Shown here piece after piece: positions 1-64,000 of a DNA stretch of 64,000 nucleotides (position 1 is the first letter of the stretch; each line of letters opens with the position of its first letter). Under the pieces are notes generated by a model. It was given only the letters and a program-made list of their open reading frames with translations. It was not told the DNA's origin and ran no database searches. Source of the stretch: Marinilactibacillus sp. Marseille-P9653 (GTDB lineage Bacteria; Bacillota; Bacilli; Lactobacillales; Carnobacteriaceae_A); NCBI RefSeq assembly GCF_916618885.1, contig NZ_CAKAKH010000001.1, positions 1,116,001 to 1,180,000 on the forward strand. The letters are read 5' to 3'. A program made the translations under genes and the position numbers.

Positions 1-643
1 CCATAGTATCAAAAACGATGTCGTAGTCTGATAGAAGCGATTCGAAGTCTTCTTCTTTATAATTGATAAACGTATCGACGCCTAGTTCTTTCAAGTAAGC
101 TTCGTTATCGCCACTAGCAGTAGAGGCAACAGTCGCACCGAATGATTTTGCAACTTGTATCGCTACACTACCAACGCCACCAGCACCTGCGTGGATCAAG
201 ACTTTATCGCCTTTTTTGATTTCAGCCATTTCGACTAAAGCAGTCCAAGCTGTTTCCCCAACTAATGGGATAGAAGCTGCTTCACCAAAAGAAACGTTTT
301 TTGGCATGGGTGCAAGCAATTCTTTATCAATCGCAATATATTCTGCATACGTTCCGCGAGGGTTTGTTTCTGGTCTAGAAAAGATTTTGTCTCCAACAGC
401 GAAATCTTGAACATTTGCGCCAACTTCTTTGATAATGCCTGCTGCGTCCCATCCTAAGATGATTGGGAACTCGAATGGCATCATGCTACTAAGGTAACCT
501 TCACGCATTTTCCAGTCTACTGGGTTGATGGATGTCGCATGTAATTCAACAAGGACTTGATCTTCCGTGATTTCTGGTTTAGGTACATCTCTTTCGACTA
601 ATTGATCGGCTGAGCCGTATGATTCGATAACGATGGCTTTCAT
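1..643 (-). CDS. MDR-family NADP-dependent quinone oxidoreductase (3' end outside window)
   Basis: Medium-chain dehydrogenase/reductase without the structural zinc site, expected to reduce quinones or enones with NAD(P)H in the cytoplasm. Reading the minus strand from ATG at 643 gives 214 residues starting MKAIVIESYGSADQLVERDV. A GroES-like fold follows (INPVDWKMREG, then ILGWDAAGIIKEVG), and then the Rossmann nucleotide loop HAGAGGVGSVAIQVAK. A GAAGGAA-type ribosome site precedes the start. The frame runs off the left edge, so about one third of a usual 310-residue protein is missing. It is divergent from the gene at 890. The substrate cannot be told from the sequence. Confidence 0.85.
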   Translation of the reverse strand, partial: MKAIVIESYGSADQLVERDVPKPEITEDQVLVELHATSINPVDWKMREGYLSSMMPFEFPIILGWDAAGIIKEVGANVQDFAVGDKIFSRPETNPRGTYAEYIAIDKELLAPMPKNVSFGEAASIPLVGETAWTALVEMAEIKKGDKVLIHAGAGGVGSVAIQVAKSFGATVASTASGDNEAYLKELGVDTFINYKEEDFESLLSDYDIVFDTM

Positions 644-823
644 ATATATTCCTTCTTTCATTTGGTTTAACTAATGATGGATGTAATCTTATACCATATA
701 TTTTAGTGAAAATACACAAATCATCAAGTAAAGGATATCTAACTAACCTAGTATACAAATTAAATTGTGCAAAATCAAATAATCGAACTTTCACACAAAG
801 TTCACTCGCCAAAAGATAGAAAA

Positions 824-832
824 TGGTATGAT
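824..832 (+). promoter_or_regulatory. extended -10 promoter for the 890 gene
   Basis: TGGTATGAT is an extended -10 element (TGn plus TATGAT) about 60 bases before the start codon. The -35 region is poor, as is common with extended -10 promoters. Confidence 0.45.
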
Positions 833-889
833 AGACTGAAAGCGGATAACGATTTTATTAAACCTGTAGAAAAGGAAGATTGAAGAGCA

Positions 890-1495
890 ATGGCAAAGAC
901 ACAAGTGAAGGAAATTTTACAATCGAACGATACAAAAAAAGAAAAGTTTGATTATCTATGGGAATATTATAAATGGCATGTTATCGGGACAATCGCAGCG
1001 ATTTTGTTTGTGATTTATATAATTGTGCAAATGCTGACTCGACCACAAGTTTCTTTTAACATTGGGGTATTAGGACCTGAAACAACCTCCGAACAAGAAC
1101 AAGCACTGAGTTCAGATTTGAAACAGTTAATGGATCCAGAAGATGTAGAAGGCGATATGTTCGTAACTGTGACGCCTGAAGGACAAATGGCAGAACGATT
1201 CTTTGCACAACTAACGGCCGCCGAATATGATTTAATCTTAATGTCAGAAGTGGCTTTTGAGAATTTTGCTTCTGATCAAAGTATGCAGGGAATAGACATT
1301 AACGGTATTGACGAAGGGGACCTACGATATGCTGAGAAAACTGAAAATGTGATTGGCATCTCTACCAATGCAGTGCCATTTTTCAATAATCATGATGCGA
1401 CACAAGATATGATTGTGATGGTTCCACAAAATGCTCGGCATAAAGATCAGACCGTGCGCTTTTTTGAAGCACAAGGAATCGACTTATCTGAATAG
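890..1495 (+). CDS. single-pass membrane protein of unknown function
   Basis: 201 residues that I do not assign to a named family. A charged cytoplasmic N-terminus (about 1-30, with DTKKEKFDYLWEYYKWH) is followed by one hydrophobic helix at about 32-50 (VIGTIAAILFVIYIIVQML). An acidic extracellular part of about 150 residues follows, with no cysteines or obvious catalytic motif. The short cytoplasmic stretch ending in YYKWH before the helix resembles small conserved Firmicutes membrane proteins of unknown function. The ATG start lies 8 bases after GGAAGATTGAAG. It stands alone between its own promoter and that of map, so the context gives no role. Confidence 0.7.
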   Translation: MAKTQVKEILQSNDTKKEKFDYLWEYYKWHVIGTIAAILFVIYIIVQMLTRPQVSFNIGVLGPETTSEQEQALSSDLKQLMDPEDVEGDMFVTVTPEGQMAERFFAQLTAAEYDLILMSEVAFENFASDQSMQGIDINGIDEGDLRYAEKTENVIGISTNAVPFFNNHDATQDMIVMVPQNARHKDQTVRFFEAQGIDLSE

Positions 1496-1585
1496 CAATG
1501 ACTGTTTAAAAAGCGAACACCACATTAAAGGGTGCTGATAAACAATTAAAAAATGTCTTTCTCCTGATAACCTTTAAAGATAAGG

Positions 1586-1614
1586 TTCCGAAATGAACAA
1601 ATTTTCGGTATAAT
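1586..1614 (+). promoter_or_regulatory. sigma-A promoter of map
   Basis: TATAAT at 1609-1614 is preceded, with a 17-base spacer, by TTCCGA at 1586-1591 (four of six bases match the -35 consensus). Transcription would begin near 1621. A TTG at 1617 therefore cannot be the start codon, which supports the GTG at 1656. Confidence 0.7.
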
Positions 1615-1655
1615 AGTTGGTGACTTTAAGTTTAGACAACAAGGGGACTGATTAT

Positions 1656-2411
1656 GTGATTACATTAAAATCACCTAGAGAAATTGAAGCAATGGACCAG
1701 TCAGGTGCAGTGCTCGCTGATATCCATGAGAAGTTAAGATCTTTTATTAAACCAGGTATTACTGGTAAAGCCATCGACCAGTATGTAGAAAAAATGATTG
1801 AAGAACACGGCGCTTCAGCAGAACAAAAAGGTTTTGAAGGTTACGAGTACGCAACGTGTATCAGTGTGAATGATGAAATTTGTCATGGTTTTCCTAGAAA
1901 TGAGAAACTGAAAAAAGGAGACCTGATCAAAGTAGATATGGTGATCAATTTAAACGGTGCCTTGTCAGATTCTTGCTGGAGCTATGCAGTAGGCGAAGCA
2001 ACAGACGAAGTGAAACAGTTGATGGATGTGACGTTAAAAGCTCTTTATAAAGGCATCGAAGCTGCACAAGTGGGTAACCGTATCGGTGATATCGGTCATG
2101 CCATTCAGTCTTTTGTTGAACCAGAAGGATTCGCTGTGGTCCGTGAATTTGTTGGGCATGGCATTGGACCAACACTTCATGAAGGCCCAAGTATCCCGCA
2201 CTTTGGAGAAGCGGGTAAAGGGATCCGTTTAAAAGAAGGTATGGTGATCACAATTGAACCAATGATCAATACCGGAACCTGGCAATCTAAAATGGACAGC
2301 AATGGCTGGACAGCACGTACGAAAGATGGTTCGCTAAGCTGTCAGTATGAACACACATTGGCTATTACAAAAGAAGGACCTAAAATTTTAACCAAGCAAA
2401 AAGGCGAATAA
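1656..2411 (+). CDS. map: methionine aminopeptidase, type I
   Basis: Removes the initiator methionine from nascent proteins in the cytoplasm as a two-metal enzyme. All five metal ligands of the family are visible: Asp in KVDMVINLNG, Asp eleven residues later in SDSCW, His in GHGIG, Glu in TIEPM and Glu in CQYEH. The DSCWSYAVGE stretch matches the streptococcal/enterococcal form. The start is set at GTG 1656 (MITLKSPREIEAM), which has AAGGGGAC about 8 bases upstream and follows the promoter. The TTG 39 bases earlier would lie at or before the transcription start. The resulting 251 residues fit the family length. Confidence 0.93.
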   Translation: MITLKSPREIEAMDQSGAVLADIHEKLRSFIKPGITGKAIDQYVEKMIEEHGASAEQKGFEGYEYATCISVNDEICHGFPRNEKLKKGDLIKVDMVINLNGALSDSCWSYAVGEATDEVKQLMDVTLKALYKGIEAAQVGNRIGDIGHAIQSFVEPEGFAVVREFVGHGIGPTLHEGPSIPHFGEAGKGIRLKEGMVITIEPMINTGTWQSKMDSNGWTARTKDGSLSCQYEHTLAITKEGPKILTKQKGE

Positions 2412-2439
2412 GAATATCCAATTAAATGAATCTGTAAAG

Positions 2440-2503
2440 TCTGGGAGTACGGGGAATCAACCGTGTTTGAAACGGTTAGCTTCTCATTGCTTCCAGATTT
2501 TTT
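2440..2503 (+). terminator. probable terminator after map
   Basis: An imperfect compound hairpin: outer arms TCTGG (2440-2444) and CCAGA (2493-2497), inner arms AACCGT and ACGGTT, then six T. The middle of the stem is irregular. Confidence 0.5.
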
Positions 2504-2553
2504 AATGGCATCTTTTATCCAGCACTTATGAATACGTTCTACCTTAGATTTTC

Positions 2554-2562
2554 TGCTATGAT
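2554..2562 (+). promoter_or_regulatory. extended -10 promoter of the acyltransferase gene
   Basis: TGCTATGAT is an extended -10 element 33 bases before the ATG. No good -35 is visible. Confidence 0.4.
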
Positions 2563-2594
2563 ATTTTTACAATAAAGTCGAGGGGAATCATCTT

Positions 2595-3671
2595 ATGAAG
2601 CAAAGAGTCTGGTTTGCAGACGTTTTAAGAATTGTCGCCATCATCATGGTCATCTTGATCCATATTATCTCAAAAGATACCCACCGCTATGATTTGGGTA
2701 CCTATCAATGGCAATTTATGAATCTATTAAATGGTATCAGCCGAATTTGTGTCCCATTACTCTTTATGGTTAGTGGTATGTTTTTTTTAGATCCGAAAAA
2801 AGAACTAGAACCTAAAACAATGTATACAAAATATATCTGGCGACTTGTTAGAGCCTTTTTATTCTGGTCCATCATCTACGTCTTTATGAGCCGATTCAGA
2901 CAACCTGACCAGCCAATTGTAGACGAAGTCGACCGAACCATGCTAGAAATCGTACAAGGCTATTTCCACTTATGGTTCCTGTACCGCCTAACTGAGGTCT
3001 ATATCATGACACCATTTCTCAGACCGCTCACAAGAGACAAACAACTCGCCCTGTATTTCCTACTCGTAAGCTTCGTCGTAGGGATTCTAATTCCAACCAT
3101 CAACCAGTTTCCAGTGAGATCAACTGCGACCGTCGTCGACAATGGCTTGAATGTCGATATTACGCTTGGTTATGCAGGCTATTTTATGGCCGGATATGTG
3201 CTGAACCAAGTCCAATTGAAAAAGAATTGGCGCTACGGCATTTATCTGCTAGGCTTGGGCGGTTTTGCAGTTACGATCATTGGTACAGCCATTCGCTCCA
3301 TGCAAGATGGTGTCATGTATTCTTTGTTTTATGAATACCTCACACCCAATGTGTTTTTTGCAGCGATCGCAACCTTTGTCTGGTTCAAGTATGCAATGGA
3401 GCCGATTGAATTATCAGACCGAGTGAAAAAGACCATCATCCATTTTTCTAAATATTCTTTTGGTATTTATTTGATTCATGTACTCGTCAGAGATTTAATT
3501 TGGGATAGAGGACTTAATACGACATTTGCGACACCCGTTTTGTCGATTCCCACCATGGTCATCTTTGTCGGTACTGTAAGCTATGTCTTAATATGGGTAC
3601 TCATGCGAATCTGGAAAGTCATCACGACAAAGTGGCGAAAAGTAACGAACAACAAACTAGAAACACAATAA
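2595..3671 (+). CDS. acyltransferase family 3 membrane protein
   Basis: Integral membrane O-acyltransferase of the Acyl_transf_3 family, 358 residues with about ten predicted helices. Members move acetyl or other acyl groups onto surface sugars or peptidoglycan. The family start is clear: WFADVLRIVAIIMVILIHI carries the conserved Arg and His of the first helix, and RICVPLLFMVSGMFFL follows. It lacks the C-terminal SGNH domain found in OatA, so it is the short single-domain type. The ATG follows GAGGGG by about 8 bases. The acceptor is unknown. Given the large surface-polymer locus downstream, a cell-wall or capsule acceptor is plausible, but this is inference. Confidence 0.85.
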   Translation: MKQRVWFADVLRIVAIIMVILIHIISKDTHRYDLGTYQWQFMNLLNGISRICVPLLFMVSGMFFLDPKKELEPKTMYTKYIWRLVRAFLFWSIIYVFMSRFRQPDQPIVDEVDRTMLEIVQGYFHLWFLYRLTEVYIMTPFLRPLTRDKQLALYFLLVSFVVGILIPTINQFPVRSTATVVDNGLNVDITLGYAGYFMAGYVLNQVQLKKNWRYGIYLLGLGGFAVTIIGTAIRSMQDGVMYSLFYEYLTPNVFFAAIATFVWFKYAMEPIELSDRVKKTIIHFSKYSFGIYLIHVLVRDLIWDRGLNTTFATPVLSIPTMVIFVGTVSYVLIWVLMRIWKVITTKWRKVTNNKLETQ

Positions 3672-3729
3672 CAAATATTCAATAAATCTTTACTGCATGA
3701 TTTGTTTGAACCTGAAGGAGTAACTGTAA

Positions 3730-4272
3730 GTGAGATACAAAACGCACCTAGCAGCAACCTTCGCTGTTGCCCTACCCATCATGGATTCAGCGCAGGCGCT
3801 GACCTTGAGTGGCGTTGCGCTACTAGCGATAGGAACAGTCTTTCCAGATATTGACGAACCAAATTCTTATATTGGGCACCGCATGAAAGGTGTGAGTGGT
3901 GGCATCAACGGGTTATTTGGCCACCGTGGTCTGACGCATAGTCTGCTTGGATTAGTAGCCATCTCTTATCTATTCTACTTATTAGCTAGCTGGATATCTT
4001 TTCCAGTTGAACTGATTCAATGGTTCAGCTTTGGATATCTAGCGCATCTAGTTGAAGATTCATTTTCCAGAAAAGGTATTGCCTGGTTACAGCCCATATC
4101 TAAAAAAAGATTCCAGTCTGGGTTCAGAATCTTTTATTACTCAACAGGTGGACTAGTAGAACAAATAGTATTTTTTGCATCCATTTTGGCTATTTTGTAT
4201 CACTTATCCCAGTTACAATTGAGTGATGTGTCCTTTACCTATTTAAACCGGTTAGTCCATCAATTTTTTTAA
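3730..4272 (+). CDS. YdjM-type membrane-bound putative metal-dependent hydrolase
   Basis: 180 residues, with GTG start 9 bases after GAAGGAG. The protein shows the YdjM/DUF457 pattern: an N-terminal MRYKTHLAATF, a metal-ligand-like PDIDEPNS near residue 40, GHRGLTHSLLG near residues 64-74, several hydrophobic helices, and HLVEDSF near residue 107 with a second His/Asp pair. Family members are membrane proteins annotated as metal-dependent hydrolases, and one E. coli member is under LexA control. The true substrate is not established. It lies 58 bases after the acyltransferase gene in the same direction and probably shares its transcript, because the shared terminator comes only after this gene. 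Confidence 0.8.
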   Translation: MRYKTHLAATFAVALPIMDSAQALTLSGVALLAIGTVFPDIDEPNSYIGHRMKGVSGGINGLFGHRGLTHSLLGLVAISYLFYLLASWISFPVELIQWFSFGYLAHLVEDSFSRKGIAWLQPISKKRFQSGFRIFYYSTGGLVEQIVFFASILAILYHLSQLQLSDVSFTYLNRLVHQFF

Positions 4273-4281
4273 AAGACTTTC

Positions 4282-4319
4282 AAAGTCAGTGTTCCTTAAA
4301 TGAGGCACCTGACTTTTTG
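4282..4319 (+). terminator. rho-independent terminator
   Basis: Arms AAAGTCAG (4282-4289) and CTGACTTT (4309-4316) close a hairpin with a partly paired GTG/CAC interior, and T residues follow. It ends the 2595-4272 unit. Confidence 0.85.
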
Positions 4320-4435
4320 TTTTATCTTAATAAAAAAGGAATATCAGACGTTTGATCAGCTAGTATTTTTATGAAAAATCTGATACTATTTTAAGTACGA
4401 GACGTAAAGGGTTTCAACAAGGGAGGGTAGGTTAG

Positions 4436-5152
4436 ATGCCGAAGTATAAAGAAGTTGCAGAAACCATTAAAAAACGAATCAATGATCAAATTTATACGGT
4501 TGACGAGAAATTACCCGACCAACAAACACTCGCAAAAGAGTTCAATACAAGCCGAGTCACTATCAAAAAAGCTTTGGACTTACTTCAGGCAGCGGGGCTA
4601 CTCTATACCATCCAGGGATCTGGATCGTACATAAAACGAAACGCATTGCTTAAAGCACAAACAAGTATTCAAATCGGGCATAATGTCGGCTTAACGACCG
4701 CAATACAAGAAGAAGTTAAACTTGAGAGTCAAGTGATTACTTTTACTGTGCGCTTTCCCGATGAGAAAGAACAGCTTCAACTTTTAATTGACCGAGAAAC
4801 ACCTGTTTACTATTATCAGCGCTTAAGAATTTTAGGAGGCAGACCGTATTCACTTGAAAATACTGTCGTACCTGTCCACTTGATACCAGGAATAACAGAA
4901 GATGTTTTAAAGGATTCTGTTTACCGCTTTATCCGAGAAGAACTGGGCATATCCTTCAAGGATAATAGACAAATTGTTCGAGCTGCAAAACCAGGCAAGC
5001 TTGATCAAGTCCATTTAAAGTGCAAAGAAACCGATCCCGTTTTAGAAGTAGAAAAAATCATGTACCTGACTTCCGGTACGCCATTTGAATATTCTATCGT
5101 CCATCACCGATTCGATATGGTAGAAATGTCATTTGAAAACCAAGATAGCTGA
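4436..5152 (+). CDS. GntR-family regulator with UTRA effector domain
   Basis: Sugar-responsive repressor, 238 residues. The winged helix-turn-helix is at about 1-70 (KYKEVAETIKKRINDQIY, then LAKEFNTSRVTIKKALDLL and IQGSGSYI). A UTRA ligand-binding domain follows at about 80-230, of the HutC/TreR class that binds phosphorylated sugars. It lies directly upstream of a PTS permease and a GH1 enzyme, separated from them by its own terminator and a perfect palindrome, so it most likely represses that operon and is released by a phospho-sugar. An extended -10 (TGATACTAT, 4381-4389) precedes it, and GGGAGGG serves as ribosome site. Confidence 0.9.
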   Translation: MPKYKEVAETIKKRINDQIYTVDEKLPDQQTLAKEFNTSRVTIKKALDLLQAAGLLYTIQGSGSYIKRNALLKAQTSIQIGHNVGLTTAIQEEVKLESQVITFTVRFPDEKEQLQLLIDRETPVYYYQRLRILGGRPYSLENTVVPVHLIPGITEDVLKDSVYRFIREELGISFKDNRQIVRAAKPGKLDQVHLKCKETDPVLEVEKIMYLTSGTPFEYSIVHHRFDMVEMSFENQDS

Positions 5153-5180
5153 TTGTATGATTAAAATATAGTATAGAAGA

Positions 5181-5219
5181 AGAGTTGGTCGTTTGCTAAA
5201 ACGAGCAACTCTTTTTTTT
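5181..5219 (+). terminator. terminator of the GntR gene
   Basis: Arms AGAGTTG (5181-5187) and CAACTCT (5206-5212), with a further CGTTT/AAACG pairing inside, are followed by a run of T. Confidence 0.9.
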
Positions 5220-5251
5220 AATATATAATTTGTATATACAAATTATATATT
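5220..5251. promoter_or_regulatory. perfect 32-bp palindrome, probable GntR operator
   Basis: Every base from 5220 to 5251 pairs with its mirror position. The centre is TTGTATATACAA, the same core as the trehalose operator bound by Bacillus TreR, a GntR/UTRA repressor. It sits between the regulator gene and the PTS operon, which is where a repressor site is expected. Confidence 0.75.
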
Positions 5252-5289
5252 TACCTTTACATTTTACTGAAGACGCGTTAAACTGTTTT

Positions 5290-5303
5290 TGAAAGCCGTT
5301 ACA
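5290..5303 (+). promoter_or_regulatory. candidate cre site (CcpA)
   Basis: TGAAAGCCGTTACA matches the catabolite-response consensus at all but one position (C instead of G in the centre). It lies between the palindrome and the ribosome site of the PTS operon, where it could act as a roadblock. Confidence 0.4.
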
Positions 5304-5326
5304 TATAACTTGGAGGAGGAAATAAG

Positions 5327-6664
5327 ATGTTGGAAGATAGTAAATTTGTTAGTGCGTTAAACCAAGTGGCGTATAAAATCAACAGCTATAAATACATCAT
5401 AGCGATTAAAAATGCGTTCACACTGTTGTTACCCATTATTATCACAGGTGCCTTTGCGACGTTATTCTCAAATATGGTATTTGATAGTACCAATGGGCTT
5501 GCACAAATCAGCTGGCTGGCTTGGTTAGAGGGACTAAAACCACTTTCTCAAATGGTCAACTATGCCACGATGAACATGATGGCACTCGGTGCAGTGTTTC
5601 TAATCGGGAATGAAATGGCCAAGCTGAACAATCTAGATGGACACTTTCCAGGACTCTTGGCAGCTTTATCTTATATAGCCATTATTCCTACGACGATTGA
5701 CATGGTAGTAGACAATCAAACTTTTGAAGCAGCGAACGTGATCTCAAGAGACTATACGGGTTCAGGTGGCTTGTTCCTTGGAATGATTGTGGCGATTGGC
5801 TCTATTGAATTGTATACCTGGTTAGGCAAACAAGATAAGTTGAAGATCTCAATGCCGGATTCGGTACCAACAAACGTATCACGCTCCTTTTCAGCATTGA
5901 TTCCAACGGTCTTTACGATCATCATCGCTGCAGCCGTTGGGTTTGCAATTAATGCGATTACCGGTATGCATATCTACGATATCATTTATAATCTCGTTCA
6001 AGCACCACTTGAAAACATCGTACAAGGTCTACCAGGACTACTTGTCTTGATGTTAGTTTCTCAATTGTTCTGGGTGATTGGGATACACGGAAACCAAATC
6101 ATCAAACCGATCAGAGAACCGATTTTATTAGCGGCCATTGCTGAAAATACACAAGCTTTTGAAGCGGGAGAAGCCATTCCGAATATTATCAATATGCCTT
6201 TTTGGGATATTTACATGACAGTCGGGGGATCAGGATTGACTCTAGGGTTATTGATTGCCATCTTTATCGGGAGTAAACGAGAAGATTTCCGTTCAATTGG
6301 TAAGCTATCTTTCGCGCCAGGAATCTTTAATGTCAATGAACCCGTCATCTTTGGTTTACCGATTGTTTTAAATCCAATTATTGCCATTCCTTTTGTCATT
6401 ACACCACTAGTTACAGGAACCATTGCTTACTTCCTGACATCCATTGGCTTTGCAGGTAGAGCAGTCGTCATGATTCCCTGGACAACACCACCACTTCTAA
6501 GTGCCTGGATCGCAACAGCAGGAGACTGGGGCGCAGTTATCACACAACTGATTTGTATCGTCGTTTCTGTATTAATTTACTTACCATTTATTAAAGTATC
6601 GAACAAAGAAACAAAAGTAGAAGACATTGAAAAAGAACAGTTTGGCGAAGAAAGCGTTCAGTAA
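5327..6664 (+). CDS. PTS EIIC component, lactose/cellobiose family
   Basis: Membrane channel subunit of a sugar phosphotransferase system, 445 residues with about ten helices. It shows the family features: an N-terminal amphipathic segment (SALNQVAYKINSYKYIIAIKNAF), WVIGIHGNQI near residue 245, and KLSFAPGIFNVNEPVIFGLPIVLNP near 327-351, the sugar-binding region of CelB/LacE-type EIIC proteins. The window has no EIIA or EIIB gene of this class next to it, so partner subunits must come from elsewhere. GGAGGAGG precedes the ATG, and the GH1 gene follows after 18 bases. Control by the upstream GntR palindrome and perhaps CcpA is inferred. Confidence 0.9.
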   Translation: MLEDSKFVSALNQVAYKINSYKYIIAIKNAFTLLLPIIITGAFATLFSNMVFDSTNGLAQISWLAWLEGLKPLSQMVNYATMNMMALGAVFLIGNEMAKLNNLDGHFPGLLAALSYIAIIPTTIDMVVDNQTFEAANVISRDYTGSGGLFLGMIVAIGSIELYTWLGKQDKLKISMPDSVPTNVSRSFSALIPTVFTIIIAAAVGFAINAITGMHIYDIIYNLVQAPLENIVQGLPGLLVLMLVSQLFWVIGIHGNQIIKPIREPILLAAIAENTQAFEAGEAIPNIINMPFWDIYMTVGGSGLTLGLLIAIFIGSKREDFRSIGKLSFAPGIFNVNEPVIFGLPIVLNPIIAIPFVITPLVTGTIAYFLTSIGFAGRAVVMIPWTTPPLLSAWIATAGDWGAVITQLICIVVSVLIYLPFIKVSNKETKVEDIEKEQFGEESVQ

Positions 6665-6682
6665 AAATAGAGGAGAGATTAG

Positions 6683-8086
6683 ATGATTCAGAACATTCCA
6701 AAAGACTTTATATTAGGTGCAGCATCATCCGCTTGGCAGACAGAAGGCTGGCAAGGGAAGAAAGAAGGACAGGATTCTTATCTTGATTCCTGGTACAAAG
6801 AAGAATACTTTGTCTGGCACGAAGGTTACGGTCCAGACGTCGCAACAAACTTTATGGAGAAATATCAAGAAGACATTGATCATATGCAAGAAATAGGCTT
6901 GACGCATTACCGTACGAGTATCAACTGGTCACGATTTTTTACGGATTACGAGTCATTGACGGTCGACGAAGATTATGCGAAACATATCAGCGATATGATT
7001 GATGCTTTGATTAAAGCCGGTGTCGAGCCAATGTTATGCCTAGAACATTACGAACTGCCTGCATATCTGCTAGAAACTTACGACGGGTGGAGTTCGAAGA
7101 AAGTGGTCGAATTATTCACTAGCTACGCAGAGATCGCTTTTGAACGATATGCTGATCGAGTGAAGAACTGGTTTGTTTTTAATGAACCCGTTGTCGTACA
7201 GACAAGAGTCTATCTGGATGCCATCAGATGGCCCCACGAACAAAATACTAAAAAATGGATGCAGTGGAATCATCATAAAGTACTGGCTACTGCTAAAGCC
7301 GTAGAAGTTTACCGAAAAGGAAATTATGATGGTCGTATCGGAACGATTTTGAATCCGGAAGTCACTTATGCTCGTTCATCTTCAGAAGCTGATCAAAAAG
7401 CTGCACACATCTTTGATTTATTCTTTAACCGAGTATTTTTAGATCCGGCTGTAAAAGGTGCCTATCCTGAAGAACTGATTGAACTCCTCAAGAAGCATGA
7501 GATCTTGTTTGATCATGATGAAGAAGAACTCGCCATCATAAAAGAAAATACGGTAGACTATTTAGGCATCAATTTGTATTTTCCAAAACGAGTACAAGCG
7601 CCGAAACACGATTGGAATCCAGAGACACCTTTCCATCCAGAACAATACTATGATTCATTTGAACTGCCTGGTAGACGCATGAACAAGTCACGAGGATGGG
7701 AAATCTATCCAAAATTGATGTATGATATGGCGATGCGGATTAAAGAGGAATACAATAATATTCCTTGGCTGATCACAGAAAATGGTATGGGAATCGAACA
7801 AGAAGAACGCTTTATGGATGATAAAGGGGTCGTTCAAGATGATTACCGCATTGAGTTTTTAGGAGAACACATATCCTGGCTGCTAAAAGCCGTTGAAGAA
7901 GGATCGAGTTGTGAAGGCTATATGCTTTGGGCTTTTACTGATTGTGTGTCTCCAATGAATGCCTTCAAAAACCGTTATGGACTTGTTCGTATTGATATCG
8001 GGAATGACTTAACTCGCTCGATGAAACAGTCTGGTCATTGGTACAAAGAAATGATTAAAAATAGAACATTAGAAACAAAAGACTAA
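6683..8086 (+). CDS. glycoside hydrolase family 1, probable 6-phospho-beta-glycosidase
   Basis: 467 residues covering a whole GH1 barrel. The acid/base glutamate is E168 in FVFNEPVV and the nucleophile is E366 in ITENGMG. The C-terminal segment RSMKQSGHWYKEMI lies where family members bind the 6-phosphate, but it is not the textbook S-K-K-x-Y form. The substrate could therefore be an unusual phospho-disaccharide or an unphosphorylated glycoside. It is translated from a GAGGAGAG site 18 bases after the EIIC gene, so uptake and cleavage are coupled. The N-terminus (DFILGAASSAWQTEGWQGKKEGQDS) is normal for GH1. Confidence 0.88.
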   Translation: MIQNIPKDFILGAASSAWQTEGWQGKKEGQDSYLDSWYKEEYFVWHEGYGPDVATNFMEKYQEDIDHMQEIGLTHYRTSINWSRFFTDYESLTVDEDYAKHISDMIDALIKAGVEPMLCLEHYELPAYLLETYDGWSSKKVVELFTSYAEIAFERYADRVKNWFVFNEPVVVQTRVYLDAIRWPHEQNTKKWMQWNHHKVLATAKAVEVYRKGNYDGRIGTILNPEVTYARSSSEADQKAAHIFDLFFNRVFLDPAVKGAYPEELIELLKKHEILFDHDEEELAIIKENTVDYLGINLYFPKRVQAPKHDWNPETPFHPEQYYDSFELPGRRMNKSRGWEIYPKLMYDMAMRIKEEYNNIPWLITENGMGIEQEERFMDDKGVVQDDYRIEFLGEHISWLLKAVEEGSSCEGYMLWAFTDCVSPMNAFKNRYGLVRIDIGNDLTRSMKQSGHWYKEMIKNRTLETKD

Positions 8087-8102
8087 AATTGAATTAGGTT
8101 AA

Positions 8103-8137
8103 AAACAGCGCCTCACATCGATGTGGCGCTGTTTCTT
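8103..8137 (+). terminator. terminator of the EIIC-GH1 operon
   Basis: Arms AAACAGCG (8103-8110) and CGCTGTTT (8127-8134) with a CACATCGATGTG interior that is itself self-complementary. The T-tail is short. Confidence 0.8.
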
Positions 8138-8229
8138 ATACGTTATAAGTCTGTGTTGCGCCCGAAAGTGAGGTGGATTAATGATGGAATGGAACACAAG
8201 GTGGAGATGATTCAATTATGATTCGGTCC

Positions 8230-8259
8230 TTGTATATTCATTTTCAGTAATAGTATAAT
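8230..8259 (+). promoter_or_regulatory. promoter of the ArsR gene
   Basis: TTGTAT (8230-8235) and TATAAT (8254-8259) with an 18-base spacer. Confidence 0.55.
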
Positions 8260-8324
8260 AAACTTACGAAAGAGAAGCGCTTGAGTCAGTAACTGCTGAA
8301 GAAGGCGTCAAAAGGAGAATGTAC

Positions 8325-8651
8325 ATGCTAGACGGCAACAACGTTGACATCGATAAAGCAATGCTTCAACCGGTTAGTCAGTTTTTCAAAACCATAAGTG
8401 ATCCAACGCGTTTGTCTATTCTGTTCTTACTACAAAAGAAAGAAATGAATGTAGGGGATATCGCGGCGGCACTCGATATGCATCAATCAGCGATCTCTCA
8501 TCAGCTGAGTACGCTAAAAAGGAATCGACTTGTTAAGCCGAGACGCGACGGGAAAACGATTTTTTACAGTCTAGATGATGATCATGTTTTCAAAATACTC
8601 GAACAAGTCATGACGCATACAAGAGAAACAATCGATAAGGAATCAAATTAA
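8325..8651 (+). CDS. ArsR/SmtB-family metal-sensing repressor
   Basis: 108 residues with a winged helix-turn-helix (recognition region DMHQSAISHQLSTLKR at about 51-66). The last helix carries D85, H87, H98 and E101. These match the four alpha-5 zinc ligands of SmtB (D, H, H, E) and differ from CzrA, which has His at the fourth place. There is no N-terminal cysteine pair of the CadC type. The start is set at the second ATG (8325), because AAAGGAG sits 7 bases before it but abuts the ATG at 8319. The gene points toward a P1B-4 efflux ATPase gene. The repressor probably binds the dyads in that gene's promoter (10689-10742) and is released by zinc or another divalent metal. Confidence 0.88.
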   Translation: MLDGNNVDIDKAMLQPVSQFFKTISDPTRLSILFLLQKKEMNVGDIAAALDMHQSAISHQLSTLKRNRLVKPRRDGKTIFYSLDDDHVFKILEQVMTHTRETIDKESN

Positions 8652-8684
8652 AAAAGCCATCGAATCTCCATTCGATGGCTTTTT
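8651..8684. terminator. bidirectional terminator between arsR-type and ATPase genes
   Basis: A perfect 15-bp stem (8651-8665 with 8670-8684) and a CTCC loop. A-runs and T-runs on both sides let it end transcription from either strand. Confidence 0.95.
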
Positions 8685-8685
8685 G

Positions 8686-10638
8686 TCAGCTTATTTTAAG
8701 TGGTAATAGAAGACGCAGACCATTTAAAATGACAAGAATTGTACTGCCTTCATGTGCAAGGACACCTATTCCAATATCAACTTGTCCTAGAAGATTTAAT
8801 GTGACGAGCAACACCACTACGAGCATGGAGAAAGCGATGTTTTGCCAGACCACTCGGTTCAGTTTTTCAGAAAGTTGGTGAGCGTATTGAAAACGGGTCA
8901 AGTCATTTTGCATAATGACGGCATCAGCCACATCGATTGCAATATCTGTACCGTCACCCATCGCAAATCCAATATCTGCCTGAACCAAGGCTGGGGCATC
9001 GTTGATTCCATCACCAACCATCACTGTTTCACCGTGTGACTTCTGCAATTCTTTAATGATTTGAGATTTGTTTTCTGGTAAGACATTACCAACAACTTCA
9101 TCAATGGATAAGAGATCCGCAACAGCTTTTCCGGTCTGTTCAGCATCTCCCGTAATCATCGCTGTATGGATACCTTGAGTTTTCAAATAGTCGATGACAC
9201 TTGCTGCATTGTCATTTGGGAGATCCATCATTGCGATCAGCCCAACAACTAAATCATTTTCACTAAAGTAAACGACCGTTTTTCCAGCTTTTGCCAATCT
9301 TTCCGTTCGGTCTTGAATCGTTTCAGGAATTTGATCAAACAAGGACGGCTTTCCAATCCGGTACTGCTTGCCGTGACGATGAGCAGTCAATCCTTTTCCG
9401 ATTTCGTTTTGAACGGTTAATTCAGTTGTCGCACTAGTTCCTTCAGCTTTAAAGGCTTCTATAATCGCTTTAGCTAGAGGATGGTTCGCTTGTTTTTCCA
9501 TTGCTAAAATGAGTTGTTTCCATTTTTTTGTTTGTTCAATATCAGTAAAATACGTATCCGTAACGACTGGTTTTCCTTGGGTCAAAGTACCCGTTTTATC
9601 AAAGGCGACTGCTTTAGTTTTTGTCAGGTTCGACAAGTAGGATCCACCTTTGAATAATACGCCGCGTTTAGCGAGGTTCGAAATTCCGGATAAGGTTGCC
9701 GGAACGGCACTAGCTGCTAATGCACAAGGGGAGGCTGACACCAGCATAATCATTCCTCTGTAAAAACTTTCTGAGTAATCCCAATTTGAAACGAAAGGCA
9801 TGAACAAAATGAAAATCGGAACGACAATCATGACAGAAACTACATAGATTGGTTCGATTCGTTTGATGGTCGTCGCTGTTTTAGAAAGATTTGACTGTGA
9901 CTGATCCACGAGTGTAATGATTTTGGCAAAGATAGTATCCTCACTATCTTTTGTGACTGTCATCGTGAAAGGTGTATCACCGTTGACCGTGCTACCAAAT
10001 ACTTCATCTCCGACCGTTTTTTCACATGGCATACTTTCTCCATTAATAGCGGACTCATCTATATAAACGGAACCAGAAACGATTTCACCATCGGTTGGTA
10101 CTTGATCACCCGGTAAAACACGTAACTGATCTCCAATCGCTAAATCTGAAACAGACACCAGTTCCGTTTCACCGTTTTCAAGTATTCGTCTAGCTTCTGT
10201 TGGATTCATTTGCAGTAGATTCGTAATTTCTCGCTTACTTTTTCCTTCAGCGTATTCTTCTAGAAAATGCGCGCCTGCGAAAATGAGTATCAGCAGTGCA
10301 CCTTCGTCGAACGCACCAATGATGGAAGAACCTAGAGCCGCTAGCGCCATCAAAATATGAACATTTGGATGGAATCTTTTACGTGCAATTGATTCCTTTA
10401 CAGTTTTGGATATACCTTCAGCGAGTACATGATATCCAGAAGCGAGCATGGTTACTACAAAGAAAATATCCGTCAGAACTGTGCTGAAAGAACCGAGGAG
10501 TGCAATCAAATAGACGATTAATCCAAACAGATAAAATAGGACTGGAGAACGTCCATGATCTTCATGAGATGGAGATTGTGGTTCACTTTTAATAGCCGGT
10601 CTTTTCGGGTCGATTGTACTAGAATGTGGATTGTGCAT
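8686..10638 (-). CDS. P1B-4-type heavy-metal efflux ATPase
   Basis: Membrane pump that exports divalent metal at the cost of ATP, about 650 residues. P-type hallmarks are present: DKTGTLTQGKPV (phosphorylated Asp), HPLAK, and GDGINDAPAL. The transport motif is SPC (SASPCALAASAVPA) instead of CPC, and the last helices contain HEGST. Together these mark subgroup P1B-4 (PfeT/CoaT/FrvA type, known for Fe(II), Co or Zn). There is no N-terminal CxxC metal domain. A short His-containing tail (HNPHSS, SHEDHG) precedes the first helix. The start is placed at 10638, since AAAAGG lies 9 bases before it but touches the alternative ATG at 10647. Probably controlled by the convergent SmtB-like repressor. 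Confidence 0.92.
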   Translation of the reverse strand: MHNPHSSTIDPKRPAIKSEPQSPSHEDHGRSPVLFYLFGLIVYLIALLGSFSTVLTDIFFVVTMLASGYHVLAEGISKTVKESIARKRFHPNVHILMALAALGSSIIGAFDEGALLILIFAGAHFLEEYAEGKSKREITNLLQMNPTEARRILENGETELVSVSDLAIGDQLRVLPGDQVPTDGEIVSGSVYIDESAINGESMPCEKTVGDEVFGSTVNGDTPFTMTVTKDSEDTIFAKIITLVDQSQSNLSKTATTIKRIEPIYVVSVMIVVPIFILFMPFVSNWDYSESFYRGMIMLVSASPCALAASAVPATLSGISNLAKRGVLFKGGSYLSNLTKTKAVAFDKTGTLTQGKPVVTDTYFTDIEQTKKWKQLILAMEKQANHPLAKAIIEAFKAEGTSATTELTVQNEIGKGLTAHRHGKQYRIGKPSLFDQIPETIQDRTERLAKAGKTVVYFSENDLVVGLIAMMDLPNDNAASVIDYLKTQGIHTAMITGDAEQTGKAVADLLSIDEVVGNVLPENKSQIIKELQKSHGETVMVGDGINDAPALVQADIGFAMGDGTDIAIDVADAVIMQNDLTRFQYAHQLSEKLNRVVWQNIAFSMLVVVLLVTLNLLGQVDIGIGVLAHEGSTILVILNGLRLLLPLKIS

Positions 10639-10688
10639 GAGAATCATCCTTTTCTAAAATATGTTGGTAGAGTAAGTGATGTTAATCA

Positions 10689-10742
10689 AATGAATACTCA
10701 CTTATATGTATAGTTGGATTATACATGAATACTCATTCATTT
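10689..10742. promoter_or_regulatory. two dyad sites in the ATPase promoter, probable ArsR operators
   Basis: TGAATACTCA occurs at 10691-10700 and again at 10726-10735. Each copy is the core of an imperfect dyad. The second extends to ATGAAT-ACTC-ATTCAT (10725-10740). The AT-rich dyad form and position just upstream of the metal-pump gene fit ArsR/SmtB operators. Confidence 0.6.
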
Positions 10743-10794
10743 GTCAAAAGAAATTATGGTATTTAAAAAAGTTTAATGAAACAGACGATTAATG

Positions 10795-11037
10795 AAAAAT
10801 CGGAACGCAGAACCCATTGATTCAAGAAACAACCGGTAAGGAATCTTATAAAACGCAAGGTATGCTCAAAGCGTTATTCAAATGCGAAAGATCTATGATT
10901 TGATCGTTTACAAAGAAAGCTTTTGAAAGTATTAAGGATTTACTGAAGTGTCCGATAATACTATAGAAGAATTCAAGCACGAAGAAGTTAAGCGTTTCAG
11001 CCAGAATTCACATAATCTAATACGAATATGAGCAAAA
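10795..11037 (+). pseudogene. possible decayed small coding region
   Basis: Protein-like pieces appear in two plus-strand frames. KESYKTQGMLKALFKCERSMI is followed after a stop by SFTKKAFESIKDLLK, and then a shift gives NTIEEFKHEEVKRFSQN. The mix of in-frame stops and a frame change suggests a dead gene of about 80 codons, perhaps with a helix-turn-helix. I do not recognise the family. The alternative is ordinary intergenic DNA. Confidence 0.2.
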
Positions 11038-11051
11038 TAGACCAAAGAAGG

Positions 11052-11080
11052 TTTACAGCGCTTTTATCTCATGTTATATT
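11052..11080 (+). promoter_or_regulatory. promoter of the licT-bglP-bglH operon
   Basis: TTTACA (11052-11057) and TATATT (11075-11080), 17-base spacer. A cre-like 14-mer with two mismatches lies on the minus strand at 11053-11066, over the -35, so CcpA repression is possible. Confidence 0.55.
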
Positions 11081-11101
11081 TATTTAAGTGAGTTAATTGA
11101 A

Positions 11102-11134
11102 GGATTGTTACTGATTCGATCAGGCATTACCTAA
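11102..11134 (+). promoter_or_regulatory. RAT antiterminator site 1 (LicT target)
   Basis: A ribonucleic antiterminator sequence beginning GGATTGTTACTG and continuing to CAGGCATTACC. It closely resembles the site bound by Bacillus LicT before bglPH. Its 3' end overlaps the first arm of the following terminator. Confidence 0.88.
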
Positions 11135-11184
11135 ATCTGAAATCACCGGTAGGTACCGATGTATTCAATTTGGGATATTTTTTT
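11130..11184 (+). terminator. leader terminator ahead of licT
   Basis: Arms CCTAAAT (11130-11136) and ATTTGGG (11168-11174) with inner TGAA/TTCA pairing, then seven T (11178-11184). It overlaps RAT 1, so folding of the RAT with bound LicT would prevent it. Confidence 0.8.
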
Positions 11185-11206
11185 GTTCAAAATGAGGAGG
11201 GTACCT

Positions 11207-12064
11207 GTGGAATTTTTGAAAAAATTCAATAATAACGTTGCATTAGTTCTAGATTCAACAGGAATCGAATGGATCGTCATTGGAAAAGGCATTGGATTCG
11301 GGGCTATTAAAGGCGAACCAGTCGACGAAAAAATGATTGACCGACGCTTTATTGCAGAACCCACTCATGGCCAAATCGATTTGTTGCAAACGATTGCGAG
11401 TATGGATCCAGAGATTATCGATGTCGTATCGGACGTTACAAAAGAAGCAGAAACTTACTTAGAAATTACATTTAGTACGCGCAACTACATAACGCTTGCG
11501 GATCATTTAAACTACGCTTTAAAACGAACCCAAGAAAGCGCGGAATACACTGAAAATCTGCGTTGGGAAGTCAAAAAACTCTATCCTAAAGAATACCAGG
11601 CAGCACTAAAAGCCATTGAAACCATCAACAAACGACTAAACATCACCTTACCTAAAAGCGAAGAAACCTTTATTACGTATCATTTTGTCAATGCACAAAA
11701 TGACGAAGGGAAATTAGAGAACACGGTTAAAATGACGAAGCTCATCAATCGAATCCTTGAAGTCATTAAATATCACTTTCAGGTTGAACTAGATGAAGAT
11801 TCACTCAACTTTGTCCGTTTCCTAACGCACTTAAGGTATTTCATCATAAGGCAGACCCACGGAGAAGCGATGCATCACGAAGGTATCGACAAGACGGTCA
11901 TCGAAGCGGTCAAGGCGAAATACCAGCGTGCGTATGAAGCAGCTGAAAAAGTTTCGACACTGTTAAACAAACAAGAAGGCTGGCAGCTGTCATCTGATGA
12001 AATGCTTTACTTAACCCTTCATATTTTCAGAGTCACCAATAGAATCAAAGAAGAGAAAACTTAA
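11207..12064 (+). CDS. licT: BglG/LicT-family transcription antiterminator
   Basis: RNA-binding antiterminator controlled by PTS phosphorylation, 285 residues. The CAT RNA-binding domain is at 1-55, with PRD1 at about 65-170 and PRD2 at about 175-285. The four regulatory histidines fall at H100 (ADHLNYA), H159 (YHFVNAQ), H208 (FLTHLRY) and H272 (LHIFRV), nearly the numbering of Bacillus LicT. The start is GTG 11207, 6 bases after GAGGAGGG. The longer frame from 11159 would begin inside the leader terminator. Two RATs, one before and one right after this gene, show self-control plus control of the bglP gene. Confidence 0.95.
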   Translation: MEFLKKFNNNVALVLDSTGIEWIVIGKGIGFGAIKGEPVDEKMIDRRFIAEPTHGQIDLLQTIASMDPEIIDVVSDVTKEAETYLEITFSTRNYITLADHLNYALKRTQESAEYTENLRWEVKKLYPKEYQAALKAIETINKRLNITLPKSEETFITYHFVNAQNDEGKLENTVKMTKLINRILEVIKYHFQVELDEDSLNFVRFLTHLRYFIIRQTHGEAMHHEGIDKTVIEAVKAKYQRAYEAAEKVSTLLNKQEGWQLSSDEMLYLTLHIFRVTNRIKEEKT

Positions 12065-12096
12065 GGATTGTCACTGATTCGATCAGGCATTACCAA
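12064..12096 (+). promoter_or_regulatory. RAT antiterminator site 2
   Basis: It begins at the last base of the licT stop codon. Over its 30-base core it differs from RAT 1 at one base (GGATTGTCACTG instead of GGATTGTTACTG). It overlaps the terminator before the PTS gene. Confidence 0.9.
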
Positions 12097-12155
12097 ATGT
12101 TTTCTTATATACAGGCTTATTTTCTGTATATAAGAAAGTATTTGGTATTTTTTTT
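12092..12155 (+). terminator. conditional terminator between licT and bglP
   Basis: Long stem: ACCAAAT (12092-12098) with ATTTGGT (12140-12146), and TTCTTATATACAG (12102-12114) with its exact complement (12124-12136), then eight T. Overlap with RAT 2 makes it a LicT-controlled switch. Confidence 0.93.
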
Positions 12156-12212
12156 ACCCGATATTTTAAATCACTACATCTGTAGTAGAGACCATTTAAC
12201 AGGAGGAAAACA

Positions 12213-15570
<3,358 letters not shown>

Positions 15571-15588
15571 GCCAATAGTCAAATAAAG

Positions 15589-15630
15589 ACCGAGTACGCA
15601 AAGCCTAGGCCAAGCATACTCGGTTTTTTT
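15589..15630 (+). terminator. terminator of the bglPH operon
   Basis: Arms ACCGAGTA (15589-15596) and TACTCGGT (15617-15624), then seven T. Confidence 0.93.
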
Positions 15631-15718
15631 GAGTCTTGTGGACAGTGTTCGGTCTGGAAGTTGAGGATGAGGAGTGGGGATGAGCCTAGTATTCGCCTTG
15701 TGGACCGCAAAATCCAGC

Positions 15719-15978
15719 TATTCTTGTAACTCAATCAGATGAGACCATGAAGTTAGAAGAATACCCCTCATATTGTTTATACTGAAGCAGATGAAACACT
15801 CTAGTTCCATTAATAAAGCCCATATTCTTGAGACTCAGTCAGTCAAAACCATCAAGTTACAAAAATAATCCTAATATTGTTAAGACTCAGGAAGACGAGC
15901 TCACCGAGCTCCAACAATAGCGCCCATATTTTTGAGACTCAATGAGATGAAACCATTGAGTCACAAGAATATCCAAAG
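15719..15978. repeat. five tandem 52-bp units, each a degenerate inverted repeat
   Basis: Unit starts (TATT...) fall at 15719, 15771, 15823, 15875 and 15927, exactly 52 bases apart. The sequences have diverged a good deal, for example TTGTAACTCAAT, TTGAGACTCAGT and TTGAGACTCAAT at the same place. Each unit is roughly self-complementary (TTCTTGTGACTCAAT against ATTGAGTCACAAGAA in the first and last). There is no open frame; 52 is not a multiple of three. The rest of 15631-16152 holds nothing else recognisable apart from the ribosome site of the next gene. Confidence 0.75.
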
Positions 15979-16152
15979 TGCATCGGAAAAGAGCATTGAA
16001 AGGAGAAACGCTTTAAGTAGAATAAAAAATAATATAATTTTTAGTAAGTAGTGCACTAATCAAAAAGTTTTTAAATATGATTTTAATTAACCACCGAATT
16101 TCTTGAGTATAAGCTATAGTTTAAGTACTTAAAATACAAGAGGAGTGAAAGT

Positions 16153-16472
16153 ATGCTAAAAACAATTGGAAATACTAGATCAATCACTCAAACTAAAAGT
16201 GAGTTATCAAAAATTATAAAAGAAGTTAACGAGACTAGAGAACCTGCTTTTATCTTGAATCATAATACCCAGAAGCTGTGATTATGAGCAATCGCGACTA
16301 TACTGAAATGGTAGAGAAGTATAATGAGATGGAAGAAACCCTTTTTTTTAGTCGGTTAATAAATAGAGTTGAAGAAGGACCTAAAAAAATCATAGCGGCA
16401 GATGATGTACTGGAGAAATTCAATGATGAGAACCCATTCGCTCATTTATCTGAAGAAGAACTGTTTGATTAG
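16153..16472 (+). pseudogene. Phd/YefM-type antitoxin, frameshifted
   Basis: ATG 16153, after AGGAGTGAAAGT, opens MLKTIGNTRSITQTKSELSK, the start of a type II antitoxin (DNA-binding N-terminus). The frame ends after 42 residues at NHNTQKL. One missing base near 16270 explains this: the next frame continues PEAVIMSNRDYTEMVEKYNE through DDVLEKF to EEELFD, the usual antitoxin middle and toxin-binding tail. Joined, they make about 106 residues. A GTG at 16278 could start the second half alone, but without the DNA-binding end. The downstream toxin gene is also a stub, so the pair is probably dead. Confidence 0.75.
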
Positions 16473-16534
16473 TGAATAAAGTAAACTTTTATAAAGAAGC
16501 TGAGAAACGTAGAGTTAAAAGAACTAAAAGATAG
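16472..16534 (+). pseudogene. remnant of a RelE/ParE-type toxin
   Basis: GTG 16472 overlaps the antitoxin stop (TAGTG), the coupling seen in toxin-antitoxin operons. It encodes only 20 residues, VNKVNFYKEAEKRRVKRTKR, which resembles the first strand and helix of RelE-fold toxins and then stops. The terminator follows at once, so the rest of the toxin is lost. Confidence 0.45.
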
Positions 16535-16543
16535 ATAAAAAAC

Positions 16544-16578
16544 AATAAAGGACGAAGCCATCAGCTTCGTCCTTTATT
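16544..16578. terminator. bidirectional terminator before galE
   Basis: A perfect 14-bp stem, AATAAAGGACGAAG (16544-16557) with 16565-16578, between convergent genes. Confidence 0.93.
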
Positions 16579-16580
16579 AT

Positions 16581-17594
16581 TTATGCATACCCATTAGGAT
16601 TATTTTTCTGCCAGTTCCAAGAATCTCGGCACATATCTTGAAGCCCAAGTTCAGCAGCCCAGTTCAGTTTCTCGTGCGCTTTTGTAGAATCCGCGTAACT
16701 TGTTCCGATATCTCCAGGGCGTCGGTCGACGATTTCGTAAGGAACTTCTACGTCATTCGCTGTTTCAAATGCTTTCACCACATCCAGAACAGAGTAGCCA
16801 ACACCAGTACCTAGGTTGTAAGCTTCAGCTCCACCGATAGATTCTAGTACACTTTCTACAGCACGAATATGACCTTTCGCCAAGTCTTTAACGTGGATGT
16901 AATCTCTAACGCCCGTACCGTCTTCCGTGTCATAATCATTTCCAAAGACTGCTAATTTCTCACGTTTTCCAACAGCTACTTGCGTGATATAAGGCATCAA
17001 GTTATTTGGAATATCATTTGGATCTTCACCGATGCGACCAGATTCATGAGCACCAATTGGATTAAAGTAGCGCAGTAGTGCTGCACTCCAAGATGGATCA
17101 GCCGCAACTTGATCTTGAATAAATTGTTCGATAAATAATTTAGTCGTTCCATAAGGATTTGTTGTTGAAAGAGGCATATCCTCAGTAAACGGTGCTTGAT
17201 TGTTCATGCCATAAACGGTTGCACTCGAGCTGAATACGATGTTTTTAACGTTATATTCATTCATCAGCTCCATTAATACAATTGAGCTGAGTAGATTATT
17301 ATGATAATACTTCAATGGTTCAGCTACGGATTCGCCAACAGCCTTGTAACCAGCGAAGTGAATTACAGCCTCAAGATCATGTTGTTCAAAAATCTTAGCG
17401 AGTGCTTGTTTATCAGAAACATCAGCTTCATGGAACACAAAGTCTTTTCCAGAAAGTTCCTTGATTCGGTTCAAGACCTCTGGTTTTGAATTAGAAAAAT
17501 CATCAACGATGACCACTTCATGATTTTCATTCAATAACTCAATAACTGTGTGAGAACCAATGTATCCCGCACCGCCTGTAACTAATATAGCCAT
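16581..17594 (-). CDS. galE: UDP-glucose 4-epimerase
   Basis: Interconverts UDP-glucose and UDP-galactose, giving galactose precursors for surface polymers or feeding the Leloir route, 337 residues. The NAD-binding loop is TGGAGYIGSH at 6-15. The catalytic region has SSSATVYG and NPYGTTKLFIEQ (Tyr-xxx-Lys). C-terminal RRPGDIGTSYAD is typical. The minus-strand ATG is preceded by AAAGGAGCG at 7 bases. No galK or galT gene lies beside it, and a large glycopolymer locus follows, so a biosynthetic role is likely. Confidence 0.95.
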   Translation of the reverse strand: MAILVTGGAGYIGSHTVIELLNENHEVVIVDDFSNSKPEVLNRIKELSGKDFVFHEADVSDKQALAKIFEQHDLEAVIHFAGYKAVGESVAEPLKYYHNNLLSSIVLMELMNEYNVKNIVFSSSATVYGMNNQAPFTEDMPLSTTNPYGTTKLFIEQFIQDQVAADPSWSAALLRYFNPIGAHESGRIGEDPNDIPNNLMPYITQVAVGKREKLAVFGNDYDTEDGTGVRDYIHVKDLAKGHIRAVESVLESIGGAEAYNLGTGVGYSVLDVVKAFETANDVEVPYEIVDRRPGDIGTSYADSTKAHEKLNWAAELGLQDMCRDSWNWQKNNPNGYA

Positions 17595-18014
17595 AGTATC
17601 GCTCCTTTATTTGTATGTAGCAATAAAATAAAAGGGATCAATTGTAACCCCTTTTAAAGTTCAATTCATTCTACCATAAGTTCATAAAAGATGCATTCTG
17701 AAAAAAGTTTAGTTGCCACAAAGTCATCCAGTTCTATGTAAAAATATAATACAGACTTTAAGTATATTCACGAAAAAGTTTAGAAGGGTATAAAGAAATG
17801 CGTAAATACAAGACAAGTCAAAATGAACAATGAAAAAACGAACGATAATGAATTTGATATATTTTTAGTATGTTTTTAAAGCGATTAAATCTCTAATTAA
17901 AGGTAATATTTACATATAATTTACAAATTAACGAAATATTTTCTAAACATTAACATGAATATTTGTTACACTTATGGAGGCATTCAGTATACTTGATAAA
18001 CAAAGGAGAGTTTT
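17595..18014. other. 420-bp divergent intergenic region
   Basis: Holds the galE leader, which contains a small hairpin (17630-17636 paired with 17649-17655, AAAAGGG/CCCTTTT). The very AT-rich region upstream of the surface nuclease gene follows. The nuclease ribosome site is AAAGGAG just before 18015. No convincing -35/-10 pair or other gene is visible. Confidence 0.5.
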
Positions 18015-21000
18015 ATGTTAAAGAAAACAATTACTTCTGCATTAACGGCCTCGTTGCTTGCAACGTCTGTGCCAATGAATGTAGTCGCAGTGACAGCTAG
18101 TGAAATTGGAGCAACAGAAAGCGGGACGTTGGCGGAAGAAGCGGTTTATGCCGATAGTTTAATATTTTCTACATATGTAGAAGGATCAAGTAACAATAAA
18201 GCTTTTGAAATTTATAATGGCACAGGAAGTACAGTAGATCTTGACGGATATCAAGTCGAATTATATCCAAATGGAAATACAGATCCTAACTCTATTTTAC
18301 AATTACAAGGAGTTCTTGAACATGGAGAGACATTAGTCATTGTTAACCCTAGAGCTTCAGAAGCATTGCTTGCTTATGCAGATATTCAAAATGGTGGCAT
18401 AACAGCTTACAATGGCGATGACGCTCTTGTACTTAGAAATAATGGACAAGTGATTGATTCATTTGGTCAAGTTGGAGAACGAATCGATTGGGGAAAAGAT
18501 GTAACCTTAGTTAGAAATCAGGATGTATTATCAGGAAAAACTGTCGAAACAGATGCATTCGACCCAGCGAATGAATGGACAGAGTATCCTCAGGACACTT
18601 TCAATTATTTAGGATCTCATTTAATGACGGGCGTACCTGGAGAAGCAAATCCAACCTTACCTGAAGAGTCGGAAGAAGAACTTTCACTGATTTCAATGGC
18701 TGATGCTAGAACTTTGGGAACTGGAAATGAAGTACTGGTCCAAGGCGTTATAACAGCTAAACTAAATAACACGGTACAGTTCGAAGATGAAACGGGTGGA
18801 TTCGCTATTTTCCCTGCGAGTGCGGTTCAAGCTGAAGTCGGACAACAAATCACAGTTAGAGGCAATATCAGTCAATACAATAATCTTTTACAATTACAAA
18901 ATATTGCGGTACTTGAAACTGAAGATGCAGAAGCTGTTCAACCAAGAAAGATTACTGGTTCTCAAGTAGCTTTAGAAAATGAATCCAGACTTATTGAGCT
19001 TGAAAACGTGGAGATTATTTCTGCAGCTGGAGGATCTGAGACATCAACAAACTATACGGTTCGTGCTGATGGAACAGAATTTGTATTAAGAGACGAAAGA
19101 AATGAACTAGACATCCAAGTAGGGGAAACCTATGAAACTGTAGCGGGTATCGTTCAAGTTTTCAACAGTACTTGGCAAGTCATTCCTCGCTCAATCAATG
19201 ACGTATTATTAGATTCATCAATTGTTCAAGCGCCACAAGCCAATGTAAATTCTGGAACGGTAGCTAGCGGAACAAAAATTCAATTGTCTTCTCGTTCCGA
19301 AAATGTAACCATCTATTACACAACAGATGGTTCTGAGCCTTCAACAGACTCGACATTATATACTGAACCGATTGAATTAACAGAAGATATTAGTCTTAAA
19401 GCAATTGCTGTTAGAGAAGATGCAGAATTAAGTTCAATTGCAGAATTTAACTATACGGTTTATGATGCGGAAACAGGAATTATGATTCATGATATTCAAG
19501 GACCGGGACATGTCTCACCATTTGATGGACAAACGGTTAATGATGTTCGCGGAATTGTAACGTACAAGTATGAAATTAGAGGTGCTGTATATGCACATGT
19601 TCAAACGGAAGATGACTTAAGAGATGGAGATCGTAATACTTCGGAAGCCATTGTCGTATACCTTGGAGGACGCAACTTCGCTCCTGACATCAATGTCGGA
19701 GATCATGTTGCGGTAACTGGTCAAGTCAGTGAATATTATATTGATGGATTTTCAGAAAAAGAAGACACAGATTTATCAGTCACACAAATCAACGCCAGAG
19801 ATGACCGTGGTGGATCAGTAGAAATTATTGAAACAGGTATGGAATTACCTGAAGCCATCGTCATTGACGAAGTACCTGACGAAGTGATTTCACCACTTGG
19901 ATTTGAAGAATTCAATCCTGAACTTTATGCCATCGACTTCTGGGAAGCCATGGAAGCGATGCGTGTAGAAGTAAGTGATGTGAGAGCTGTCTCACCGCAA
20001 GACCATGGTGATGTTGTGACTGTTTTAGATTCTCACGAAGCAGAAACTGTGAATGGTGGAATTTTACTCAAAGAAGATGATTTGAATCCTGAAAGAATCG
20101 GGTTCCGTCCTCAACCAAACAACGCAGCTAGAGACTTTAACGTTCTAACGGGAGATAAATTTGAAGGAAAACTAACAGGTGTTGTGATGTATGATTACGG
20201 CAACTACAAGATTTATACAGACTTAGCAGATATGGAAGCCATTCATCAACCTGCAAACAATCAACCTCAACAAACAACGATTGAACCTGTTGAAGATCAG
20301 TTAACTGTTGCATCATATAACCTTGAAAACTTTGCTGCGACGACAAGTCAGACTTCTAATGAAAAATCTGAAAGACTGGCAAATGCGATTGGAAATGATT
20401 TGAACAGTCCAGATATCGTTGGTTTAACAGAGGTTCAAGATAACGATGGACCAGGTGCTGGAGGACCAGAAGCAGATAAGTCCTATGAAAGATTGATTGA
20501 CGCTATTTTTGCAGCATCAGGCACCAAATACGAATACGTTAATATTGATCCTTTAATGAATCAAGACGGTGGACAACCGAATGCTAATATTCAAGTTGGC
20601 TTTATCTATAATCCTGAACGAGTATCTTTTGTAGATTCGATTGAAAAAGGAGACGCAACAACAGCTGCAGGTTACGAGAATGGAAATATGACAGTAAATC
20701 CTGGACGTATTGACCCAGAAAACCCAGTTTTCAGTAATTCAAGAAAACCACTAGCTGCTCAGTTTGACTTCCAGGGAGAACAAGTGATTACAATCATTAA
20801 CCACTGGAATTCTAAACGTGGAGATGATGCGACTTTCGGACAAAATCAGCCGATTGAATATGGTAGTGAAGTAAAACGTAAAGGGATTGCAGAAGCTGTT
20901 ACAGCATTTGTTGAAGAAGTCTCAACAGATAATCCAGATGCGAATATCGTCTCAATGGGTGACTTCAATGACTTCCAGTGGACAGATGCTTTGAAGATTC

Positions 21001-22160
21001 ACGAAGGAGACTATCTGACAAATATGGTCAACTCAGTGCCGCTTGAAGAACGTTATTCTTATGTATACCAAGGAAGTTCACAGGTACTTGACCATATTTT
21101 AGTATCAAACCACTTAGCAGAAAATACAAAAATCGATATGCTTAAAATTAATGCAGATTTCACTGATGAATCTGGAAGAGCGAGTGACCACGATCCAGTA
21201 ATCGTTCAAATTGCCTTCACTGACTCTGACGAAACAGAAGTACCAGAAGAACCTGAAACGCCAGAAATCGAAGTTTCTAGAATTGCCGGTGAAAAGAGAT
21301 TTGATACAGCCGTTGAAATCAGTAAAGCTGGATGGGAGCGTTCAGATGTCGTGGTAATTGCGAATGGATTTGAATTCGCCGATGCTCTTGCTGGAGCACC
21401 TTTGGCGGCTGAGTTAGATGCCCCCATTCTTTTAAGCCGTAATGATAAACTGGACGATGTTGTAATGGAAGAAATCCAGAGATTAGGCGCTACACGTGCT
21501 GTTATCCTTGGTGGAGATAATGCTGTTGGTAGACAAGTTAACCAACAACTTGGAAGAAACGGTATTTATACTAGAAGAATCGCTGGAGAAAATCGCTACG
21601 AAACAGCTAGGTTAATCTCTAGAGAAGTTTCTAATAGAACTTCTTCAGAAGAAGCCATTGTTGTAAGTGGACAAAACTTTGCCGATGCATTGAGTATTGC
21701 TTCGTATGCTAGTCAAGAAGGTATGCCAATCTACCTCTCAAGAACCAATACACTTTCAGAAGAACTAGAAAATACACTTACTGACTACGAACAAGTCATG
21801 TTCATTGGTGGAGAAGCTGCCGTTAGTAGTGAAATTGAAAGTACGATTGAAAAATCAGGAACAGCGACAACTCGTATTGCTGGAGATACTAGATACGATA
21901 CCAATTTAGCGGTACTTGAAATGATGGATATCAATGGAGATAATCTATACGTTGCGACTGGAACGAACTTTGCGGACGCTTTAACTGGATCTGTTTTAGC
22001 TGGAATCGAAGGAACAGGTGCAGTATTAGTTAGAGATAATGAAGAAACACTTGAAAACTTTAAAACGTTTAGTGATCAATCCTCATTCGAACGTTATACA
22101 ATTTTCGGAGGCCCTGCTGCAGTATCATCAAGCATTGAAGAACGTCTAAATAACTTCTAG
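18015..22160 (+). CDS. secreted endonuclease/exonuclease/phosphatase-family nuclease with CWB2 anchor
   Basis: 1381 residues, exported and wall-bound. The signal peptide is at about 1-30. A lamin-tail-like domain at about 47-165 (FEIYNGTGSTVDLDGYQV) and OB-fold segments from about 225 follow. A chitobiase-type Ig segment (YYTTDGSEPSTDSTLY) is near 430-455. The EEP catalytic domain runs from about 755 to 1070, with ASYNLENFA, GLTEVQDNDG, MGDFNDFQW and SDHDPV, which hold the Asn, Glu, Asp/Asn and Asp-His residues of the DNase I-like site. Three CWB2 modules begin near 1088 (RIAGEKRFDTA, RIAGENRYETA, RIAGDTRYDTN). The layout is that of ExeM/NucH-like extracellular nucleases with an added anchor. 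It probably degrades external DNA or RNA. Confidence 0.9.
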   Translation: MLKKTITSALTASLLATSVPMNVVAVTASEIGATESGTLAEEAVYADSLIFSTYVEGSSNNKAFEIYNGTGSTVDLDGYQVELYPNGNTDPNSILQLQGVLEHGETLVIVNPRASEALLAYADIQNGGITAYNGDDALVLRNNGQVIDSFGQVGERIDWGKDVTLVRNQDVLSGKTVETDAFDPANEWTEYPQDTFNYLGSHLMTGVPGEANPTLPEESEEELSLISMADARTLGTGNEVLVQGVITAKLNNTVQFEDETGGFAIFPASAVQAEVGQQITVRGNISQYNNLLQLQNIAVLETEDAEAVQPRKITGSQVALENESRLIELENVEIISAAGGSETSTNYTVRADGTEFVLRDERNELDIQVGETYETVAGIVQVFNSTWQVIPRSINDVLLDSSIVQAPQANVNSGTVASGTKIQLSSRSENVTIYYTTDGSEPSTDSTLYTEPIELTEDISLKAIAVREDAELSSIAEFNYTVYDAETGIMIHDIQGPGHVSPFDGQTVNDVRGIVTYKYEIRGAVYAHVQTEDDLRDGDRNTSEAIVVYLGGRNFAPDINVGDHVAVTGQVSEYYIDGFSEKEDTDLSVTQINARDDRGGSVEIIETGMELPEAIVIDEVPDEVISPLGFEEFNPELYAIDFWEAMEAMRVEVSDVRAVSPQDHGDVVTVLDSHEAETVNGGILLKEDDLNPERIGFRPQPNNAARDFNVLTGDKFEGKLTGVVMYDYGNYKIYTDLADMEAIHQPANNQPQQTTIEPVEDQLTVASYNLENFAATTSQTSNEKSERLANAIGNDLNSPDIVGLTEVQDNDGPGAGGPEADKSYERLIDAIFAASGTKYEYVNIDPLMNQDGGQPNANIQVGFIYNPERVSFVDSIEKGDATTAAGYENGNMTVNPGRIDPENPVFSNSRKPLAAQFDFQGEQVITIINHWNSKRGDDATFGQNQPIEYGSEVKRKGIAEAVTAFVEEVSTDNPDANIVSMGDFNDFQWTDALKIHEGDYLTNMVNSVPLEERYSYVYQGSSQVLDHILVSNHLAENTKIDMLKINADFTDESGRASDHDPVIVQIAFTDSDETEVPEEPETPEIEVSRIAGEKRFDTAVEISKAGWERSDVVVIANGFEFADALAGAPLAAELDAPILLSRNDKLDDVVMEEIQRLGATRAVILGGDNAVGRQVNQQLGRNGIYTRRIAGENRYETARLISREVSNRTSSEEAIVVSGQNFADALSIASYASQEGMPIYLSRTNTLSEELENTLTDYEQVMFIGGEAAVSSEIESTIEKSGTATTRIAGDTRYDTNLAVLEMMDINGDNLYVATGTNFADALTGSVLAGIEGTGAVLVRDNEETLENFKTFSDQSSFERYTIFGGPAAVSSSIEERLNNF

Positions 22161-22200
22161 AAATATGCGAATTTAATGTAAGAAAATGAATAATTTCAGA

Positions 22201-22332
22201 GGCTGGGACAGAAGTTTCTGATCAATGTTGTTTCGTAAAATCAGACAAGTAGAAAAGCCGTCAAATCAAGGGATCGATATCCTAGATTTGACGGCTTTCT
22301 TCTATTTAGGTGGTTTTGTTCCATCCTTTTTT
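22201..22332 (+). ncRNA. three-way-junction RNA element ending in a U-tract
   Basis: The outer helix is GGCTGGGACAGAA (22201-22213) with TTTTGTTCCATCC (22314-22326), using some G-U pairs. Side helix P2 is TCTGAT (22217-22222) with ATCAGA (22240-22245). Helix P3 is a perfect 14-bp pairing (22254-22267 with 22285-22298), extended by an inner GGAT/ATCC. Six T follow the outer helix. It probably terminates the nuclease transcript, but it is far more elaborate than the other terminators here. From memory, GGCTGGGACA-type intergenic elements occur in other Lactobacillales; this needs a search. Confidence 0.6.
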
Positions 22333-22473
22333 GAATTAAGCAGAGGTCAGTTATTAAAAGTTATCAAATATTTTCCGAAAATTGAATTTGATTAAAAAAG
22401 CTATGTTATAATTAAGAGAATTGCTTTAAAATAGAAGCGAAGTAACCGTTTATCAATAGTTAGGAGAGGTATT

Positions 22474-23529
22474 ATGTTCGATGTATCCATTATTATGCCA
22501 GTCTATAACGTCTCAGCTCATCTGCCGAGGGCTATTCAGTCTGCTTTAAACCAGACGAAGATGGACTTCGAATTAATCCTCGTCAATGACGGTTCCACAG
22601 ATAACTCTGGAGAGATTTGCGACCAGTTTGCGGAAGAAGAACCTTTATTAATTCAAGTGATCCATCAAAAGAATCAAGGGTCAGGGAAGGCCAGAAATGC
22701 TGGTCTTAGAATCGCTAGAGGAAAATATATTTATTTTGCAGATCCAGATGACTATTTCAAACCAACTTTGCTTGCAGAAAACTACCGATTAGCAGAGAAA
22801 AGAGATGCAGAAGTCGTCGTATTTGGTTATACAAAAGAAGTCGAAGGGAATCCTAGGGAAAGAGAGACCTTTTTACCAAGACAGCCTCATTTTTATACAC
22901 AAAAAGGGTTTCGTGATCACTTTCGTAACTTTTATCATTTCACGCCTTATGCATTATGGAACAAATTGTATAAACGTGCTTATTTGAAACAGCACAAGAT
23001 TCGTTTCGACGATCAAAAATTAGGACAAGATGCGCTTTTTAACCTTAAAGTCTACAGAGAAATTTCAATTGTAGCTTTTAATCGGAATCCATACTATCAC
23101 TACGTAACCCATAATGGGTCTGCGGTTAATCGATACCGGGAAGACCGTTTTGTCATGGAGTTAAATATTGCCCTCCAGTTTAAGAATCTAGTAGAACATT
23201 GGGGACGAGAAAAAGAGTTTAATGATTTACTGAAACAAGAATTCTGGCATCCGGTTTATTTGGAACTGGCAAACATTACGCATCCTGATTGTCCAATGAC
23301 AGAAGAAGAAAAAGTCGAGTGGATTAGAGCGGTATGCGAAGAAGAACACATTCGGGCATATGTAATTAAACAAGATTTAAAAGAATCGAATCCTTTCAGA
23401 TACTTACTGCATCAAAGGATTCAAAAAGAACGGTATTTGATGGCCATCAAGCTGATGGAAAAACGAAATGCTTCAGCAAATAATTACTCAAAGACCTTTC
23501 AAAAGTTGAAGAATTTTTTTAAATCTTAA
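22474..23529 (+). CDS. glycosyltransferase family 2
   Basis: GT-A fold inverting transferase, 351 residues, cytoplasmic and probably membrane-associated. The N-terminal nucleotide-binding part is VSIIMPVYNVSAHLPRAI with LILVNDGSTDNS, and the metal motif is DPDD near residue 90 (YIYFADPDDYF). An acceptor-side segment, LWNKLYKRAYL then GQDALFNLKVY, is typical of capsule/teichoic-type GT2 enzymes. TAGGAGAGG precedes the ATG. First gene of a three-gene group (two transferases and a flippase) between two CWB2 genes. Donor and acceptor sugars cannot be told. Confidence 0.88.
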   Translation: MFDVSIIMPVYNVSAHLPRAIQSALNQTKMDFELILVNDGSTDNSGEICDQFAEEEPLLIQVIHQKNQGSGKARNAGLRIARGKYIYFADPDDYFKPTLLAENYRLAEKRDAEVVVFGYTKEVEGNPRERETFLPRQPHFYTQKGFRDHFRNFYHFTPYALWNKLYKRAYLKQHKIRFDDQKLGQDALFNLKVYREISIVAFNRNPYYHYVTHNGSAVNRYREDRFVMELNIALQFKNLVEHWGREKEFNDLLKQEFWHPVYLELANITHPDCPMTEEEKVEWIRAVCEEEHIRAYVIKQDLKESNPFRYLLHQRIQKERYLMAIKLMEKRNASANNYSKTFQKLKNFFKS

Positions 23530-23579
23530 AGATACATTAAATGTACCTTTAAAATATTGATCAGAACAAGGAGTCTCGT

Positions 23580-24506
23580 ATGAATCAGCCAATCGTTTCA
23601 ATCATTGTCCCCACGTACAATGTAGAAAGATATATTGAAGAATGCCTGGATTCGATTATAGCGCAAACCTATCAAAATATTGAAGTCATCGTAATAGATG
23701 ATGGATCGACAGATGCTACTCCGTATTTATTAAAACCATACGAAAGTAAAGTTAAACTGACTTTAAACAAACTGAACAAAGGCCAAGGTGCCGTTAGAAA
23801 TCAAGGTATTGAAAAGGCGTCAGGTAAATACTTGCTATTCGTAGATTCAGATGATTGGATTGAAAGTGATACAGTAAAAAGGTTAATAGATAAGCTTCTT
23901 GAAACTCAGTCCGACTTGGTTAGATTCAACGGACAATCCTTTTTTGATGGAGGAGACCTATTTGAAAATGGTGCTCAGTACGATTTCTCCAAAATTTTAG
24001 ATCCAGGAAAAATTTATGAAGGATCAGAAAAGCTCTCAGCTAATCAAAAAGCTTATTCGGCCTCTCCGTGTTTATATATGGTAAGTCGAGCATTAATAAT
24101 GAACAAAGACATTCGTTTTCCGGAATCGATTTTGCATGAGGATGAATACTTTACAACCAAAGTCTTTCTTGCCAGTGAACAAATGTCTTATTTGAATCAC
24201 GCTTTTTATCATCGAAGATATCGAGTAGCTTCTACAATGACTGAGAATACACCTTTTCATAAAAAACGTTCGTTTAATTCTTATCTAGAGGTTTTCAAAT
24301 TACTCGAAAAACTCTATCACTCAGATCAATATGATGCTGATGAGAAAGTATTCCTGAAAAGACAATTACTTTCAATCTATAATGGTCTTCAGCAAAGTTC
24401 GGTCGAACCAGAGATGAAAAAAGTTCTAGGAGACTTGAAGTCTGTTACTTTAATGGACAAAATACGGTTGAGTGCTTCGAGAACGTACACTAAATTTAAA
24501 TCTTAA
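23580..24506 (+). CDS. glycosyltransferase family 2
   Basis: 308 residues. VSIIVPTYNVERYIEECLDS, VIDDGSTD and the metal motif DSDD (LLFVDSDDWI) mark a GT2 enzyme. HEDEYFTTKVF near residue 198 supplies the candidate catalytic base. It is a clear paralogue of the transferase at 53460: both have RFN, ASPCLY, ILHED/IIHED and YRRYR/HRRYR in the same order. AAGGAG precedes the ATG. It is probably co-transcribed with the transferase upstream and the flippase downstream. Confidence 0.88.
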   Translation: MNQPIVSIIVPTYNVERYIEECLDSIIAQTYQNIEVIVIDDGSTDATPYLLKPYESKVKLTLNKLNKGQGAVRNQGIEKASGKYLLFVDSDDWIESDTVKRLIDKLLETQSDLVRFNGQSFFDGGDLFENGAQYDFSKILDPGKIYEGSEKLSANQKAYSASPCLYMVSRALIMNKDIRFPESILHEDEYFTTKVFLASEQMSYLNHAFYHRRYRVASTMTENTPFHKKRSFNSYLEVFKLLEKLYHSDQYDADEKVFLKRQLLSIYNGLQQSSVEPEMKKVLGDLKSVTLMDKIRLSASRTYTKFKS

Positions 24507-24556
24507 AAACAAGTTATGGGAACAAACTATCAAATGAATAGAAGCAGGTATAACAT

Positions 24557-25849
24557 ATGAAAAGAAATACAATGAAAGATATCTTTCTAACATTCGTTAC
24601 TAAAATGTTTTATTTAGGTGGCAGTTTTATTATCTCGGTGCTTTTAGCTAGATTACTTGGAGCTGAAGGTCGGGGGATTGTAGCTGCTTTATTTGTTTTA
24701 CCGAATTTAATTATTAACTTAGCAGATATGGGGATCAGACAATCATCAGCTTATATGATCGGGCAAAAAAAATACACCGTTCAAGAAGTATTTTCATCTA
24801 GCTTGGTTTTATGGTTACTAGCTTCAATCGTTTCAATCCTGATACTTTTAGGGTATTACATGATTCCATCAACAACCCAGTATAATTGGGGACTAATTGC
24901 GATAGCCATTTCATTGGTGCCGATTAAAATATTGGAAACTTACTATTACGGGATTCATCAAGGCAAACAACAAATTGAGATCATGAACAAACGACATATC
25001 ATATCCTTTTTTTCAAGGTTAATAGGTGTTGTAATCCTTGTATGGATTTTGAGTACGGGAGTATACGGAGCAGCAGTTGCGACGCTACTAGCCTCAGCTT
25101 CTGTGGTACTGTATTCGTTCTGGACACTCAAAGACACAGTGAAATTTAAATTGAATTATAAAAAAGGTCTTCCACAAAAACTATTTAGAAAAGGCATTGT
25201 CTTTGCAATGGTTTTATTTATTTTAAATATTAACTATAGAATCGATATTTTAATTTTAGAAAGATTTGTATCTGCTGCTGAAATTGGGATTTATTCCGTT
25301 GGTGTCGGTTTATCCGAGTTGATATGGCAACTACCTACAGCCATAGGAACGGTACTTTTTGCCAGTAGTACGAACAGTACTTCTGATCTAGATGCAGCAA
25401 ACAAAGCAGCAAAATTACTCAGGTTTTCACTAGTTTTCTTGGTTTCCGGTTCTATTTTATTTGCACTGACTTCTAAATGGATCGTACCGTTCATATACGG
25501 AAATGAATTTCAGTCCGCTTCTGAAGTTATTAATTTACTGCTTCCAGGAATTATCTTAGTCGTTATTATTCAAATATTACATGCTGCACTTTCGGGTAGA
25601 GGCTATCCTTTAATCGGGATTCGCATTTTTATTTTAGCAATCATAGTAAACGTGATACTCAATATTTTGCTGATCCCAATTTATGGAATTAACGGAGCCG
25701 CTATTTCTTCTACAATCAGTTACGCTATTGGAGGTTTTGGTTACGCTTATGTCTTTGCTAAAAAAACTGATTTATCATTAAAAGATGTACTTATAATTAA
25801 AAAAGAAGATTTGAATGAGATCAAAAAAGCCTTAAAGCTTAAAAAATAA
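24557..25849 (+). CDS. polysaccharide flippase (Wzx/MATE-like)
   Basis: 430 residues with about twelve membrane helices of the MATE/polysaccharide-export fold. The start, MKDIFLTFVTKMFYLGGSFI then LLARLLGAEGRGIVAALFVLPNLI, is the usual Wzx signature (ARxLGxxGxG). It moves lipid-linked oligosaccharide or a glycolipid across the membrane. The gene closes a group with two glycosyltransferases and is one of two flippases in the window (the other at 51732), so two different export substrates are likely. Confidence 0.88.
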   Translation: MKRNTMKDIFLTFVTKMFYLGGSFIISVLLARLLGAEGRGIVAALFVLPNLIINLADMGIRQSSAYMIGQKKYTVQEVFSSSLVLWLLASIVSILILLGYYMIPSTTQYNWGLIAIAISLVPIKILETYYYGIHQGKQQIEIMNKRHIISFFSRLIGVVILVWILSTGVYGAAVATLLASASVVLYSFWTLKDTVKFKLNYKKGLPQKLFRKGIVFAMVLFILNINYRIDILILERFVSAAEIGIYSVGVGLSELIWQLPTAIGTVLFASSTNSTSDLDAANKAAKLLRFSLVFLVSGSILFALTSKWIVPFIYGNEFQSASEVINLLLPGIILVVIIQILHAALSGRGYPLIGIRIFILAIIVNVILNILLIPIYGINGAAISSTISYAIGGFGYAYVFAKKTDLSLKDVLIIKKEDLNEIKKALKLKK

Positions 25850-25964
25850 AATGATTAAGAGCACATTCTAAAAGAACTAGTTATAAAATTTAATTTTCTG
25901 ATAATTCAAGAAATTAGAAATTCTCAGAAGTGCTCATAAGAACTCCATTCCAAATAACTACGCT

Positions 25965-25992
25965 AAAACCACTATTAAACCAGTGGTTTTTT
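25965..25992 (+). terminator. terminator after the flippase
   Basis: Arms AAAACCACT (25965-25973) and AGTGGTTTT (25982-25990) followed by T residues. Confidence 0.9.
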
Positions 25993-26030
25993 ATTTTGTG
26001 AAATTAAAGAGAATAAAATTAGAAAAAATC

Positions 26031-26057
26031 TTGACATTCTCATTTTACAACTATAGA
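26031..26057 (+). promoter_or_regulatory. possible promoter of the subtilase gene
   Basis: TTGACA (26031-26036) with TATAGA (26052-26057); the 15-base spacer is shorter than ideal. Confidence 0.4.
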
Positions 26058-26065
26058 CTAGTAGG

Positions 26066-26108
26066 TATTATAACTATTTCAACTAACCGTATATTAATAG
26101 TTATAATA
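26066..26108. promoter_or_regulatory. 13-bp inverted repeat ahead of the subtilase gene
   Basis: TATTATAACTATT (26066-26078) and its exact complement (26096-26108) are separated by 17 bases. They lie between the likely promoter and the ribosome site. This could be a repressor operator or a leader hairpin. No such repeat is seen before the other CWB2 genes. Confidence 0.55.
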
Positions 26109-26136
26109 AAGAGTATCTATTATAGGGGGAAAAGGT

Positions 26137-29100
26137 TTGAAGAAAAGTGTAAAACAAGTGACTCAGGCTTCGCTGGCCTTGATGTTAGCTTTTCCAGCCA
26201 GTCTGTTTTCGGCAGGCGCTGTGCTGGCAGAAACGAACAATAATAGCGACGAGACACAATTGAGTAGTGGACCAGAAGCGTTAAAGACACTATCTGATTT
26301 GTATGACAGTAACGACCCGGATTTCTCAATTGAGAATGACGAAGGTCCTGAGCCATATGAAGCAAATGAAAAGGTTCGTGTGATAGTAGAAGTTGAAGGA
26401 ACTCCTGGACTTACATATGCGACAAGACAAGGAGTCCAATATAGTGCACTTTCTGAAGAGACTAGAGAAGAGTTAGAATCAAATGCGATTCAAACTCAAG
26501 AATCTGTTCAGAATCGTATTGATAATGCAAATATCGAAGCAGAGTACTTAGAGAGCTTCACGACAGTCGTGAACGGATTTAGTGCCAACTTGAATTATGG
26601 TCAGCTGGAAAGAGTTGAAAATCTTCCCGGAGTGACCAGTGTAGAGATTGTCAATGAATATGAAAGACCAGAAGTAGAAGAAGGTGACATGATCAATAGT
26701 GTTGATCAAGTCAGAGGACCAGATACTTGGGAAGACTACAACGTCTTAGGGGAAAACATGGTAGTCGGTATAATCGATTCTGGGATTGATCCTTCACATA
26801 GAGATATGATTTTAAGTGAAGGTGTAGAATCTTCTCTTGATGAAAATTCACTAAATGGATTAGATTTGCCAGGTAAATTTTTTACAGAAAAAGTACCTTA
26901 CGGATATAATTACTTCGATAAAACGGATGAAATCCTTGAAACAGGTAATACCAGTTCACAACACGGTATGCACGTAGCAGGAACAGTCGCTGCAAATGGG
27001 GATATCGAAAATGGAGGAATCAAAGGGGTTGCACCAGAAGCGCAACTTCTAGCACTTAAAGTTTTCGGGAATGATCCTAGCTTAGCAACGACATACGGAG
27101 ATATCTATGTTGCCGCAATGGATGACGCTGTTCAATTAGGTGTAGATGTGCTGAACTTGAGTCTTGGTTCAGGAGCTGGATTTGTTAATCCAGAAAATCA
27201 TGAACAAAAAGCTGTTCAGCGTATGAAAGAAAATGGAGTGGTCGTTTCCATATCTGCAGGAAATTCTTCACACTTTGGTTCTGGTTCAATAGAAGGTGGT
27301 TTGAATGATACGAATCCACTGACTAAAAATCCAGATATTGGAGTTGTAGGAACGCCTTCTGTTTCTGAAGCTTCTCTAAGTGTGGCATCAAGTGAAAATG
27401 ACTTCAGTATAGCTGATGTAATGACTTGGCAAGCTGGAGAACTTGGTGGAACAGCACCTTACTTGGTAGCGGATAATGACCCTAAAGATATATTCGATGG
27501 GACAGTCGAATTAACTTACGCTGGACACGGAACACCAGCAGAACTAGAAGCAGCGGGTGTTGAAGGGAATGTAGCGGTCGTTTCTCGTGGTATGTTTACT
27601 GGCGGAGACGAGACTTATGCTGCCTTTACTGAGAAAGCTAAAGCTGCACAAGCAGCGGGAGCTATCGGTGTCATCGTTCACAATAACAATACTAGTGGTT
27701 TTGTAAGTATGCAGACTGAAGAAGCGATTACGATTCCGTATTTATTCATGCTTCAAAAAGCAGGAGACGAAATCAAAGCAGCTTCGGAAGCAGGAGAAAC
27801 AGTTACCGCAAACTTTACTGGAGAGACAACAAATATTCCAGCTCCAATTCAAGGCCAATTGTCTTCATTCAGTTCATGGGGGTTAGCTCCAAATCTTGAT
27901 TTCAAACCTGAAATCACAGCTCCAGGAGGAAATATCCTTTCTACTCAACAAGGAGATTCATACTCCTTAATGAATGGAACTTCTATGGCTTCTCCTCATG
28001 TTGCAGGTGGATCGGCTTTAGTGCTAGAAAGAGTTGATGAAGAACTAGGGTTAGAAGGTGAAGAAAGATCACACGTTGCCAAACAAATCTTGATGAATAC
28101 TGCGGTTCCATTAACAGATAAAGGAACGGTCAACGATGCATTTGGTTTAGGAAATTACTATTCTCCACGTGCGCAAGGTGCTGGTCAGATGGACCTTTAT
28201 GCTGCTCTTTCTACACCGGCTTGGGTATCAAGCCCGGCAGATGACGATGAAGGTAAAGTAGCACTAAGAGATTTCCAAGACTTTACAGAATTCCAACTAG
28301 AAGTTGAAAATTACAGTGATGAAGAAGTCCTCTATCTAGTAGAAACATCTGTGCAGACAGATCTTGCATTTGTGGATCAACTTGGTTTCACACCAGATTT
28401 AGTTGAAGCAGCTGGATTAGACAATGTAAAAGTGAATGCACCAGGTTACGTGACTGTTCCTGCGGGCGGAAAAACAACTGTGGATATTTCTTTAGATTTA
28501 TCCGATGCTCAAGTTGAGTACTTGAATGAATCAACGGCACTTGAAATGCTTGATCCAACCGATGTATTTGAGAATGGTTACTTTGTAGAAGGTTTTGTAG
28601 AGTTTGTAGATCCTTTAGATAATCATCCTACTCTAAGTGTTCCTTACGCTGGATTTAATGGAGAATGGGATCAAGTACCTACAATTGATGCAATGCGTGG
28701 TTCTGAAGACACATTCTACAATCAGACTTCATTAGTATTTGAGGAGTATGTAGAACTTCTTCCTGGAATCGGGGTAACAGATTTATTCTATCTGCCTAGC
28801 TTAAATGTTCCAGCTTTAGGAGAAACAATGTTATTCAGTGCTGAACGAATGGGTGATATACAACCAGTTCTTTCCTTACTGAGAAACGTTAAAGAAGCAC
28901 AATTCAATATCCTTGATTCAGAAGGTAATGTTGTACGTACATTAAGAAACGAAACAAACTTACGTAAAGACTATTTTGACAGAGGAAGAGCTAGTTCTAG
29001 TAATGTATTCAACCAAGCAGCTTGGGATGGAACTGTTTCTGGAGAAATAGCAGAAGATGGCGAATATGCATATGAAGTTCGTACATTAGTTGACTACGAA

Positions 29101-30846
29101 GGTGCAGAGTGGCAGTCATATACTTTTGATTTCCATATGGACAGTACTGCTCCTGAGTTAGAAGTTAAGTATGATGAGAGTGATAGAGTAGTCTCTTGGA
29201 ATGCTCGAGATAATTACTCAGGTCTTTTTGGTATTGAAGTACACGTAGATGGAGAGTTACTGGATACTTTCCCAGCTAATGGCTCGGTAGAACAAAACGA
29301 ATCAGTTGAAATTCCAGAAAACGGCGAACAAGTACAAGTCTTCGCGATCGATTATGCTGAGAACGTTGCTGAAGAAGTCGTAAACGTAGTCAATCAGCAA
29401 AAGCATGATGATATCGTTGTGAGTATTTCAGCGCCAGCTTTACTAGCAGGATTTACAACGCACGAAATTCCAGTTGCTGGTTCTGTTGAAACAAATGCTG
29501 AAATAACGAGTGTAACAGCTTATGGTCAAGAAATGACTGTGAACTACAATGCTGGAACAAATCTTTATGTATATGAAGGCGTGGTTACAGTTCCAGAAGA
29601 CGGTGTATATGACATCAACGTTGTTGCAACTTCTGCTGATGGAGAAGAAGCGGGCGGAAATCGTCAAGTCATTGTGGATACGCAAGCACCTGTAATTGGA
29701 CACAACGCTCCAAGTGTAAGTAGAGATAGTGAAGTGGAGGTTACCTTTAGCCTTTCCGATAACTTTGACGAACTACGTTTCTATGTAGATGATAATGAAG
29801 TTTTTGTAAATGAGTTCGAGTCTCCATACGAAAGAAGAGCATTCTCAACTGAAGTGACAAGAACACTTTCTCTAAAGGAAGGAAATAATACTTTTGAAGT
29901 TAGAGCGGTTGATATTGCCGGAAATGAAACAACTGATACAGTAGAAGTGACGTATAATCCTTCTTATGAATCACTTGCAAGAATTTCTGGAGAAAATCGT
30001 TTTGCAACATCGGTTTCTATCAGTCAGAATGGCTGGAATAGCTCAGATACTGTACTGATTGCAAATGGCTTACAATTTGCTGATGCACTTGCAGGTGTCC
30101 CGCTGGCTGATCAATTAGATGCTCCGATTCTATTATCCAGAACAGATAGACTCGACGAAGTTGTTAAAGAAGAAATCAGCCGCCTTGGTGCGACAAATGC
30201 AATTATCCTAGGAGGACCCAACACAGTCTCTCCAGAAGTTGAAGCTGCACTTAGTGGATCAGGACTTACTGTAGAACGTCTTGCAGGAGAAACAAGATTT
30301 GATACGGCTGTTCAAATTGCGAATAAACTGAATGAAGGCACACAGTCAAGTGTAGCTGTTCTTGCAAATGGCTTACAATTTGCAGATGCCTTATCAGTAG
30401 CGCCTTTTGCAGCAACAGAAGATATGCCAGTATACTTGACTAGAGGTAAAGAGTTGGAAGCTGATATTGCTGAAGCGCTCAACAGTTACGATAAAGTGTA
30501 TGTTATTGGTGGACCAAATGCTGTTTCAAGTGCTGCAGTAGATGCATTATCTACAAGTGTCACTCGACTAGCGGGAGAAACACGTTATTCTACAAATGTG
30601 AAAGTGTTTGAAGAATTTGGTGTTGAATCTAATCGTCTATACGTAGCAACTGGAGCGGAATTTGCGGATGCATTGACAGGCTCAGTGTTAGCTGCTAAAA
30701 ATGGTTCTGGTGTTGCGCTCGTTCGTAACGAACTGAAAGATGAGTTTGATACATTAATGACACGTCACCAATTTTCTGAATTCACCTTATTTGGAGGATT
30801 GAATGCCGTAACGGATATTGTAGAAAATCAATTAGGAAACTACTAA
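26137..30846 (+). CDS. cell-wall-bound S8 subtilisin-like protease with CWB2 anchor
   Basis: 1569 residues, exported. The start is TTG 26137 after AGGGGGAAAAGG. Signal peptide to about 32 and an inhibitor-I9-type propeptide at about 70-165. The catalytic triad is Asp near 214 (GIIDSGIDPSH), His near 275 (SSQHGMHVAGT) and Ser near 615 (NGTSMASPHVAGG). A PA insert lies at about 450-560 (VIVHNNNTSGFVSM). The domain order matches Vpr/lactocepin-like enzymes, with Ig/Fn3-like segments at about 690-1280. Three CWB2 modules follow at about 1281-1569 (RISGENRFATS, RLAGETRFDTA, RLAGETRYSTN). It probably breaks down external protein or processes surface proteins. Confidence 0.93.
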   Translation: MKKSVKQVTQASLALMLAFPASLFSAGAVLAETNNNSDETQLSSGPEALKTLSDLYDSNDPDFSIENDEGPEPYEANEKVRVIVEVEGTPGLTYATRQGVQYSALSEETREELESNAIQTQESVQNRIDNANIEAEYLESFTTVVNGFSANLNYGQLERVENLPGVTSVEIVNEYERPEVEEGDMINSVDQVRGPDTWEDYNVLGENMVVGIIDSGIDPSHRDMILSEGVESSLDENSLNGLDLPGKFFTEKVPYGYNYFDKTDEILETGNTSSQHGMHVAGTVAANGDIENGGIKGVAPEAQLLALKVFGNDPSLATTYGDIYVAAMDDAVQLGVDVLNLSLGSGAGFVNPENHEQKAVQRMKENGVVVSISAGNSSHFGSGSIEGGLNDTNPLTKNPDIGVVGTPSVSEASLSVASSENDFSIADVMTWQAGELGGTAPYLVADNDPKDIFDGTVELTYAGHGTPAELEAAGVEGNVAVVSRGMFTGGDETYAAFTEKAKAAQAAGAIGVIVHNNNTSGFVSMQTEEAITIPYLFMLQKAGDEIKAASEAGETVTANFTGETTNIPAPIQGQLSSFSSWGLAPNLDFKPEITAPGGNILSTQQGDSYSLMNGTSMASPHVAGGSALVLERVDEELGLEGEERSHVAKQILMNTAVPLTDKGTVNDAFGLGNYYSPRAQGAGQMDLYAALSTPAWVSSPADDDEGKVALRDFQDFTEFQLEVENYSDEEVLYLVETSVQTDLAFVDQLGFTPDLVEAAGLDNVKVNAPGYVTVPAGGKTTVDISLDLSDAQVEYLNESTALEMLDPTDVFENGYFVEGFVEFVDPLDNHPTLSVPYAGFNGEWDQVPTIDAMRGSEDTFYNQTSLVFEEYVELLPGIGVTDLFYLPSLNVPALGETMLFSAERMGDIQPVLSLLRNVKEAQFNILDSEGNVVRTLRNETNLRKDYFDRGRASSSNVFNQAAWDGTVSGEIAEDGEYAYEVRTLVDYEGAEWQSYTFDFHMDSTAPELEVKYDESDRVVSWNARDNYSGLFGIEVHVDGELLDTFPANGSVEQNESVEIPENGEQVQVFAIDYAENVAEEVVNVVNQQKHDDIVVSISAPALLAGFTTHEIPVAGSVETNAEITSVTAYGQEMTVNYNAGTNLYVYEGVVTVPEDGVYDINVVATSADGEEAGGNRQVIVDTQAPVIGHNAPSVSRDSEVEVTFSLSDNFDELRFYVDDNEVFVNEFESPYERRAFSTEVTRTLSLKEGNNTFEVRAVDIAGNETTDTVEVTYNPSYESLARISGENRFATSVSISQNGWNSSDTVLIANGLQFADALAGVPLADQLDAPILLSRTDRLDEVVKEEISRLGATNAIILGGPNTVSPEVEAALSGSGLTVERLAGETRFDTAVQIANKLNEGTQSSVAVLANGLQFADALSVAPFAATEDMPVYLTRGKELEADIAEALNSYDKVYVIGGPNAVSSAAVDALSTSVTRLAGETRYSTNVKVFEEFGVESNRLYVATGAEFADALTGSVLAAKNGSGVALVRNELKDEFDTLMTRHQFSEFTLFGGLNAVTDIVENQLGNY

Positions 30847-30867
30847 TTAATAGAAATTTCGAATACG

Positions 30868-30905
30868 AAAAAGTAGTATCTCAATCATGAGGTACTACTT
30901 TTTTT
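30868..30905 (+). terminator. terminator of the subtilase gene
   Basis: AAAAAGTAGTA (30868-30878) pairs with TACTACTTTTT (30893-30903), with an inner CTCA/TGAG pairing and a T-tail. Confidence 0.92.
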
Positions 30906-31090
30906 GCTTATTGAAATAGATATAAACCCCTTACTTTTAAAGTAAGCGGCATAAAAGCGTACGTTAACACGAACTTTACATAAAATATATGTTTTAATTA
31001 CAATGAATCTGTTGTTTCTTTAATAAGGTCATGCTACGATTAATTGGCACAATAAGATACATAAATCTGATTCTGGAAAGGAATTGAACA

Positions 31091-33514
31091 ATGTTTAAAA
31101 ATGGAAAAAAATTACTTACAACAATGGCTTTAACTACAACTATTGTAGGTGTAAGTGTACTTAACGAAACTGAGACAGTAAATGCTCAGACAACAACTGC
31201 AGCAACTAAGTATTCTCCAGTTTCAAGAATTCAAGGACAAACACGATTTCATACAGCTTCAAAAATCAGTCAAAAAGCTTTTTCATCTGCTGACACAGTT
31301 ATCATCGCTGATTCTAGTGAGTTTGCGGATAGTTTAGCCGGCGTACCATTAGCTCACCAATTAGATGCACCGATTTTATTAGTTGATGGAAATAAACTAA
31401 GATCAACAACAGCTGCAGAAATGGGGAGATTAGGCGTTACAAACGCAATCATTCTTGGTGGCGAACAAGCAGTAAGTGAAAATGTTGAAAAAGATATTAA
31501 CTCACTGAATATTTCTACAAGACGTATTGGTGGTGTAAACCGTTTTGAAACAGCAAAATTAATTGCTGATGAGTTAGCGCCATCTGAACAAGCAGTTGTT
31601 GTAGATGGTATGGAGTTTGCTGATGCTCTATCTGTAGCTTCTTTTGCTGCACAAGAAGGTATGCCGATTTTCCTAACCAGAACGGAAACATTGTCTAATG
31701 CTGAAGACCTTGAAAAATATGCAAACACACTCATTATTGGTGGAGAACAAGCTGTTTCTAAAGAAGTTGAATCAGAATTGAATAATCCAACTCGACTTGA
31801 AGGTGCAACAAGATATGATACAAATATCGAAGTTCTTGAACACTTTGGAGTAGATAGCAAAGAATTATTTGTTTCTACAGGAGCGAATTTTGCGGATGCA
31901 TTAACAGGTTCAGTACTTGTCGCAAACAACGAATCAGGACTCGGACTAGTTAGACCGAACACAAGTGAAAACTTAACAGATTATATCACTGAAAATAAAT
32001 TTACTTCACTGTCTATTCTAGGTGGCGAAAGTGCTGTCTCCTCTGAAATCGAGACTCAGTTAAATGATTTGTTTGAAGTTGAAACAGCTTCAATTCTTCA
32101 TACAAACGATATCCATGGTCGTATGGCTGTCGGAGATGGTGGCAATGATGATGTAAAAGGTCTTGAATTCGTTCATGGTGTCTTTGATCATTATGAAGGG
32201 ATTAGAGATCAAGTACTGATCATGGATGCTGGAGATACATTCCACGGAACAAATAACGTGAACCTATCAGAAGGCGAAACAATGATTCAAGCAATGAACG
32301 ACATGGGATACCAAGTTATGGCTCCAGGAAATCATGAATTCAACTACGGAATTGACCGTCTGCTTGAAATTCAAGACCAACTAGATTTCCCAATTGTAGC
32401 TGCAAACTTAGAGTATGCAGAAACTGGTGAAAATGTATTCCCTGCACATTTTGAAACTGAAATCTTAGGACATGATGTAGCAGTAATTGGACTGGCATCT
32501 TCTGGAACACCAACTTCTACACACCCTAATAACGTAGAAGGTCTTGTGTTTACGGATGAAGTTGAAGCGACTCAAGCAGAAGTGGATAAACTATCTGAAG
32601 ATTTCGAAAACATTGTAGTTCTTTCGCACTCAGGCTATTCTATCGATCAACAAATTGCTGAAAATGTTGAAGGCGTTGACTTGATTATTGGTGGACACAG
32701 CCACGACAAGATCGACAACCCAACTTTCCACCCAGGAACAGAAACAGTGATTGCTCAAGCTTGGGAACACACTAAAGCAGTAGGCGTAGTTGACTTTACT
32801 TTTGTAAATGGTGAGTTACTAGATTTACAAGGACACCTACATGATACAACAGAAGGTATCGAACCAAATCTTGAAACAAGAGACTATGTTTCAGGTGTTG
32901 TTGCTGATGTTGAAGATCAAATGAGTGAAGTCATCGGTTCTATTGATACAAAACTAGAAGGTGCTCGTGAAAACGTCAGAGTTCAAGAAACAAACCTAGG
33001 AAATTTGGTCGCAGATTCAATGCGTCAACGTGTTGATGCAGAAATTGGCATTATGAATGGTGGCGGTATTCGTGAGAGTATTCTTCCAGGAGAAGTGACT
33101 CGTGGAGATGTTTTGACAGTATTACCGTTTATCAATATTGCTCAATCTGTAGATGTTCCAGGAAGAAACTTACTAGAAGCTCTTGAATATTCTTACCGTG
33201 TATTACCAGCTCAAAATGGTGGATTCTTACATCTTTCTGGTGTAGAAGTCGTTGTAGATATTAATGAAGAACCAGGAAATAGAGTTCAAAGTGTTAGGGT
33301 CAATGGAGAACCACTTGACTTAGACCGCGTGTATTCTGTCGGAATGAATGACTTTACAGCAGCTGGTGGAGATGGATACTCAATGTTTGAAGGACTAGAA
33401 GTAACGTTAAATACTGGTGAATTGATGAGTGATCTATTAATGGACTGGATTGCTTCAGAAAAAGAAATACCAGAAGTAGAAGGTCGTATTACAATTATTC
33501 CTCAACAACCCTAA
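31091..33514 (+). CDS. wall-anchored 5'-nucleotidase/metallophosphatase with N-terminal CWB2 modules
   Basis: 807 residues. Signal peptide to about 34. Three CWB2 modules follow at about 45-330 (RIQGQTRFHTA, RIGGVNRFETA, RLEGATRYDTN), here at the N-terminus. The calcineurin-like metallophosphatase starts near 334 with ILHTNDIHGRM, then GNHEFNYG near 412 and GGHSHDK near 534, which are metal ligands. The C-terminal 5'-nucleotidase domain has ETNLGNLVADSMRQ near 640. Such enzymes dephosphorylate nucleotides or UDP-sugars outside the cell. Together with the surface nuclease at 18015 it could feed nucleosides and phosphate to the cell. Confidence 0.92.
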   Translation: MFKNGKKLLTTMALTTTIVGVSVLNETETVNAQTTTAATKYSPVSRIQGQTRFHTASKISQKAFSSADTVIIADSSEFADSLAGVPLAHQLDAPILLVDGNKLRSTTAAEMGRLGVTNAIILGGEQAVSENVEKDINSLNISTRRIGGVNRFETAKLIADELAPSEQAVVVDGMEFADALSVASFAAQEGMPIFLTRTETLSNAEDLEKYANTLIIGGEQAVSKEVESELNNPTRLEGATRYDTNIEVLEHFGVDSKELFVSTGANFADALTGSVLVANNESGLGLVRPNTSENLTDYITENKFTSLSILGGESAVSSEIETQLNDLFEVETASILHTNDIHGRMAVGDGGNDDVKGLEFVHGVFDHYEGIRDQVLIMDAGDTFHGTNNVNLSEGETMIQAMNDMGYQVMAPGNHEFNYGIDRLLEIQDQLDFPIVAANLEYAETGENVFPAHFETEILGHDVAVIGLASSGTPTSTHPNNVEGLVFTDEVEATQAEVDKLSEDFENIVVLSHSGYSIDQQIAENVEGVDLIIGGHSHDKIDNPTFHPGTETVIAQAWEHTKAVGVVDFTFVNGELLDLQGHLHDTTEGIEPNLETRDYVSGVVADVEDQMSEVIGSIDTKLEGARENVRVQETNLGNLVADSMRQRVDAEIGIMNGGGIRESILPGEVTRGDVLTVLPFINIAQSVDVPGRNLLEALEYSYRVLPAQNGGFLHLSGVEVVVDINEEPGNRVQSVRVNGEPLDLDRVYSVGMNDFTAAGGDGYSMFEGLEVTLNTGELMSDLLMDWIASEKEIPEVEGRITIIPQQP

Positions 33515-33528
33515 TTACGATACAAAGG

Positions 33529-33572
33529 CGCTCCGTAAACAATCACAATGATTGTTTACGGGCGTTTTTTTT
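33529..33572 (+). terminator. terminator of the 5'-nucleotidase gene
   Basis: CGTAAACAATC pairs with GATTGTTTACG (outer CGC/GCG closes it, 33529-33564), then about nine T. Confidence 0.93.
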
Positions 33573-33625
33573 AGATCGTAAAAGAGAATAAGAAGTATTT
33601 TTAAATTTTCGTAAATTTCAAGTTT

Positions 33626-34891
33626 AAGTTAGTCACCTAGTTAAAAAAGATATTTGACCTTAATTGTTAGTAGGTTGTTGAAGGATATAGTCGTCATTTC
33701 TTTAGCACTAACGTGCTTAGACCACTTGGGACAACAAGCGTAGAGCATTGGCAAAACAGTCATGAGGGGTTTTATAGCCAAGTATTTTCCGAGGATAGTC
33801 ATTCATCCATTGTTGTATTCTCAAGCACTGAGTTTCACTAAAATGACTGATAGCTTTACCTTTTGGAATAAATCGGCGGATAAATTTATGCTGGTTCTCG
33901 CTTGTGCCTCTTTCCCACGAAGCATACGGATGACTAAAATACACTTCAAGTGTCTCTTTCAGCGCTTCGTGAAGCCCTGCAAACTCAGATCCATTATCCG
34001 AGGTGATGGTCTTAAATACTTTAGAAAAGGTATCGCCGGCTTTAAGCCGTAATTGTTGGATTGCCTGATCAACGGATTCTTTATCTTTACCTCTGAGCTT
34101 AAGGATGATTTCAAAGCGTGTTTGACGTTCAACTAACGTCAATAAAACCGAATCGGTTTTCACTTTATTTCCGACAACTGTATCGATTTCCCAGTGTCCA
34201 AAAGTCTGTCTATTATCAATTTCTGTAGGTCTTTGTTCAATAGATTGGCCTAAAATCCGTTTGTTTGTTCGTCCTCTATAAGAAGTGTCTTTTGGTTTTC
34301 GTGATAGTTTTTCAAGTAGATCCATATTCTTGGTTCTCATGATACCTTTGTCAATCCATCCATAAAGAGTCGTTGTACAAGGAATAATAGAAGAGTCAAA
34401 CAAGTCATGTGTTTTAGCAAAACCAATGACCACGTCCGGAGACCACTTTTCTAGTATCAATTTATCATCTGCCCACTCAATAAATGCATCCGTGTCAGCC
34501 CATTTTGGCCGACGGCCACAGTTCAATCGAAGCCTATCGTAAGCTGCTTGTCCGGTATCGGGATCGTAGATAGTCGTATAGTAATCATAAACTTTGCCGT
34601 TTTGCTTTTGGCGTTTAAGTTGAGTGATAGTTCCACGATGGATTTCACTATTGATGGTTTGCGGGACACGTCCCAGTGCATTCGCAATTTGACGATTGGA
34701 GTAGTTCTCAGTTTTTAAAATAGCAATTTGAGACCGTTCTGAATAAGATAAGTGTTTTCCCTTACGTGCTGATGTGTTATCGTTAGAGTGCGTCATGTGA
34801 ATTCATCCTGTCTATTGAGAGTTAGCGGTAACTTCAATATAACATGAAATTCACATGGCGTTTTTTGTAGGTTAGCCTAAGTGGCTAACTT
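33626..34891 (-). mobile_element. IS30-family insertion sequence
   Basis: About 1.27 kb. Candidate terminal inverted repeats are AAGTTAGTCACCTAG (33626-33640) and, on the other strand at 34877-34891, AAGTTAGCCACTTAG, 13 of 15 identical. They enclose one intact transposase gene. No clear target duplication is seen, so the exact ends could be off by some bases. Confidence 0.7.
33717..34796 (-). CDS. IS30-family transposase
   Basis: 359 residues, minus strand, intact. The N-terminal helix-turn-helix is KHLSYSERSQIAILKTENYS then NRQIANALGRVPQTINSEI. The DDE catalytic domain shows Asp in HWEIDTVVGNK, Asp in TITSDNGSEFAG and Glu in WERGTSENQHKFIRRF, the order of IS30 enzymes. It sits between two CWB2 genes and does not interrupt a recognisable frame. 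The many similar CWB2 sequences around it could favour recombination, but nothing shows that it has moved neighbouring genes. Confidence 0.95.
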   Translation of the reverse strand: MTHSNDNTSARKGKHLSYSERSQIAILKTENYSNRQIANALGRVPQTINSEIHRGTITQLKRQKQNGKVYDYYTTIYDPDTGQAAYDRLRLNCGRRPKWADTDAFIEWADDKLILEKWSPDVVIGFAKTHDLFDSSIIPCTTTLYGWIDKGIMRTKNMDLLEKLSRKPKDTSYRGRTNKRILGQSIEQRPTEIDNRQTFGHWEIDTVVGNKVKTDSVLLTLVERQTRFEIILKLRGKDKESVDQAIQQLRLKAGDTFSKVFKTITSDNGSEFAGLHEALKETLEVYFSHPYASWERGTSENQHKFIRRFIPKGKAISHFSETQCLRIQQWMNDYPRKILGYKTPHDCFANALRLLSQVV

Positions 34892-35041
34892 CATTATAAA
34901 ATCCAGCATTTTTAAATTTTTTTGATCTGCGTTATTCTTTTACGTTGGAAAAAACTTTCTTAAATATAAAGATGTTAATATATGTCATCTGAAAATAGTT
35001 TTCTGTATGATATAAGTATAACTAGGTAAGGAAGCCTTGGC

Positions 35042-35057
35042 ATTGTTAAAGGATTGA
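35042..35057 (+). repeat. 16-nt leader motif shared with 56340-56355
   Basis: ATTGTTAAAGGATTGA occurs 29 bases before the CAP-protein start and again 13 bases before the amidase start at 56369. Both genes encode CWB2 proteins. The function is unknown, and a chance match in AT-rich DNA is possible. Confidence 0.4.
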
Positions 35058-35086
35058 CTACTTAAAAAAAGAGAGGACTAGATCAG

Positions 35087-36463
35087 ATGAACAAATCGGT
35101 ACCGAGAGTATTGAAAGGCTTAGGTATATTAGTAGTATTTTTTCTATTTTTAACTAGCAGTATCAAAGTAGAAGCCGCTTCAGAAAGAGTATCCAGGATT
35201 TCTGGAGAAAGACGTTTTGAAACGGCAGTTAGTATTTCAAATAGTGGATGGAGTCAGGCAAATACTGTTATGATTACGGACTCTCATAATTTTGCAGATG
35301 CACTCGCAGGTGTTCCTCTGGCGCATCAACTTGATGCACCGATCTTATTAGCTAGAGGAAATCAGTTAGAACCGGTAGTTAGAGCAGAAATAGGTCGATT
35401 AAATGCTAGTAGAGTCATTATATTAGGTGGTAGATCTGCAGTTTCTGAAGAAATTGAAAGAGAATTAACGGCTCTTGGATTGGTAACCGAGCGTTTAGAA
35501 GGAGAAACGCGTTTTGACACTGCCCAAGTGATCGCAAGAGAACTTGTTGCACTGACAAATTCCACAGAAGCGGCTATTGTGAATGGCTATGATTTTGCTG
35601 ATGCTATGTCAGTCGCATCTTTTGCAGCTATGCAAGGTATGCCGGTCTATCTTTCAAGAGGTAATGAATTACCAGCTGGAGTGTCTTTCAATAGCTACCA
35701 GAGAACGTACATTATCGGTGGAGAAGAAGCGATTACTAATAACGTAGTGAGCCAATTAAATAATCCAACTAGACTAGCTGGTCCAACGCGCTATGAAACA
35801 AACCAAAGTGTTATTGATTATTTCAATATAAATTCAGATCATATTTACGTTGCTACTGGGAGACAATTTCCAGATTCACTAACGGGATCTGTATTAGCAG
35901 CAAAAGAGGGAAGTCCAATTGTGTTAACAAATCAAAACGAACCTACTCGTATCAGAAGTTATATTTCAGTTTCACCATGGTCTAGATTCACATTATTCGG
36001 AGGAGAAGCTGTTGTAAATAGAGAAACATACGATGTAATGCTGGATCAAGCTGTTGTATCGGAAATGGAAGATCATATATTCATGCGTACGAACGAATTA
36101 AGACGAACAAACAGCTTAAGCTCATTAGAACAACAGCCTTTATTACGAAAAGGGGCTCGTATTCGCTCTAGAGAACTAACAGAACTGTTTTCTCATACTA
36201 GACCTGATGGAAGTAATTTTGGGACTATCTTTGATGAAATTAATTATTCAACTAATGGAGCTGGAGAAAACATTGCTTATATTGGTGTTCCTTCAATTAA
36301 TTTAGAAAACCAAAGTTTAGAGTATGCTCAAAACATTTATGAACTTTGGAGAGAAAGTCCAGGACATTATGAAAATATGGTCAGACCCTCGTATAACTTT
36401 CTCGGAGTTGGACTATATATTGATCGAAATAGGGTCAACGGAACTCAACTATTATCCAATTAA
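35087..36463 (+). CDS. secreted CAP/SCP-domain protein with N-terminal CWB2 modules
   Basis: 458 residues. Signal peptide to about 30. Three CWB2 modules at about 37-325 (RISGERRFETA, RLEGETRFDTA, RLAGPTRYETN). The CAP domain from about 325 to the end has MRTNELRRTNSL, LFSHTRPDGSNF, GENIAYIG, LWRESPGHYENMV and a closing VGLYIDRNRVNGTQLLSN. The conserved His and Glu residues and the full end show the domain is complete. Bacterial CAP proteins (YkwD-like) are poorly understood; peptidase, lipid-binding and wall-related roles have been suggested. GAGAGGA lies before the ATG. Confidence 0.9.
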   Translation: MNKSVPRVLKGLGILVVFFLFLTSSIKVEAASERVSRISGERRFETAVSISNSGWSQANTVMITDSHNFADALAGVPLAHQLDAPILLARGNQLEPVVRAEIGRLNASRVIILGGRSAVSEEIERELTALGLVTERLEGETRFDTAQVIARELVALTNSTEAAIVNGYDFADAMSVASFAAMQGMPVYLSRGNELPAGVSFNSYQRTYIIGGEEAITNNVVSQLNNPTRLAGPTRYETNQSVIDYFNINSDHIYVATGRQFPDSLTGSVLAAKEGSPIVLTNQNEPTRIRSYISVSPWSRFTLFGGEAVVNRETYDVMLDQAVVSEMEDHIFMRTNELRRTNSLSSLEQQPLLRKGARIRSRELTELFSHTRPDGSNFGTIFDEINYSTNGAGENIAYIGVPSINLENQSLEYAQNIYELWRESPGHYENMVRPSYNFLGVGLYIDRNRVNGTQLLSN

Positions 36464-36537
36464 CCGGTTATAAGAGTTATGGGATTATGTGCTAATATGA
36501 TTGAGGATCCACAATTGGATACAAAATATAAAATTTT

Positions 36538-36579
36538 TCCCTAAAGATTAGATTAAATAGCAGTCTTTAGGGATTTTTT
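36538..36579 (+). terminator. terminator of the CAP-protein gene
   Basis: TCCCTAAAGA (36538-36547) pairs with TCTTTAGGGA (36564-36573), then six T. Confidence 0.95.
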
Positions 36580-36663
36580 ATGCTTTTAGTAGAGTATGAT
36601 TAGAATTTCTCCTTAAAACCCAATACATTAGACAACTGTCTTTTTTGACTGGAGGTTTTGTTG

Positions 36664-36669
36664 TATAAT
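36664..36669 (+). promoter_or_regulatory. likely -10 box of the main glycopolymer operon
   Basis: TATAAT 55 bases before the first gene of the run from 36725. TTGACT lies 13 bases upstream, which is too close for a normal -35, so only the -10 is claimed. Confidence 0.35.
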
Positions 36670-36724
36670 AAATTCTATTGAGAACAACAATACATATAAT
36701 GATAGATAGAAAGAGGATAATGGT

Positions 36725-37552
36725 TTGAGAGAAAAGTATAGCGTCTTGATGTCACTGTATATCAAGGAACAACCAAATTATTTGAAACAAAGCTTAGATA
36801 GCATGTTTCTACAAACGGCTTTTCCTGAGGAAATCGTCATCGTTAAAGATGGACCATTGACTTTAGAACTTGAACAGATACTTGAGGAGTATAATGCTCA
36901 GTATCCAGGGGTTTTACAGATCATTCCTCTTGAGCAGAATGTTGGACTAGGAAGAGCATTAGATATCGGTCTGAGTAATTGCCAGAACGAACTGGTTGCT
37001 CGAATGGATACAGATGATATTTCTTTAAAAGAAAGATGTGCGCATCAAATAGAAGCGTTTCATAAAGATCCAGAACTAGCGATCGTCGGAACCATGATAG
37101 ATGAATTTATTGATGATCCTAATAGAATTGTTTCTTCAAGAGTGGTTCCTACCGAAACAGAAGAAATCAAACAATTCATCAAAAGAAGAAATGCCTTTAA
37201 TCACCCGACTGTTATGTTCAAGAAATCTGCAGTTATAGATAGTGGTGGGTACGGTTCATTGAAACGAAGACAAGATATTGATTTGTTTTCAAGAATGATC
37301 AATAAAGGTTATAAAGCACGCAATTTAAATGAATCTTTACTCCTTTTTCGTTCAAATGAAGAAAACTTTAAACGAAGAAAAAGTTGGAGATCTTGTATCG
37401 ATACCATCAAAGCACACTACAGAATCTTCAAGCAAGGAAATTGCGGGATTTCAGATCTGTTTTACGTAGCTTCCAGCCAGATGTTTATGTTTATTTCGCC
37501 AATGTGGCTTCTGAAAAGTGTGTCTAGTAAATATCTCAGAGTACAGAAATAA
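36725..37552 (+). CDS. glycosyltransferase family 2 (AmsE-like)
   Basis: 275 residues with TTG start after GAAAGAGGA. YSVLMSLYIKEQPNYLKQSL, IVIVKDG and the metal motif MDTDD (near 95-99) are the pattern of AmsE/WcaA-like transferases, which add a sugar to lipid-linked exopolysaccharide repeat units. RRQDIDLFSRM near 180 supplies the candidate catalytic Asp. First gene of a long same-strand run (to 53153) with mostly 1-30 base gaps, so probably the first transferase of a polysaccharide operon. The sugar is unknown. Confidence 0.85.
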   Translation: MREKYSVLMSLYIKEQPNYLKQSLDSMFLQTAFPEEIVIVKDGPLTLELEQILEEYNAQYPGVLQIIPLEQNVGLGRALDIGLSNCQNELVARMDTDDISLKERCAHQIEAFHKDPELAIVGTMIDEFIDDPNRIVSSRVVPTETEEIKQFIKRRNAFNHPTVMFKKSAVIDSGGYGSLKRRQDIDLFSRMINKGYKARNLNESLLLFRSNEENFKRRKSWRSCIDTIKAHYRIFKQGNCGISDLFYVASSQMFMFISPMWLLKSVSSKYLRVQK

Positions 37553-37562
37553 GAGGTGCAAC

Positions 37563-38045
37563 ATGATTGAATGGATTTCCAGAGCTTGGATGAAGGTCAG
37601 AATCAGTATGCATAAATCATTGAATCGTACGTTATATAAACAAGGCGTTATCGTATACGGTATACCGAAACTTGTTCATAGAGATAAGATTACTATTGGA
37701 AAAAATAGTACGATAAATGAAAATGTCTACCTCTATGGAAGAGGCGGAATCGTGATTGAAGATGGCGTATCACTTTCCTATAATGTTTCTCTGATTTCTT
37801 CCGGATACCGCACGAGTGATTGGATGGAAAACAAAAAGCATAAACATCATGAAAGTGATCCAATCAAAATAGAACGAGACTGCTGGATTGGGGCCAACAC
37901 GACTGTATTAAAAGGCATTACAATTGCAGAAGGCAGCATTGTAGGAGCTGGGTCAGTCGTTACAAAAAATCTAACAGAACCAAATGCTCTATATGCTGGA
38001 AACCCAGCACGCTATATCAAGTCATTGAAGCCACCGAAACTTTAA
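37563..38045 (+). CDS. left-handed beta-helix O-acetyltransferase
   Basis: 160 residues from ATG 37563 (AAGAGGTGCAAC upstream). Hexapeptide-repeat fold: GKNSTINENVYLYGRGGIVI then DCWIGANTTVLKGITIAEGS and IVGAGSVVTKNL. This is the layout of WcaF/LacA-type acetyltransferases that use acetyl-CoA. In this setting it probably O-acetylates a sugar of the repeat unit. A longer frame starting at 37518 overlaps the preceding gene and lacks a ribosome site, so it is rejected. Confidence 0.87.
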   Translation: MIEWISRAWMKVRISMHKSLNRTLYKQGVIVYGIPKLVHRDKITIGKNSTINENVYLYGRGGIVIEDGVSLSYNVSLISSGYRTSDWMENKKHKHHESDPIKIERDCWIGANTTVLKGITIAEGSIVGAGSVVTKNLTEPNALYAGNPARYIKSLKPPKL

Positions 38046-38061
38046 AAAAGGAGATAGAATT

Positions 38062-38979
38062 GTGTCGAAAAAACCATTGCTGACCATATTTACACCGACA
38101 TTTAATCGGGCGCAAGAGCTGAAAAGAGTTTATGCGAGTTTAATCGTTCAGACGTCTAACAACTTTGTCTGGAATATACTGGATGATGGGTCTGAAGATG
38201 AAACAGAAATGATGGTCGAAGCATGGAGAGATCAAAATATTATTTCTATCTCTTACGAAAAACAACAAAACCAAGGTAAAACAAAATCAATGAATAAAGG
38301 AATCAAAGCATCGAAAACAGCATTATGGATGTGTCTTGATTCAGATGACTGGCTTCATGAAGAAGCTGTTAAAGTAATTGAACGGTATGATAAAAAGATG
38401 GTCGATCAGCCGAATGCTTGTGGAATGATTGGCTTACGTAGACTACCTAGTGGACAACAAATGCAAAACAAAAAAATTCCTGAATCCTACGATATGATCA
38501 ATTATCATCATCTTAGATATGAGCTTGGAATCGAACCGGAATATTTAGAGGTCTATAAAACGAATATTATCAAAAATTTTTTATACCCAGAAATAGCTGG
38601 GGAAACATATTTTCCGCTCAGTTATATGCACGACCGCTTGTCCAAAGAGTATGATTTTTTAGTTGTGAGAGAACCGTTGATGTTTATTGAATATCAAAAT
38701 GAAGGTATGACTAAAAAACGAAACCAACTGATTATCAATAATCCTATCGGCTATATGCTATTTAAAAAACAATTACTTGAATTAGCGCCTACGAATAAGG
38801 TTGCACTTGTGTCAGCGATTGCTTATAATTCAGCGGCTATACTAGCTAAAAGAAGAGATCCAGTTAATACAATTAAAGGAAAAATGCTGGCCGGCATCGT
38901 CTACCCAATTAGTTTGATAGATTACGTACTTAGATTCAAACTGAAACAGAATCTTCATCTTGAGAAAACCTATAAATAA
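38062..38979 (+). CDS. glycosyltransferase family 2
   Basis: 305 residues, GTG start after AAAAGGAGATAG. LLTIFTPTFNRAQELKRVYA, ILDDGSEDET, NKGIKASKTALWMCLDSDDW with the DSDD metal motif. The pattern fits GT2 enzymes of capsule clusters. A C-terminal hydrophobic stretch near 255-295 may touch the membrane. Seventeen bases after the acetyltransferase gene and nine before the next transferase, so it is in the same operon. Donor unknown. Confidence 0.87.
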   Translation: MSKKPLLTIFTPTFNRAQELKRVYASLIVQTSNNFVWNILDDGSEDETEMMVEAWRDQNIISISYEKQQNQGKTKSMNKGIKASKTALWMCLDSDDWLHEEAVKVIERYDKKMVDQPNACGMIGLRRLPSGQQMQNKKIPESYDMINYHHLRYELGIEPEYLEVYKTNIIKNFLYPEIAGETYFPLSYMHDRLSKEYDFLVVREPLMFIEYQNEGMTKKRNQLIINNPIGYMLFKKQLLELAPTNKVALVSAIAYNSAAILAKRRDPVNTIKGKMLAGIVYPISLIDYVLRFKLKQNLHLEKTYK

Positions 38980-38988
38980 GGGGATAAC

Positions 38989-40122
38989 ATGGAGCATAAT
39001 CAGCCAATCAAAGTCCTACACATCTTGAAAAACATACAACGTGGCGGGGTCGAACAGTTTTTATTGAATCAATATCGTATTTTAAAAACAAAAAATATTC
39101 GATTTGATTTCTGTTTGTATGGTCCTGATACCTCAAAAGATGATGCGTATATGATTCAAACATTTCAGTCAATGGGTAGCCGCTTTTTTTATCTACCTTA
39201 TCCCAACAAACATTTTTTGAAATTCAGAAACGCTTTTAAACTCACACTAAAAGAACAAAACTACCAGATCGTTCATTGTCATCAGAATTTATTCAGCGGT
39301 GTCATTCTACCGATTGCAAAAGCTGCTCAAGTACCGGTTAGAATTGCGCATGCGCACACTTCCAAAGAACGTAAAAACCTTTCGGTACCTAGAAAGGCCT
39401 ACACTCACTTAATGCGTCGGCAGATAAAAAGAGCAAGTACGCATGTACTAGGTGCCTCTTACGCAGCAAATAAATTTGTTTTTGGAACAAAAGAAGAAGC
39501 GGAGTTTTTACCAAACGGAATTGAGTTAGAAAGTTTCTTGAAAGTCAGTGAACAAAGTTTGAGAAAAGAACTGGGTTTATCTTCTGATAGTTTATTAATC
39601 GGACATGTAGGGAGTTTCAAACAGATAAAGAATCATCCGTTTCTTTTAGAAGTCTTTCATGAATATAGCTTGCAAAACCAGAATGCTCATTTGATTTTGA
39701 TTGGTGACGGCGAAGAACTTCAAAAGATGAAAGAGTATGCTGAAACACTAGGGATCAATAGGAAAGTACACTTCCTTGGAAATCGCGAAGAAATCGCCGA
39801 ACTGCTGATAGACTTGGACTTATTCTTATTTCCATCATTATTTGAGGGACTAGGCATTTCTTTAATCGAAGCACAAGCTGCTGGTATTCGATCACTGGCT
39901 TCAAATACAATTCCAAGTGAAGTGGATTTAGGGTTAGGGATTTTAAGGTTTCTAGATTTAAATCAACCAGAGGATTGGGTAGAGACCATGAAACAACTAC
40001 TTTCAGAGGAATACACAAAGCCTTCTATTGAAGAAAGGTGTAAGATCATCCAAATGAAAGGGTTCAATAGTGAGACCAGCGCAGAACGCTTACAAAAAAT
40101 TTACGAAGAAGCAATCAGATAA
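38989..40122 (+). CDS. glycosyltransferase family 4 (EpsF-like)
   Basis: 377 residues, GT-B fold. The N-terminal acceptor domain has VLHILKNIQRGGVEQFLLNQ. A linker PNGIELESF follows at about 176. The C-terminal nucleotide domain has IGHVGSFKQIKNHPFLLEVF and the E-x7-E motif in LFEGLGISLIEAQAAG near 283-298. Retaining transferase, usually using UDP-HexNAc, UDP-Glc or UDP-Gal in exopolysaccharide assembly. It is related to the GT4 at 47188 in this cluster (same RGG/GxGGxE start). Confidence 0.88.
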   Translation: MEHNQPIKVLHILKNIQRGGVEQFLLNQYRILKTKNIRFDFCLYGPDTSKDDAYMIQTFQSMGSRFFYLPYPNKHFLKFRNAFKLTLKEQNYQIVHCHQNLFSGVILPIAKAAQVPVRIAHAHTSKERKNLSVPRKAYTHLMRRQIKRASTHVLGASYAANKFVFGTKEEAEFLPNGIELESFLKVSEQSLRKELGLSSDSLLIGHVGSFKQIKNHPFLLEVFHEYSLQNQNAHLILIGDGEELQKMKEYAETLGINRKVHFLGNREEIAELLIDLDLFLFPSLFEGLGISLIEAQAAGIRSLASNTIPSEVDLGLGILRFLDLNQPEDWVETMKQLLSEEYTKPSIEERCKIIQMKGFNSETSAERLQKIYEEAIR

Positions 40123-40247
40123 TGATTCTTAATGATCATTATTTAACAGTATAATAAGATAAAGAATCTTCATAACTTCTTAAACAAATCTATGATAAAC
40201 TAATAGCTGAATTAATTTTGAAGCTAGTGAATTGAGGGCTACAACTA

Positions 40248-41375
40248 ATGAACAAGAAAAAAATCGCGTTAGTTTTTGGTACTCGTCCAGAAGCGATAAA
40301 AATGGCACCCGTCATCAAAGAACTTGAAAAGCATCCAAATGTCTTTCAAGTAACGGTCATTGTCACAGCGCAACATCGTGAAATGCTTGACCAAGTATTA
40401 AAAGTTTTCGAGATCAAACCAAATCACGATTTAAATATTATGAAAAAAAATCAGACCCTTTCAGACATAACGATCAATGTCATGAAAGGTTTAGAAGAAC
40501 GATTTATCACAGAGCGACCTGATATGGTATTGGTGCATGGGGATACAACCACTAGTTTTGCAGCGGCACTTGCTGCTTATTACCAAAAGATACCGATTGG
40601 TCATGTGGAAGCGGGACTTAGAACATACGACAAGTATTTTCCTTTCCCAGAAGAAGCAAACCGCCAATTGATTGATAATTTAGCAGATTTATTTTTCGTT
40701 CCAACGGAATTGACAAAAAACAATTTGTTGAATGAACATAAACCCAAAAGTCAGATCATCGTGACGGGTAATACAGCAATCGATGCGATTCAATATACAA
40801 AAGATTCAAAAGTAGAGCATGATCTATTCAGTCAGATGACAACGGATAAAAAATGGGTTTTGCTTACCATGCACCGTAGAGAAAATCACGGTGAACCTAT
40901 GAAAGAAGTTTTCCAGGCCATAAGAAGAATTGTTGATCAGAACGCAGATGTTGCGGTGGTTATGCCGGTTCATATGAGTCCCGTCGTGCAGGAAATAGTT
41001 GAAGAGGTTCTAGCAGGACATGAGCGAATACTACTGGTAGATCCATTGGAAGTGGATGCGTTCCATAAAGTCATGAGTAAATCATATCTGATCTTGACAG
41101 ATTCTGGTGGTTTGCAAGAGGAGGCGCCGGCATTAAATATTCCTGTTTTAGTATTAAGAGACAAAACTGAAAGACCAGAAGGCCAAAAAGCTGGGACGCT
41201 CAAAGTGATTGGTACGAATCAGGAACGTGTGTACACTGAAATGACAACCTTGTTGAATGACAAAGAAGCTTATCTGGCAATGGCACAAGCGTTGAATCCT
41301 TATGGAGATGGTACAGCTAGTCAGAAAATTGCTATAGCATTAAAACGGTATTTTGAATTAGACGAGAAAGGATAG
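40248..41375 (+). CDS. mnaA: UDP-N-acetylglucosamine 2-epimerase
   Basis: Makes UDP-ManNAc from UDP-GlcNAc, 375 residues, cytoplasmic. Family motifs: VFGTRPEAIKMAPVIKEL, TAQHREMLDQVL, VHGDTTTSFAAALAAYY, HVEAGLRTYDKYFPFPEE, LTMHRRENHGEP and LTDSGGLQEEAPAL. A ManNAc-containing polymer is therefore likely, as in many wall teichoic acids and secondary wall polymers. It lies inside the transferase operon, nine bases before the next gene. The 125-bp gap upstream could hold an internal promoter (TATGAT at 40191). Confidence 0.94.
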   Translation: MNKKKIALVFGTRPEAIKMAPVIKELEKHPNVFQVTVIVTAQHREMLDQVLKVFEIKPNHDLNIMKKNQTLSDITINVMKGLEERFITERPDMVLVHGDTTTSFAAALAAYYQKIPIGHVEAGLRTYDKYFPFPEEANRQLIDNLADLFFVPTELTKNNLLNEHKPKSQIIVTGNTAIDAIQYTKDSKVEHDLFSQMTTDKKWVLLTMHRRENHGEPMKEVFQAIRRIVDQNADVAVVMPVHMSPVVQEIVEEVLAGHERILLVDPLEVDAFHKVMSKSYLILTDSGGLQEEAPALNIPVLVLRDKTERPEGQKAGTLKVIGTNQERVYTEMTTLLNDKEAYLAMAQALNPYGDGTASQKIAIALKRYFELDEKG

Positions 41376-41383
41376 AACATTAA

Positions 41384-42328
41384 ATGAACGAAAATCAGAT
41401 CAGTGTAGTGATCCCTACATTTAATAGACCTTCTTTTCTCAAAAGAGCGATGGAAAGTGTTTTAAAACAAACGTATCAAAATGTTGAAATTATAGTGGTC
41501 GTTGATGGCGTATCAAACGCGACTGAGCAATTAGTAGATGAAATTAAAGCTAAGTCAACGACCAAAATTACCTTGATTCAAACAGAAGAAAAAGTGGGCG
41601 GTAGTGAAGCACGAAACATTGGAATTAGAGCTGCAACAGGTGAGTTGATTGCCTTACTGGATGATGACGATGAATGGTTTGAAAATAAACTAACTTCACA
41701 GATAGCCTTACTGAAACAGAAAAATCTAACTACGGATACAGCTTTTCTTTGTTTTACAACATTATTAAGATACAAAGAGAAAGACCAAGAAACGTATACC
41801 CCCTTACCAAATGTGAACTATGAGGAAAGTGGAAAAAGTAAAATTGCTGACTATTTGTTTGAAACAGAAGGCTTAAGAAATATCGGTTTTATTCAAACGT
41901 CTACCGTACTTGTACCGAAATGGATGGCGATAGAAACACCGTTTACGGTTGGTTTGCCAAAGCATCAAGATTGGGATTGGCTACTGAAACTGGATAAGGA
42001 ACAAAATTTGACGATTATCCAAGATACTGAACCACAGATTATCTATCATTCTGATGTTCCCAAAGATACCAGAATAGGGTATATTAACAGATGGCGTTTC
42101 ACTGAACAATGGGGTGCAGACCATAAAGCGGTTTTTAGTAGTCAAGGGTATGATAGTTTTATTTTGAATTACGTTATGCTGAGTATCGCAGAAGATAGTC
42201 AGTTAACTAAAAAAGAGCGAATAAAAGAACTGAAAGTTAGATGGAAAACTTTATCTTTTAAAACAAAAATTAGACCGTATTCCTGGAAAATGATCATTTA
42301 TATGATGAATGCATTGAAAAACGGATAG
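41384..42328 (+). CDS. glycosyltransferase family 2
   Basis: 314 residues. ISVVIPTFNRPSFLKRAMES, VVDGVSN, EARNIGIRAATGELIALLDD with the metal-binding DDDDEW (near 93-98). KHQDWDWLLKL near 190 holds the candidate catalytic base. This is a capsule-type GT2 enzyme. AGAAAGGATAG is the ribosome site. It sits directly before the initiating phosphoglycosyl transferase gene. Confidence 0.87.
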   Translation: MNENQISVVIPTFNRPSFLKRAMESVLKQTYQNVEIIVVVDGVSNATEQLVDEIKAKSTTKITLIQTEEKVGGSEARNIGIRAATGELIALLDDDDEWFENKLTSQIALLKQKNLTTDTAFLCFTTLLRYKEKDQETYTPLPNVNYEESGKSKIADYLFETEGLRNIGFIQTSTVLVPKWMAIETPFTVGLPKHQDWDWLLKLDKEQNLTIIQDTEPQIIYHSDVPKDTRIGYINRWRFTEQWGADHKAVFSSQGYDSFILNYVMLSIAEDSQLTKKERIKELKVRWKTLSFKTKIRPYSWKMIIYMMNALKNG

Positions 42329-42374
42329 ATCGGCTAATCAATAGAGACAACGAGTAATGTTAGGAGGCTCCCTC

Positions 42375-43754
42375 ATGGGACAAAGTGTTGGATTTGATAG
42401 AACAAAAAAGATTTTAATCGCATTAGCAGATGTTGTGATATTCCATTTATCTGTTGTGTTCTCCTTTTTAGTGAGATATGGATGGGAGATTCCTTACTAC
42501 AACTACATGTCATATGAAAGTGCTATGTTTTACATTTTCGCTGTATTTGTATTTTTGAATATTTTGTTTGGGGTTTATATACTCTATAATAAATCGCGAG
42601 CAGATTTCTTATATCTGACCGTCATTATACAATTGCTGATGTCTTTCATCATTATGGCAACAACCTTTTTTGGAAGATGGTTTACTTTCCCAAGAAGTGT
42701 TATAGCAATTATTTTTATTGTCAGTACAATTGCGCTCTTCTTATGGAGAGTATTGGTATTCAAACTGTATGAACGTATTGATGGAACAAAAAAAGTCATG
42801 GTTGTGGGATCAAAAGAAGCCTGCAAAAAAGCCATCCACAACTTTGAGCACTCGAAAAATAGTCGCCACATTATTACAAAAGCAAACGTAGATCACTATT
42901 TTGAAAATGTCAAAGCGCACATGGATTCAGTTGATATAGTTTATCTAGCAGATCAAATTGATGATGATGAAAAAAGGAAAATTTATGAAGTATTGATTCG
43001 AAATGACAAAAAGCTCTTTTTAAATACAAACTTTGAAAACCTAGTTCTAGTCAATCCGAACATCATGAGTATTGAAGACGAAAGTGTGATAGAAGCTTCA
43101 AACTTCAGAATCTCTCCTGAAAATGATTTGGTTAAAAGAACGATTGATTTCGTGGTTTCGCTAGCTCTTTTGGTCATTACTTCGCCAATCTTGCTTATCG
43201 CAGCGATCTTAGTGAAAGCAACGTCTAAAGGACCTGTATTCTATAAACAAACTAGAATTACTAAAGATCAGACAGAATTCAGTATTTTGAAATTCAGAAC
43301 AATGGGTGCAACTGCTGAACAAGATTCTGGACCAGTATTATCTACCGCTAATGATGTCAGAGTTACACCGGTAGGGAAATATTTCAGAGCACTTAGAATT
43401 GATGAATTACCGCAATTGATTAATGTACTAAAAGGCGAGATGGCACTAGTCGGACCAAGACCAGAAAGACCATTCTTCGTTGAACAATTTGAAAAAGAAA
43501 ATCCTTATTATTATTTAAGACACAATATTCGTGCCGGTATCACCGGATATGCACAAGTATATGGTAAATATGCGACAGACTTTAATAGTAAACTGAATTT
43601 CGATTTGCTGTATATCAAAAAGTATTCACTGATTATGGACGTGAAAATCATGTTACAAACAATCAAAATATTATTTGACAAAGTTTCTTCTCAAGGTGTT
43701 GAAGAAGAACTCGTATTGATGGAGATTCCAGAAAAAGTTCAAGTATTGAAATAA
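42375..43754 (+). CDS. initiating phosphoglycosyl transferase (WbaP/CpsE-like)
   Basis: 459 residues. It starts polymer synthesis by moving a sugar-1-phosphate onto undecaprenyl phosphate at the membrane. Four N-terminal helices and a middle Rossmann-like segment (KKVMVVGSKEAC) precede a C-terminal catalytic domain from about 255: KRTIDFVVSLALLVITSPIL, FYKQTRI, LKFRTM, RIDELPQLINVLKGEMALVG (Asp-Glu dyad) and GPRPERP. The start is ATG 42375, 8 bases after AGGAGG, not the ATG at 42357. This gene commits the cluster to a lipid-linked, Wzx/Wzy-type pathway. Confidence 0.93.
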   Translation: MGQSVGFDRTKKILIALADVVIFHLSVVFSFLVRYGWEIPYYNYMSYESAMFYIFAVFVFLNILFGVYILYNKSRADFLYLTVIIQLLMSFIIMATTFFGRWFTFPRSVIAIIFIVSTIALFLWRVLVFKLYERIDGTKKVMVVGSKEACKKAIHNFEHSKNSRHIITKANVDHYFENVKAHMDSVDIVYLADQIDDDEKRKIYEVLIRNDKKLFLNTNFENLVLVNPNIMSIEDESVIEASNFRISPENDLVKRTIDFVVSLALLVITSPILLIAAILVKATSKGPVFYKQTRITKDQTEFSILKFRTMGATAEQDSGPVLSTANDVRVTPVGKYFRALRIDELPQLINVLKGEMALVGPRPERPFFVEQFEKENPYYYLRHNIRAGITGYAQVYGKYATDFNSKLNFDLLYIKKYSLIMDVKIMLQTIKILFDKVSSQGVEEELVLMEIPEKVQVLK

Positions 43755-43788
43755 ACAATCAAACAGTATGAAGGAAGGAGAAGTTGAG

Positions 43789-45030
43789 ATGCAAAAACAA
43801 TCAATGTGGTCTAGATGGAACAGCTGGAATCATCAGCAGGCTTCTATCTGGAGCTTGATCTTGCTAAGCATGGTCAGCCTCTCTTTCTTTCTATCTGACT
43901 GGTTGATTAGTATTGTAACCTTTGCGGATATCACATTAGGGTTTGTGCTTGCAACGCTGATCGTTATTGGAGCATTCAAAGTTAAAACAACACAGGTTAA
44001 ATGGATAGGGTTGCCATTAGCGATAATACTCATCAATAACGGGTATCAGTTTTTTACAAATTACAGTTTCAATATTCGATTAGGCATCGCTAGCTTTATA
44101 AAAATTGCTTTTTATTTAGTCGTGATTACAAGTCTGTTTAACTACATAAAAGAGAGAAGCTTTGAAAAGAAGTTTTTATTGATTTTAAACTGGGCGGCAC
44201 TGATTCTCGGGGTGATTGGAATCTATATTACGATTGCACTCTATTCAGATGGGCAATTGCCGTATAGATTCTTCTGGGAATTCACCAGATACGACATTTA
44301 TAGTTACTTTTTCGAATCTAATCCGGCAATCATCAGAACGAGAAGTCTGTTTTCAGAACCAGCACACTTTGGCTACTTTTTGAATTTGGTATTAGCATTC
44401 AACTTATTTTCTCGAATAAAATTTGAGAAGCAGTGGCTATTTAATTTCTTACTGACTTTGATCATTTTCAGTACCTTTTCTTATAGTATGATTGGAATCA
44501 TGGGTCTGTATTTTGGGATGAAAATCACTAAAAAGATTATCGACAAAGAAATGAAGTGGCATTCCAGTTACTGGGTATTGATTATTGGACTCGTTGTGCT
44601 AACGGTTGTTTTCTGGGAATTCATAGAAGTGACCTTAGTGCAAAGAACCTTGGCTTTATTTAGCGGAGAAGATACCTCTGCTCAAATGCGTTTGATCGAA
44701 AGCTGGCATTATATTCAAAGAAACACCATACTGTTTGGGAATGGTATTGGGCATACGCCAGTCATTACCAATACATTTGCTTATTTCCAATCTGATTTAG
44801 GCATTCTTGGAACAGTCGCAGCGCTCGCACTAACTATTTCGATCATGAAACACAACTTTGCGTTAGGCGTCCTGTTTGTTTTACTGAATGTTTCCAAAGG
44901 TGGCTATTTGGGACCAGCTTACTGGCTAATGGTCTTATGTGTCCTCGTATTCATGAATCATACAGGATCTGAATATTCAAAACATCAATTTAAAATTTAC
45001 AATTCAAGTAATTACAAAGTAGGAGGTTAG
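43789..45030 (+). CDS. O-antigen polymerase/ligase-like membrane protein
   Basis: 413 residues with about ten to twelve helices. There is a large outer loop around 150-200 (FWEFTRYDIYSYFFESNPAI) and a conserved-looking RSLFSEPAHFG, as in Wzy/WaaL-like polymerases. GNGIGHTPVI near 320 is also typical of that loop. It would join repeat units outside the membrane. ATG 43789 is chosen because AAGGAGAAG lies 8 bases before it. The adjacent gene at 45033 is another polymerase-like protein. Confidence 0.78.
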   Translation: MQKQSMWSRWNSWNHQQASIWSLILLSMVSLSFFLSDWLISIVTFADITLGFVLATLIVIGAFKVKTTQVKWIGLPLAIILINNGYQFFTNYSFNIRLGIASFIKIAFYLVVITSLFNYIKERSFEKKFLLILNWAALILGVIGIYITIALYSDGQLPYRFFWEFTRYDIYSYFFESNPAIIRTRSLFSEPAHFGYFLNLVLAFNLFSRIKFEKQWLFNFLLTLIIFSTFSYSMIGIMGLYFGMKITKKIIDKEMKWHSSYWVLIIGLVVLTVVFWEFIEVTLVQRTLALFSGEDTSAQMRLIESWHYIQRNTILFGNGIGHTPVITNTFAYFQSDLGILGTVAALALTISIMKHNFALGVLFVLLNVSKGGYLGPAYWLMVLCVLVFMNHTGSEYSKHQFKIYNSSNYKVGG

Positions 45031-45032
45031 AC

Positions 45033-46091
45033 ATGGTATTTTATATCGCTGTATTCTTAATGCTGATCGGTTTAGGAATCTTAGAAGCATTGACAGATAA
45101 TAAGAAAGTTGTTTTTATATCAGGATCACTGCTTGGTTTGATGGCTGGTCTCAGACACTATACAGGATACGATTTCACTTCCTATGAGCAGTACTTTGAT
45201 GAAGTACACAGTTTTAGTCAATTATTCGACGGCAGTATTCGCTTGGAACCGGGATATCTGTTTCTAGTTGCTTTATTCAGAACACTTGGGTTCAACTACT
45301 ATACTTTTGTCTTGTTCTTCTCGTTGATATCTCTAATTTTATTAACGATATTCTTATACAAATATGTCAGTTATCCCTCTTTTGTTATGGTCTATTACTA
45401 TGCACGCTACTTCCTAGCAAGAGATATGGGACAAGTCAGAGCTTCCCTGGTCGCTATTATCGTCTTGTTCGCAATCCCATATATTCAAAAAAAGGAACCA
45501 CTCAAATTTTTAGGAATTATTTTCTTAGCATCAATGATTCACTATTCAGCTATTCTCTTTATAGGTATTTATATGCTTCATTACTTTATGCAAGAGATCA
45601 ATTTCAAAAAAGCTTTTTTCTTAATGGCTTTGGCTACATTGATGGGATTTGTCATTCAAAATCCTTCGCTGTTTATCACCTTGATTCCCGAAGGCTACAA
45701 AAACTACTTTACCAGTCCGTCACACGCGAGCGGTGCTTGGCTTGAGTATCCAATTTTATGGATGCAGATTTTGATTTTCACTGGTGCCGTCTATTTCATT
45801 AGAAAAGATCAATCGAGTGAAAAAGGATGGTATAATATACTAGCAACGGCCTACTTAATTGCAATCTTGGCACTGCTTGCTACAGGTAGACTAGAAACAG
45901 TTGGAGGTAGAGTTAGTACGCTATTCGCAACTACTGAAATCTTATTAGTCCCTTATCTATTCCAGAACATTACGAGATATAAAATGATTAATATTATTGG
46001 CTTCGTTGGTTTTTCAACAGTTGTCTTTATTTTGATATTTATTATTTCTGGTATGTATAATCAATATATTCCTTATCAGACAATATTTTAA
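45033..46091 (+). CDS. EpsG-family membrane protein, putative polymerase
   Basis: 352 residues, about ten helices. The start pattern, GLMAGLRHYTGYDFTSYEQYF, is the EpsG signature (R-x4-G-x-D-x2-Y), followed by EPGYLFLVALFRTLGFNYY. EpsG proteins are thought to polymerise exopolysaccharide repeat units. The ATG lies two bases after the previous stop, with AGGAGG overlapping that gene's end, so the two are tightly coupled. Two polymerase-type genes side by side is uncommon. Confidence 0.85.
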   Translation: MVFYIAVFLMLIGLGILEALTDNKKVVFISGSLLGLMAGLRHYTGYDFTSYEQYFDEVHSFSQLFDGSIRLEPGYLFLVALFRTLGFNYYTFVLFFSLISLILLTIFLYKYVSYPSFVMVYYYARYFLARDMGQVRASLVAIIVLFAIPYIQKKEPLKFLGIIFLASMIHYSAILFIGIYMLHYFMQEINFKKAFFLMALATLMGFVIQNPSLFITLIPEGYKNYFTSPSHASGAWLEYPILWMQILIFTGAVYFIRKDQSSEKGWYNILATAYLIAILALLATGRLETVGGRVSTLFATTEILLVPYLFQNITRYKMINIIGFVGFSTVVFILIFIISGMYNQYIPYQTIF

Positions 46092-46117
46092 GCTGATACA
46101 AAGAAAAGGAGATCACT

Positions 46118-47158
46118 ATGAGGCAGCCCTATTTTAGTATTATCATGCCTGCATATAATGCTGCAAAAAGTATTGAACAAACAGTAAACAGTATTCTGAC
46201 GCAAAAGTGGACAGATTTTGAGCTGATCATTGTGAATGACGGTTCTACAGATGCCACTGAACAAGTTGTACAGAATCTTACTTATACAGACTCTAGGATC
46301 TCTCTAAAAACGATTCCTAATGGGGGACCGGGAAATGCCAGAAACATTGGAATCCAGCAGGCTACCGGACAGTATCTTTATTTGATGGATGCAGATGATG
46401 GTTTACCAAAAGGTGCTCTTAAGATCTATGCGGCGATTCTTGAGGAAAGTAGGCCGGATTTAATTGTGTCTTCTTATGCACTGAATGTGATGGACAAAGG
46501 TGAAGTCGCTGAGACTAGAGAAGTCATTGCAGAAAATCAATTGATTGAAAGTAATGAAGCTTTTCTTCAACATCTTTATCCATTGATGAATCAGCAATTG
46601 ATGTATGTGATTTGGAATAAAGTTTACAGATTGAACATTATCCAGGAGAATCAGATTCAGTTTCCACCTTATAGTAGTTGTGAAGATCGACTATTCAATA
46701 TCCGGTATTATAAACACGTCGAGAAAGTTAAAGTGGTTTCGGATGTGTTATACCGCTATTCATTCGAAGGGCGCCATAGCCTGACAAATAAATTCCTGAT
46801 GAACAAGTTTGATACATTCGTGGAATTTTATGTTGAATTAAAGAAACTGACGTTAAATCATTTAGATGGATCGAGTGCTTTATTCCTTAAAGGCGTCATG
46901 TCTTGTATCATCCCTGTGCATAGTCCAGAATGTCCATTCACGTTCAAACAAAAATTAAGTTATATTAAAACCATTTTGCATCATCCAGAAGTTGTCCAAG
47001 CTACAAAACTTTCTAGTAAAGAGGGGCTGATGAGAAGAGCGATGAGTTTGCTCTTTAAATCAAAAAGTAAAAGACTTGTCTATATCGCCTCAAGAGTAAT
47101 GTATATTGTGAGCAATACTTCTCCAAAAGTGATTGAAAAGTTAAAAGGGAATTTCTAA
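46118..47158 (+). CDS. glycosyltransferase family 2
   Basis: 346 residues. FSIIMPAYNAAKSIEQTVNS, LIIVNDGSTDAT, NARNIGIQQATGQYLYLMDADDG with MDADD metal motif, and a C-terminal acceptor segment VIWNKVYRLNI then SCEDRLFNIRYY. It resembles the transferase at 22474 in layout (same WNK and ED/QD blocks). AAAAGGAG precedes the ATG. Same operon; donor unknown. Confidence 0.88.
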   Translation: MRQPYFSIIMPAYNAAKSIEQTVNSILTQKWTDFELIIVNDGSTDATEQVVQNLTYTDSRISLKTIPNGGPGNARNIGIQQATGQYLYLMDADDGLPKGALKIYAAILEESRPDLIVSSYALNVMDKGEVAETREVIAENQLIESNEAFLQHLYPLMNQQLMYVIWNKVYRLNIIQENQIQFPPYSSCEDRLFNIRYYKHVEKVKVVSDVLYRYSFEGRHSLTNKFLMNKFDTFVEFYVELKKLTLNHLDGSSALFLKGVMSCIIPVHSPECPFTFKQKLSYIKTILHHPEVVQATKLSSKEGLMRRAMSLLFKSKSKRLVYIASRVMYIVSNTSPKVIEKLKGNF

Positions 47159-47187
47159 TTCTGATCAGAAAGCTGAGGAAATCATCA

Positions 47188-48288
47188 ATGTCTAAGCCTT
47201 TAAGAGTTCTCCATTTCCAAGGTCGAATGGGAAGAGGAGGCGCAGAAACCTTTATGATGAATACGTACAGAAATCTCGACCGTACAAAGATTCAGTTCGA
47301 TTTTCTGATCTACGACGAATTCAAAGATGTTCAGCCTTATCATAAAGAAATTGAATCACTGGGTGGTCGTATCTTTTATGTGACCAATCCTAAGAAAAAT
47401 ATTTTTAATTACATCAAAGAAGTGAAACAATTGCTGAAAAAAGAATCTTTTGATATTGTTCATAGCCAAGTCTTTTTCGGTGGTGGATTAAATCTCTGGC
47501 TAGCAAATCAAGCTGGAATCAAAAAAAGAATTGTCCATAGTCACGCAACAGCTCATGAGCAAGGTCAAAGTATCGTATTTAAAACGATTAGAAAGGTCCT
47601 TGACCAGTTGATGTTCAAGTATGCGACTGACTATCTAGCTTGTTCTTATGATGCTGGAAGAGCATTATTTGGCAATGATCACGACTTTGTATTTGTTCCT
47701 AATGGAATTGACTTAGAAAAATATCGTTCTGTTCCACTATCTAAAACAGAAATCAAAGCACAACTGTCTATTGATGATAAAACTTTCGTTGTTGGACATA
47801 TTGGGCGTTTTGAAGAACAAAAGAATCATGCCTTGTTGGTTGAAATCTTTCAAGCAATCCTTGAGAAACAACCAGATAGTCATTTGTTACTATTAGGAGA
47901 AGGTTCTCTTGAGGAAAGTATCAAAGAAAAGGTAGCATCGCTTGGAATAAACGAAAAAGTGTCTTTTCTAGGCGTAAGAGAAGATATACCGGAACTGTTA
48001 AAAGCATTTGATGTCTTCTTGATGCCTTCTCTTTACGAAGGATTACCGATTTCTGCTGTAGAAGCACAGGCATCAGGGAATAAATTGGTACTTGCAGATA
48101 CAATTTCCAAAGAAACAAAACTGTCAGAGAATGTCACGTTTGTTCCACTAGATAAGCCAAAAGACTATTGGGCTGAAAAAGTGCTCTCAGAACCACTAGG
48201 GAACGAGGCACTCAAGGAACTGGAAGCATATGACATGAGACATACGGCTCGAATGATGGAAGATATATATTTAAATTGGAGGAACTAA
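47188..48288 (+). CDS. glycosyltransferase family 4 (EpsF-like)
   Basis: 366 residues, GT-B fold. VLHFQGRMGRGGAETFMMNT at the start, VPNGIDLEKYRS at about 172, GHIGRFEEQKNHALLVEIF near 200, and the E-x7-E motif in SLYEGLPISAVEAQASG near 277-293. It is close in plan to the GT4 at 38989. It ends one base before the next gene, so translation is probably coupled to the Wzz-like protein that follows. Confidence 0.88.
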   Translation: MSKPLRVLHFQGRMGRGGAETFMMNTYRNLDRTKIQFDFLIYDEFKDVQPYHKEIESLGGRIFYVTNPKKNIFNYIKEVKQLLKKESFDIVHSQVFFGGGLNLWLANQAGIKKRIVHSHATAHEQGQSIVFKTIRKVLDQLMFKYATDYLACSYDAGRALFGNDHDFVFVPNGIDLEKYRSVPLSKTEIKAQLSIDDKTFVVGHIGRFEEQKNHALLVEIFQAILEKQPDSHLLLLGEGSLEESIKEKVASLGINEKVSFLGVREDIPELLKAFDVFLMPSLYEGLPISAVEAQASGNKLVLADTISKETKLSENVTFVPLDKPKDYWAEKVLSEPLGNEALKELEAYDMRHTARMMEDIYLNWRN

Positions 48289-48289
48289 A

Positions 48290-49381
48290 GTGAATCTTAT
48301 ACCCACATGGAACGAAATTAAATCATTTTTCAAAGTCAATAAAAAGCTTATAGGGATTTCGATAGCTGGATTTCTAGTTGTGTTTTTAGCTTTGTTTGGT
48401 TATAACTTGCTAAGCTCGGATTCTGAAATATTAGAACCAGAGTATCTATCACAAGAAGAAGTTGTTGAGATTTTAGAAAGAGAACCAGAAGATGTATCTG
48501 TAAGTGAACTAGATCAAGTTAAAGAAGCGCTCGGTCATGACCGATATACATTCAAAGTATTGGTAGAAAAAGAGTCTCAGGAGTTTATGAACAATCAAGC
48601 AGTACTTACAAATATTATGATTAGTGAAGATGTCGTATCGATGATTGAAGAGAGATCAGGTGTTGCAATTGAACCTGAAGCGATTCATTCGATTGGGGTA
48701 GCTAGCGAAAACGATATTTTACGTGTTGTAATCGGAACAGCTGATGTAGCGGACAACGAAAAAATTGCGAATGCGTATTATGATCTTATTACAAATCAAG
48801 AATTACCTTTTCTTGAAGATAAAACAGTCTACGCAATGGACGACGAGCCGTTTCTAGAAGAGGAACAATCTTGGTTCGATCTTGCTGGAACTCAATTAGC
48901 AGAGCTTTCTACTACTGCTATCACTGTAGCCATTGTTGGTGGAATCATACTTTCAATTATTGTGGCTGTACTGATTGCTATTTTAAAATCCGTATTCCAG
49001 AAAAAAGTACCCATTTCTTATAAATTAGAAAAAGATGCTAAAGATAAAGTGGTTTATTTAACTAAACTAGCTTCTGTTTCAGAAGAACAATATTTAAATA
49101 ATCTAGCTTTTGCGATTGAAAATCCGACTTCTAAAAAGAAACTTGTTTTGAGCCAACAAGTATTACCTACGGAATTAAGCAAAAAGTTGTCTCAAAAAGC
49201 CGTTTCAGGACAACAAACAAAATTAACAATTGCTGACGAAGTATCTAATACGAATCCAGCGTACACTTATGACGAAGTTGTGATTCTAGTGAAACAAAAT
49301 CAAACCGATAAAGACTGGTACAAAAACCAAAGAATTCAGATTGAAAAACTGGATGCACCTGTCACAATCGTACAATACTAG
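48290..49381 (+). CDS. Wzz-like protein with long non-kinase cytoplasmic tail
   Basis: 363 residues, GTG start after TTGGAGGAAC. The plan is a short cytoplasmic end, helix 1 at about 21-41, an acidic outer domain at about 42-200, helix 2 at about 207-230, then a cytoplasmic tail of about 130 residues. The two-helix layout fits chain-length regulators (Wzz/CpsC). The tail ends in YDEVVILVKQNQ and LDAPVTIVQY, strands that look like the last part of a BY-kinase/ParA fold, but no Walker A loop (GxGKS/T), Walker A' or tyrosine-rich end is present. It may be a scaffold derived from a kinase. No separate kinase gene lies in this operon. Confidence 0.6.
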   Translation: MNLIPTWNEIKSFFKVNKKLIGISIAGFLVVFLALFGYNLLSSDSEILEPEYLSQEEVVEILEREPEDVSVSELDQVKEALGHDRYTFKVLVEKESQEFMNNQAVLTNIMISEDVVSMIEERSGVAIEPEAIHSIGVASENDILRVVIGTADVADNEKIANAYYDLITNQELPFLEDKTVYAMDDEPFLEEEQSWFDLAGTQLAELSTTAITVAIVGGIILSIIVAVLIAILKSVFQKKVPISYKLEKDAKDKVVYLTKLASVSEEQYLNNLAFAIENPTSKKKLVLSQQVLPTELSKKLSQKAVSGQQTKLTIADEVSNTNPAYTYDEVVILVKQNQTDKDWYKNQRIQIEKLDAPVTIVQY

Positions 49382-49382
49382 A

Positions 49383-49404
49383 AAGAGGGGGAGACCCCTC
49401 TTTT
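49383..49404 (+). terminator. internal terminator or attenuator in the polymer cluster
   Basis: AAGAGGGG (49383-49390) pairs with CCCCTCTT (49395-49402) around a GAGA loop, with a short T-rich tail. A TATACT at 49424-49429 may start a new transcript for the following genes. Confidence 0.75.
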
Positions 49405-49486
49405 AATTTGCCATTTTAGAGGGTATACTTTAGTCTATGAGCAAATAGTAGTTTGTGTAAGATCAGAGAAGAGTTAAGGAGATTAT

Positions 49487-50440
49487 ATGTACAATTTAAC
49501 GGTTATTATTCCCCACTATGAATCTGTAGAGACTTTAAAGAATCTGCTGCACACGATTCCTAGTTCAGAAGATATTCAAGTGATCGTAATAGATGATCAT
49601 TCCATTAAAACTAAAGCTTCATTTCAACAACTGGCATCAGAATACCAAAACGAAAACGTTCTTTTTGTAGAAAACCGCCATGGTAAAGGTGCAGGTGGAT
49701 GCCGAAACACGGGGCTAGATTTAGCAGAAGGTAAATGGTTATTATTTGCAGATGACGATGATTTTTTCACTGAGAACTTTTACGATAAAGTCTCTCAATA
49801 CTTTGAAACGAATTTAGAAGTAGTTTTCTTCACGCCCACCAGTATGGAACTTGAAACGGGTGAGTTGACAGAGCGTCACGAAGAGTATGCAAAACTAACG
49901 AAACAAGCACTAAAAGACCCATCCAAGCTCAATGATTTAAACCTTAGATACAAATATATGGTGCCATGGTCCAAACTAATCAGTCGTGAATTCATTGAAG
50001 AACATCAAATCAAGTTTGAAGAAGTGATGAGTTCAAACGACGTCATGTTTTCAACACTCGTTGGGTATTGGCTTCAAAATTATCATGTGAGTGATGAAGT
50101 GATTTATTGTGTGACTAAAAGTGCTGGGAGCTTGATTACGACAGTAAGTGAAGCTTCTTACTTCACTAGACTGAAAGTCTTTATTACTTACTACAAATTC
50201 CTTAAAACCAATCTAGATAAAGATTCATTTGCGCTGTTGGATTTAAGTGGCTTGACTTCAATCATTACAGCAATCAAATACAAACTACCTTCAAAAGCGA
50301 TTTTAAAAGCACTTTATCTCTTAACTTCAAACCGAGTTACTTTAATAAAAGGAAAATACATTAATCCAATGTTTGTGCTGAACAAAGTAAAATTTTATTT
50401 AAAAGAATATGCTAACGAAAAAGATTACCATACAAAATAA
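49487..50440 (+). CDS. glycosyltransferase family 2
   Basis: 317 residues. LTVIIPHYESVETLKNLLHT, VIVIDDHSI, GGCRNTGLDLAEGKWLLFADDDDFF with ADDDD metal motif near 89. VPWSKLISREFI and SSNDVMFSTLVGY form the acceptor part. GT2 enzyme of the polysaccharide type. AAGGAG before the ATG. It opens a second sub-run (49487-53153) after the internal terminator. Confidence 0.86.
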   Translation: MYNLTVIIPHYESVETLKNLLHTIPSSEDIQVIVIDDHSIKTKASFQQLASEYQNENVLFVENRHGKGAGGCRNTGLDLAEGKWLLFADDDDFFTENFYDKVSQYFETNLEVVFFTPTSMELETGELTERHEEYAKLTKQALKDPSKLNDLNLRYKYMVPWSKLISREFIEEHQIKFEEVMSSNDVMFSTLVGYWLQNYHVSDEVIYCVTKSAGSLITTVSEASYFTRLKVFITYYKFLKTNLDKDSFALLDLSGLTSIITAIKYKLPSKAILKALYLLTSNRVTLIKGKYINPMFVLNKVKFYLKEYANEKDYHTK

Positions 50441-50458
50441 GGTTAGGACAGATCAATC

Positions 50459-51643
50459 ATGAGTCAGATTAAAGTAGGTTACGTCTGGGATTCATACCCA
50501 AATACACGCAGTATTATTGATATCGTTGATGGTGTAGAGTACCAAAAAATCTTTGATTACTATAAATTTCTAAGTTATGTAGCTTATGTACCTAAGAAAC
50601 TAAAATTACCGAATGCAGAACACAACTTTGCCGATGTGAAACATGCATTCAATGACTTTGGTTTGAACAAAGTCGATTTACTGCATTTCTTTAATAATAT
50701 TAGCTACGGTAAAACGCCTTGGGTCTCTACGTTTGAAACCTTTATTCCAAGATTTTCTCCTTTACTGGATCATCAAACAAAAGGCATTCCAAAACAAAAC
50801 AAACAACTGGAAAAAGCTTTAAAGGCTCTGGCAGGAGATACTTGTAAAAAAATCCTAGCGATTTCAGAGTGTACAGCGAACTTTGAAACGACATTATTGA
50901 ATCACTATCCAGAGTACAAAGAGCGTATCGAGCAAAAAATGGTCGTAATCCATCCTCCACAGAAACTTCTGGTAGAACGTTATGAAGATAAAATGATCAA
51001 AGAATCGGATGCTTTATCGTTCATTATCGTCGGAGGAGATTTTTTCCGTAAAGGTGGACTAGAAATACTTAGAACGTTTGAAAAACTTGTGAATCAGCAG
51101 AACATTCAGCTACAACTGACGATCGTCAGTAAGCTGGATGCCTATGACTATGCTACAAAAGCCGGACAGAAAGAAATTGACGAAGCTGTTTCCATTATTG
51201 AAAGAAATCAAACATGGATTACCCATCACAAGAGTCTTCCGAACACTCAAGTACTAGACTTAATGAAATCCCATCAGATCGGCTTATTACCGACTTGGGC
51301 AGATACGTATGGATATTCAGTATTAGAATTGCAAGCGAGCGGTTGCCCAGTGATTACAACAGATATTAGAGCACTATCTGAAATCAATAGTAATCAGCAC
51401 GGTTGGGTGATCGATGTACCAAAAAATGAGTTTGGTGAAGGGCTATATGTGACCGAAGAACAGCGAACAGAATTGAGTCAGGTGATCATGGATCAACTAG
51501 AAAAAATTGTGCTGGATATCTTTCAAAATAGAGATCAAGTAAGAACCAAAGCTGAGAAGACAATTAGTTATGTTAAAGAACATCATGATCCAAGTGATTA
51601 TGCAGATAAAATTCGTGAAATTTATAAAGATGCTTTAAAGTAA
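50459..51643 (+). CDS. glycosyltransferase family 4-like
   Basis: 394 residues with a GT-B type C-terminal half: FIIVGGDFFRKGGLEILRTF near 183, then LPTWADTYGYSVLELQASGC near 280-299 with the conserved Glu, and VITTDIRALSEINS. The N-terminal half is less typical (VGYVWDSYPNTRSIIDIVDG), so the family is assigned from the second half. Start ATG 50459 follows GGTTAGGAC. Part of the same sub-run as the GT2 and the flippase on either side. Confidence 0.82.
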   Translation: MSQIKVGYVWDSYPNTRSIIDIVDGVEYQKIFDYYKFLSYVAYVPKKLKLPNAEHNFADVKHAFNDFGLNKVDLLHFFNNISYGKTPWVSTFETFIPRFSPLLDHQTKGIPKQNKQLEKALKALAGDTCKKILAISECTANFETTLLNHYPEYKERIEQKMVVIHPPQKLLVERYEDKMIKESDALSFIIVGGDFFRKGGLEILRTFEKLVNQQNIQLQLTIVSKLDAYDYATKAGQKEIDEAVSIIERNQTWITHHKSLPNTQVLDLMKSHQIGLLPTWADTYGYSVLELQASGCPVITTDIRALSEINSNQHGWVIDVPKNEFGEGLYVTEEQRTELSQVIMDQLEKIVLDIFQNRDQVRTKAEKTISYVKEHHDPSDYADKIREIYKDALK

Positions 51644-51731
51644 ATACTTAATATAAATTTTAGTTAAGTACTGTACACTTTGATTTAATGAGTTTAAAAA
51701 ACGTATTTGTAAGAAAGAAGGAATTAACGCA

Positions 51732-53153
51732 ATGTCGAAAAGCGATTTTAAGACAGGGATTATATTCAGTGCTATAGGAAAATATTCGAATATGATCATT
51801 AATATTTTGATCAATGCAGTCTTGGCTAGACTATTGACACCTGAAGAATATGGTATCGTAACCATCGTGCAAGTGTTTCTAGTATTTTTTGATATGCTAG
51901 CGGACATGGGGTTTGGACCAGCCATTATCCAAAATCAAACATTAGATGACGAAGATACAGGATCCATTTTTAAATTTTCAGTCATTGTCTCTTTTATTTT
52001 AGGGCTTGTATTTGCCTTACTGGGACAGCCTGCGAATAACTTTTATGATCAAACGGTCTATGTACCTATATTCATCATTATGGGATTCGAGATTTTCTTT
52101 TATGGACTCATGATTATTCCTAGGGCTTTATTACTCAAAAGAAAAGACTTCAAATCTGTAAATGTATTAGAAGTTGTATCGAATATACTTTTTGGTATAG
52201 TTGCCATTGCTTTAGCGTTGCTCGGCTTCAGTTATTATTCAATTATTATTGGTCGATTGATAAAGGTATTAACAATGTTTGCCTTCTATTTTAGTCGTAC
52301 GAAAATTAATTACAGAGCTAAGTTGAGAAAAGAGCCTATTTTAAAAATATGGGCCTTCGCAAGAAACCAGTTTATGTTTAACTTCATCAATTATTTCTCT
52401 AGAAATCTGGATAATATCTTGATTGGTCGGTTTATGGGGTCATCTCCACTTGCATTCTATAATAGATCTTACCAGTTATCTGTCTATCCAAATACAATCT
52501 TAAGTGGGGTACTGACTCCCGTTATTCAACCGATTATGTCTGACTATCAAGATCAGAAGCATGTAATTAAAGACGTTTATTTGAAAGTTATTCGTCTACT
52601 AGGAGATATCGGTATTGCCGTATCAGTTTTTTGTTTCTTTGCAGCTCGGGATATTATTCTCTTGCTTTCCGGTTCACAGTGGGAAGCCAGTATACCCGTA
52701 TTCCAAATATTAGCCATATCGATTTGGGTTCAAATGATTGCATCTAGTACCGGTGCCTTTTATCAGTCAGCGAACCGTACAGATTTGCTGCTATTCTCAG
52801 GTATACAATCTACCATCTTTAACGTCATTGCAATCTGCTATGGAGTTTATCTTGGTACAATCGAATCAGTAGCCATGATGGTTGTTATATCCTTTACGAT
52901 TAACTTTGTCATAAATAATTACTTATTAATGTATAAAGTTTTTGAATCGACATACAAAGAAGTACTGGTTGCTTTATCGAAACCATTAGTAATGGGACTA
53001 ATTCAGTTTTTACTATTCTTCTGGTTGCCAGATATCACTTCTATTATCTTCTTCAATTTAGTATACAAAGGAATAATCTTTGTGATCGGTTTGCTAGTTG
53101 GTGTACTGGTTACAAAACAATTCAAAGAATTGAAAGATCTTGTCGTAAATTAA
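51732..53153 (+). CDS. polysaccharide flippase (Wzx/TuaB-like)
   Basis: 473 residues with about twelve to fourteen helices. The start is FKTGIIFSAIGKYSNMIINI then VLARLLTPEEYGIVTIVQVF. IGRFMGSSPLAFYNRSYQLS near 231-250 matches the Polysacc_synt_3 group (TuaB/WzxC). It exports lipid-linked repeat units and is the natural partner for the initiating transferase and polymerases in this cluster. AAGAAGGAATT is the ribosome site. An 88-bp gap separates it from the preceding gene. Confidence 0.9.
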   Translation: MSKSDFKTGIIFSAIGKYSNMIINILINAVLARLLTPEEYGIVTIVQVFLVFFDMLADMGFGPAIIQNQTLDDEDTGSIFKFSVIVSFILGLVFALLGQPANNFYDQTVYVPIFIIMGFEIFFYGLMIIPRALLLKRKDFKSVNVLEVVSNILFGIVAIALALLGFSYYSIIIGRLIKVLTMFAFYFSRTKINYRAKLRKEPILKIWAFARNQFMFNFINYFSRNLDNILIGRFMGSSPLAFYNRSYQLSVYPNTILSGVLTPVIQPIMSDYQDQKHVIKDVYLKVIRLLGDIGIAVSVFCFFAARDIILLLSGSQWEASIPVFQILAISIWVQMIASSTGAFYQSANRTDLLLFSGIQSTIFNVIAICYGVYLGTIESVAMMVVISFTINFVINNYLLMYKVFESTYKEVLVALSKPLVMGLIQFLLFFWLPDITSIIFFNLVYKGIIFVIGLLVGVLVTKQFKELKDLVVN

Positions 53154-53165
53154 AAAATATTTTCA

Positions 53166-53220
53166 AAAAGGGCTTAACTCTTATGAACAGTATGTTTATA
53201 GGATTTAAAGCCCTTTATTT
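53166..53220 (+). terminator. terminator of the main glycopolymer cluster
   Basis: AAAGGGCTT (53167-53175) pairs with AAAGCCCTTT (53207-53216) across a long loop, with T residues after. The rest of the 306-bp gap is AT-rich, with a TATAAT at 53344-53349 that may serve the next operon. Confidence 0.6.
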
Positions 53221-53459
53221 TGTGAAATATTCGAGAAAGGACCTATTTTATTCAAAAAATGTATCAAATAGTTGTCTAAATTATTGAAATGACTACAAAA
53301 AAAAGTAATTTTTACCCATAAGCAGTTGTAATGTCGGAAGTCATATAATAGAATTGGGAAGTGAGAGTGTTTATAATATAATAAATTAGATTCAATCTAA
53401 ATTGTTATTATATTTACATAAATTAATAAAAATGTATTAATACGTTAGGAGGTTAGCTT

Positions 53460-54419
53460 TTGAACAAAAAACTCTCAATCATTATTCCAGTTTATAACGT
53501 AGAGGATTATATTGCAGAATGTATCCAGTCAGTGCTCAAGCAAATAACAAATGATACAGAACTGATTGTTGTAGACGATGGAAGCACAGATCAGAGCTTA
53601 GAAGTGATTTATAATCTTCAAAAAGATACGGATTTCACTGTGATTGCGCAGAAGAACTCAGGTGTGTCTGTAGCAAGAAATAAAGGCATGTCTGAAGCGG
53701 TAGGAGAATATATGGTGTTTATTGATTCAGACGATTACTGGAGAGAAGATACCATTAGTCAACTTTTGCCACTCGTCGAACGATATGAGCCTGATATGGT
53801 GAGATTCAATGCAACACCTTTTTATGAAGAAGGCGTCGCACTAGATTATACCGTCGTAAATTACGATCTTAGCGAGTTTCTAAAAGAAGAGAAACTCTAT
53901 ACAGGAAAGTCTCTTAAAGCGAACTTGGATAGCTTTAAAGCAAGTCCATGCTTGTACATTTTCAAGAAGTCACTTGTCATCGATAATGGAATACTGTTCG
54001 AAGAAAATATCATTCATGAAGATCAGTTGTTTTCTACTCAATTATTTTTAGAAGCTAAAAGTATGCTTTACTTGAATGAAGATCTGTATTACCGAAGATA
54101 TCGATTGAATTCAATCACGACAAACCGCTCAATAGAACAGTTGAAGTATGCTTACATCTCTTACTATAAAATCATTAGGGTACTAGAATTAATGCTAAAA
54201 GAGAAGACGTATATGGATTTCAAACTTGATTTTGTCGAAGGTCGAATAAAGTACCTCTACAATTTATCAAATGGTTATCCTTTATCTCTAAAATTTAGAC
54301 GTCCCTTTATTTCTAAAGTTGAGACTGTCAGTTCAAAGCACAAAGTTTTGACTGAATTCAAAAATGTAGCGAAGCGACTGTTTCCAAGTAAATTAGTAGA
54401 TCACTTAAAATCAAAATAG
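53460..54419 (+). CDS. glycosyltransferase family 2
   Basis: 319 residues, TTG start 7 bases after TAGGAGG. LSIIIPVYNVEDYIAECIQS, VVDDGSTDQS, and the metal motif DSDD (VFIDSDDYW). IIHEDQLFSTQLF is the candidate catalytic block. It is paralogous to the enzyme at 23580 over the whole length. It precedes two CWB2 wall-hydrolase genes by 38 bases and seems to share their transcript, which links glycan synthesis with the surface proteins. Confidence 0.88.
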   Translation: MNKKLSIIIPVYNVEDYIAECIQSVLKQITNDTELIVVDDGSTDQSLEVIYNLQKDTDFTVIAQKNSGVSVARNKGMSEAVGEYMVFIDSDDYWREDTISQLLPLVERYEPDMVRFNATPFYEEGVALDYTVVNYDLSEFLKEEKLYTGKSLKANLDSFKASPCLYIFKKSLVIDNGILFEENIIHEDQLFSTQLFLEAKSMLYLNEDLYYRRYRLNSITTNRSIEQLKYAYISYYKIIRVLELMLKEKTYMDFKLDFVEGRIKYLYNLSNGYPLSLKFRRPFISKVETVSSKHKVLTEFKNVAKRLFPSKLVDHLKSK

Positions 54420-54457
54420 TTAACTGAAACCTGTTCTTTAAATAAAAGGAGGATAAG

Positions 54458-56320
54458 ATGAAAAAGAGTACAAAGAAACATATCGTAACAACGCTGATTC
54501 CATTGGCATTGGGATTTAGTTTATTAGATCATCAGGTAAGCGCTGATGAGTTGAATGGTGTGGAAGTAGAAAATATTCTTTCGCATTTAAATAATGATGA
54601 ATTAATCAGTGAAGAGAGCCTTGATTTAGATGCAGAAATTATTGATCTGACTGAAGTAAGAACGTCTTCTGTTAACAGAACCCATAAAAATGGCATCTAT
54701 ACAGTCGTGAAAGGCGATACTTTTTATTCGATTAGTCAGTCTTTCGGCCTAACGCAAACGCAACTTCGTGTATGGAACAATCTTTCTTCTATACCGAGTC
54801 ATTTAGATATCGGTACAAAACTAGCAGTCACAAAACAAGGTGTAGAAGCGAATCTGCCTTCATCACAGAAAGCAAAATTGATTGAATACGGTAAGCCACT
54901 TACATACAATTCAGCAGAAGAAATGATTCAATCACTAGCACCCGTCGCAGTTGAAATTGCGAATCAAAGCGGAGAAGAAAAACTGTGGCCTTCACTAATG
55001 CTTGCGCAAGCCATTCATGAAACGGGAGTGGAAAGAAGCGTCGGGATGAGTGACAAGTCTAGAGCGCCATACCATGTATTGATGGGACTTAAAGCAAGAG
55101 GTAGTGTTACGAGCATTTTAGACTGGACATGGGAAGAAGTTAAAGTCGGCGACAAAACTGAGAAAATTCAAGTGCTTGCTGAATTCCAGTCTTTTAGTTC
55201 TTATCCGGCTGCAGTACAAGGCTATGCAGACCGCTTAAGGTATGGTCCAGGCTGGGATAGCAATTTCTATTCTGGTACTTGGGTAAGTAATTCAAAATCA
55301 GTTTGGGATGTCTTGGATAACGGTGGTTTGAAAGGCTACGCTACAGATGGCGTTTATGTGAGTAAAATCAAAGACAAAATCAATCAATACAACCTGACAC
55401 AATATGACCGTAAAGTGTCACGTATCAGTGGAGAGACCCGTTTTGAGACAGCCGTTAATATCAGTAAACAAGGTTGGGATAAAACTAGTACGGTCGTACT
55501 GGCAAATTCTCATAACTTTGCAGATGCTTTAGCAGGTGTTCCACTAGCCGGAGCAATGAAAGCACCAATTTTACTCACTAGAACAGGTGAGCTAGAATCA
55601 GCTACCTTGAACGAGCTAAACAGATTAGGTGCTCAAAACGTTGTGATCTTAGGTGGAGAACAAGCGATTTCTGCTAATGTAGAAAAAACTTTAGCACAAA
55701 AAGTGATTTCCGTTAATAGACTCGCAGGAGAAACAAGATACCAGACGGCTGGTTTAATAGCGAAAGAACTAAATAGACAATCTCCGGGTGTAAAAGAAGC
55801 GGTTATTGTAAGTGGAGATAACTTTGTGGACGCTATGAGTGTCGCATCATTCGCTGCTCAAAATAATAGACCTATTTATTTAACAAGACAAGATCGATTA
55901 ACGGATGATATTAAAGAAGCCACTAAAACGATTAAAAATTGGCAGATCATCGGAGGTTCAAGTGTTGTTCAAGCGAGTACAGAAGCTGAACTACAAAAAC
56001 TTGGTGCCAGTGCGACAAGAATTTCCGGTTCAGACCGCTATGAAACCAATCAAAATGTGATCAAGTATTACGGTACGAGCAATAGTCAGGTTTATGTATC
56101 GACCGGTAGAGATTATATCGATGCCTTAACGGGTGCAGTACTAGCGGCTCAGAAAAATACAGGAATCATGCTAACAGAAAACAGACAAGATATTTTAAAT
56201 CGAAATATCCAATTTGTTAGTCGACAAAATATCAATCAATTCAATTTCCTTGGTGGAGAAAAAGTACTGCCAAATAAAATTGCAGATTCATTGAAAAACT
56301 ATAGTACAAAAGGTCAGTAG
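54458..56320 (+). CDS. LysM/GH73-type glucosaminidase with CWB2 anchor
   Basis: 620 residues, exported. Signal peptide to about 29 (cut near VSA). LysM at 81-125 (YTVVKGDTFYSISQSFGLTQ). A glucosaminidase-like domain at about 145-305 has the likely catalytic E188 in LAQAIHETG. Three CWB2 modules at about 324-620 (RISGETRFETA, RLAGETRYQTA, RISGSDRYETN). Expected to cut the glycan strands of peptidoglycan. The segment after E188 is less typical (SRAPYHVLMGLKARGS, where the family usually has a NLFGIKG-like block), so activity is probable, not certain. Confidence 0.87.
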   Translation: MKKSTKKHIVTTLIPLALGFSLLDHQVSADELNGVEVENILSHLNNDELISEESLDLDAEIIDLTEVRTSSVNRTHKNGIYTVVKGDTFYSISQSFGLTQTQLRVWNNLSSIPSHLDIGTKLAVTKQGVEANLPSSQKAKLIEYGKPLTYNSAEEMIQSLAPVAVEIANQSGEEKLWPSLMLAQAIHETGVERSVGMSDKSRAPYHVLMGLKARGSVTSILDWTWEEVKVGDKTEKIQVLAEFQSFSSYPAAVQGYADRLRYGPGWDSNFYSGTWVSNSKSVWDVLDNGGLKGYATDGVYVSKIKDKINQYNLTQYDRKVSRISGETRFETAVNISKQGWDKTSTVVLANSHNFADALAGVPLAGAMKAPILLTRTGELESATLNELNRLGAQNVVILGGEQAISANVEKTLAQKVISVNRLAGETRYQTAGLIAKELNRQSPGVKEAVIVSGDNFVDAMSVASFAAQNNRPIYLTRQDRLTDDIKEATKTIKNWQIIGGSSVVQASTEAELQKLGASATRISGSDRYETNQNVIKYYGTSNSQVYVSTGRDYIDALTGAVLAAQKNTGIMLTENRQDILNRNIQFVSRQNINQFNFLGGEKVLPNKIADSLKNYSTKGQ

Positions 56321-56339
56321 GTAGACAGTTGTTGTAAGT

Positions 56340-56355
56340 ATTGTTAAAGGATTGA
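56340..56355 (+). repeat. 16-nt leader motif shared with 35042-35057
   Basis: Second copy of ATTGTTAAAGGATTGA, 13 bases before the amidase start codon and overlapping its ribosome-site region. Confidence 0.4.
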
Positions 56356-56368
56356 AAAGGAGCGTATC

Positions 56369-58417
56369 ATGTTTAAACATCTTCAAAAGAATACAGGTTT
56401 TAAATTTATTATCGCAGCTATGTTAAGTTTTGCTCTCGTGTTTACAGTATTAAAGTTCAGCACAGTTTATGCAGAAACAGAAAATAGTGACGTAACAGAA
56501 GAAGAAATCACAGAAACACCTGAACAAGAAAACGAAGCAGTATCAGAAGAAGATCTTGAAGCGGCGTCAATAGAGCTAAACATAGACTTTACTTCCGAAG
56601 AAGAAATAACAGCTGCCTTCAAGCAGTTTCTTGCAAACTTTGACTCATTATCAGAATCAGAAATCCAAGGCTATATCAATGAGTTCTTACTCTTTTTAGA
56701 TGCGGAACAAACAGTTAATTCTCAATTGGAAATGTTTAATGTCTTGAACTTTACAGACGCTGAATTAAGCTCGCTCGTTAGCTTTATGGCAGACCATAAA
56801 GAGTCAGTTGATCAATCTTTTGTAGAAGAATTCGAAGCACTGACGCCAGAACTTGATACGGACCAATTCAGTGTATTCAGTAATGATGTATCGACTAGTA
56901 GTACCGTTATGAATTCAGTTAACAGACTTAGTGGAAGCACCCGTTTCCATACAGCTGCAGAAATCAGTAAAAATGGCTGGAGAACATCTCAAACTGTTAT
57001 CATTGCGAATTCGCATAACTTTGCGGATGCCTTAGCTGGTGTGCCATTAGCTGTAAATATGAATGTACCGATTTTACTGACTAGAACAGACAAATTAGAA
57101 GATGCAACCATCAAAGAAATTCAACGACTAGGTGCGAAACAAGCGATTATCCTTGGTGGAGAAGCAGCTATTTCTAAATCAGTAGAAAATAGATTGTCTC
57201 AACTTGGACTCTCTAATAAAAGATTCTCTGGAAAAACCCGTTATGATACAGCGGAAGTTATTGCGAATGAAATTAGAAGCCGTACAAAATCTAGCGAAGC
57301 CTTTTTAGTTAGTGGAGAAGACTTTGCGGATGCCATGAGTGTTGCTGCAATTGCAGGACGTCGTGGTGCACCTATTTACTTGACTAGAAGCAAAGCTTTA
57401 GCAGACCAACCTAAGAAAATGGCTAAGCAAATCAACATGTGGTATGTCATCGGTGGAGTGGACGCCATTAGTAAATCTTCAACAGATACCTTACACAATT
57501 CAGGAGCTAGATCGCAAAAACGTATTCCTGGTAGTAGTCGTTACGAAACCAATATCAACGTTTTAGATTTCTTTGGCATTCAAAATAGTGCTTATGTGGC
57601 AACTGGTAGAGATTTTGTGGATGCATTGACAGGATCCGTATTAGCAGGTAAAAACAATACTGGTGTTGTGCTAGTCAATGAAGTAGATGCTAACATGACA
57701 AAAGCCATGAGCTTTACACGCAACAATAAAATTAGAAGCTATACCTTATTTGGTGGAGAAGCCGTTTTACCTTCTAAGGTAGTTGATTTGTTTAAATACG
57801 AACGTTTAGGAGGTAGAAAGCCAGTCATCGTTATTGATCCAGGACATGGTGGAAACTTCTTTGGTGCTGTATATGGAATTGCCGAAAAAACTCTAAACTT
57901 AGATACTTCTAAGAGATTAAGAGATAAATTACAAAGAACAGGTAAGTACGAAGTCGTTATGACAAGAGACACAGATAAGCACTTTGCAACAGCTCTAGCT
58001 GCTGATTTGGATTATAGATCGCGCTTAGCGAACAATTTGAACGCAGATATTTTTATTAGTGTTCATTATAATGCAGGATCTAGAGGTTCTAAGGGGCTAG
58101 AGACCTTTGTTCATCACAATAGCTATCCTCAACAAACTAGACGAGAGAATCTAAATATTTCTGATTCAAGGATTAGAAAAAGTAGAGATCTTGCAGACAG
58201 TGTTCAAAACCTTATGGTTCAAAGAACAGGAATGACTAACAGAGGCGTTAAAGGTCTTAACTTAAACGTACTCAGAAAAACTCAAATGCCAGCAATCTTA
58301 GTAGAACTTGGTTTTATGAGTGATGCAAATGAACTTAAAAAAGTTCGTACAAACTCCTATCAAGAGACGATTACAACGTCTATCACAGATGGGGTCAATC
58401 GGTATTTTGGGAATTAA
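56369..58417 (+). CDS. N-acetylmuramoyl-L-alanine amidase (Amidase_3) with central CWB2 modules
   Basis: 682 residues. Signal peptide to about 31. An acidic region rich in Glu runs to about 180. Three CWB2 modules at about 187-485 (RLSGSTRFHTA, RFSGKTRYDTA, RIPGSSRYETN). The amidase domain runs from about 487 to the end, with zinc ligands H493 in VIDPGHGG, Glu in AEKTLNLD and His in ISVHYNAG, and the catalytic Glu in ILVELGFMSD. It would cleave the bond between MurNAc and the stem peptide. Forty-eight bases after the glucosaminidase gene, so the two wall hydrolases are made together. Confidence 0.93.
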   Translation: MFKHLQKNTGFKFIIAAMLSFALVFTVLKFSTVYAETENSDVTEEEITETPEQENEAVSEEDLEAASIELNIDFTSEEEITAAFKQFLANFDSLSESEIQGYINEFLLFLDAEQTVNSQLEMFNVLNFTDAELSSLVSFMADHKESVDQSFVEEFEALTPELDTDQFSVFSNDVSTSSTVMNSVNRLSGSTRFHTAAEISKNGWRTSQTVIIANSHNFADALAGVPLAVNMNVPILLTRTDKLEDATIKEIQRLGAKQAIILGGEAAISKSVENRLSQLGLSNKRFSGKTRYDTAEVIANEIRSRTKSSEAFLVSGEDFADAMSVAAIAGRRGAPIYLTRSKALADQPKKMAKQINMWYVIGGVDAISKSSTDTLHNSGARSQKRIPGSSRYETNINVLDFFGIQNSAYVATGRDFVDALTGSVLAGKNNTGVVLVNEVDANMTKAMSFTRNNKIRSYTLFGGEAVLPSKVVDLFKYERLGGRKPVIVIDPGHGGNFFGAVYGIAEKTLNLDTSKRLRDKLQRTGKYEVVMTRDTDKHFATALAADLDYRSRLANNLNADIFISVHYNAGSRGSKGLETFVHHNSYPQQTRRENLNISDSRIRKSRDLADSVQNLMVQRTGMTNRGVKGLNLNVLRKTQMPAILVELGFMSDANELKKVRTNSYQETITTSITDGVNRYFGN

Positions 58418-58446
58418 AATTATAATAGAAAATTGAATATTTATGA

Positions 58447-58493
58447 AGAGTCAACTGGTTGCATTTAAGAGGTGCATAGTTGGCTCTTTATTT
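58447..58493 (+). terminator. terminator of the wall-hydrolase operon
   Basis: AGAGTCAACT (58447-58456) pairs with AGTTGGCTCT (58478-58487) plus inner TGCA/TGCA, then a T-rich tail. The remainder of 58418-58749 is AT-rich with nothing else recognised. Confidence 0.85.
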
Positions 58494-58749
58494 CTATATT
58501 GTTACTCACTTAATTACACGTACTTACCTTAGCCAAAATTGTTTTATCAATTCATATAGAATAAATAAATACTATCAAAACAAAAAGTGACAATTTTATC
58601 CCGAAAGAGATGCTATCGGAAATAAAAGTAAGTATAAAGTGAAAATAATGTTGTAAAACTTTGAGCTCTGTAATAAAATTAAACAGCACGTTCATTATTA
58701 ACTATGAAAAAGTAGCGAATAAAAAACTTATAAGTATTGGATAGATTAA

Positions 58750-59721
58750 ATGACTATACTAGTAACAGGTGCAGCTGGTTTTATCGGTATGCATTTATCT
58801 GAGAAATTATTAAAAGAAGGACATAAGGTAGTAGGATTTGATAATTTGAACGATTACTATGATGTTCAATTGAAGAATGATAGGCTTGAACAGTTGACAC
58901 GTTATGATAATTTTACATTTATCAAAGGAAATTTAGAAGATAACGATGCTTTAACTAAATTATTTGAAAAGTTCAAAATTGAAATCGTAGTACATTTGGC
59001 AGCACAAGCAGGAGTCAGACATTCTATAAGTAATCCTAGTTTGTATATCCAATCCAATATTGTAGGGTTTTCCAACGTGATAGAGTTGTCTAAAAATCAT
59101 AATGTTCAACATTTCCTTTATGCATCATCTAGTTCAGTATACGGAATGAGTAAGACTATACCATTTTCAACAGAAGATAATGTTGATCATCCAATTAGTA
59201 TGTATGCCGCTACAAAAAAATCCAACGAATTGATTGCGCATACGTATAGTCATTTATTTAATTTAAAAACTACAGGATTAAGATTTTTTACTGTCTACGG
59301 ACCATATGGTAGACCGGATATGGCATATTTTTCTTTCACTAAAAGAATTATTAATGGAGAATCAATCAAACTTTTTAATAATGGGGATATGATGCGAGAC
59401 TTTACTTTTATAGATGATATCGTTGAAGGAATTTACAAAGTAATGATAGGCTCCAAAAAAAGTAACGAAAAAGAGATTTATAAACTTTATAATATTGGAA
59501 ATAACAAACCTGTAAAGTTACTAAGTTTTGTAGAAACACTGGAAAATCTTCTTGGAATTAAGGCATATAAAGAATTTTTGCCAATGCAACGAGGAGATGT
59601 TAAGTCAACTTATGCTAACATTGACAACTTGAAAAGAGATTTCAGCTTTGAACCAAAAATTAATATTGAAAAAGGGCTTAAAGAGTTTGTGACTTGGTAT
59701 AAAGATTATTACCACCGTTAA
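58750..59721 (+). CDS. UDP-glucuronate 4-epimerase-like NAD-dependent epimerase
   Basis: 323 residues. The NAD loop is TGAAGFIGMHLSEKLL. FDNLNDYYDVQLKNDRL is the stretch typical of UDP-glucuronate 4-epimerases (CapI/LpsL). The active site is SSSSVYG and SMYAATKKSNE (Tyr-xxx-Lys). RFFTVYGPYGRPDMAYFSFT also fits. It would make UDP-GalA from UDP-GlcA, and the enzyme that makes UDP-GlcA is encoded at 60783. The ribosome site before ATG 58750 is weak (GGATAGATTAA). Confidence 0.88.
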   Translation: MTILVTGAAGFIGMHLSEKLLKEGHKVVGFDNLNDYYDVQLKNDRLEQLTRYDNFTFIKGNLEDNDALTKLFEKFKIEIVVHLAAQAGVRHSISNPSLYIQSNIVGFSNVIELSKNHNVQHFLYASSSSVYGMSKTIPFSTEDNVDHPISMYAATKKSNELIAHTYSHLFNLKTTGLRFFTVYGPYGRPDMAYFSFTKRIINGESIKLFNNGDMMRDFTFIDDIVEGIYKVMIGSKKSNEKEIYKLYNIGNNKPVKLLSFVETLENLLGIKAYKEFLPMQRGDVKSTYANIDNLKRDFSFEPKINIEKGLKEFVTWYKDYYHR

Positions 59722-59812
59722 AGGTTAAACACAATTATTATATTGTAATCTGTAATTTTATTGGTAAACTGTATAAGTGATAATTATACATATGTGAAAG
59801 AAGGAACATTTA

Positions 59813-60756
59813 GTGGAAAATGAACAACGTACAAAAAGAAGAAGAAAAAAATACTACTAGGTCTGTTAATTTTTTTAGGAATTTTTACTGCGATTGGGCT
59901 ATTTGTAGGTTGGCAAGTTTATAAAGATATACAAGCATCTACAGACGAAATGTATACACCTTCCGATCATGATCAAAAACGAGATAATCCAGTAGTTGTA
60001 GACGAAGGGACTGACGCATTTTCTGTTTTACTATTAGGGATTGATACTGGAGACGATGGAAGAGTTGAACAAGGTAGATCTGATACGATGATGGTGATGA
60101 CTGTTAATCCTAATACTGAGAAAACTACAATAGTCAGTATTCCTAGAGACACATATACAGAAATTGTTGGTAGAGGTACAATGGACAAAATCAATCATGC
60201 ATATGCATTTGGTGGTACTTCAATGTCAGTCAATACAGTACAAAATTTGTTCGATATACCAATTGATTACTATATATCCGTGGACATGGAAGGCTTACAA
60301 CAGATTGTTGATGCAGTGGGCGGGATTACTATTACTCCTCATCTGACGTTTGAACAAAGTGGTTACAATTTTGTAAATGGTCAACAATCTAATATGAATG
60401 GAAAAATGGCTCTTGAATACTCAAGAATGCGTAAGCAAGATCCTAACGGAGATTATGGTCGTCAAGAAAGACAAAGAGAAGTAGTACAAGCTACGATAAG
60501 AAAAATGGCTTCAGTGGAATCTGTAATGAATTATAAAACTGTCCTTAATTCTTTAAGCGCGAATATGAAAACTAATCTAACTTTCAATGATATGGTCGAT
60601 ACTTTTACAAAATACAATTCAGCAATTAATACGATTGATCAAGAACAACTATCTGGAACTGGTAGACTACAAGATGGAATTTATTATGAATTTATTCCAA
60701 ATGAAGAAATTCAAAGAGTTAGTAATATACTTAAGCAAGAGCTTGGAATAAACTAG
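59813..60756 (+). pseudogene. LytR-CpsA-Psr (LCP) family ligase, frameshifted in an A7 tract
   Basis: GTG 59813, after AAGGAAC, opens VENEQRTKRRRKK and then hits a stop after an A7 run (59845-59851). One added A restores the frame: ILLGLLIFLGIFTAIGLFVG (membrane helix), then the LCP domain with LLLGIDTGDDGRVEQGRSDT, SIPRDTYTE, INHAYAFGG and YSRMRKQDPNGDYGRQERQR. The restored frame has no ATG, GTG or TTG of its own before the helix, and the ATG at 59950 would lose the helix. LCP enzymes attach glycopolymers to peptidoglycan. The intact paralogue at 62111 aligns over the whole length. Causes could be real mutation, slippage or a sequencing error. Confidence 0.85.
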
Positions 60757-60782
60757 ATTTATTTATGAAAGGAAATAAAAAA

Positions 60783-61952
60783 ATGAATATTACTGTAGTA
60801 GGAATGGGATATGTAGGTTTATCCAATGCCATTCTTTTAGCTCAAAACAATCAGGTCAAAGCTTTAGAAGTAATTGAAGAAAAAGTTGAAATGATTAATA
60901 ATAAAAAATCTCCAATAATAGATAAAGAAATTGAAAAATATTTGTCAACTAAAGAATTAAATTTGGAAGCAACTTCAGATAAATCTATTGCTTATGGACA
61001 TAATCCAGAATATGTAGTAATTGCTGCTCCCACGAATTATGATGACAAAAACAATTATTTTGATACTTCTTTAGTTGAAGTAGTTATCGAAGATGTTTTA
61101 GAGTATGTTCCTGAAGCAACGATCATTATTAAATCTACTATACCTGTTGGATATACTGCATCAGTTAAAGAAAAATTTAATACAGACAATATTATTTTCT
61201 CACCTGAATTTCTTCGCGAAGGTAAAGCGTTATACGATAACCTATATCCAAGTAGAATCATCATTGGAGAAGAATCAAGCCGTGCACAAAAATTTGCAGA
61301 TCTTTTAGTAGAAGGCGCAATAAAAGAAGACATATCGGTTCTATTGATGAATTCGACTGAAGCAGAAGCAGTCAAATTATTTGCGAACACCTACTTGGCA
61401 TTGCGGGTAGCATACTTTAATGAATTAGACACTTATGCTGAAGTACATGGATTAGATACAAAATCCATTATTGATGGTGTTAGTTTAGATCCTAGGATTG
61501 GAGATCACTACAATAATCCATCGTTTGGTTATGGTGGATATTGCTTACCTAAAGATACTAAGCAATTATTAGCTAATTATGATAAAGTTCCTAATAATAT
61601 TATTGGCGCTATTGTGGATGCCAATAGAACTAGAAAAGACTTTGTCGCTGATCAAATTTTAGCTAAAAACCCTAAAAGAGTTGGTATCTACCGGTTAGTT
61701 ATGAAAGCTGGATCTGACAACTTCAGACAGAGCTCGATTCAGGGAATTATGAAAAGACTAAAAGCTAAAGGAATCGAAGTAGTCGTTTACGAACCGGTTT
61801 TAGAAGAAAAACTGTTCTACAACTCTAAAGTATATAAGGACTTAGAAGAGTTTAAGTCCAGTGTAGATGTGATAGTAGCAAACCGATTAACTGATGACAT
61901 AGAAGATGTTAAAGAAAAAGTTTATACAAGAGATTTATATAATCTAGATTAA
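60783..61952 (+). CDS. ugd: UDP-glucose 6-dehydrogenase
   Basis: Oxidises UDP-glucose to UDP-glucuronate with two NAD+, 389 residues. Motifs: [20 protein letters not shown] (NAD), [28 protein letters not shown], and the catalytic cysteine in [14 protein letters not shown]. The start is ATG 60783, 9 bases after AAAGGA; the ATG at 60765 lies before that site. Placed between two LCP genes and near the UDP-glucuronate epimerase-like gene, so a uronic-acid-containing polymer is likely. Confidence 0.95.
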
Positions 61953-62029
61953 TTTATAGCCAAAAAAAATTTTTTTACTATATAAATGTATATAATTTAC
62001 TAGTTAACGTAAAGTTCACAACTATCTTG

Positions 62030-62057
62030 TTGTAAGTGTCTAGAAAGATGCTACAAT
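62030..62057 (+). promoter_or_regulatory. promoter of the second LCP gene
   Basis: TTGTAA (62030-62035) and TACAAT (62052-62057), 16-base spacer. Confidence 0.45.
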
Positions 62058-62110
62058 AAGATAGTTAATTATACATAATTTTATAAAATCGGAAGAAGGC
62101 GCAATGCAAT

Positions 62111-63067
62111 ATGGAAGAAAATAGAAAACGAAGAAGAAAAAATTCTCGATTTAAAAAGGTATTACTTAGTATACTTGGCTTTTTAGCTGTTATAGTAGCC
62201 GCGGGAGTTTTTGTGATGTGGAGAGTCTATAGTGATATTCGTAGTTCTACTGACGATATGTATGAAGAAGTAGAAGGACAAGATCAGAGAAGAGAACAAT
62301 CGGTTGATGTAGATAGTGGAGAGGACCCTTTTTCAATATTACTACTAGGATTAGACACAGGTGAATTTGGAAGAGAAGAACAAGGTAGATCTGATTCTAT
62401 TATGATTATGACAGTAAACCCAAACACGGATCAAGCTACTATGATTAGTGTTCCTAGAGATACCTATACAGAAATAATAGGTCGAGGTACAGAAGATAAA
62501 ATCAACCATGCTTATGCGTTTGGAGGTGTACCTATGACAATCAATACAGTTCAAAACTTATTTAATTTCCCTGTTGATTATTATGTTTCTGTAAACATGG
62601 AAGCTATACAAGAAATCATAGATTCTATAGGTGGTATAGAAATTACCCCTCCTCTAACATTTACTCATACAGATTTTGATTTTGTTAAAGGTCAGCAGAC
62701 ACATATGGATGGTGCTAGAGCTCTTGCCTATTCTCGTATGAGATACGACGATCCTAGAGGGGATTATGGTAGACAAGAAAGACAGAGAGAAGTACTTGAA
62801 ACAACTATTAAAAAATTTGCGACTTTAGATTCAATCTTGAACTATCGAACTGTGCTAGATTCTCTAAGTAGTAATATGCAAACCAATCTATCATTTGATG
62901 ATATAGTTGATGTGTTTTCTAAATATAGTAATTCTGCTAACAACATTGAACAAGTTCAACTGACAGGTTCCGGTAGAAAAGTAGATGGTGGGTATTATGA
63001 GTTTATACCTGATGAAGAAGTAGAAAGAGTAAGCTCCATATTAAAAACGGAACTTGAAATTAATTGA
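62111..63067 (+). CDS. LytR-CpsA-Psr (LCP) family glycopolymer ligase
   Basis: 318 residues. A basic cytoplasmic end (NRKRRRKNSRFKK) is followed by one membrane helix at about 17-37 and then the outer LCP domain. LLLGLDTGEFGREEQGRSDS, SVPRDTYTEIIGRG, KINHAYAFGG and YSRMRYDDPRGDYGRQERQR contain the Arg and Asp residues that bind pyrophosphate lipid and metal. It transfers glycopolymers from undecaprenyl pyrophosphate to peptidoglycan MurNAc. It is the intact partner of the broken gene at 59813 and may be the working ligase for the polymers encoded in this window. Confidence 0.95.
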   Translation: MEENRKRRRKNSRFKKVLLSILGFLAVIVAAGVFVMWRVYSDIRSSTDDMYEEVEGQDQRREQSVDVDSGEDPFSILLLGLDTGEFGREEQGRSDSIMIMTVNPNTDQATMISVPRDTYTEIIGRGTEDKINHAYAFGGVPMTINTVQNLFNFPVDYYVSVNMEAIQEIIDSIGGIEITPPLTFTHTDFDFVKGQQTHMDGARALAYSRMRYDDPRGDYGRQERQREVLETTIKKFATLDSILNYRTVLDSLSSNMQTNLSFDDIVDVFSKYSNSANNIEQVQLTGSGRKVDGGYYEFIPDEEVERVSSILKTELEIN

Positions 63068-63562
63068 GCTAAAGTTTTTAAAAAAAACAGAGGTTTTTCA
63101 TATATTCACTTTAATTATATTCTGAATTGGTGAAAAATTTAAAAATCTTGAAATTTTTCCGGTCTACAGAATGCATATAATGGTAGAATGAATGGAGAGT
63201 ATAGGTTTTAAACTTGAGCAATAACACTATAGAGACTAACGTCTAGGAAATAGTATATCAGGAATGTGTATCTGCCCTAGCTAGTAGTTAAAGTTTTAAT
63301 AAATAGATTCAATTCTTACTGCTGAAAGTAGGCTCAGATATTATAAATTAAGTTTAATTTAGAGAAGTTATTGATATACAAATCGGAAATAAGGTTAATT
63401 TAAAAGTGATAATAATTATGACTAATCGAGTAAGAGGCGATTTTATAGTTGTAAAGTAGGTGTTAACAATTTTTTATTATTATAAAAATGGATAGGTTAC
63501 ACTGAATTGGACAGAAAAGATAAGGTGTTTATACTAAACACAACACACAGGAGGAATCTATC
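63068..63562. other. 495-bp AT-rich intergenic region
   Basis: No gene or tRNA recognised. It contains TATAAT at 63176-63181 without a usable -35. A perfect small hairpin, GTGTTTA-TAC-TAAACAC (63525-63541), lies just before the short frame at 63563. Confidence 0.4.
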
Positions 63563-63835
63563 ATGTCTACTCGTCGTCCACGTATAAATCATTTAAGTTT
63601 GAATTTGTCTACGACAAAACATTCTATACACTCTATGAACGTAAGTTCAACTTATGGACTACGTCCATTGGTGGAATCATTTTCGTTCACATGGATCATT
63701 GGACTACGAATCTCCTATCGATTATCGAAAAAAGTTGGGAACAGGAACAGTCTGAAATTAAAGTCCGTAAGTCCGTTGTCCATCAGCCGGTCAAAATTAG
63801 CCTTACATTCAGTTAAAGAGGCTCAAATAAAGTAA
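63563..63835 (+). pseudogene. short frame, possible remnant of an IS3-type orfA
   Basis: A strong AGGAGG lies before ATG 63563. The first residues, MSTRRPRINH, recall the start of IS3-family OrfA proteins. The remaining 80 residues (rich in Ser, Leu, His) do not look like a folded protein. A second frame over the same bases (WTTSIGGIIFVHMDH, then SWEQEQSEIKVRKSV) looks more protein-like. A decayed insertion sequence end is my best guess; it may equally be chance. Confidence 0.22.
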
Positions 63836-63879
63836 ATTCAAACAACATTTACACCTTATAATTTTTGTTCAAAAAAGTG

Positions 63880-63907
63880 TTGACATACAAAAAATATTGT
63901 TTATTTT
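63880..63907 (+). promoter_or_regulatory. promoter of the next polysaccharide operon
   Basis: Consensus TTGACA (63880-63885) and TATTTT (63902-63907), 16-base spacer, shortly before the Wzz-type gene. Confidence 0.55.
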
Positions 63908-63928
63908 AATTTTTAGTAGGAGGATAAG

Positions 63929-64000
63929 ATGGAAGAAGAAATTAATTTGGTTGAGGTTGTTAAGATTCTTAAAAAAAGAATGGGTATAATCATTAATATG
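63929..64000 (+). CDS. start of a Wzz/CapA-type chain-length regulator (cut by window end)
   Basis: ATG 63929, 5 bases after TAGGAGGA, reads EEEINLVEVVKILKKRMGII, the usual opening of capsule chain-length/tyrosine-kinase activator proteins (YveK/CapA/CpsC) just before their first membrane helix. Only 24 codons are in the window. It would open a second polysaccharide operon to the right. Confidence 0.65.
   Translation, partial: MEEEINLVEVVKILKKRMGIIINM

Follow-up and report, generated by a model that had tools for sequence, protein, structure and literature searches.

Gene content of the locus

The window, that is, the whole 64,000-nucleotide stretch of Marinilactibacillus sp. Marseille-P9653 DNA that was analyzed, encodes six proteins with three PF04122 (CW_binding_2, CWB2) modules each (ORFs 18015, 26137, 31091, 35087, 54458 and 56369; Pfam E-values of about 1e-55 to 3e-52), which lie around a set of polymer genes, here termed cluster A, that is followed by two LytR-CpsA-Psr (LCP) ligase genes:

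16581..17594, minus strand: galE, conserved, left edge of the variable locus (NCBIfam TIGR01179 above cut-off)
18015..22160, plus strand: nuclease-type secreted protein (LTD and Exo_endo_phos), CWB2 triplet C-terminal (Pfam)
22474..25849, plus strand: two conserved-core GT2 glycosyltransferases (22474, 23580), followed by a Wzx-like flippase at 24557
26137..30846, plus strand: S8 subtilase, CWB2 triplet C-terminal (Pfam)
31091..33514, plus strand: 5'-nucleotidase, CWB2 triplet N-terminal (Pfam)
35087..36463, plus strand: CAP-domain protein with CWB2 triplet at 35183-36058 (Pfam; AlphaFold2 model of the triplet)
36725..40122, plus strand: GT2, hexapeptide transferase, GT2 and GT4, at 45% identity not common to other CWB2 genomes
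40248..41375, plus strand: WecB, UDP-GlcNAc 2-epimerase (TIGR00236 above cut-off)
41384..42328, plus strand: GT2 glycosyltransferase
42357..43754, plus strand: initiating polyprenyl glycosylphosphotransferase (PGT; PF02397, TIGR03025 above cut-off)
43768..45030, plus strand: putative Wzy-like membrane protein (some 8 hydrophobic segments; unmatched in Pfam and NCBIfam)
45033..46091, plus strand: EpsG-type polymerase (Wzy; PF14897)
46118..48288, plus strand: GT2 and GT4 glycosyltransferases, common to GW genomes G024 and G025
48290..49381, plus strand: putative Wzz-like protein, from its sequence (no Pfam or NCBIfam match)
49487..51643, plus strand: GT2 and GT1/4 glycosyltransferases
51732..53153, plus strand: Wzx flippase (PF13440, PF01943)
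53460..54419, plus strand: GT2 glycosyltransferase
54458..56320, plus strand: LysM and glucosaminidase (PF01832), CWB2 triplet C-terminal (Pfam)
56369..58417, plus strand: CWB2 triplet and Amidase_3 (PF01520) (Pfam)
58750..59721, plus strand: NAD-dependent sugar epimerase/dehydratase (Pfam and NCBIfam scans)
59950..60756, plus strand: LCP1, LytR-CpsA-Psr ligase with an assembled 5' end that is disrupted (a real lesion or an assembly error)
60765..61952, plus strand: UDP-glucose 6-dehydrogenase-like
62111..63067, plus strand: LCP2, LytR-CpsA-Psr ligase
L010:9782-10945: seventh CWB2 protein, CWB2-only, 26 kb past the window end at the far end of cluster B, beside DUF4301

Inspection of the first 60 residues revealed a leader that is basic and then hydrophobic in all six window ORFs and, with the Pfam triplets and the cluster genes in place, the earlier note's description of six secreted CWB2-triplet proteins around a Wzx/Wzy cluster holds. 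A whole-genome search returned 21 CWB2 modules, 18 in the six window proteins and 3 in the seventh, and found none beyond these seven proteins, all of which carry exactly one triplet (7/7). Since all 21 modules lie, together with the polymer genes, within 69.5 kb of the 2.55 Mb genome, their grouping is not a product of chance.

The triplet of the CAP-domain protein (35087), the one window triplet modeled, was predicted by AlphaFold2 with a pLDDT of 92 and a TM score of 0.88 to 5j6q and 5j72 (Cwp8 and Cwp6), and the predicted structure recovers the three-part CWB2 fold of these proteins. By sequence similarity the window triplets resemble Cwp8, Cwp6 and SlpA, with about 30% identity between a window triplet and Cwp8 and Cwp6. 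The inferred tree places the window triplets in a clade of their own, which fits the "independent or transferred" origin put forward in the earlier note. The first module of all seven triplets contains PILL, the matching stretches of the second and third modules being different (e.g. MPIYL); an Ile-Leu-Leu motif has been described for CWB2 repeats (PMC4973711).

Cluster A comprises eight GT2 and three GT1/4 glycosyltransferases and one hexapeptide transferase, and its right end reads epimerase, LCP, UDP-glucose dehydrogenase, LCP. For the initiating transferase the earlier note gave position 42375, which corresponds to the second in-frame ATG in an ORF beginning at 42357. The predicted WecB and UDP-glucose 6-dehydrogenase functions point to a cluster A polymer with ManNAc and an uronic acid. 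Directly downstream lies cluster B, which encodes Wzz, Wze, a separate PGT (L009:2629), Wzy and Wzx and also has Rml and pyruvyl transferase genes. The two LCP genes do follow cluster A, as noted earlier, but because they are flanked by clusters A and B they cannot be assigned to cluster A alone.

This arrangement bears on an alternative in which the receptor of the CWB2 proteins is the cluster B polymer, or a joint product of both clusters, and the LCP pair serves the cluster B polymer. The LCP genes stand directly before Wzz and Wze, as in capsule clusters, and the seventh CWB2 protein sits at the far end of cluster B; however, six of the seven CWB2 proteins are encoded within or beside cluster A, and in three further genomes (G023, G005 and G112) CWB2 genes adjoin cluster A-type polymer genes. 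We consider a cluster B receptor improbable.

The galE-to-LCP interval in related genomes

A search at E<=1e-60 produced one galE match in each of 26 of the 27 family genomes, and a homologue of LCP1 with at least 50% identity is likewise present in 26/27. Both galE and a locus-type LCP gene occur on one contig in 19 of the 27, at distances of 0.4-42 kb, and core genes GT2-a, Wzx, GT2-b and WecB are common to 16-18 genomes regardless of anchor. CWB2-bearing genomes are few (4/27 in the family, 5/395 in the order), and all five carry CWB2 genes at such a polymer/LCP locus, with G005 and G112 harboring additional CWB2 genes outside it. The co-occurrence of CWB2 genes and polymer cluster in related genomes, for which the earlier note had proposed a search, is thereby supported, and anchor type also tracks polymer genes. 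The opposite pattern, relatives commonly keeping CWB2 genes away from any such cluster, is not seen in the order, whereas in a wider phylum sample of eight other CWB2 genomes three have no LCP gene near CWB2 and two could not be judged.

Relatives devoid of CWB2 also retain this locus, there with anchors of other kinds, a feature that had escaped the earlier note, and CWB2 is therefore one exchangeable choice. The galE-LCP interval of relatives encodes glucosaminidases and amidases with GW, ChW, SPOR or TPR/SH3-like modules, the SPOR-type hydrolases being those of G007 and G021. By our count, 38 of the 47 CWB2, 44 of the 53 GW and 33 of the 63 ChW modules of the family fall inside the interval. 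In the family, the region from galE to LCP is a conserved yet variable polymer locus in which CWB2 is one of several anchors, and it contains hydrolases whose anchor differs between relatives.

Anchor class and polymer gene content

Sharing of non-core polymer genes was compared in a set of 28 genomes, made up of the 27 family members and G112, minus nine (G001, G008, G010, G011, G012, G014, G016, G018 and G026), which were omitted because they had no anchored hydrolase at the locus, had broken contigs or had sequence that was not taken in. G013 was included, with non-core genes too few to count, and G022 was classed as ChW by genome-wide search, its two ChW proteins residing on an unplaced 7.8 kb contig. 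Same-anchor pairs share more non-core polymer genes (0.305 versus 0.085; p=0.0002 in a permutation that shuffles labels and ignores the tree), and this higher sharing holds between genera too.

The window itself departs from this trend. At 40% identity, it has six non-core polymer genes in common with G025 and five with G024, both GW genomes, versus one with G023 and none with G005 or G112 among the CWB2 genomes; in its polymer genes it seems closer to the two GW relatives than to the remaining CWB2 genomes. In G016, which presents the reverse mix, a GW protein adjoins the flippase of the CWB2 group, and these two cases weaken a strict matching of polymer and anchor. We found no polymer gene family common to all CWB2 genomes and absent elsewhere. 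An apparent CWB2-only polymer group proved to be two families fused by single linkage, a flippase of G005, G112 and G023, the one that adjoins the GW protein in G016, and a polymerase that is also in G006.

Two simpler rules were also discarded. A strict single anchor per genome is contradicted by three ChW modules elsewhere in G000 and G004, one broken ChW in G003, two GW modules within CWB2 proteins of G005 and one weak GW match in G023. Use of GW as a marker of glycerophosphate polymers agrees with G003, in which PF04464 is fused with GW, and fails in G004, G024 and G025, which carry GW and lack PF04464, and in the SPOR genomes G007 and G021, which carry PF04464 at the locus.

Anchor changes in single proteins and at a second site

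The closest congener, G004, has GW on its locus hydrolases and retains a homologue of the 18015 nuclease (71% identical, 1082 aa) that is devoid of CWB2. The S8 protease (26137) was rejected as a case of anchor swap, having no match in the four congeners at E<=1e-40, and would rather represent a gain. Trees of the catalytic domains, both with long branches, require five anchor changes for four states in the amidases (two above the minimum) and seven for five states in the glucosaminidases (three above the minimum). The window glucosaminidase clusters with CWB2 genomes of another genus, and the pattern is hence partly accounted for by exchange of whole genes. Among ORFs of more than 300 aa in the joined loci two have sortase-type ends, neither of them a tabled hydrolase.

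A second site, beside DUF4301 and some 17-27 kb beyond LCP, encodes the CWB2-only protein in the window genome versus a ChW protein in G002, and its anchor class is the same as that of the locus in G000 and G002. In the further stretches examined, DUF4301 occurs only in G002 and G006; the neighbor in G006 is amidase-like and shows no such anchor by BLAST.

These observations must be weighed against hitch-hiking, in which the galE-LCP interval acts as a hot spot of surface-gene recombination, neighbors move together, and the anchors grip something universal among relatives, such as peptidoglycan, lipoteichoic acid or a core polymer. Linkage by itself could produce joint exchange. The presence of the core genes whatever the anchor agrees with this explanation, as do the mixed gene content of the window and G016 and the SPOR-type hydrolases of G007 and G021: SPOR domains bind peptidoglycan, and some locus anchors need not grip the polymer. 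It is opposed by the concentration of anchor modules at the locus, by the agreement between the DUF4301 site and the locus, and by systems at similar loci in which polymer binding has been shown, namely that of CWB2 to PSII in Clostridioides difficile (PMC4973711) and that of EpaU to EPA in Enterococcus faecalis (PMC13343894). On balance, hitch-hiking appears unlikely, although it is the most serious of the alternatives considered.

A model for polymer and anchor exchange

Taken together, the observed anatomy, synteny, anchor differences and statistical link suggest that polymer and wall-gripping module are matched and exchanged together in relatives of this marine lactic acid bacterium. We favor, as probable, the reading that the window anchors grip a polymer made at the locus and that exchange involves polymer and anchor as a single unit. 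Cluster A would build a lipid-linked repeat unit, using the PGT at 42357, UDP-ManNAc supplied via WecB and probably an uronic acid; Wzx would flip this unit for export, Wzy would polymerize it, and the LCP enzymes would transfer the polymer to peptidoglycan. Seven secreted proteins, the glucosaminidase and the amidase included, would then be held in the wall by CWB2 triplets gripping the locus glycan. In relatives, other polymer genes and hydrolases of another anchor class occupy the galE-LCP interval, and polymer and anchor therefore appear to tend to move as one block.

More tentatively, and just short of what we would call probable, the same principle may extend across the family, a new wall polymer bringing a new anchor class (CWB2, GW, ChW, SPOR or a TPR/SH3-like repeat that has been little described) to the resident hydrolases at the locus and the second site, so that the enzymes still fit the wall. 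The model, if true, would provide candidate ligands for CWB2, ChW and GW modules. It would also show how a wall polymer can be replaced without loss of control over the cell's own hydrolases, and sister species would amount to natural recodings of wall-protein targeting. Close relatives in alternative polymer/anchor states constitute natural matched pairs, in which cross-tests on sacculi need no mutants.

Comparison with known systems

Like the window, the C. difficile cwp/PSII locus combines genes for CWB2 triplet proteins with an adjacent Wzx/Wzy cluster and a pair of LCP genes (PMC4973711, PMC5065235, PMC10100865). The predicted triplet fold and this combination of a Wzx/Wzy cluster with paired LCP genes (PMC5065235) would be expected if a genuine cwp/PSII locus, PSII-type polymer included, had been acquired from Clostridioides. 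The cargo enzymes nevertheless differ, no S-layer precursor was seen among the scanned ORFs, and identity to Cwp8 and Cwp6 is about 30%. Moreover, PF04464, the glycerophosphotransferase-type enzyme kind given for C. difficile CD2775, has 0 matches in the window genome, and manC and pgm2 were not found among the ORFs of 18015-63067. On this gene content PSII was rejected as the window polymer, the likeness proposed in the earlier note is not supported beyond architecture, and we regard such a transfer as very improbable.

LytC of Bacillus subtilis carries CWB2. The genes lytC (amidase), tagU (LCP) and mnaA lie there between the tua and tag genes in a strain-variable cassette, the polymers being teichoic acids, and the excerpted text of that study describes no anchor-class exchange (PMC8753576). 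In the titles and abstract openings searched, we found no account of Marinilactibacillus wall anchors or of anchor-class exchange together with a polymer locus.

The closest tested precedent is E. faecalis EpaU, a wall hydrolase encoded in the strain-variable EPA region whose variable wall-binding domain binds the strain's own polymer (PMC13343894). EpaU is a GH25 muramidase with one variable binding domain type (PMC13343894), whereas the window locus involves a glucosaminidase, an amidase and several proteins in all. Unlike EpaU, the window locus differs between relatives by whole anchor class, and by analogy its anchors would likewise bind their own polymer. If true, the EpaU case would be widened from one strain-variable domain to the exchange of whole anchor classes.

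CWB2 proteins and polymer genes of the window genome

Marinilactibacillus is placed in the order Lactobacillales by NCBI's taxonomy, consistent with the host assignment of the earlier note, and the window genome (2.55 Mb, 99.8% complete; the window being bases 1,116,001-1,180,000 of contig 1) contains the six CWB2-triplet proteins which that note described, with three modules found in each of six window ORFs. A seventh protein, composed of CWB2 modules only, lies 26 kb past the window end, and the genome search gave 21 modules in total. Module 1 of all seven triplets bears PILL, with other residues there in modules 2 and 3; for C. difficile, the Ile-Leu-Leu motif in such repeats is described as essential (PMC4973711). 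The seventh protein shows sequence matches to C. difficile Cwp8, Cwp6 and SlpA, and the predicted fold of one window triplet (AlphaFold2, pLDDT 92) gave a TM of 0.88 to Cwp8 and Cwp6.

The Wzx/Wzy-type polymer cluster claimed to lie among the CWB2 genes is present; it has two genes of the Wzx type and a probable pair of Wzy genes. The LCP genes are also found downstream of it, but a second cluster (Wzz, Wze, a separate PGT, Wzy, Wzx, pyruvyl transferase and Rml genes) follows immediately, so that the LCP genes stand between two clusters, the second with its own PGT, Wzy and Wzx, rather than simply after one. At the 5' end of LCP1 (window 59760-59950), the membrane segment lies inside the open frame, yet that frame lacks a start codon there; the start is likely in a different frame, across an A-rich run, and the 5' disruption is either a lesion or an assembly error. 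An IS30-type gene lies within the locus (window 33717-34796), and IS21 and IS66 types precede the seventh CWB2 gene (L010:2154-5903, past the window).

Distribution of CWB2

CWB2 is present in five of 395 genomes sampled from the order, namely four of the 27 family genomes (window genome counted) and G112, from another family, and in none of four congeners. The co-occurrence search proposed earlier placed CWB2 genes at a polymer/LCP locus in all five. The observation is real and extends beyond the earlier note.

CWB2 loci in the order
G000 (window genome): the window
G023: galE and polymer genes, with two CWB2 hydrolases where the contig ends
G013: CWB2 amidase, LCP, UDP-glucose dehydrogenase
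G005: galE, PGT-to-flippase genes, three CWB2 proteins; CWB2 fragment adjoining LCP on a separate contig
G112: polymer genes, three CWB2 proteins, two LCP genes, galE

Further CWB2 proteins lie away from the locus in G005 and G112. In the phylum sample, CWB2 occurs in nine of 109 genomes, window genome counted. In three of the other eight, no more than 4 kb separates CWB2 from an LCP gene; two have the two genes on different contigs, and three showed no LCP gene near CWB2 (G397, where only part of the candidates was scored, and G449 and G488, with one module each).

The seven window-genome triplets define a separate clade in the CWB2 tree (100/99), apart from those of G023/G013 (100/100) and G005/G112 (99/98), and they may thus possess a specificity of their own. 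The CWB2 region of the LysM-glucosaminidase is C-terminal in the window (54458-56320) and N-terminal in G023 (L037:15674-17575).

A conserved frame with varying anchors

A single strong galE match was found in 26 of the 27 family genomes, and an LCP gene of the locus type (identity of 50% or more) also in 26, G026 having more distant ones only. In 19 of the 27 the two genes share a contig, spaced 0.4-42 kb apart, with a gap below 2 kb in G008, G014, G016 and G018. The locus core comprises GT2-a, Wzx, GT2-b and WecB, and variable genes follow it. The wall hydrolases of the galE-LCP interval differ in anchor between relatives.

Anchors in the interval (asterisk, glucosaminidase anchor from a separate genome-wide search)
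CWB2: G000, G013, G023, G005, G112
GW: G003, G004, G024*, G025
ChW: G002*, G009
SPOR: G007, G021
TPR/SH3-like repeats: G006, G015, G017, G019, G020

By our count of the listed rows, the interval, including contig pieces bearing galE or LCP, holds 38 of 47 CWB2, 44 of 53 GW and 33 of 63 ChW family modules. Of the 48 outside, 17 lie on an unplaced contig of G022 encoding a ChW protein pair, and nine lie 17-27 kb past LCP (three CWB2 in the window genome, six ChW in G002). A second site, beside DUF4301, is occupied by the CWB2-only protein in the window genome, with insertion sequences intervening, and by a ChW protein in G002. The IS66 protein adjoining the G022 pair (L205:5588-7522) is 93% identical to that before the seventh CWB2 gene. 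Remote from the locus, three ChW modules occur in a small frame in the window genome (G000:C1:2036306-2036683, 271 aa) and in congener G004 (G004:C39:63001-63381, 261 aa).

The closest contrast is provided by G004, whose galE is 95% identical to that of the window. Its interval likewise encodes a nuclease, 71% identical to that of the window over 1082 aa, with a C-terminus devoid of CWB2; the G004 glucosaminidase and amidase bear GW anchors, and the genome has two non-core polymer genes in common with the window at the 40% identity threshold. Another congener, G003, is M. piezotolerans DSM 16108 (13,281 bases of NZ_FOSJ01000027.1 are 100% identical to it), which gives the genus of the window genome as Marinilactibacillus. 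A single G003 ORF (L047:8509-12114) combines four GW modules with CDP-glycerol glycerophosphotransferase and GT1 domains, attaching GW modules to a teichoic-acid-type enzyme. In five relatives, hydrolases 1000-1316 aa long (L056:6132-10082, L065:5983-9795, L078:194-3889, L164:284-3424, L165:252-3434, L070:14047-17049) present long repeats with weak Pfam TPR matches, perhaps an undescribed wall-binding repeat, and SH3 domains in the glucosaminidases.

Anchor class and polymer gene content

We compared non-core polymer genes, with anchored proteins removed, in 19 genomes (nine of 28 left out), scoring reciprocal best hits at or above 40% identity and permuting labels irrespective of the tree.

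Mean non-core sharing, same-anchor versus other pairs
All: 0.305 (26 pairs) versus 0.085 (127 pairs), permutation p=0.0002
Between genera: 0.300 (14 pairs) versus 0.086 (88 pairs), p=0.0002
Within genera: 0.311 (12 pairs) versus 0.084 (39 pairs), p=0.009

Thresholds of 30% and 50% identity gave the same result (largest p 0.034). The between-genus signal comes from seven of the 14 same-anchor pairs (three CWB2, three ChW, one SPOR; 0.29-0.94); the four GW pairs and the window's three pairs lack it (0-0.20). The window is itself an exception, as its WecB-to-Wzz-like block has counterparts in the GW genomes G025 and G024. Either its CWB2 receptor would derive from its other genes (36725-40122, 49487-51643) or anchor-polymer matching may not be strict. 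A second exception is G016, where a GW protein adjoins the flippase of the CWB2 group. The proposed matching of polymer and anchor as one block is a correlation with stated exceptions.

Comparison with known systems

The literature searched yielded no account of anchor-class exchange coupled to a polymer locus. LytC of B. subtilis bears CWB2, and PF04122 matches were found in that species as a positive control. Its lytC, lytB, lytA, tagU and mnaA are described between the tua and tag genes, within a strain-variable cassette (PMC8753576). In C. difficile, CWB2 is reported to bind PSII (PMC4973711), and the locus of about 80 kb includes the PGT CD2783, MviN, CD2777 and LcpA/B (PMC5065235, PMC10100865). 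According to a review, the same catalytic families occur with CWB2, SPOR, SH3 types and ChW (PMC6403190). E. faecalis EpaU is encoded in the variable part of the EPA cluster, and its variable domain is reported to bind TA decorations, the V583 form most strongly in its own strain, that of OG1RF less strictly (PMC13343894). The locus described here belongs to a known kind, a polymer locus with its own anchored hydrolases.
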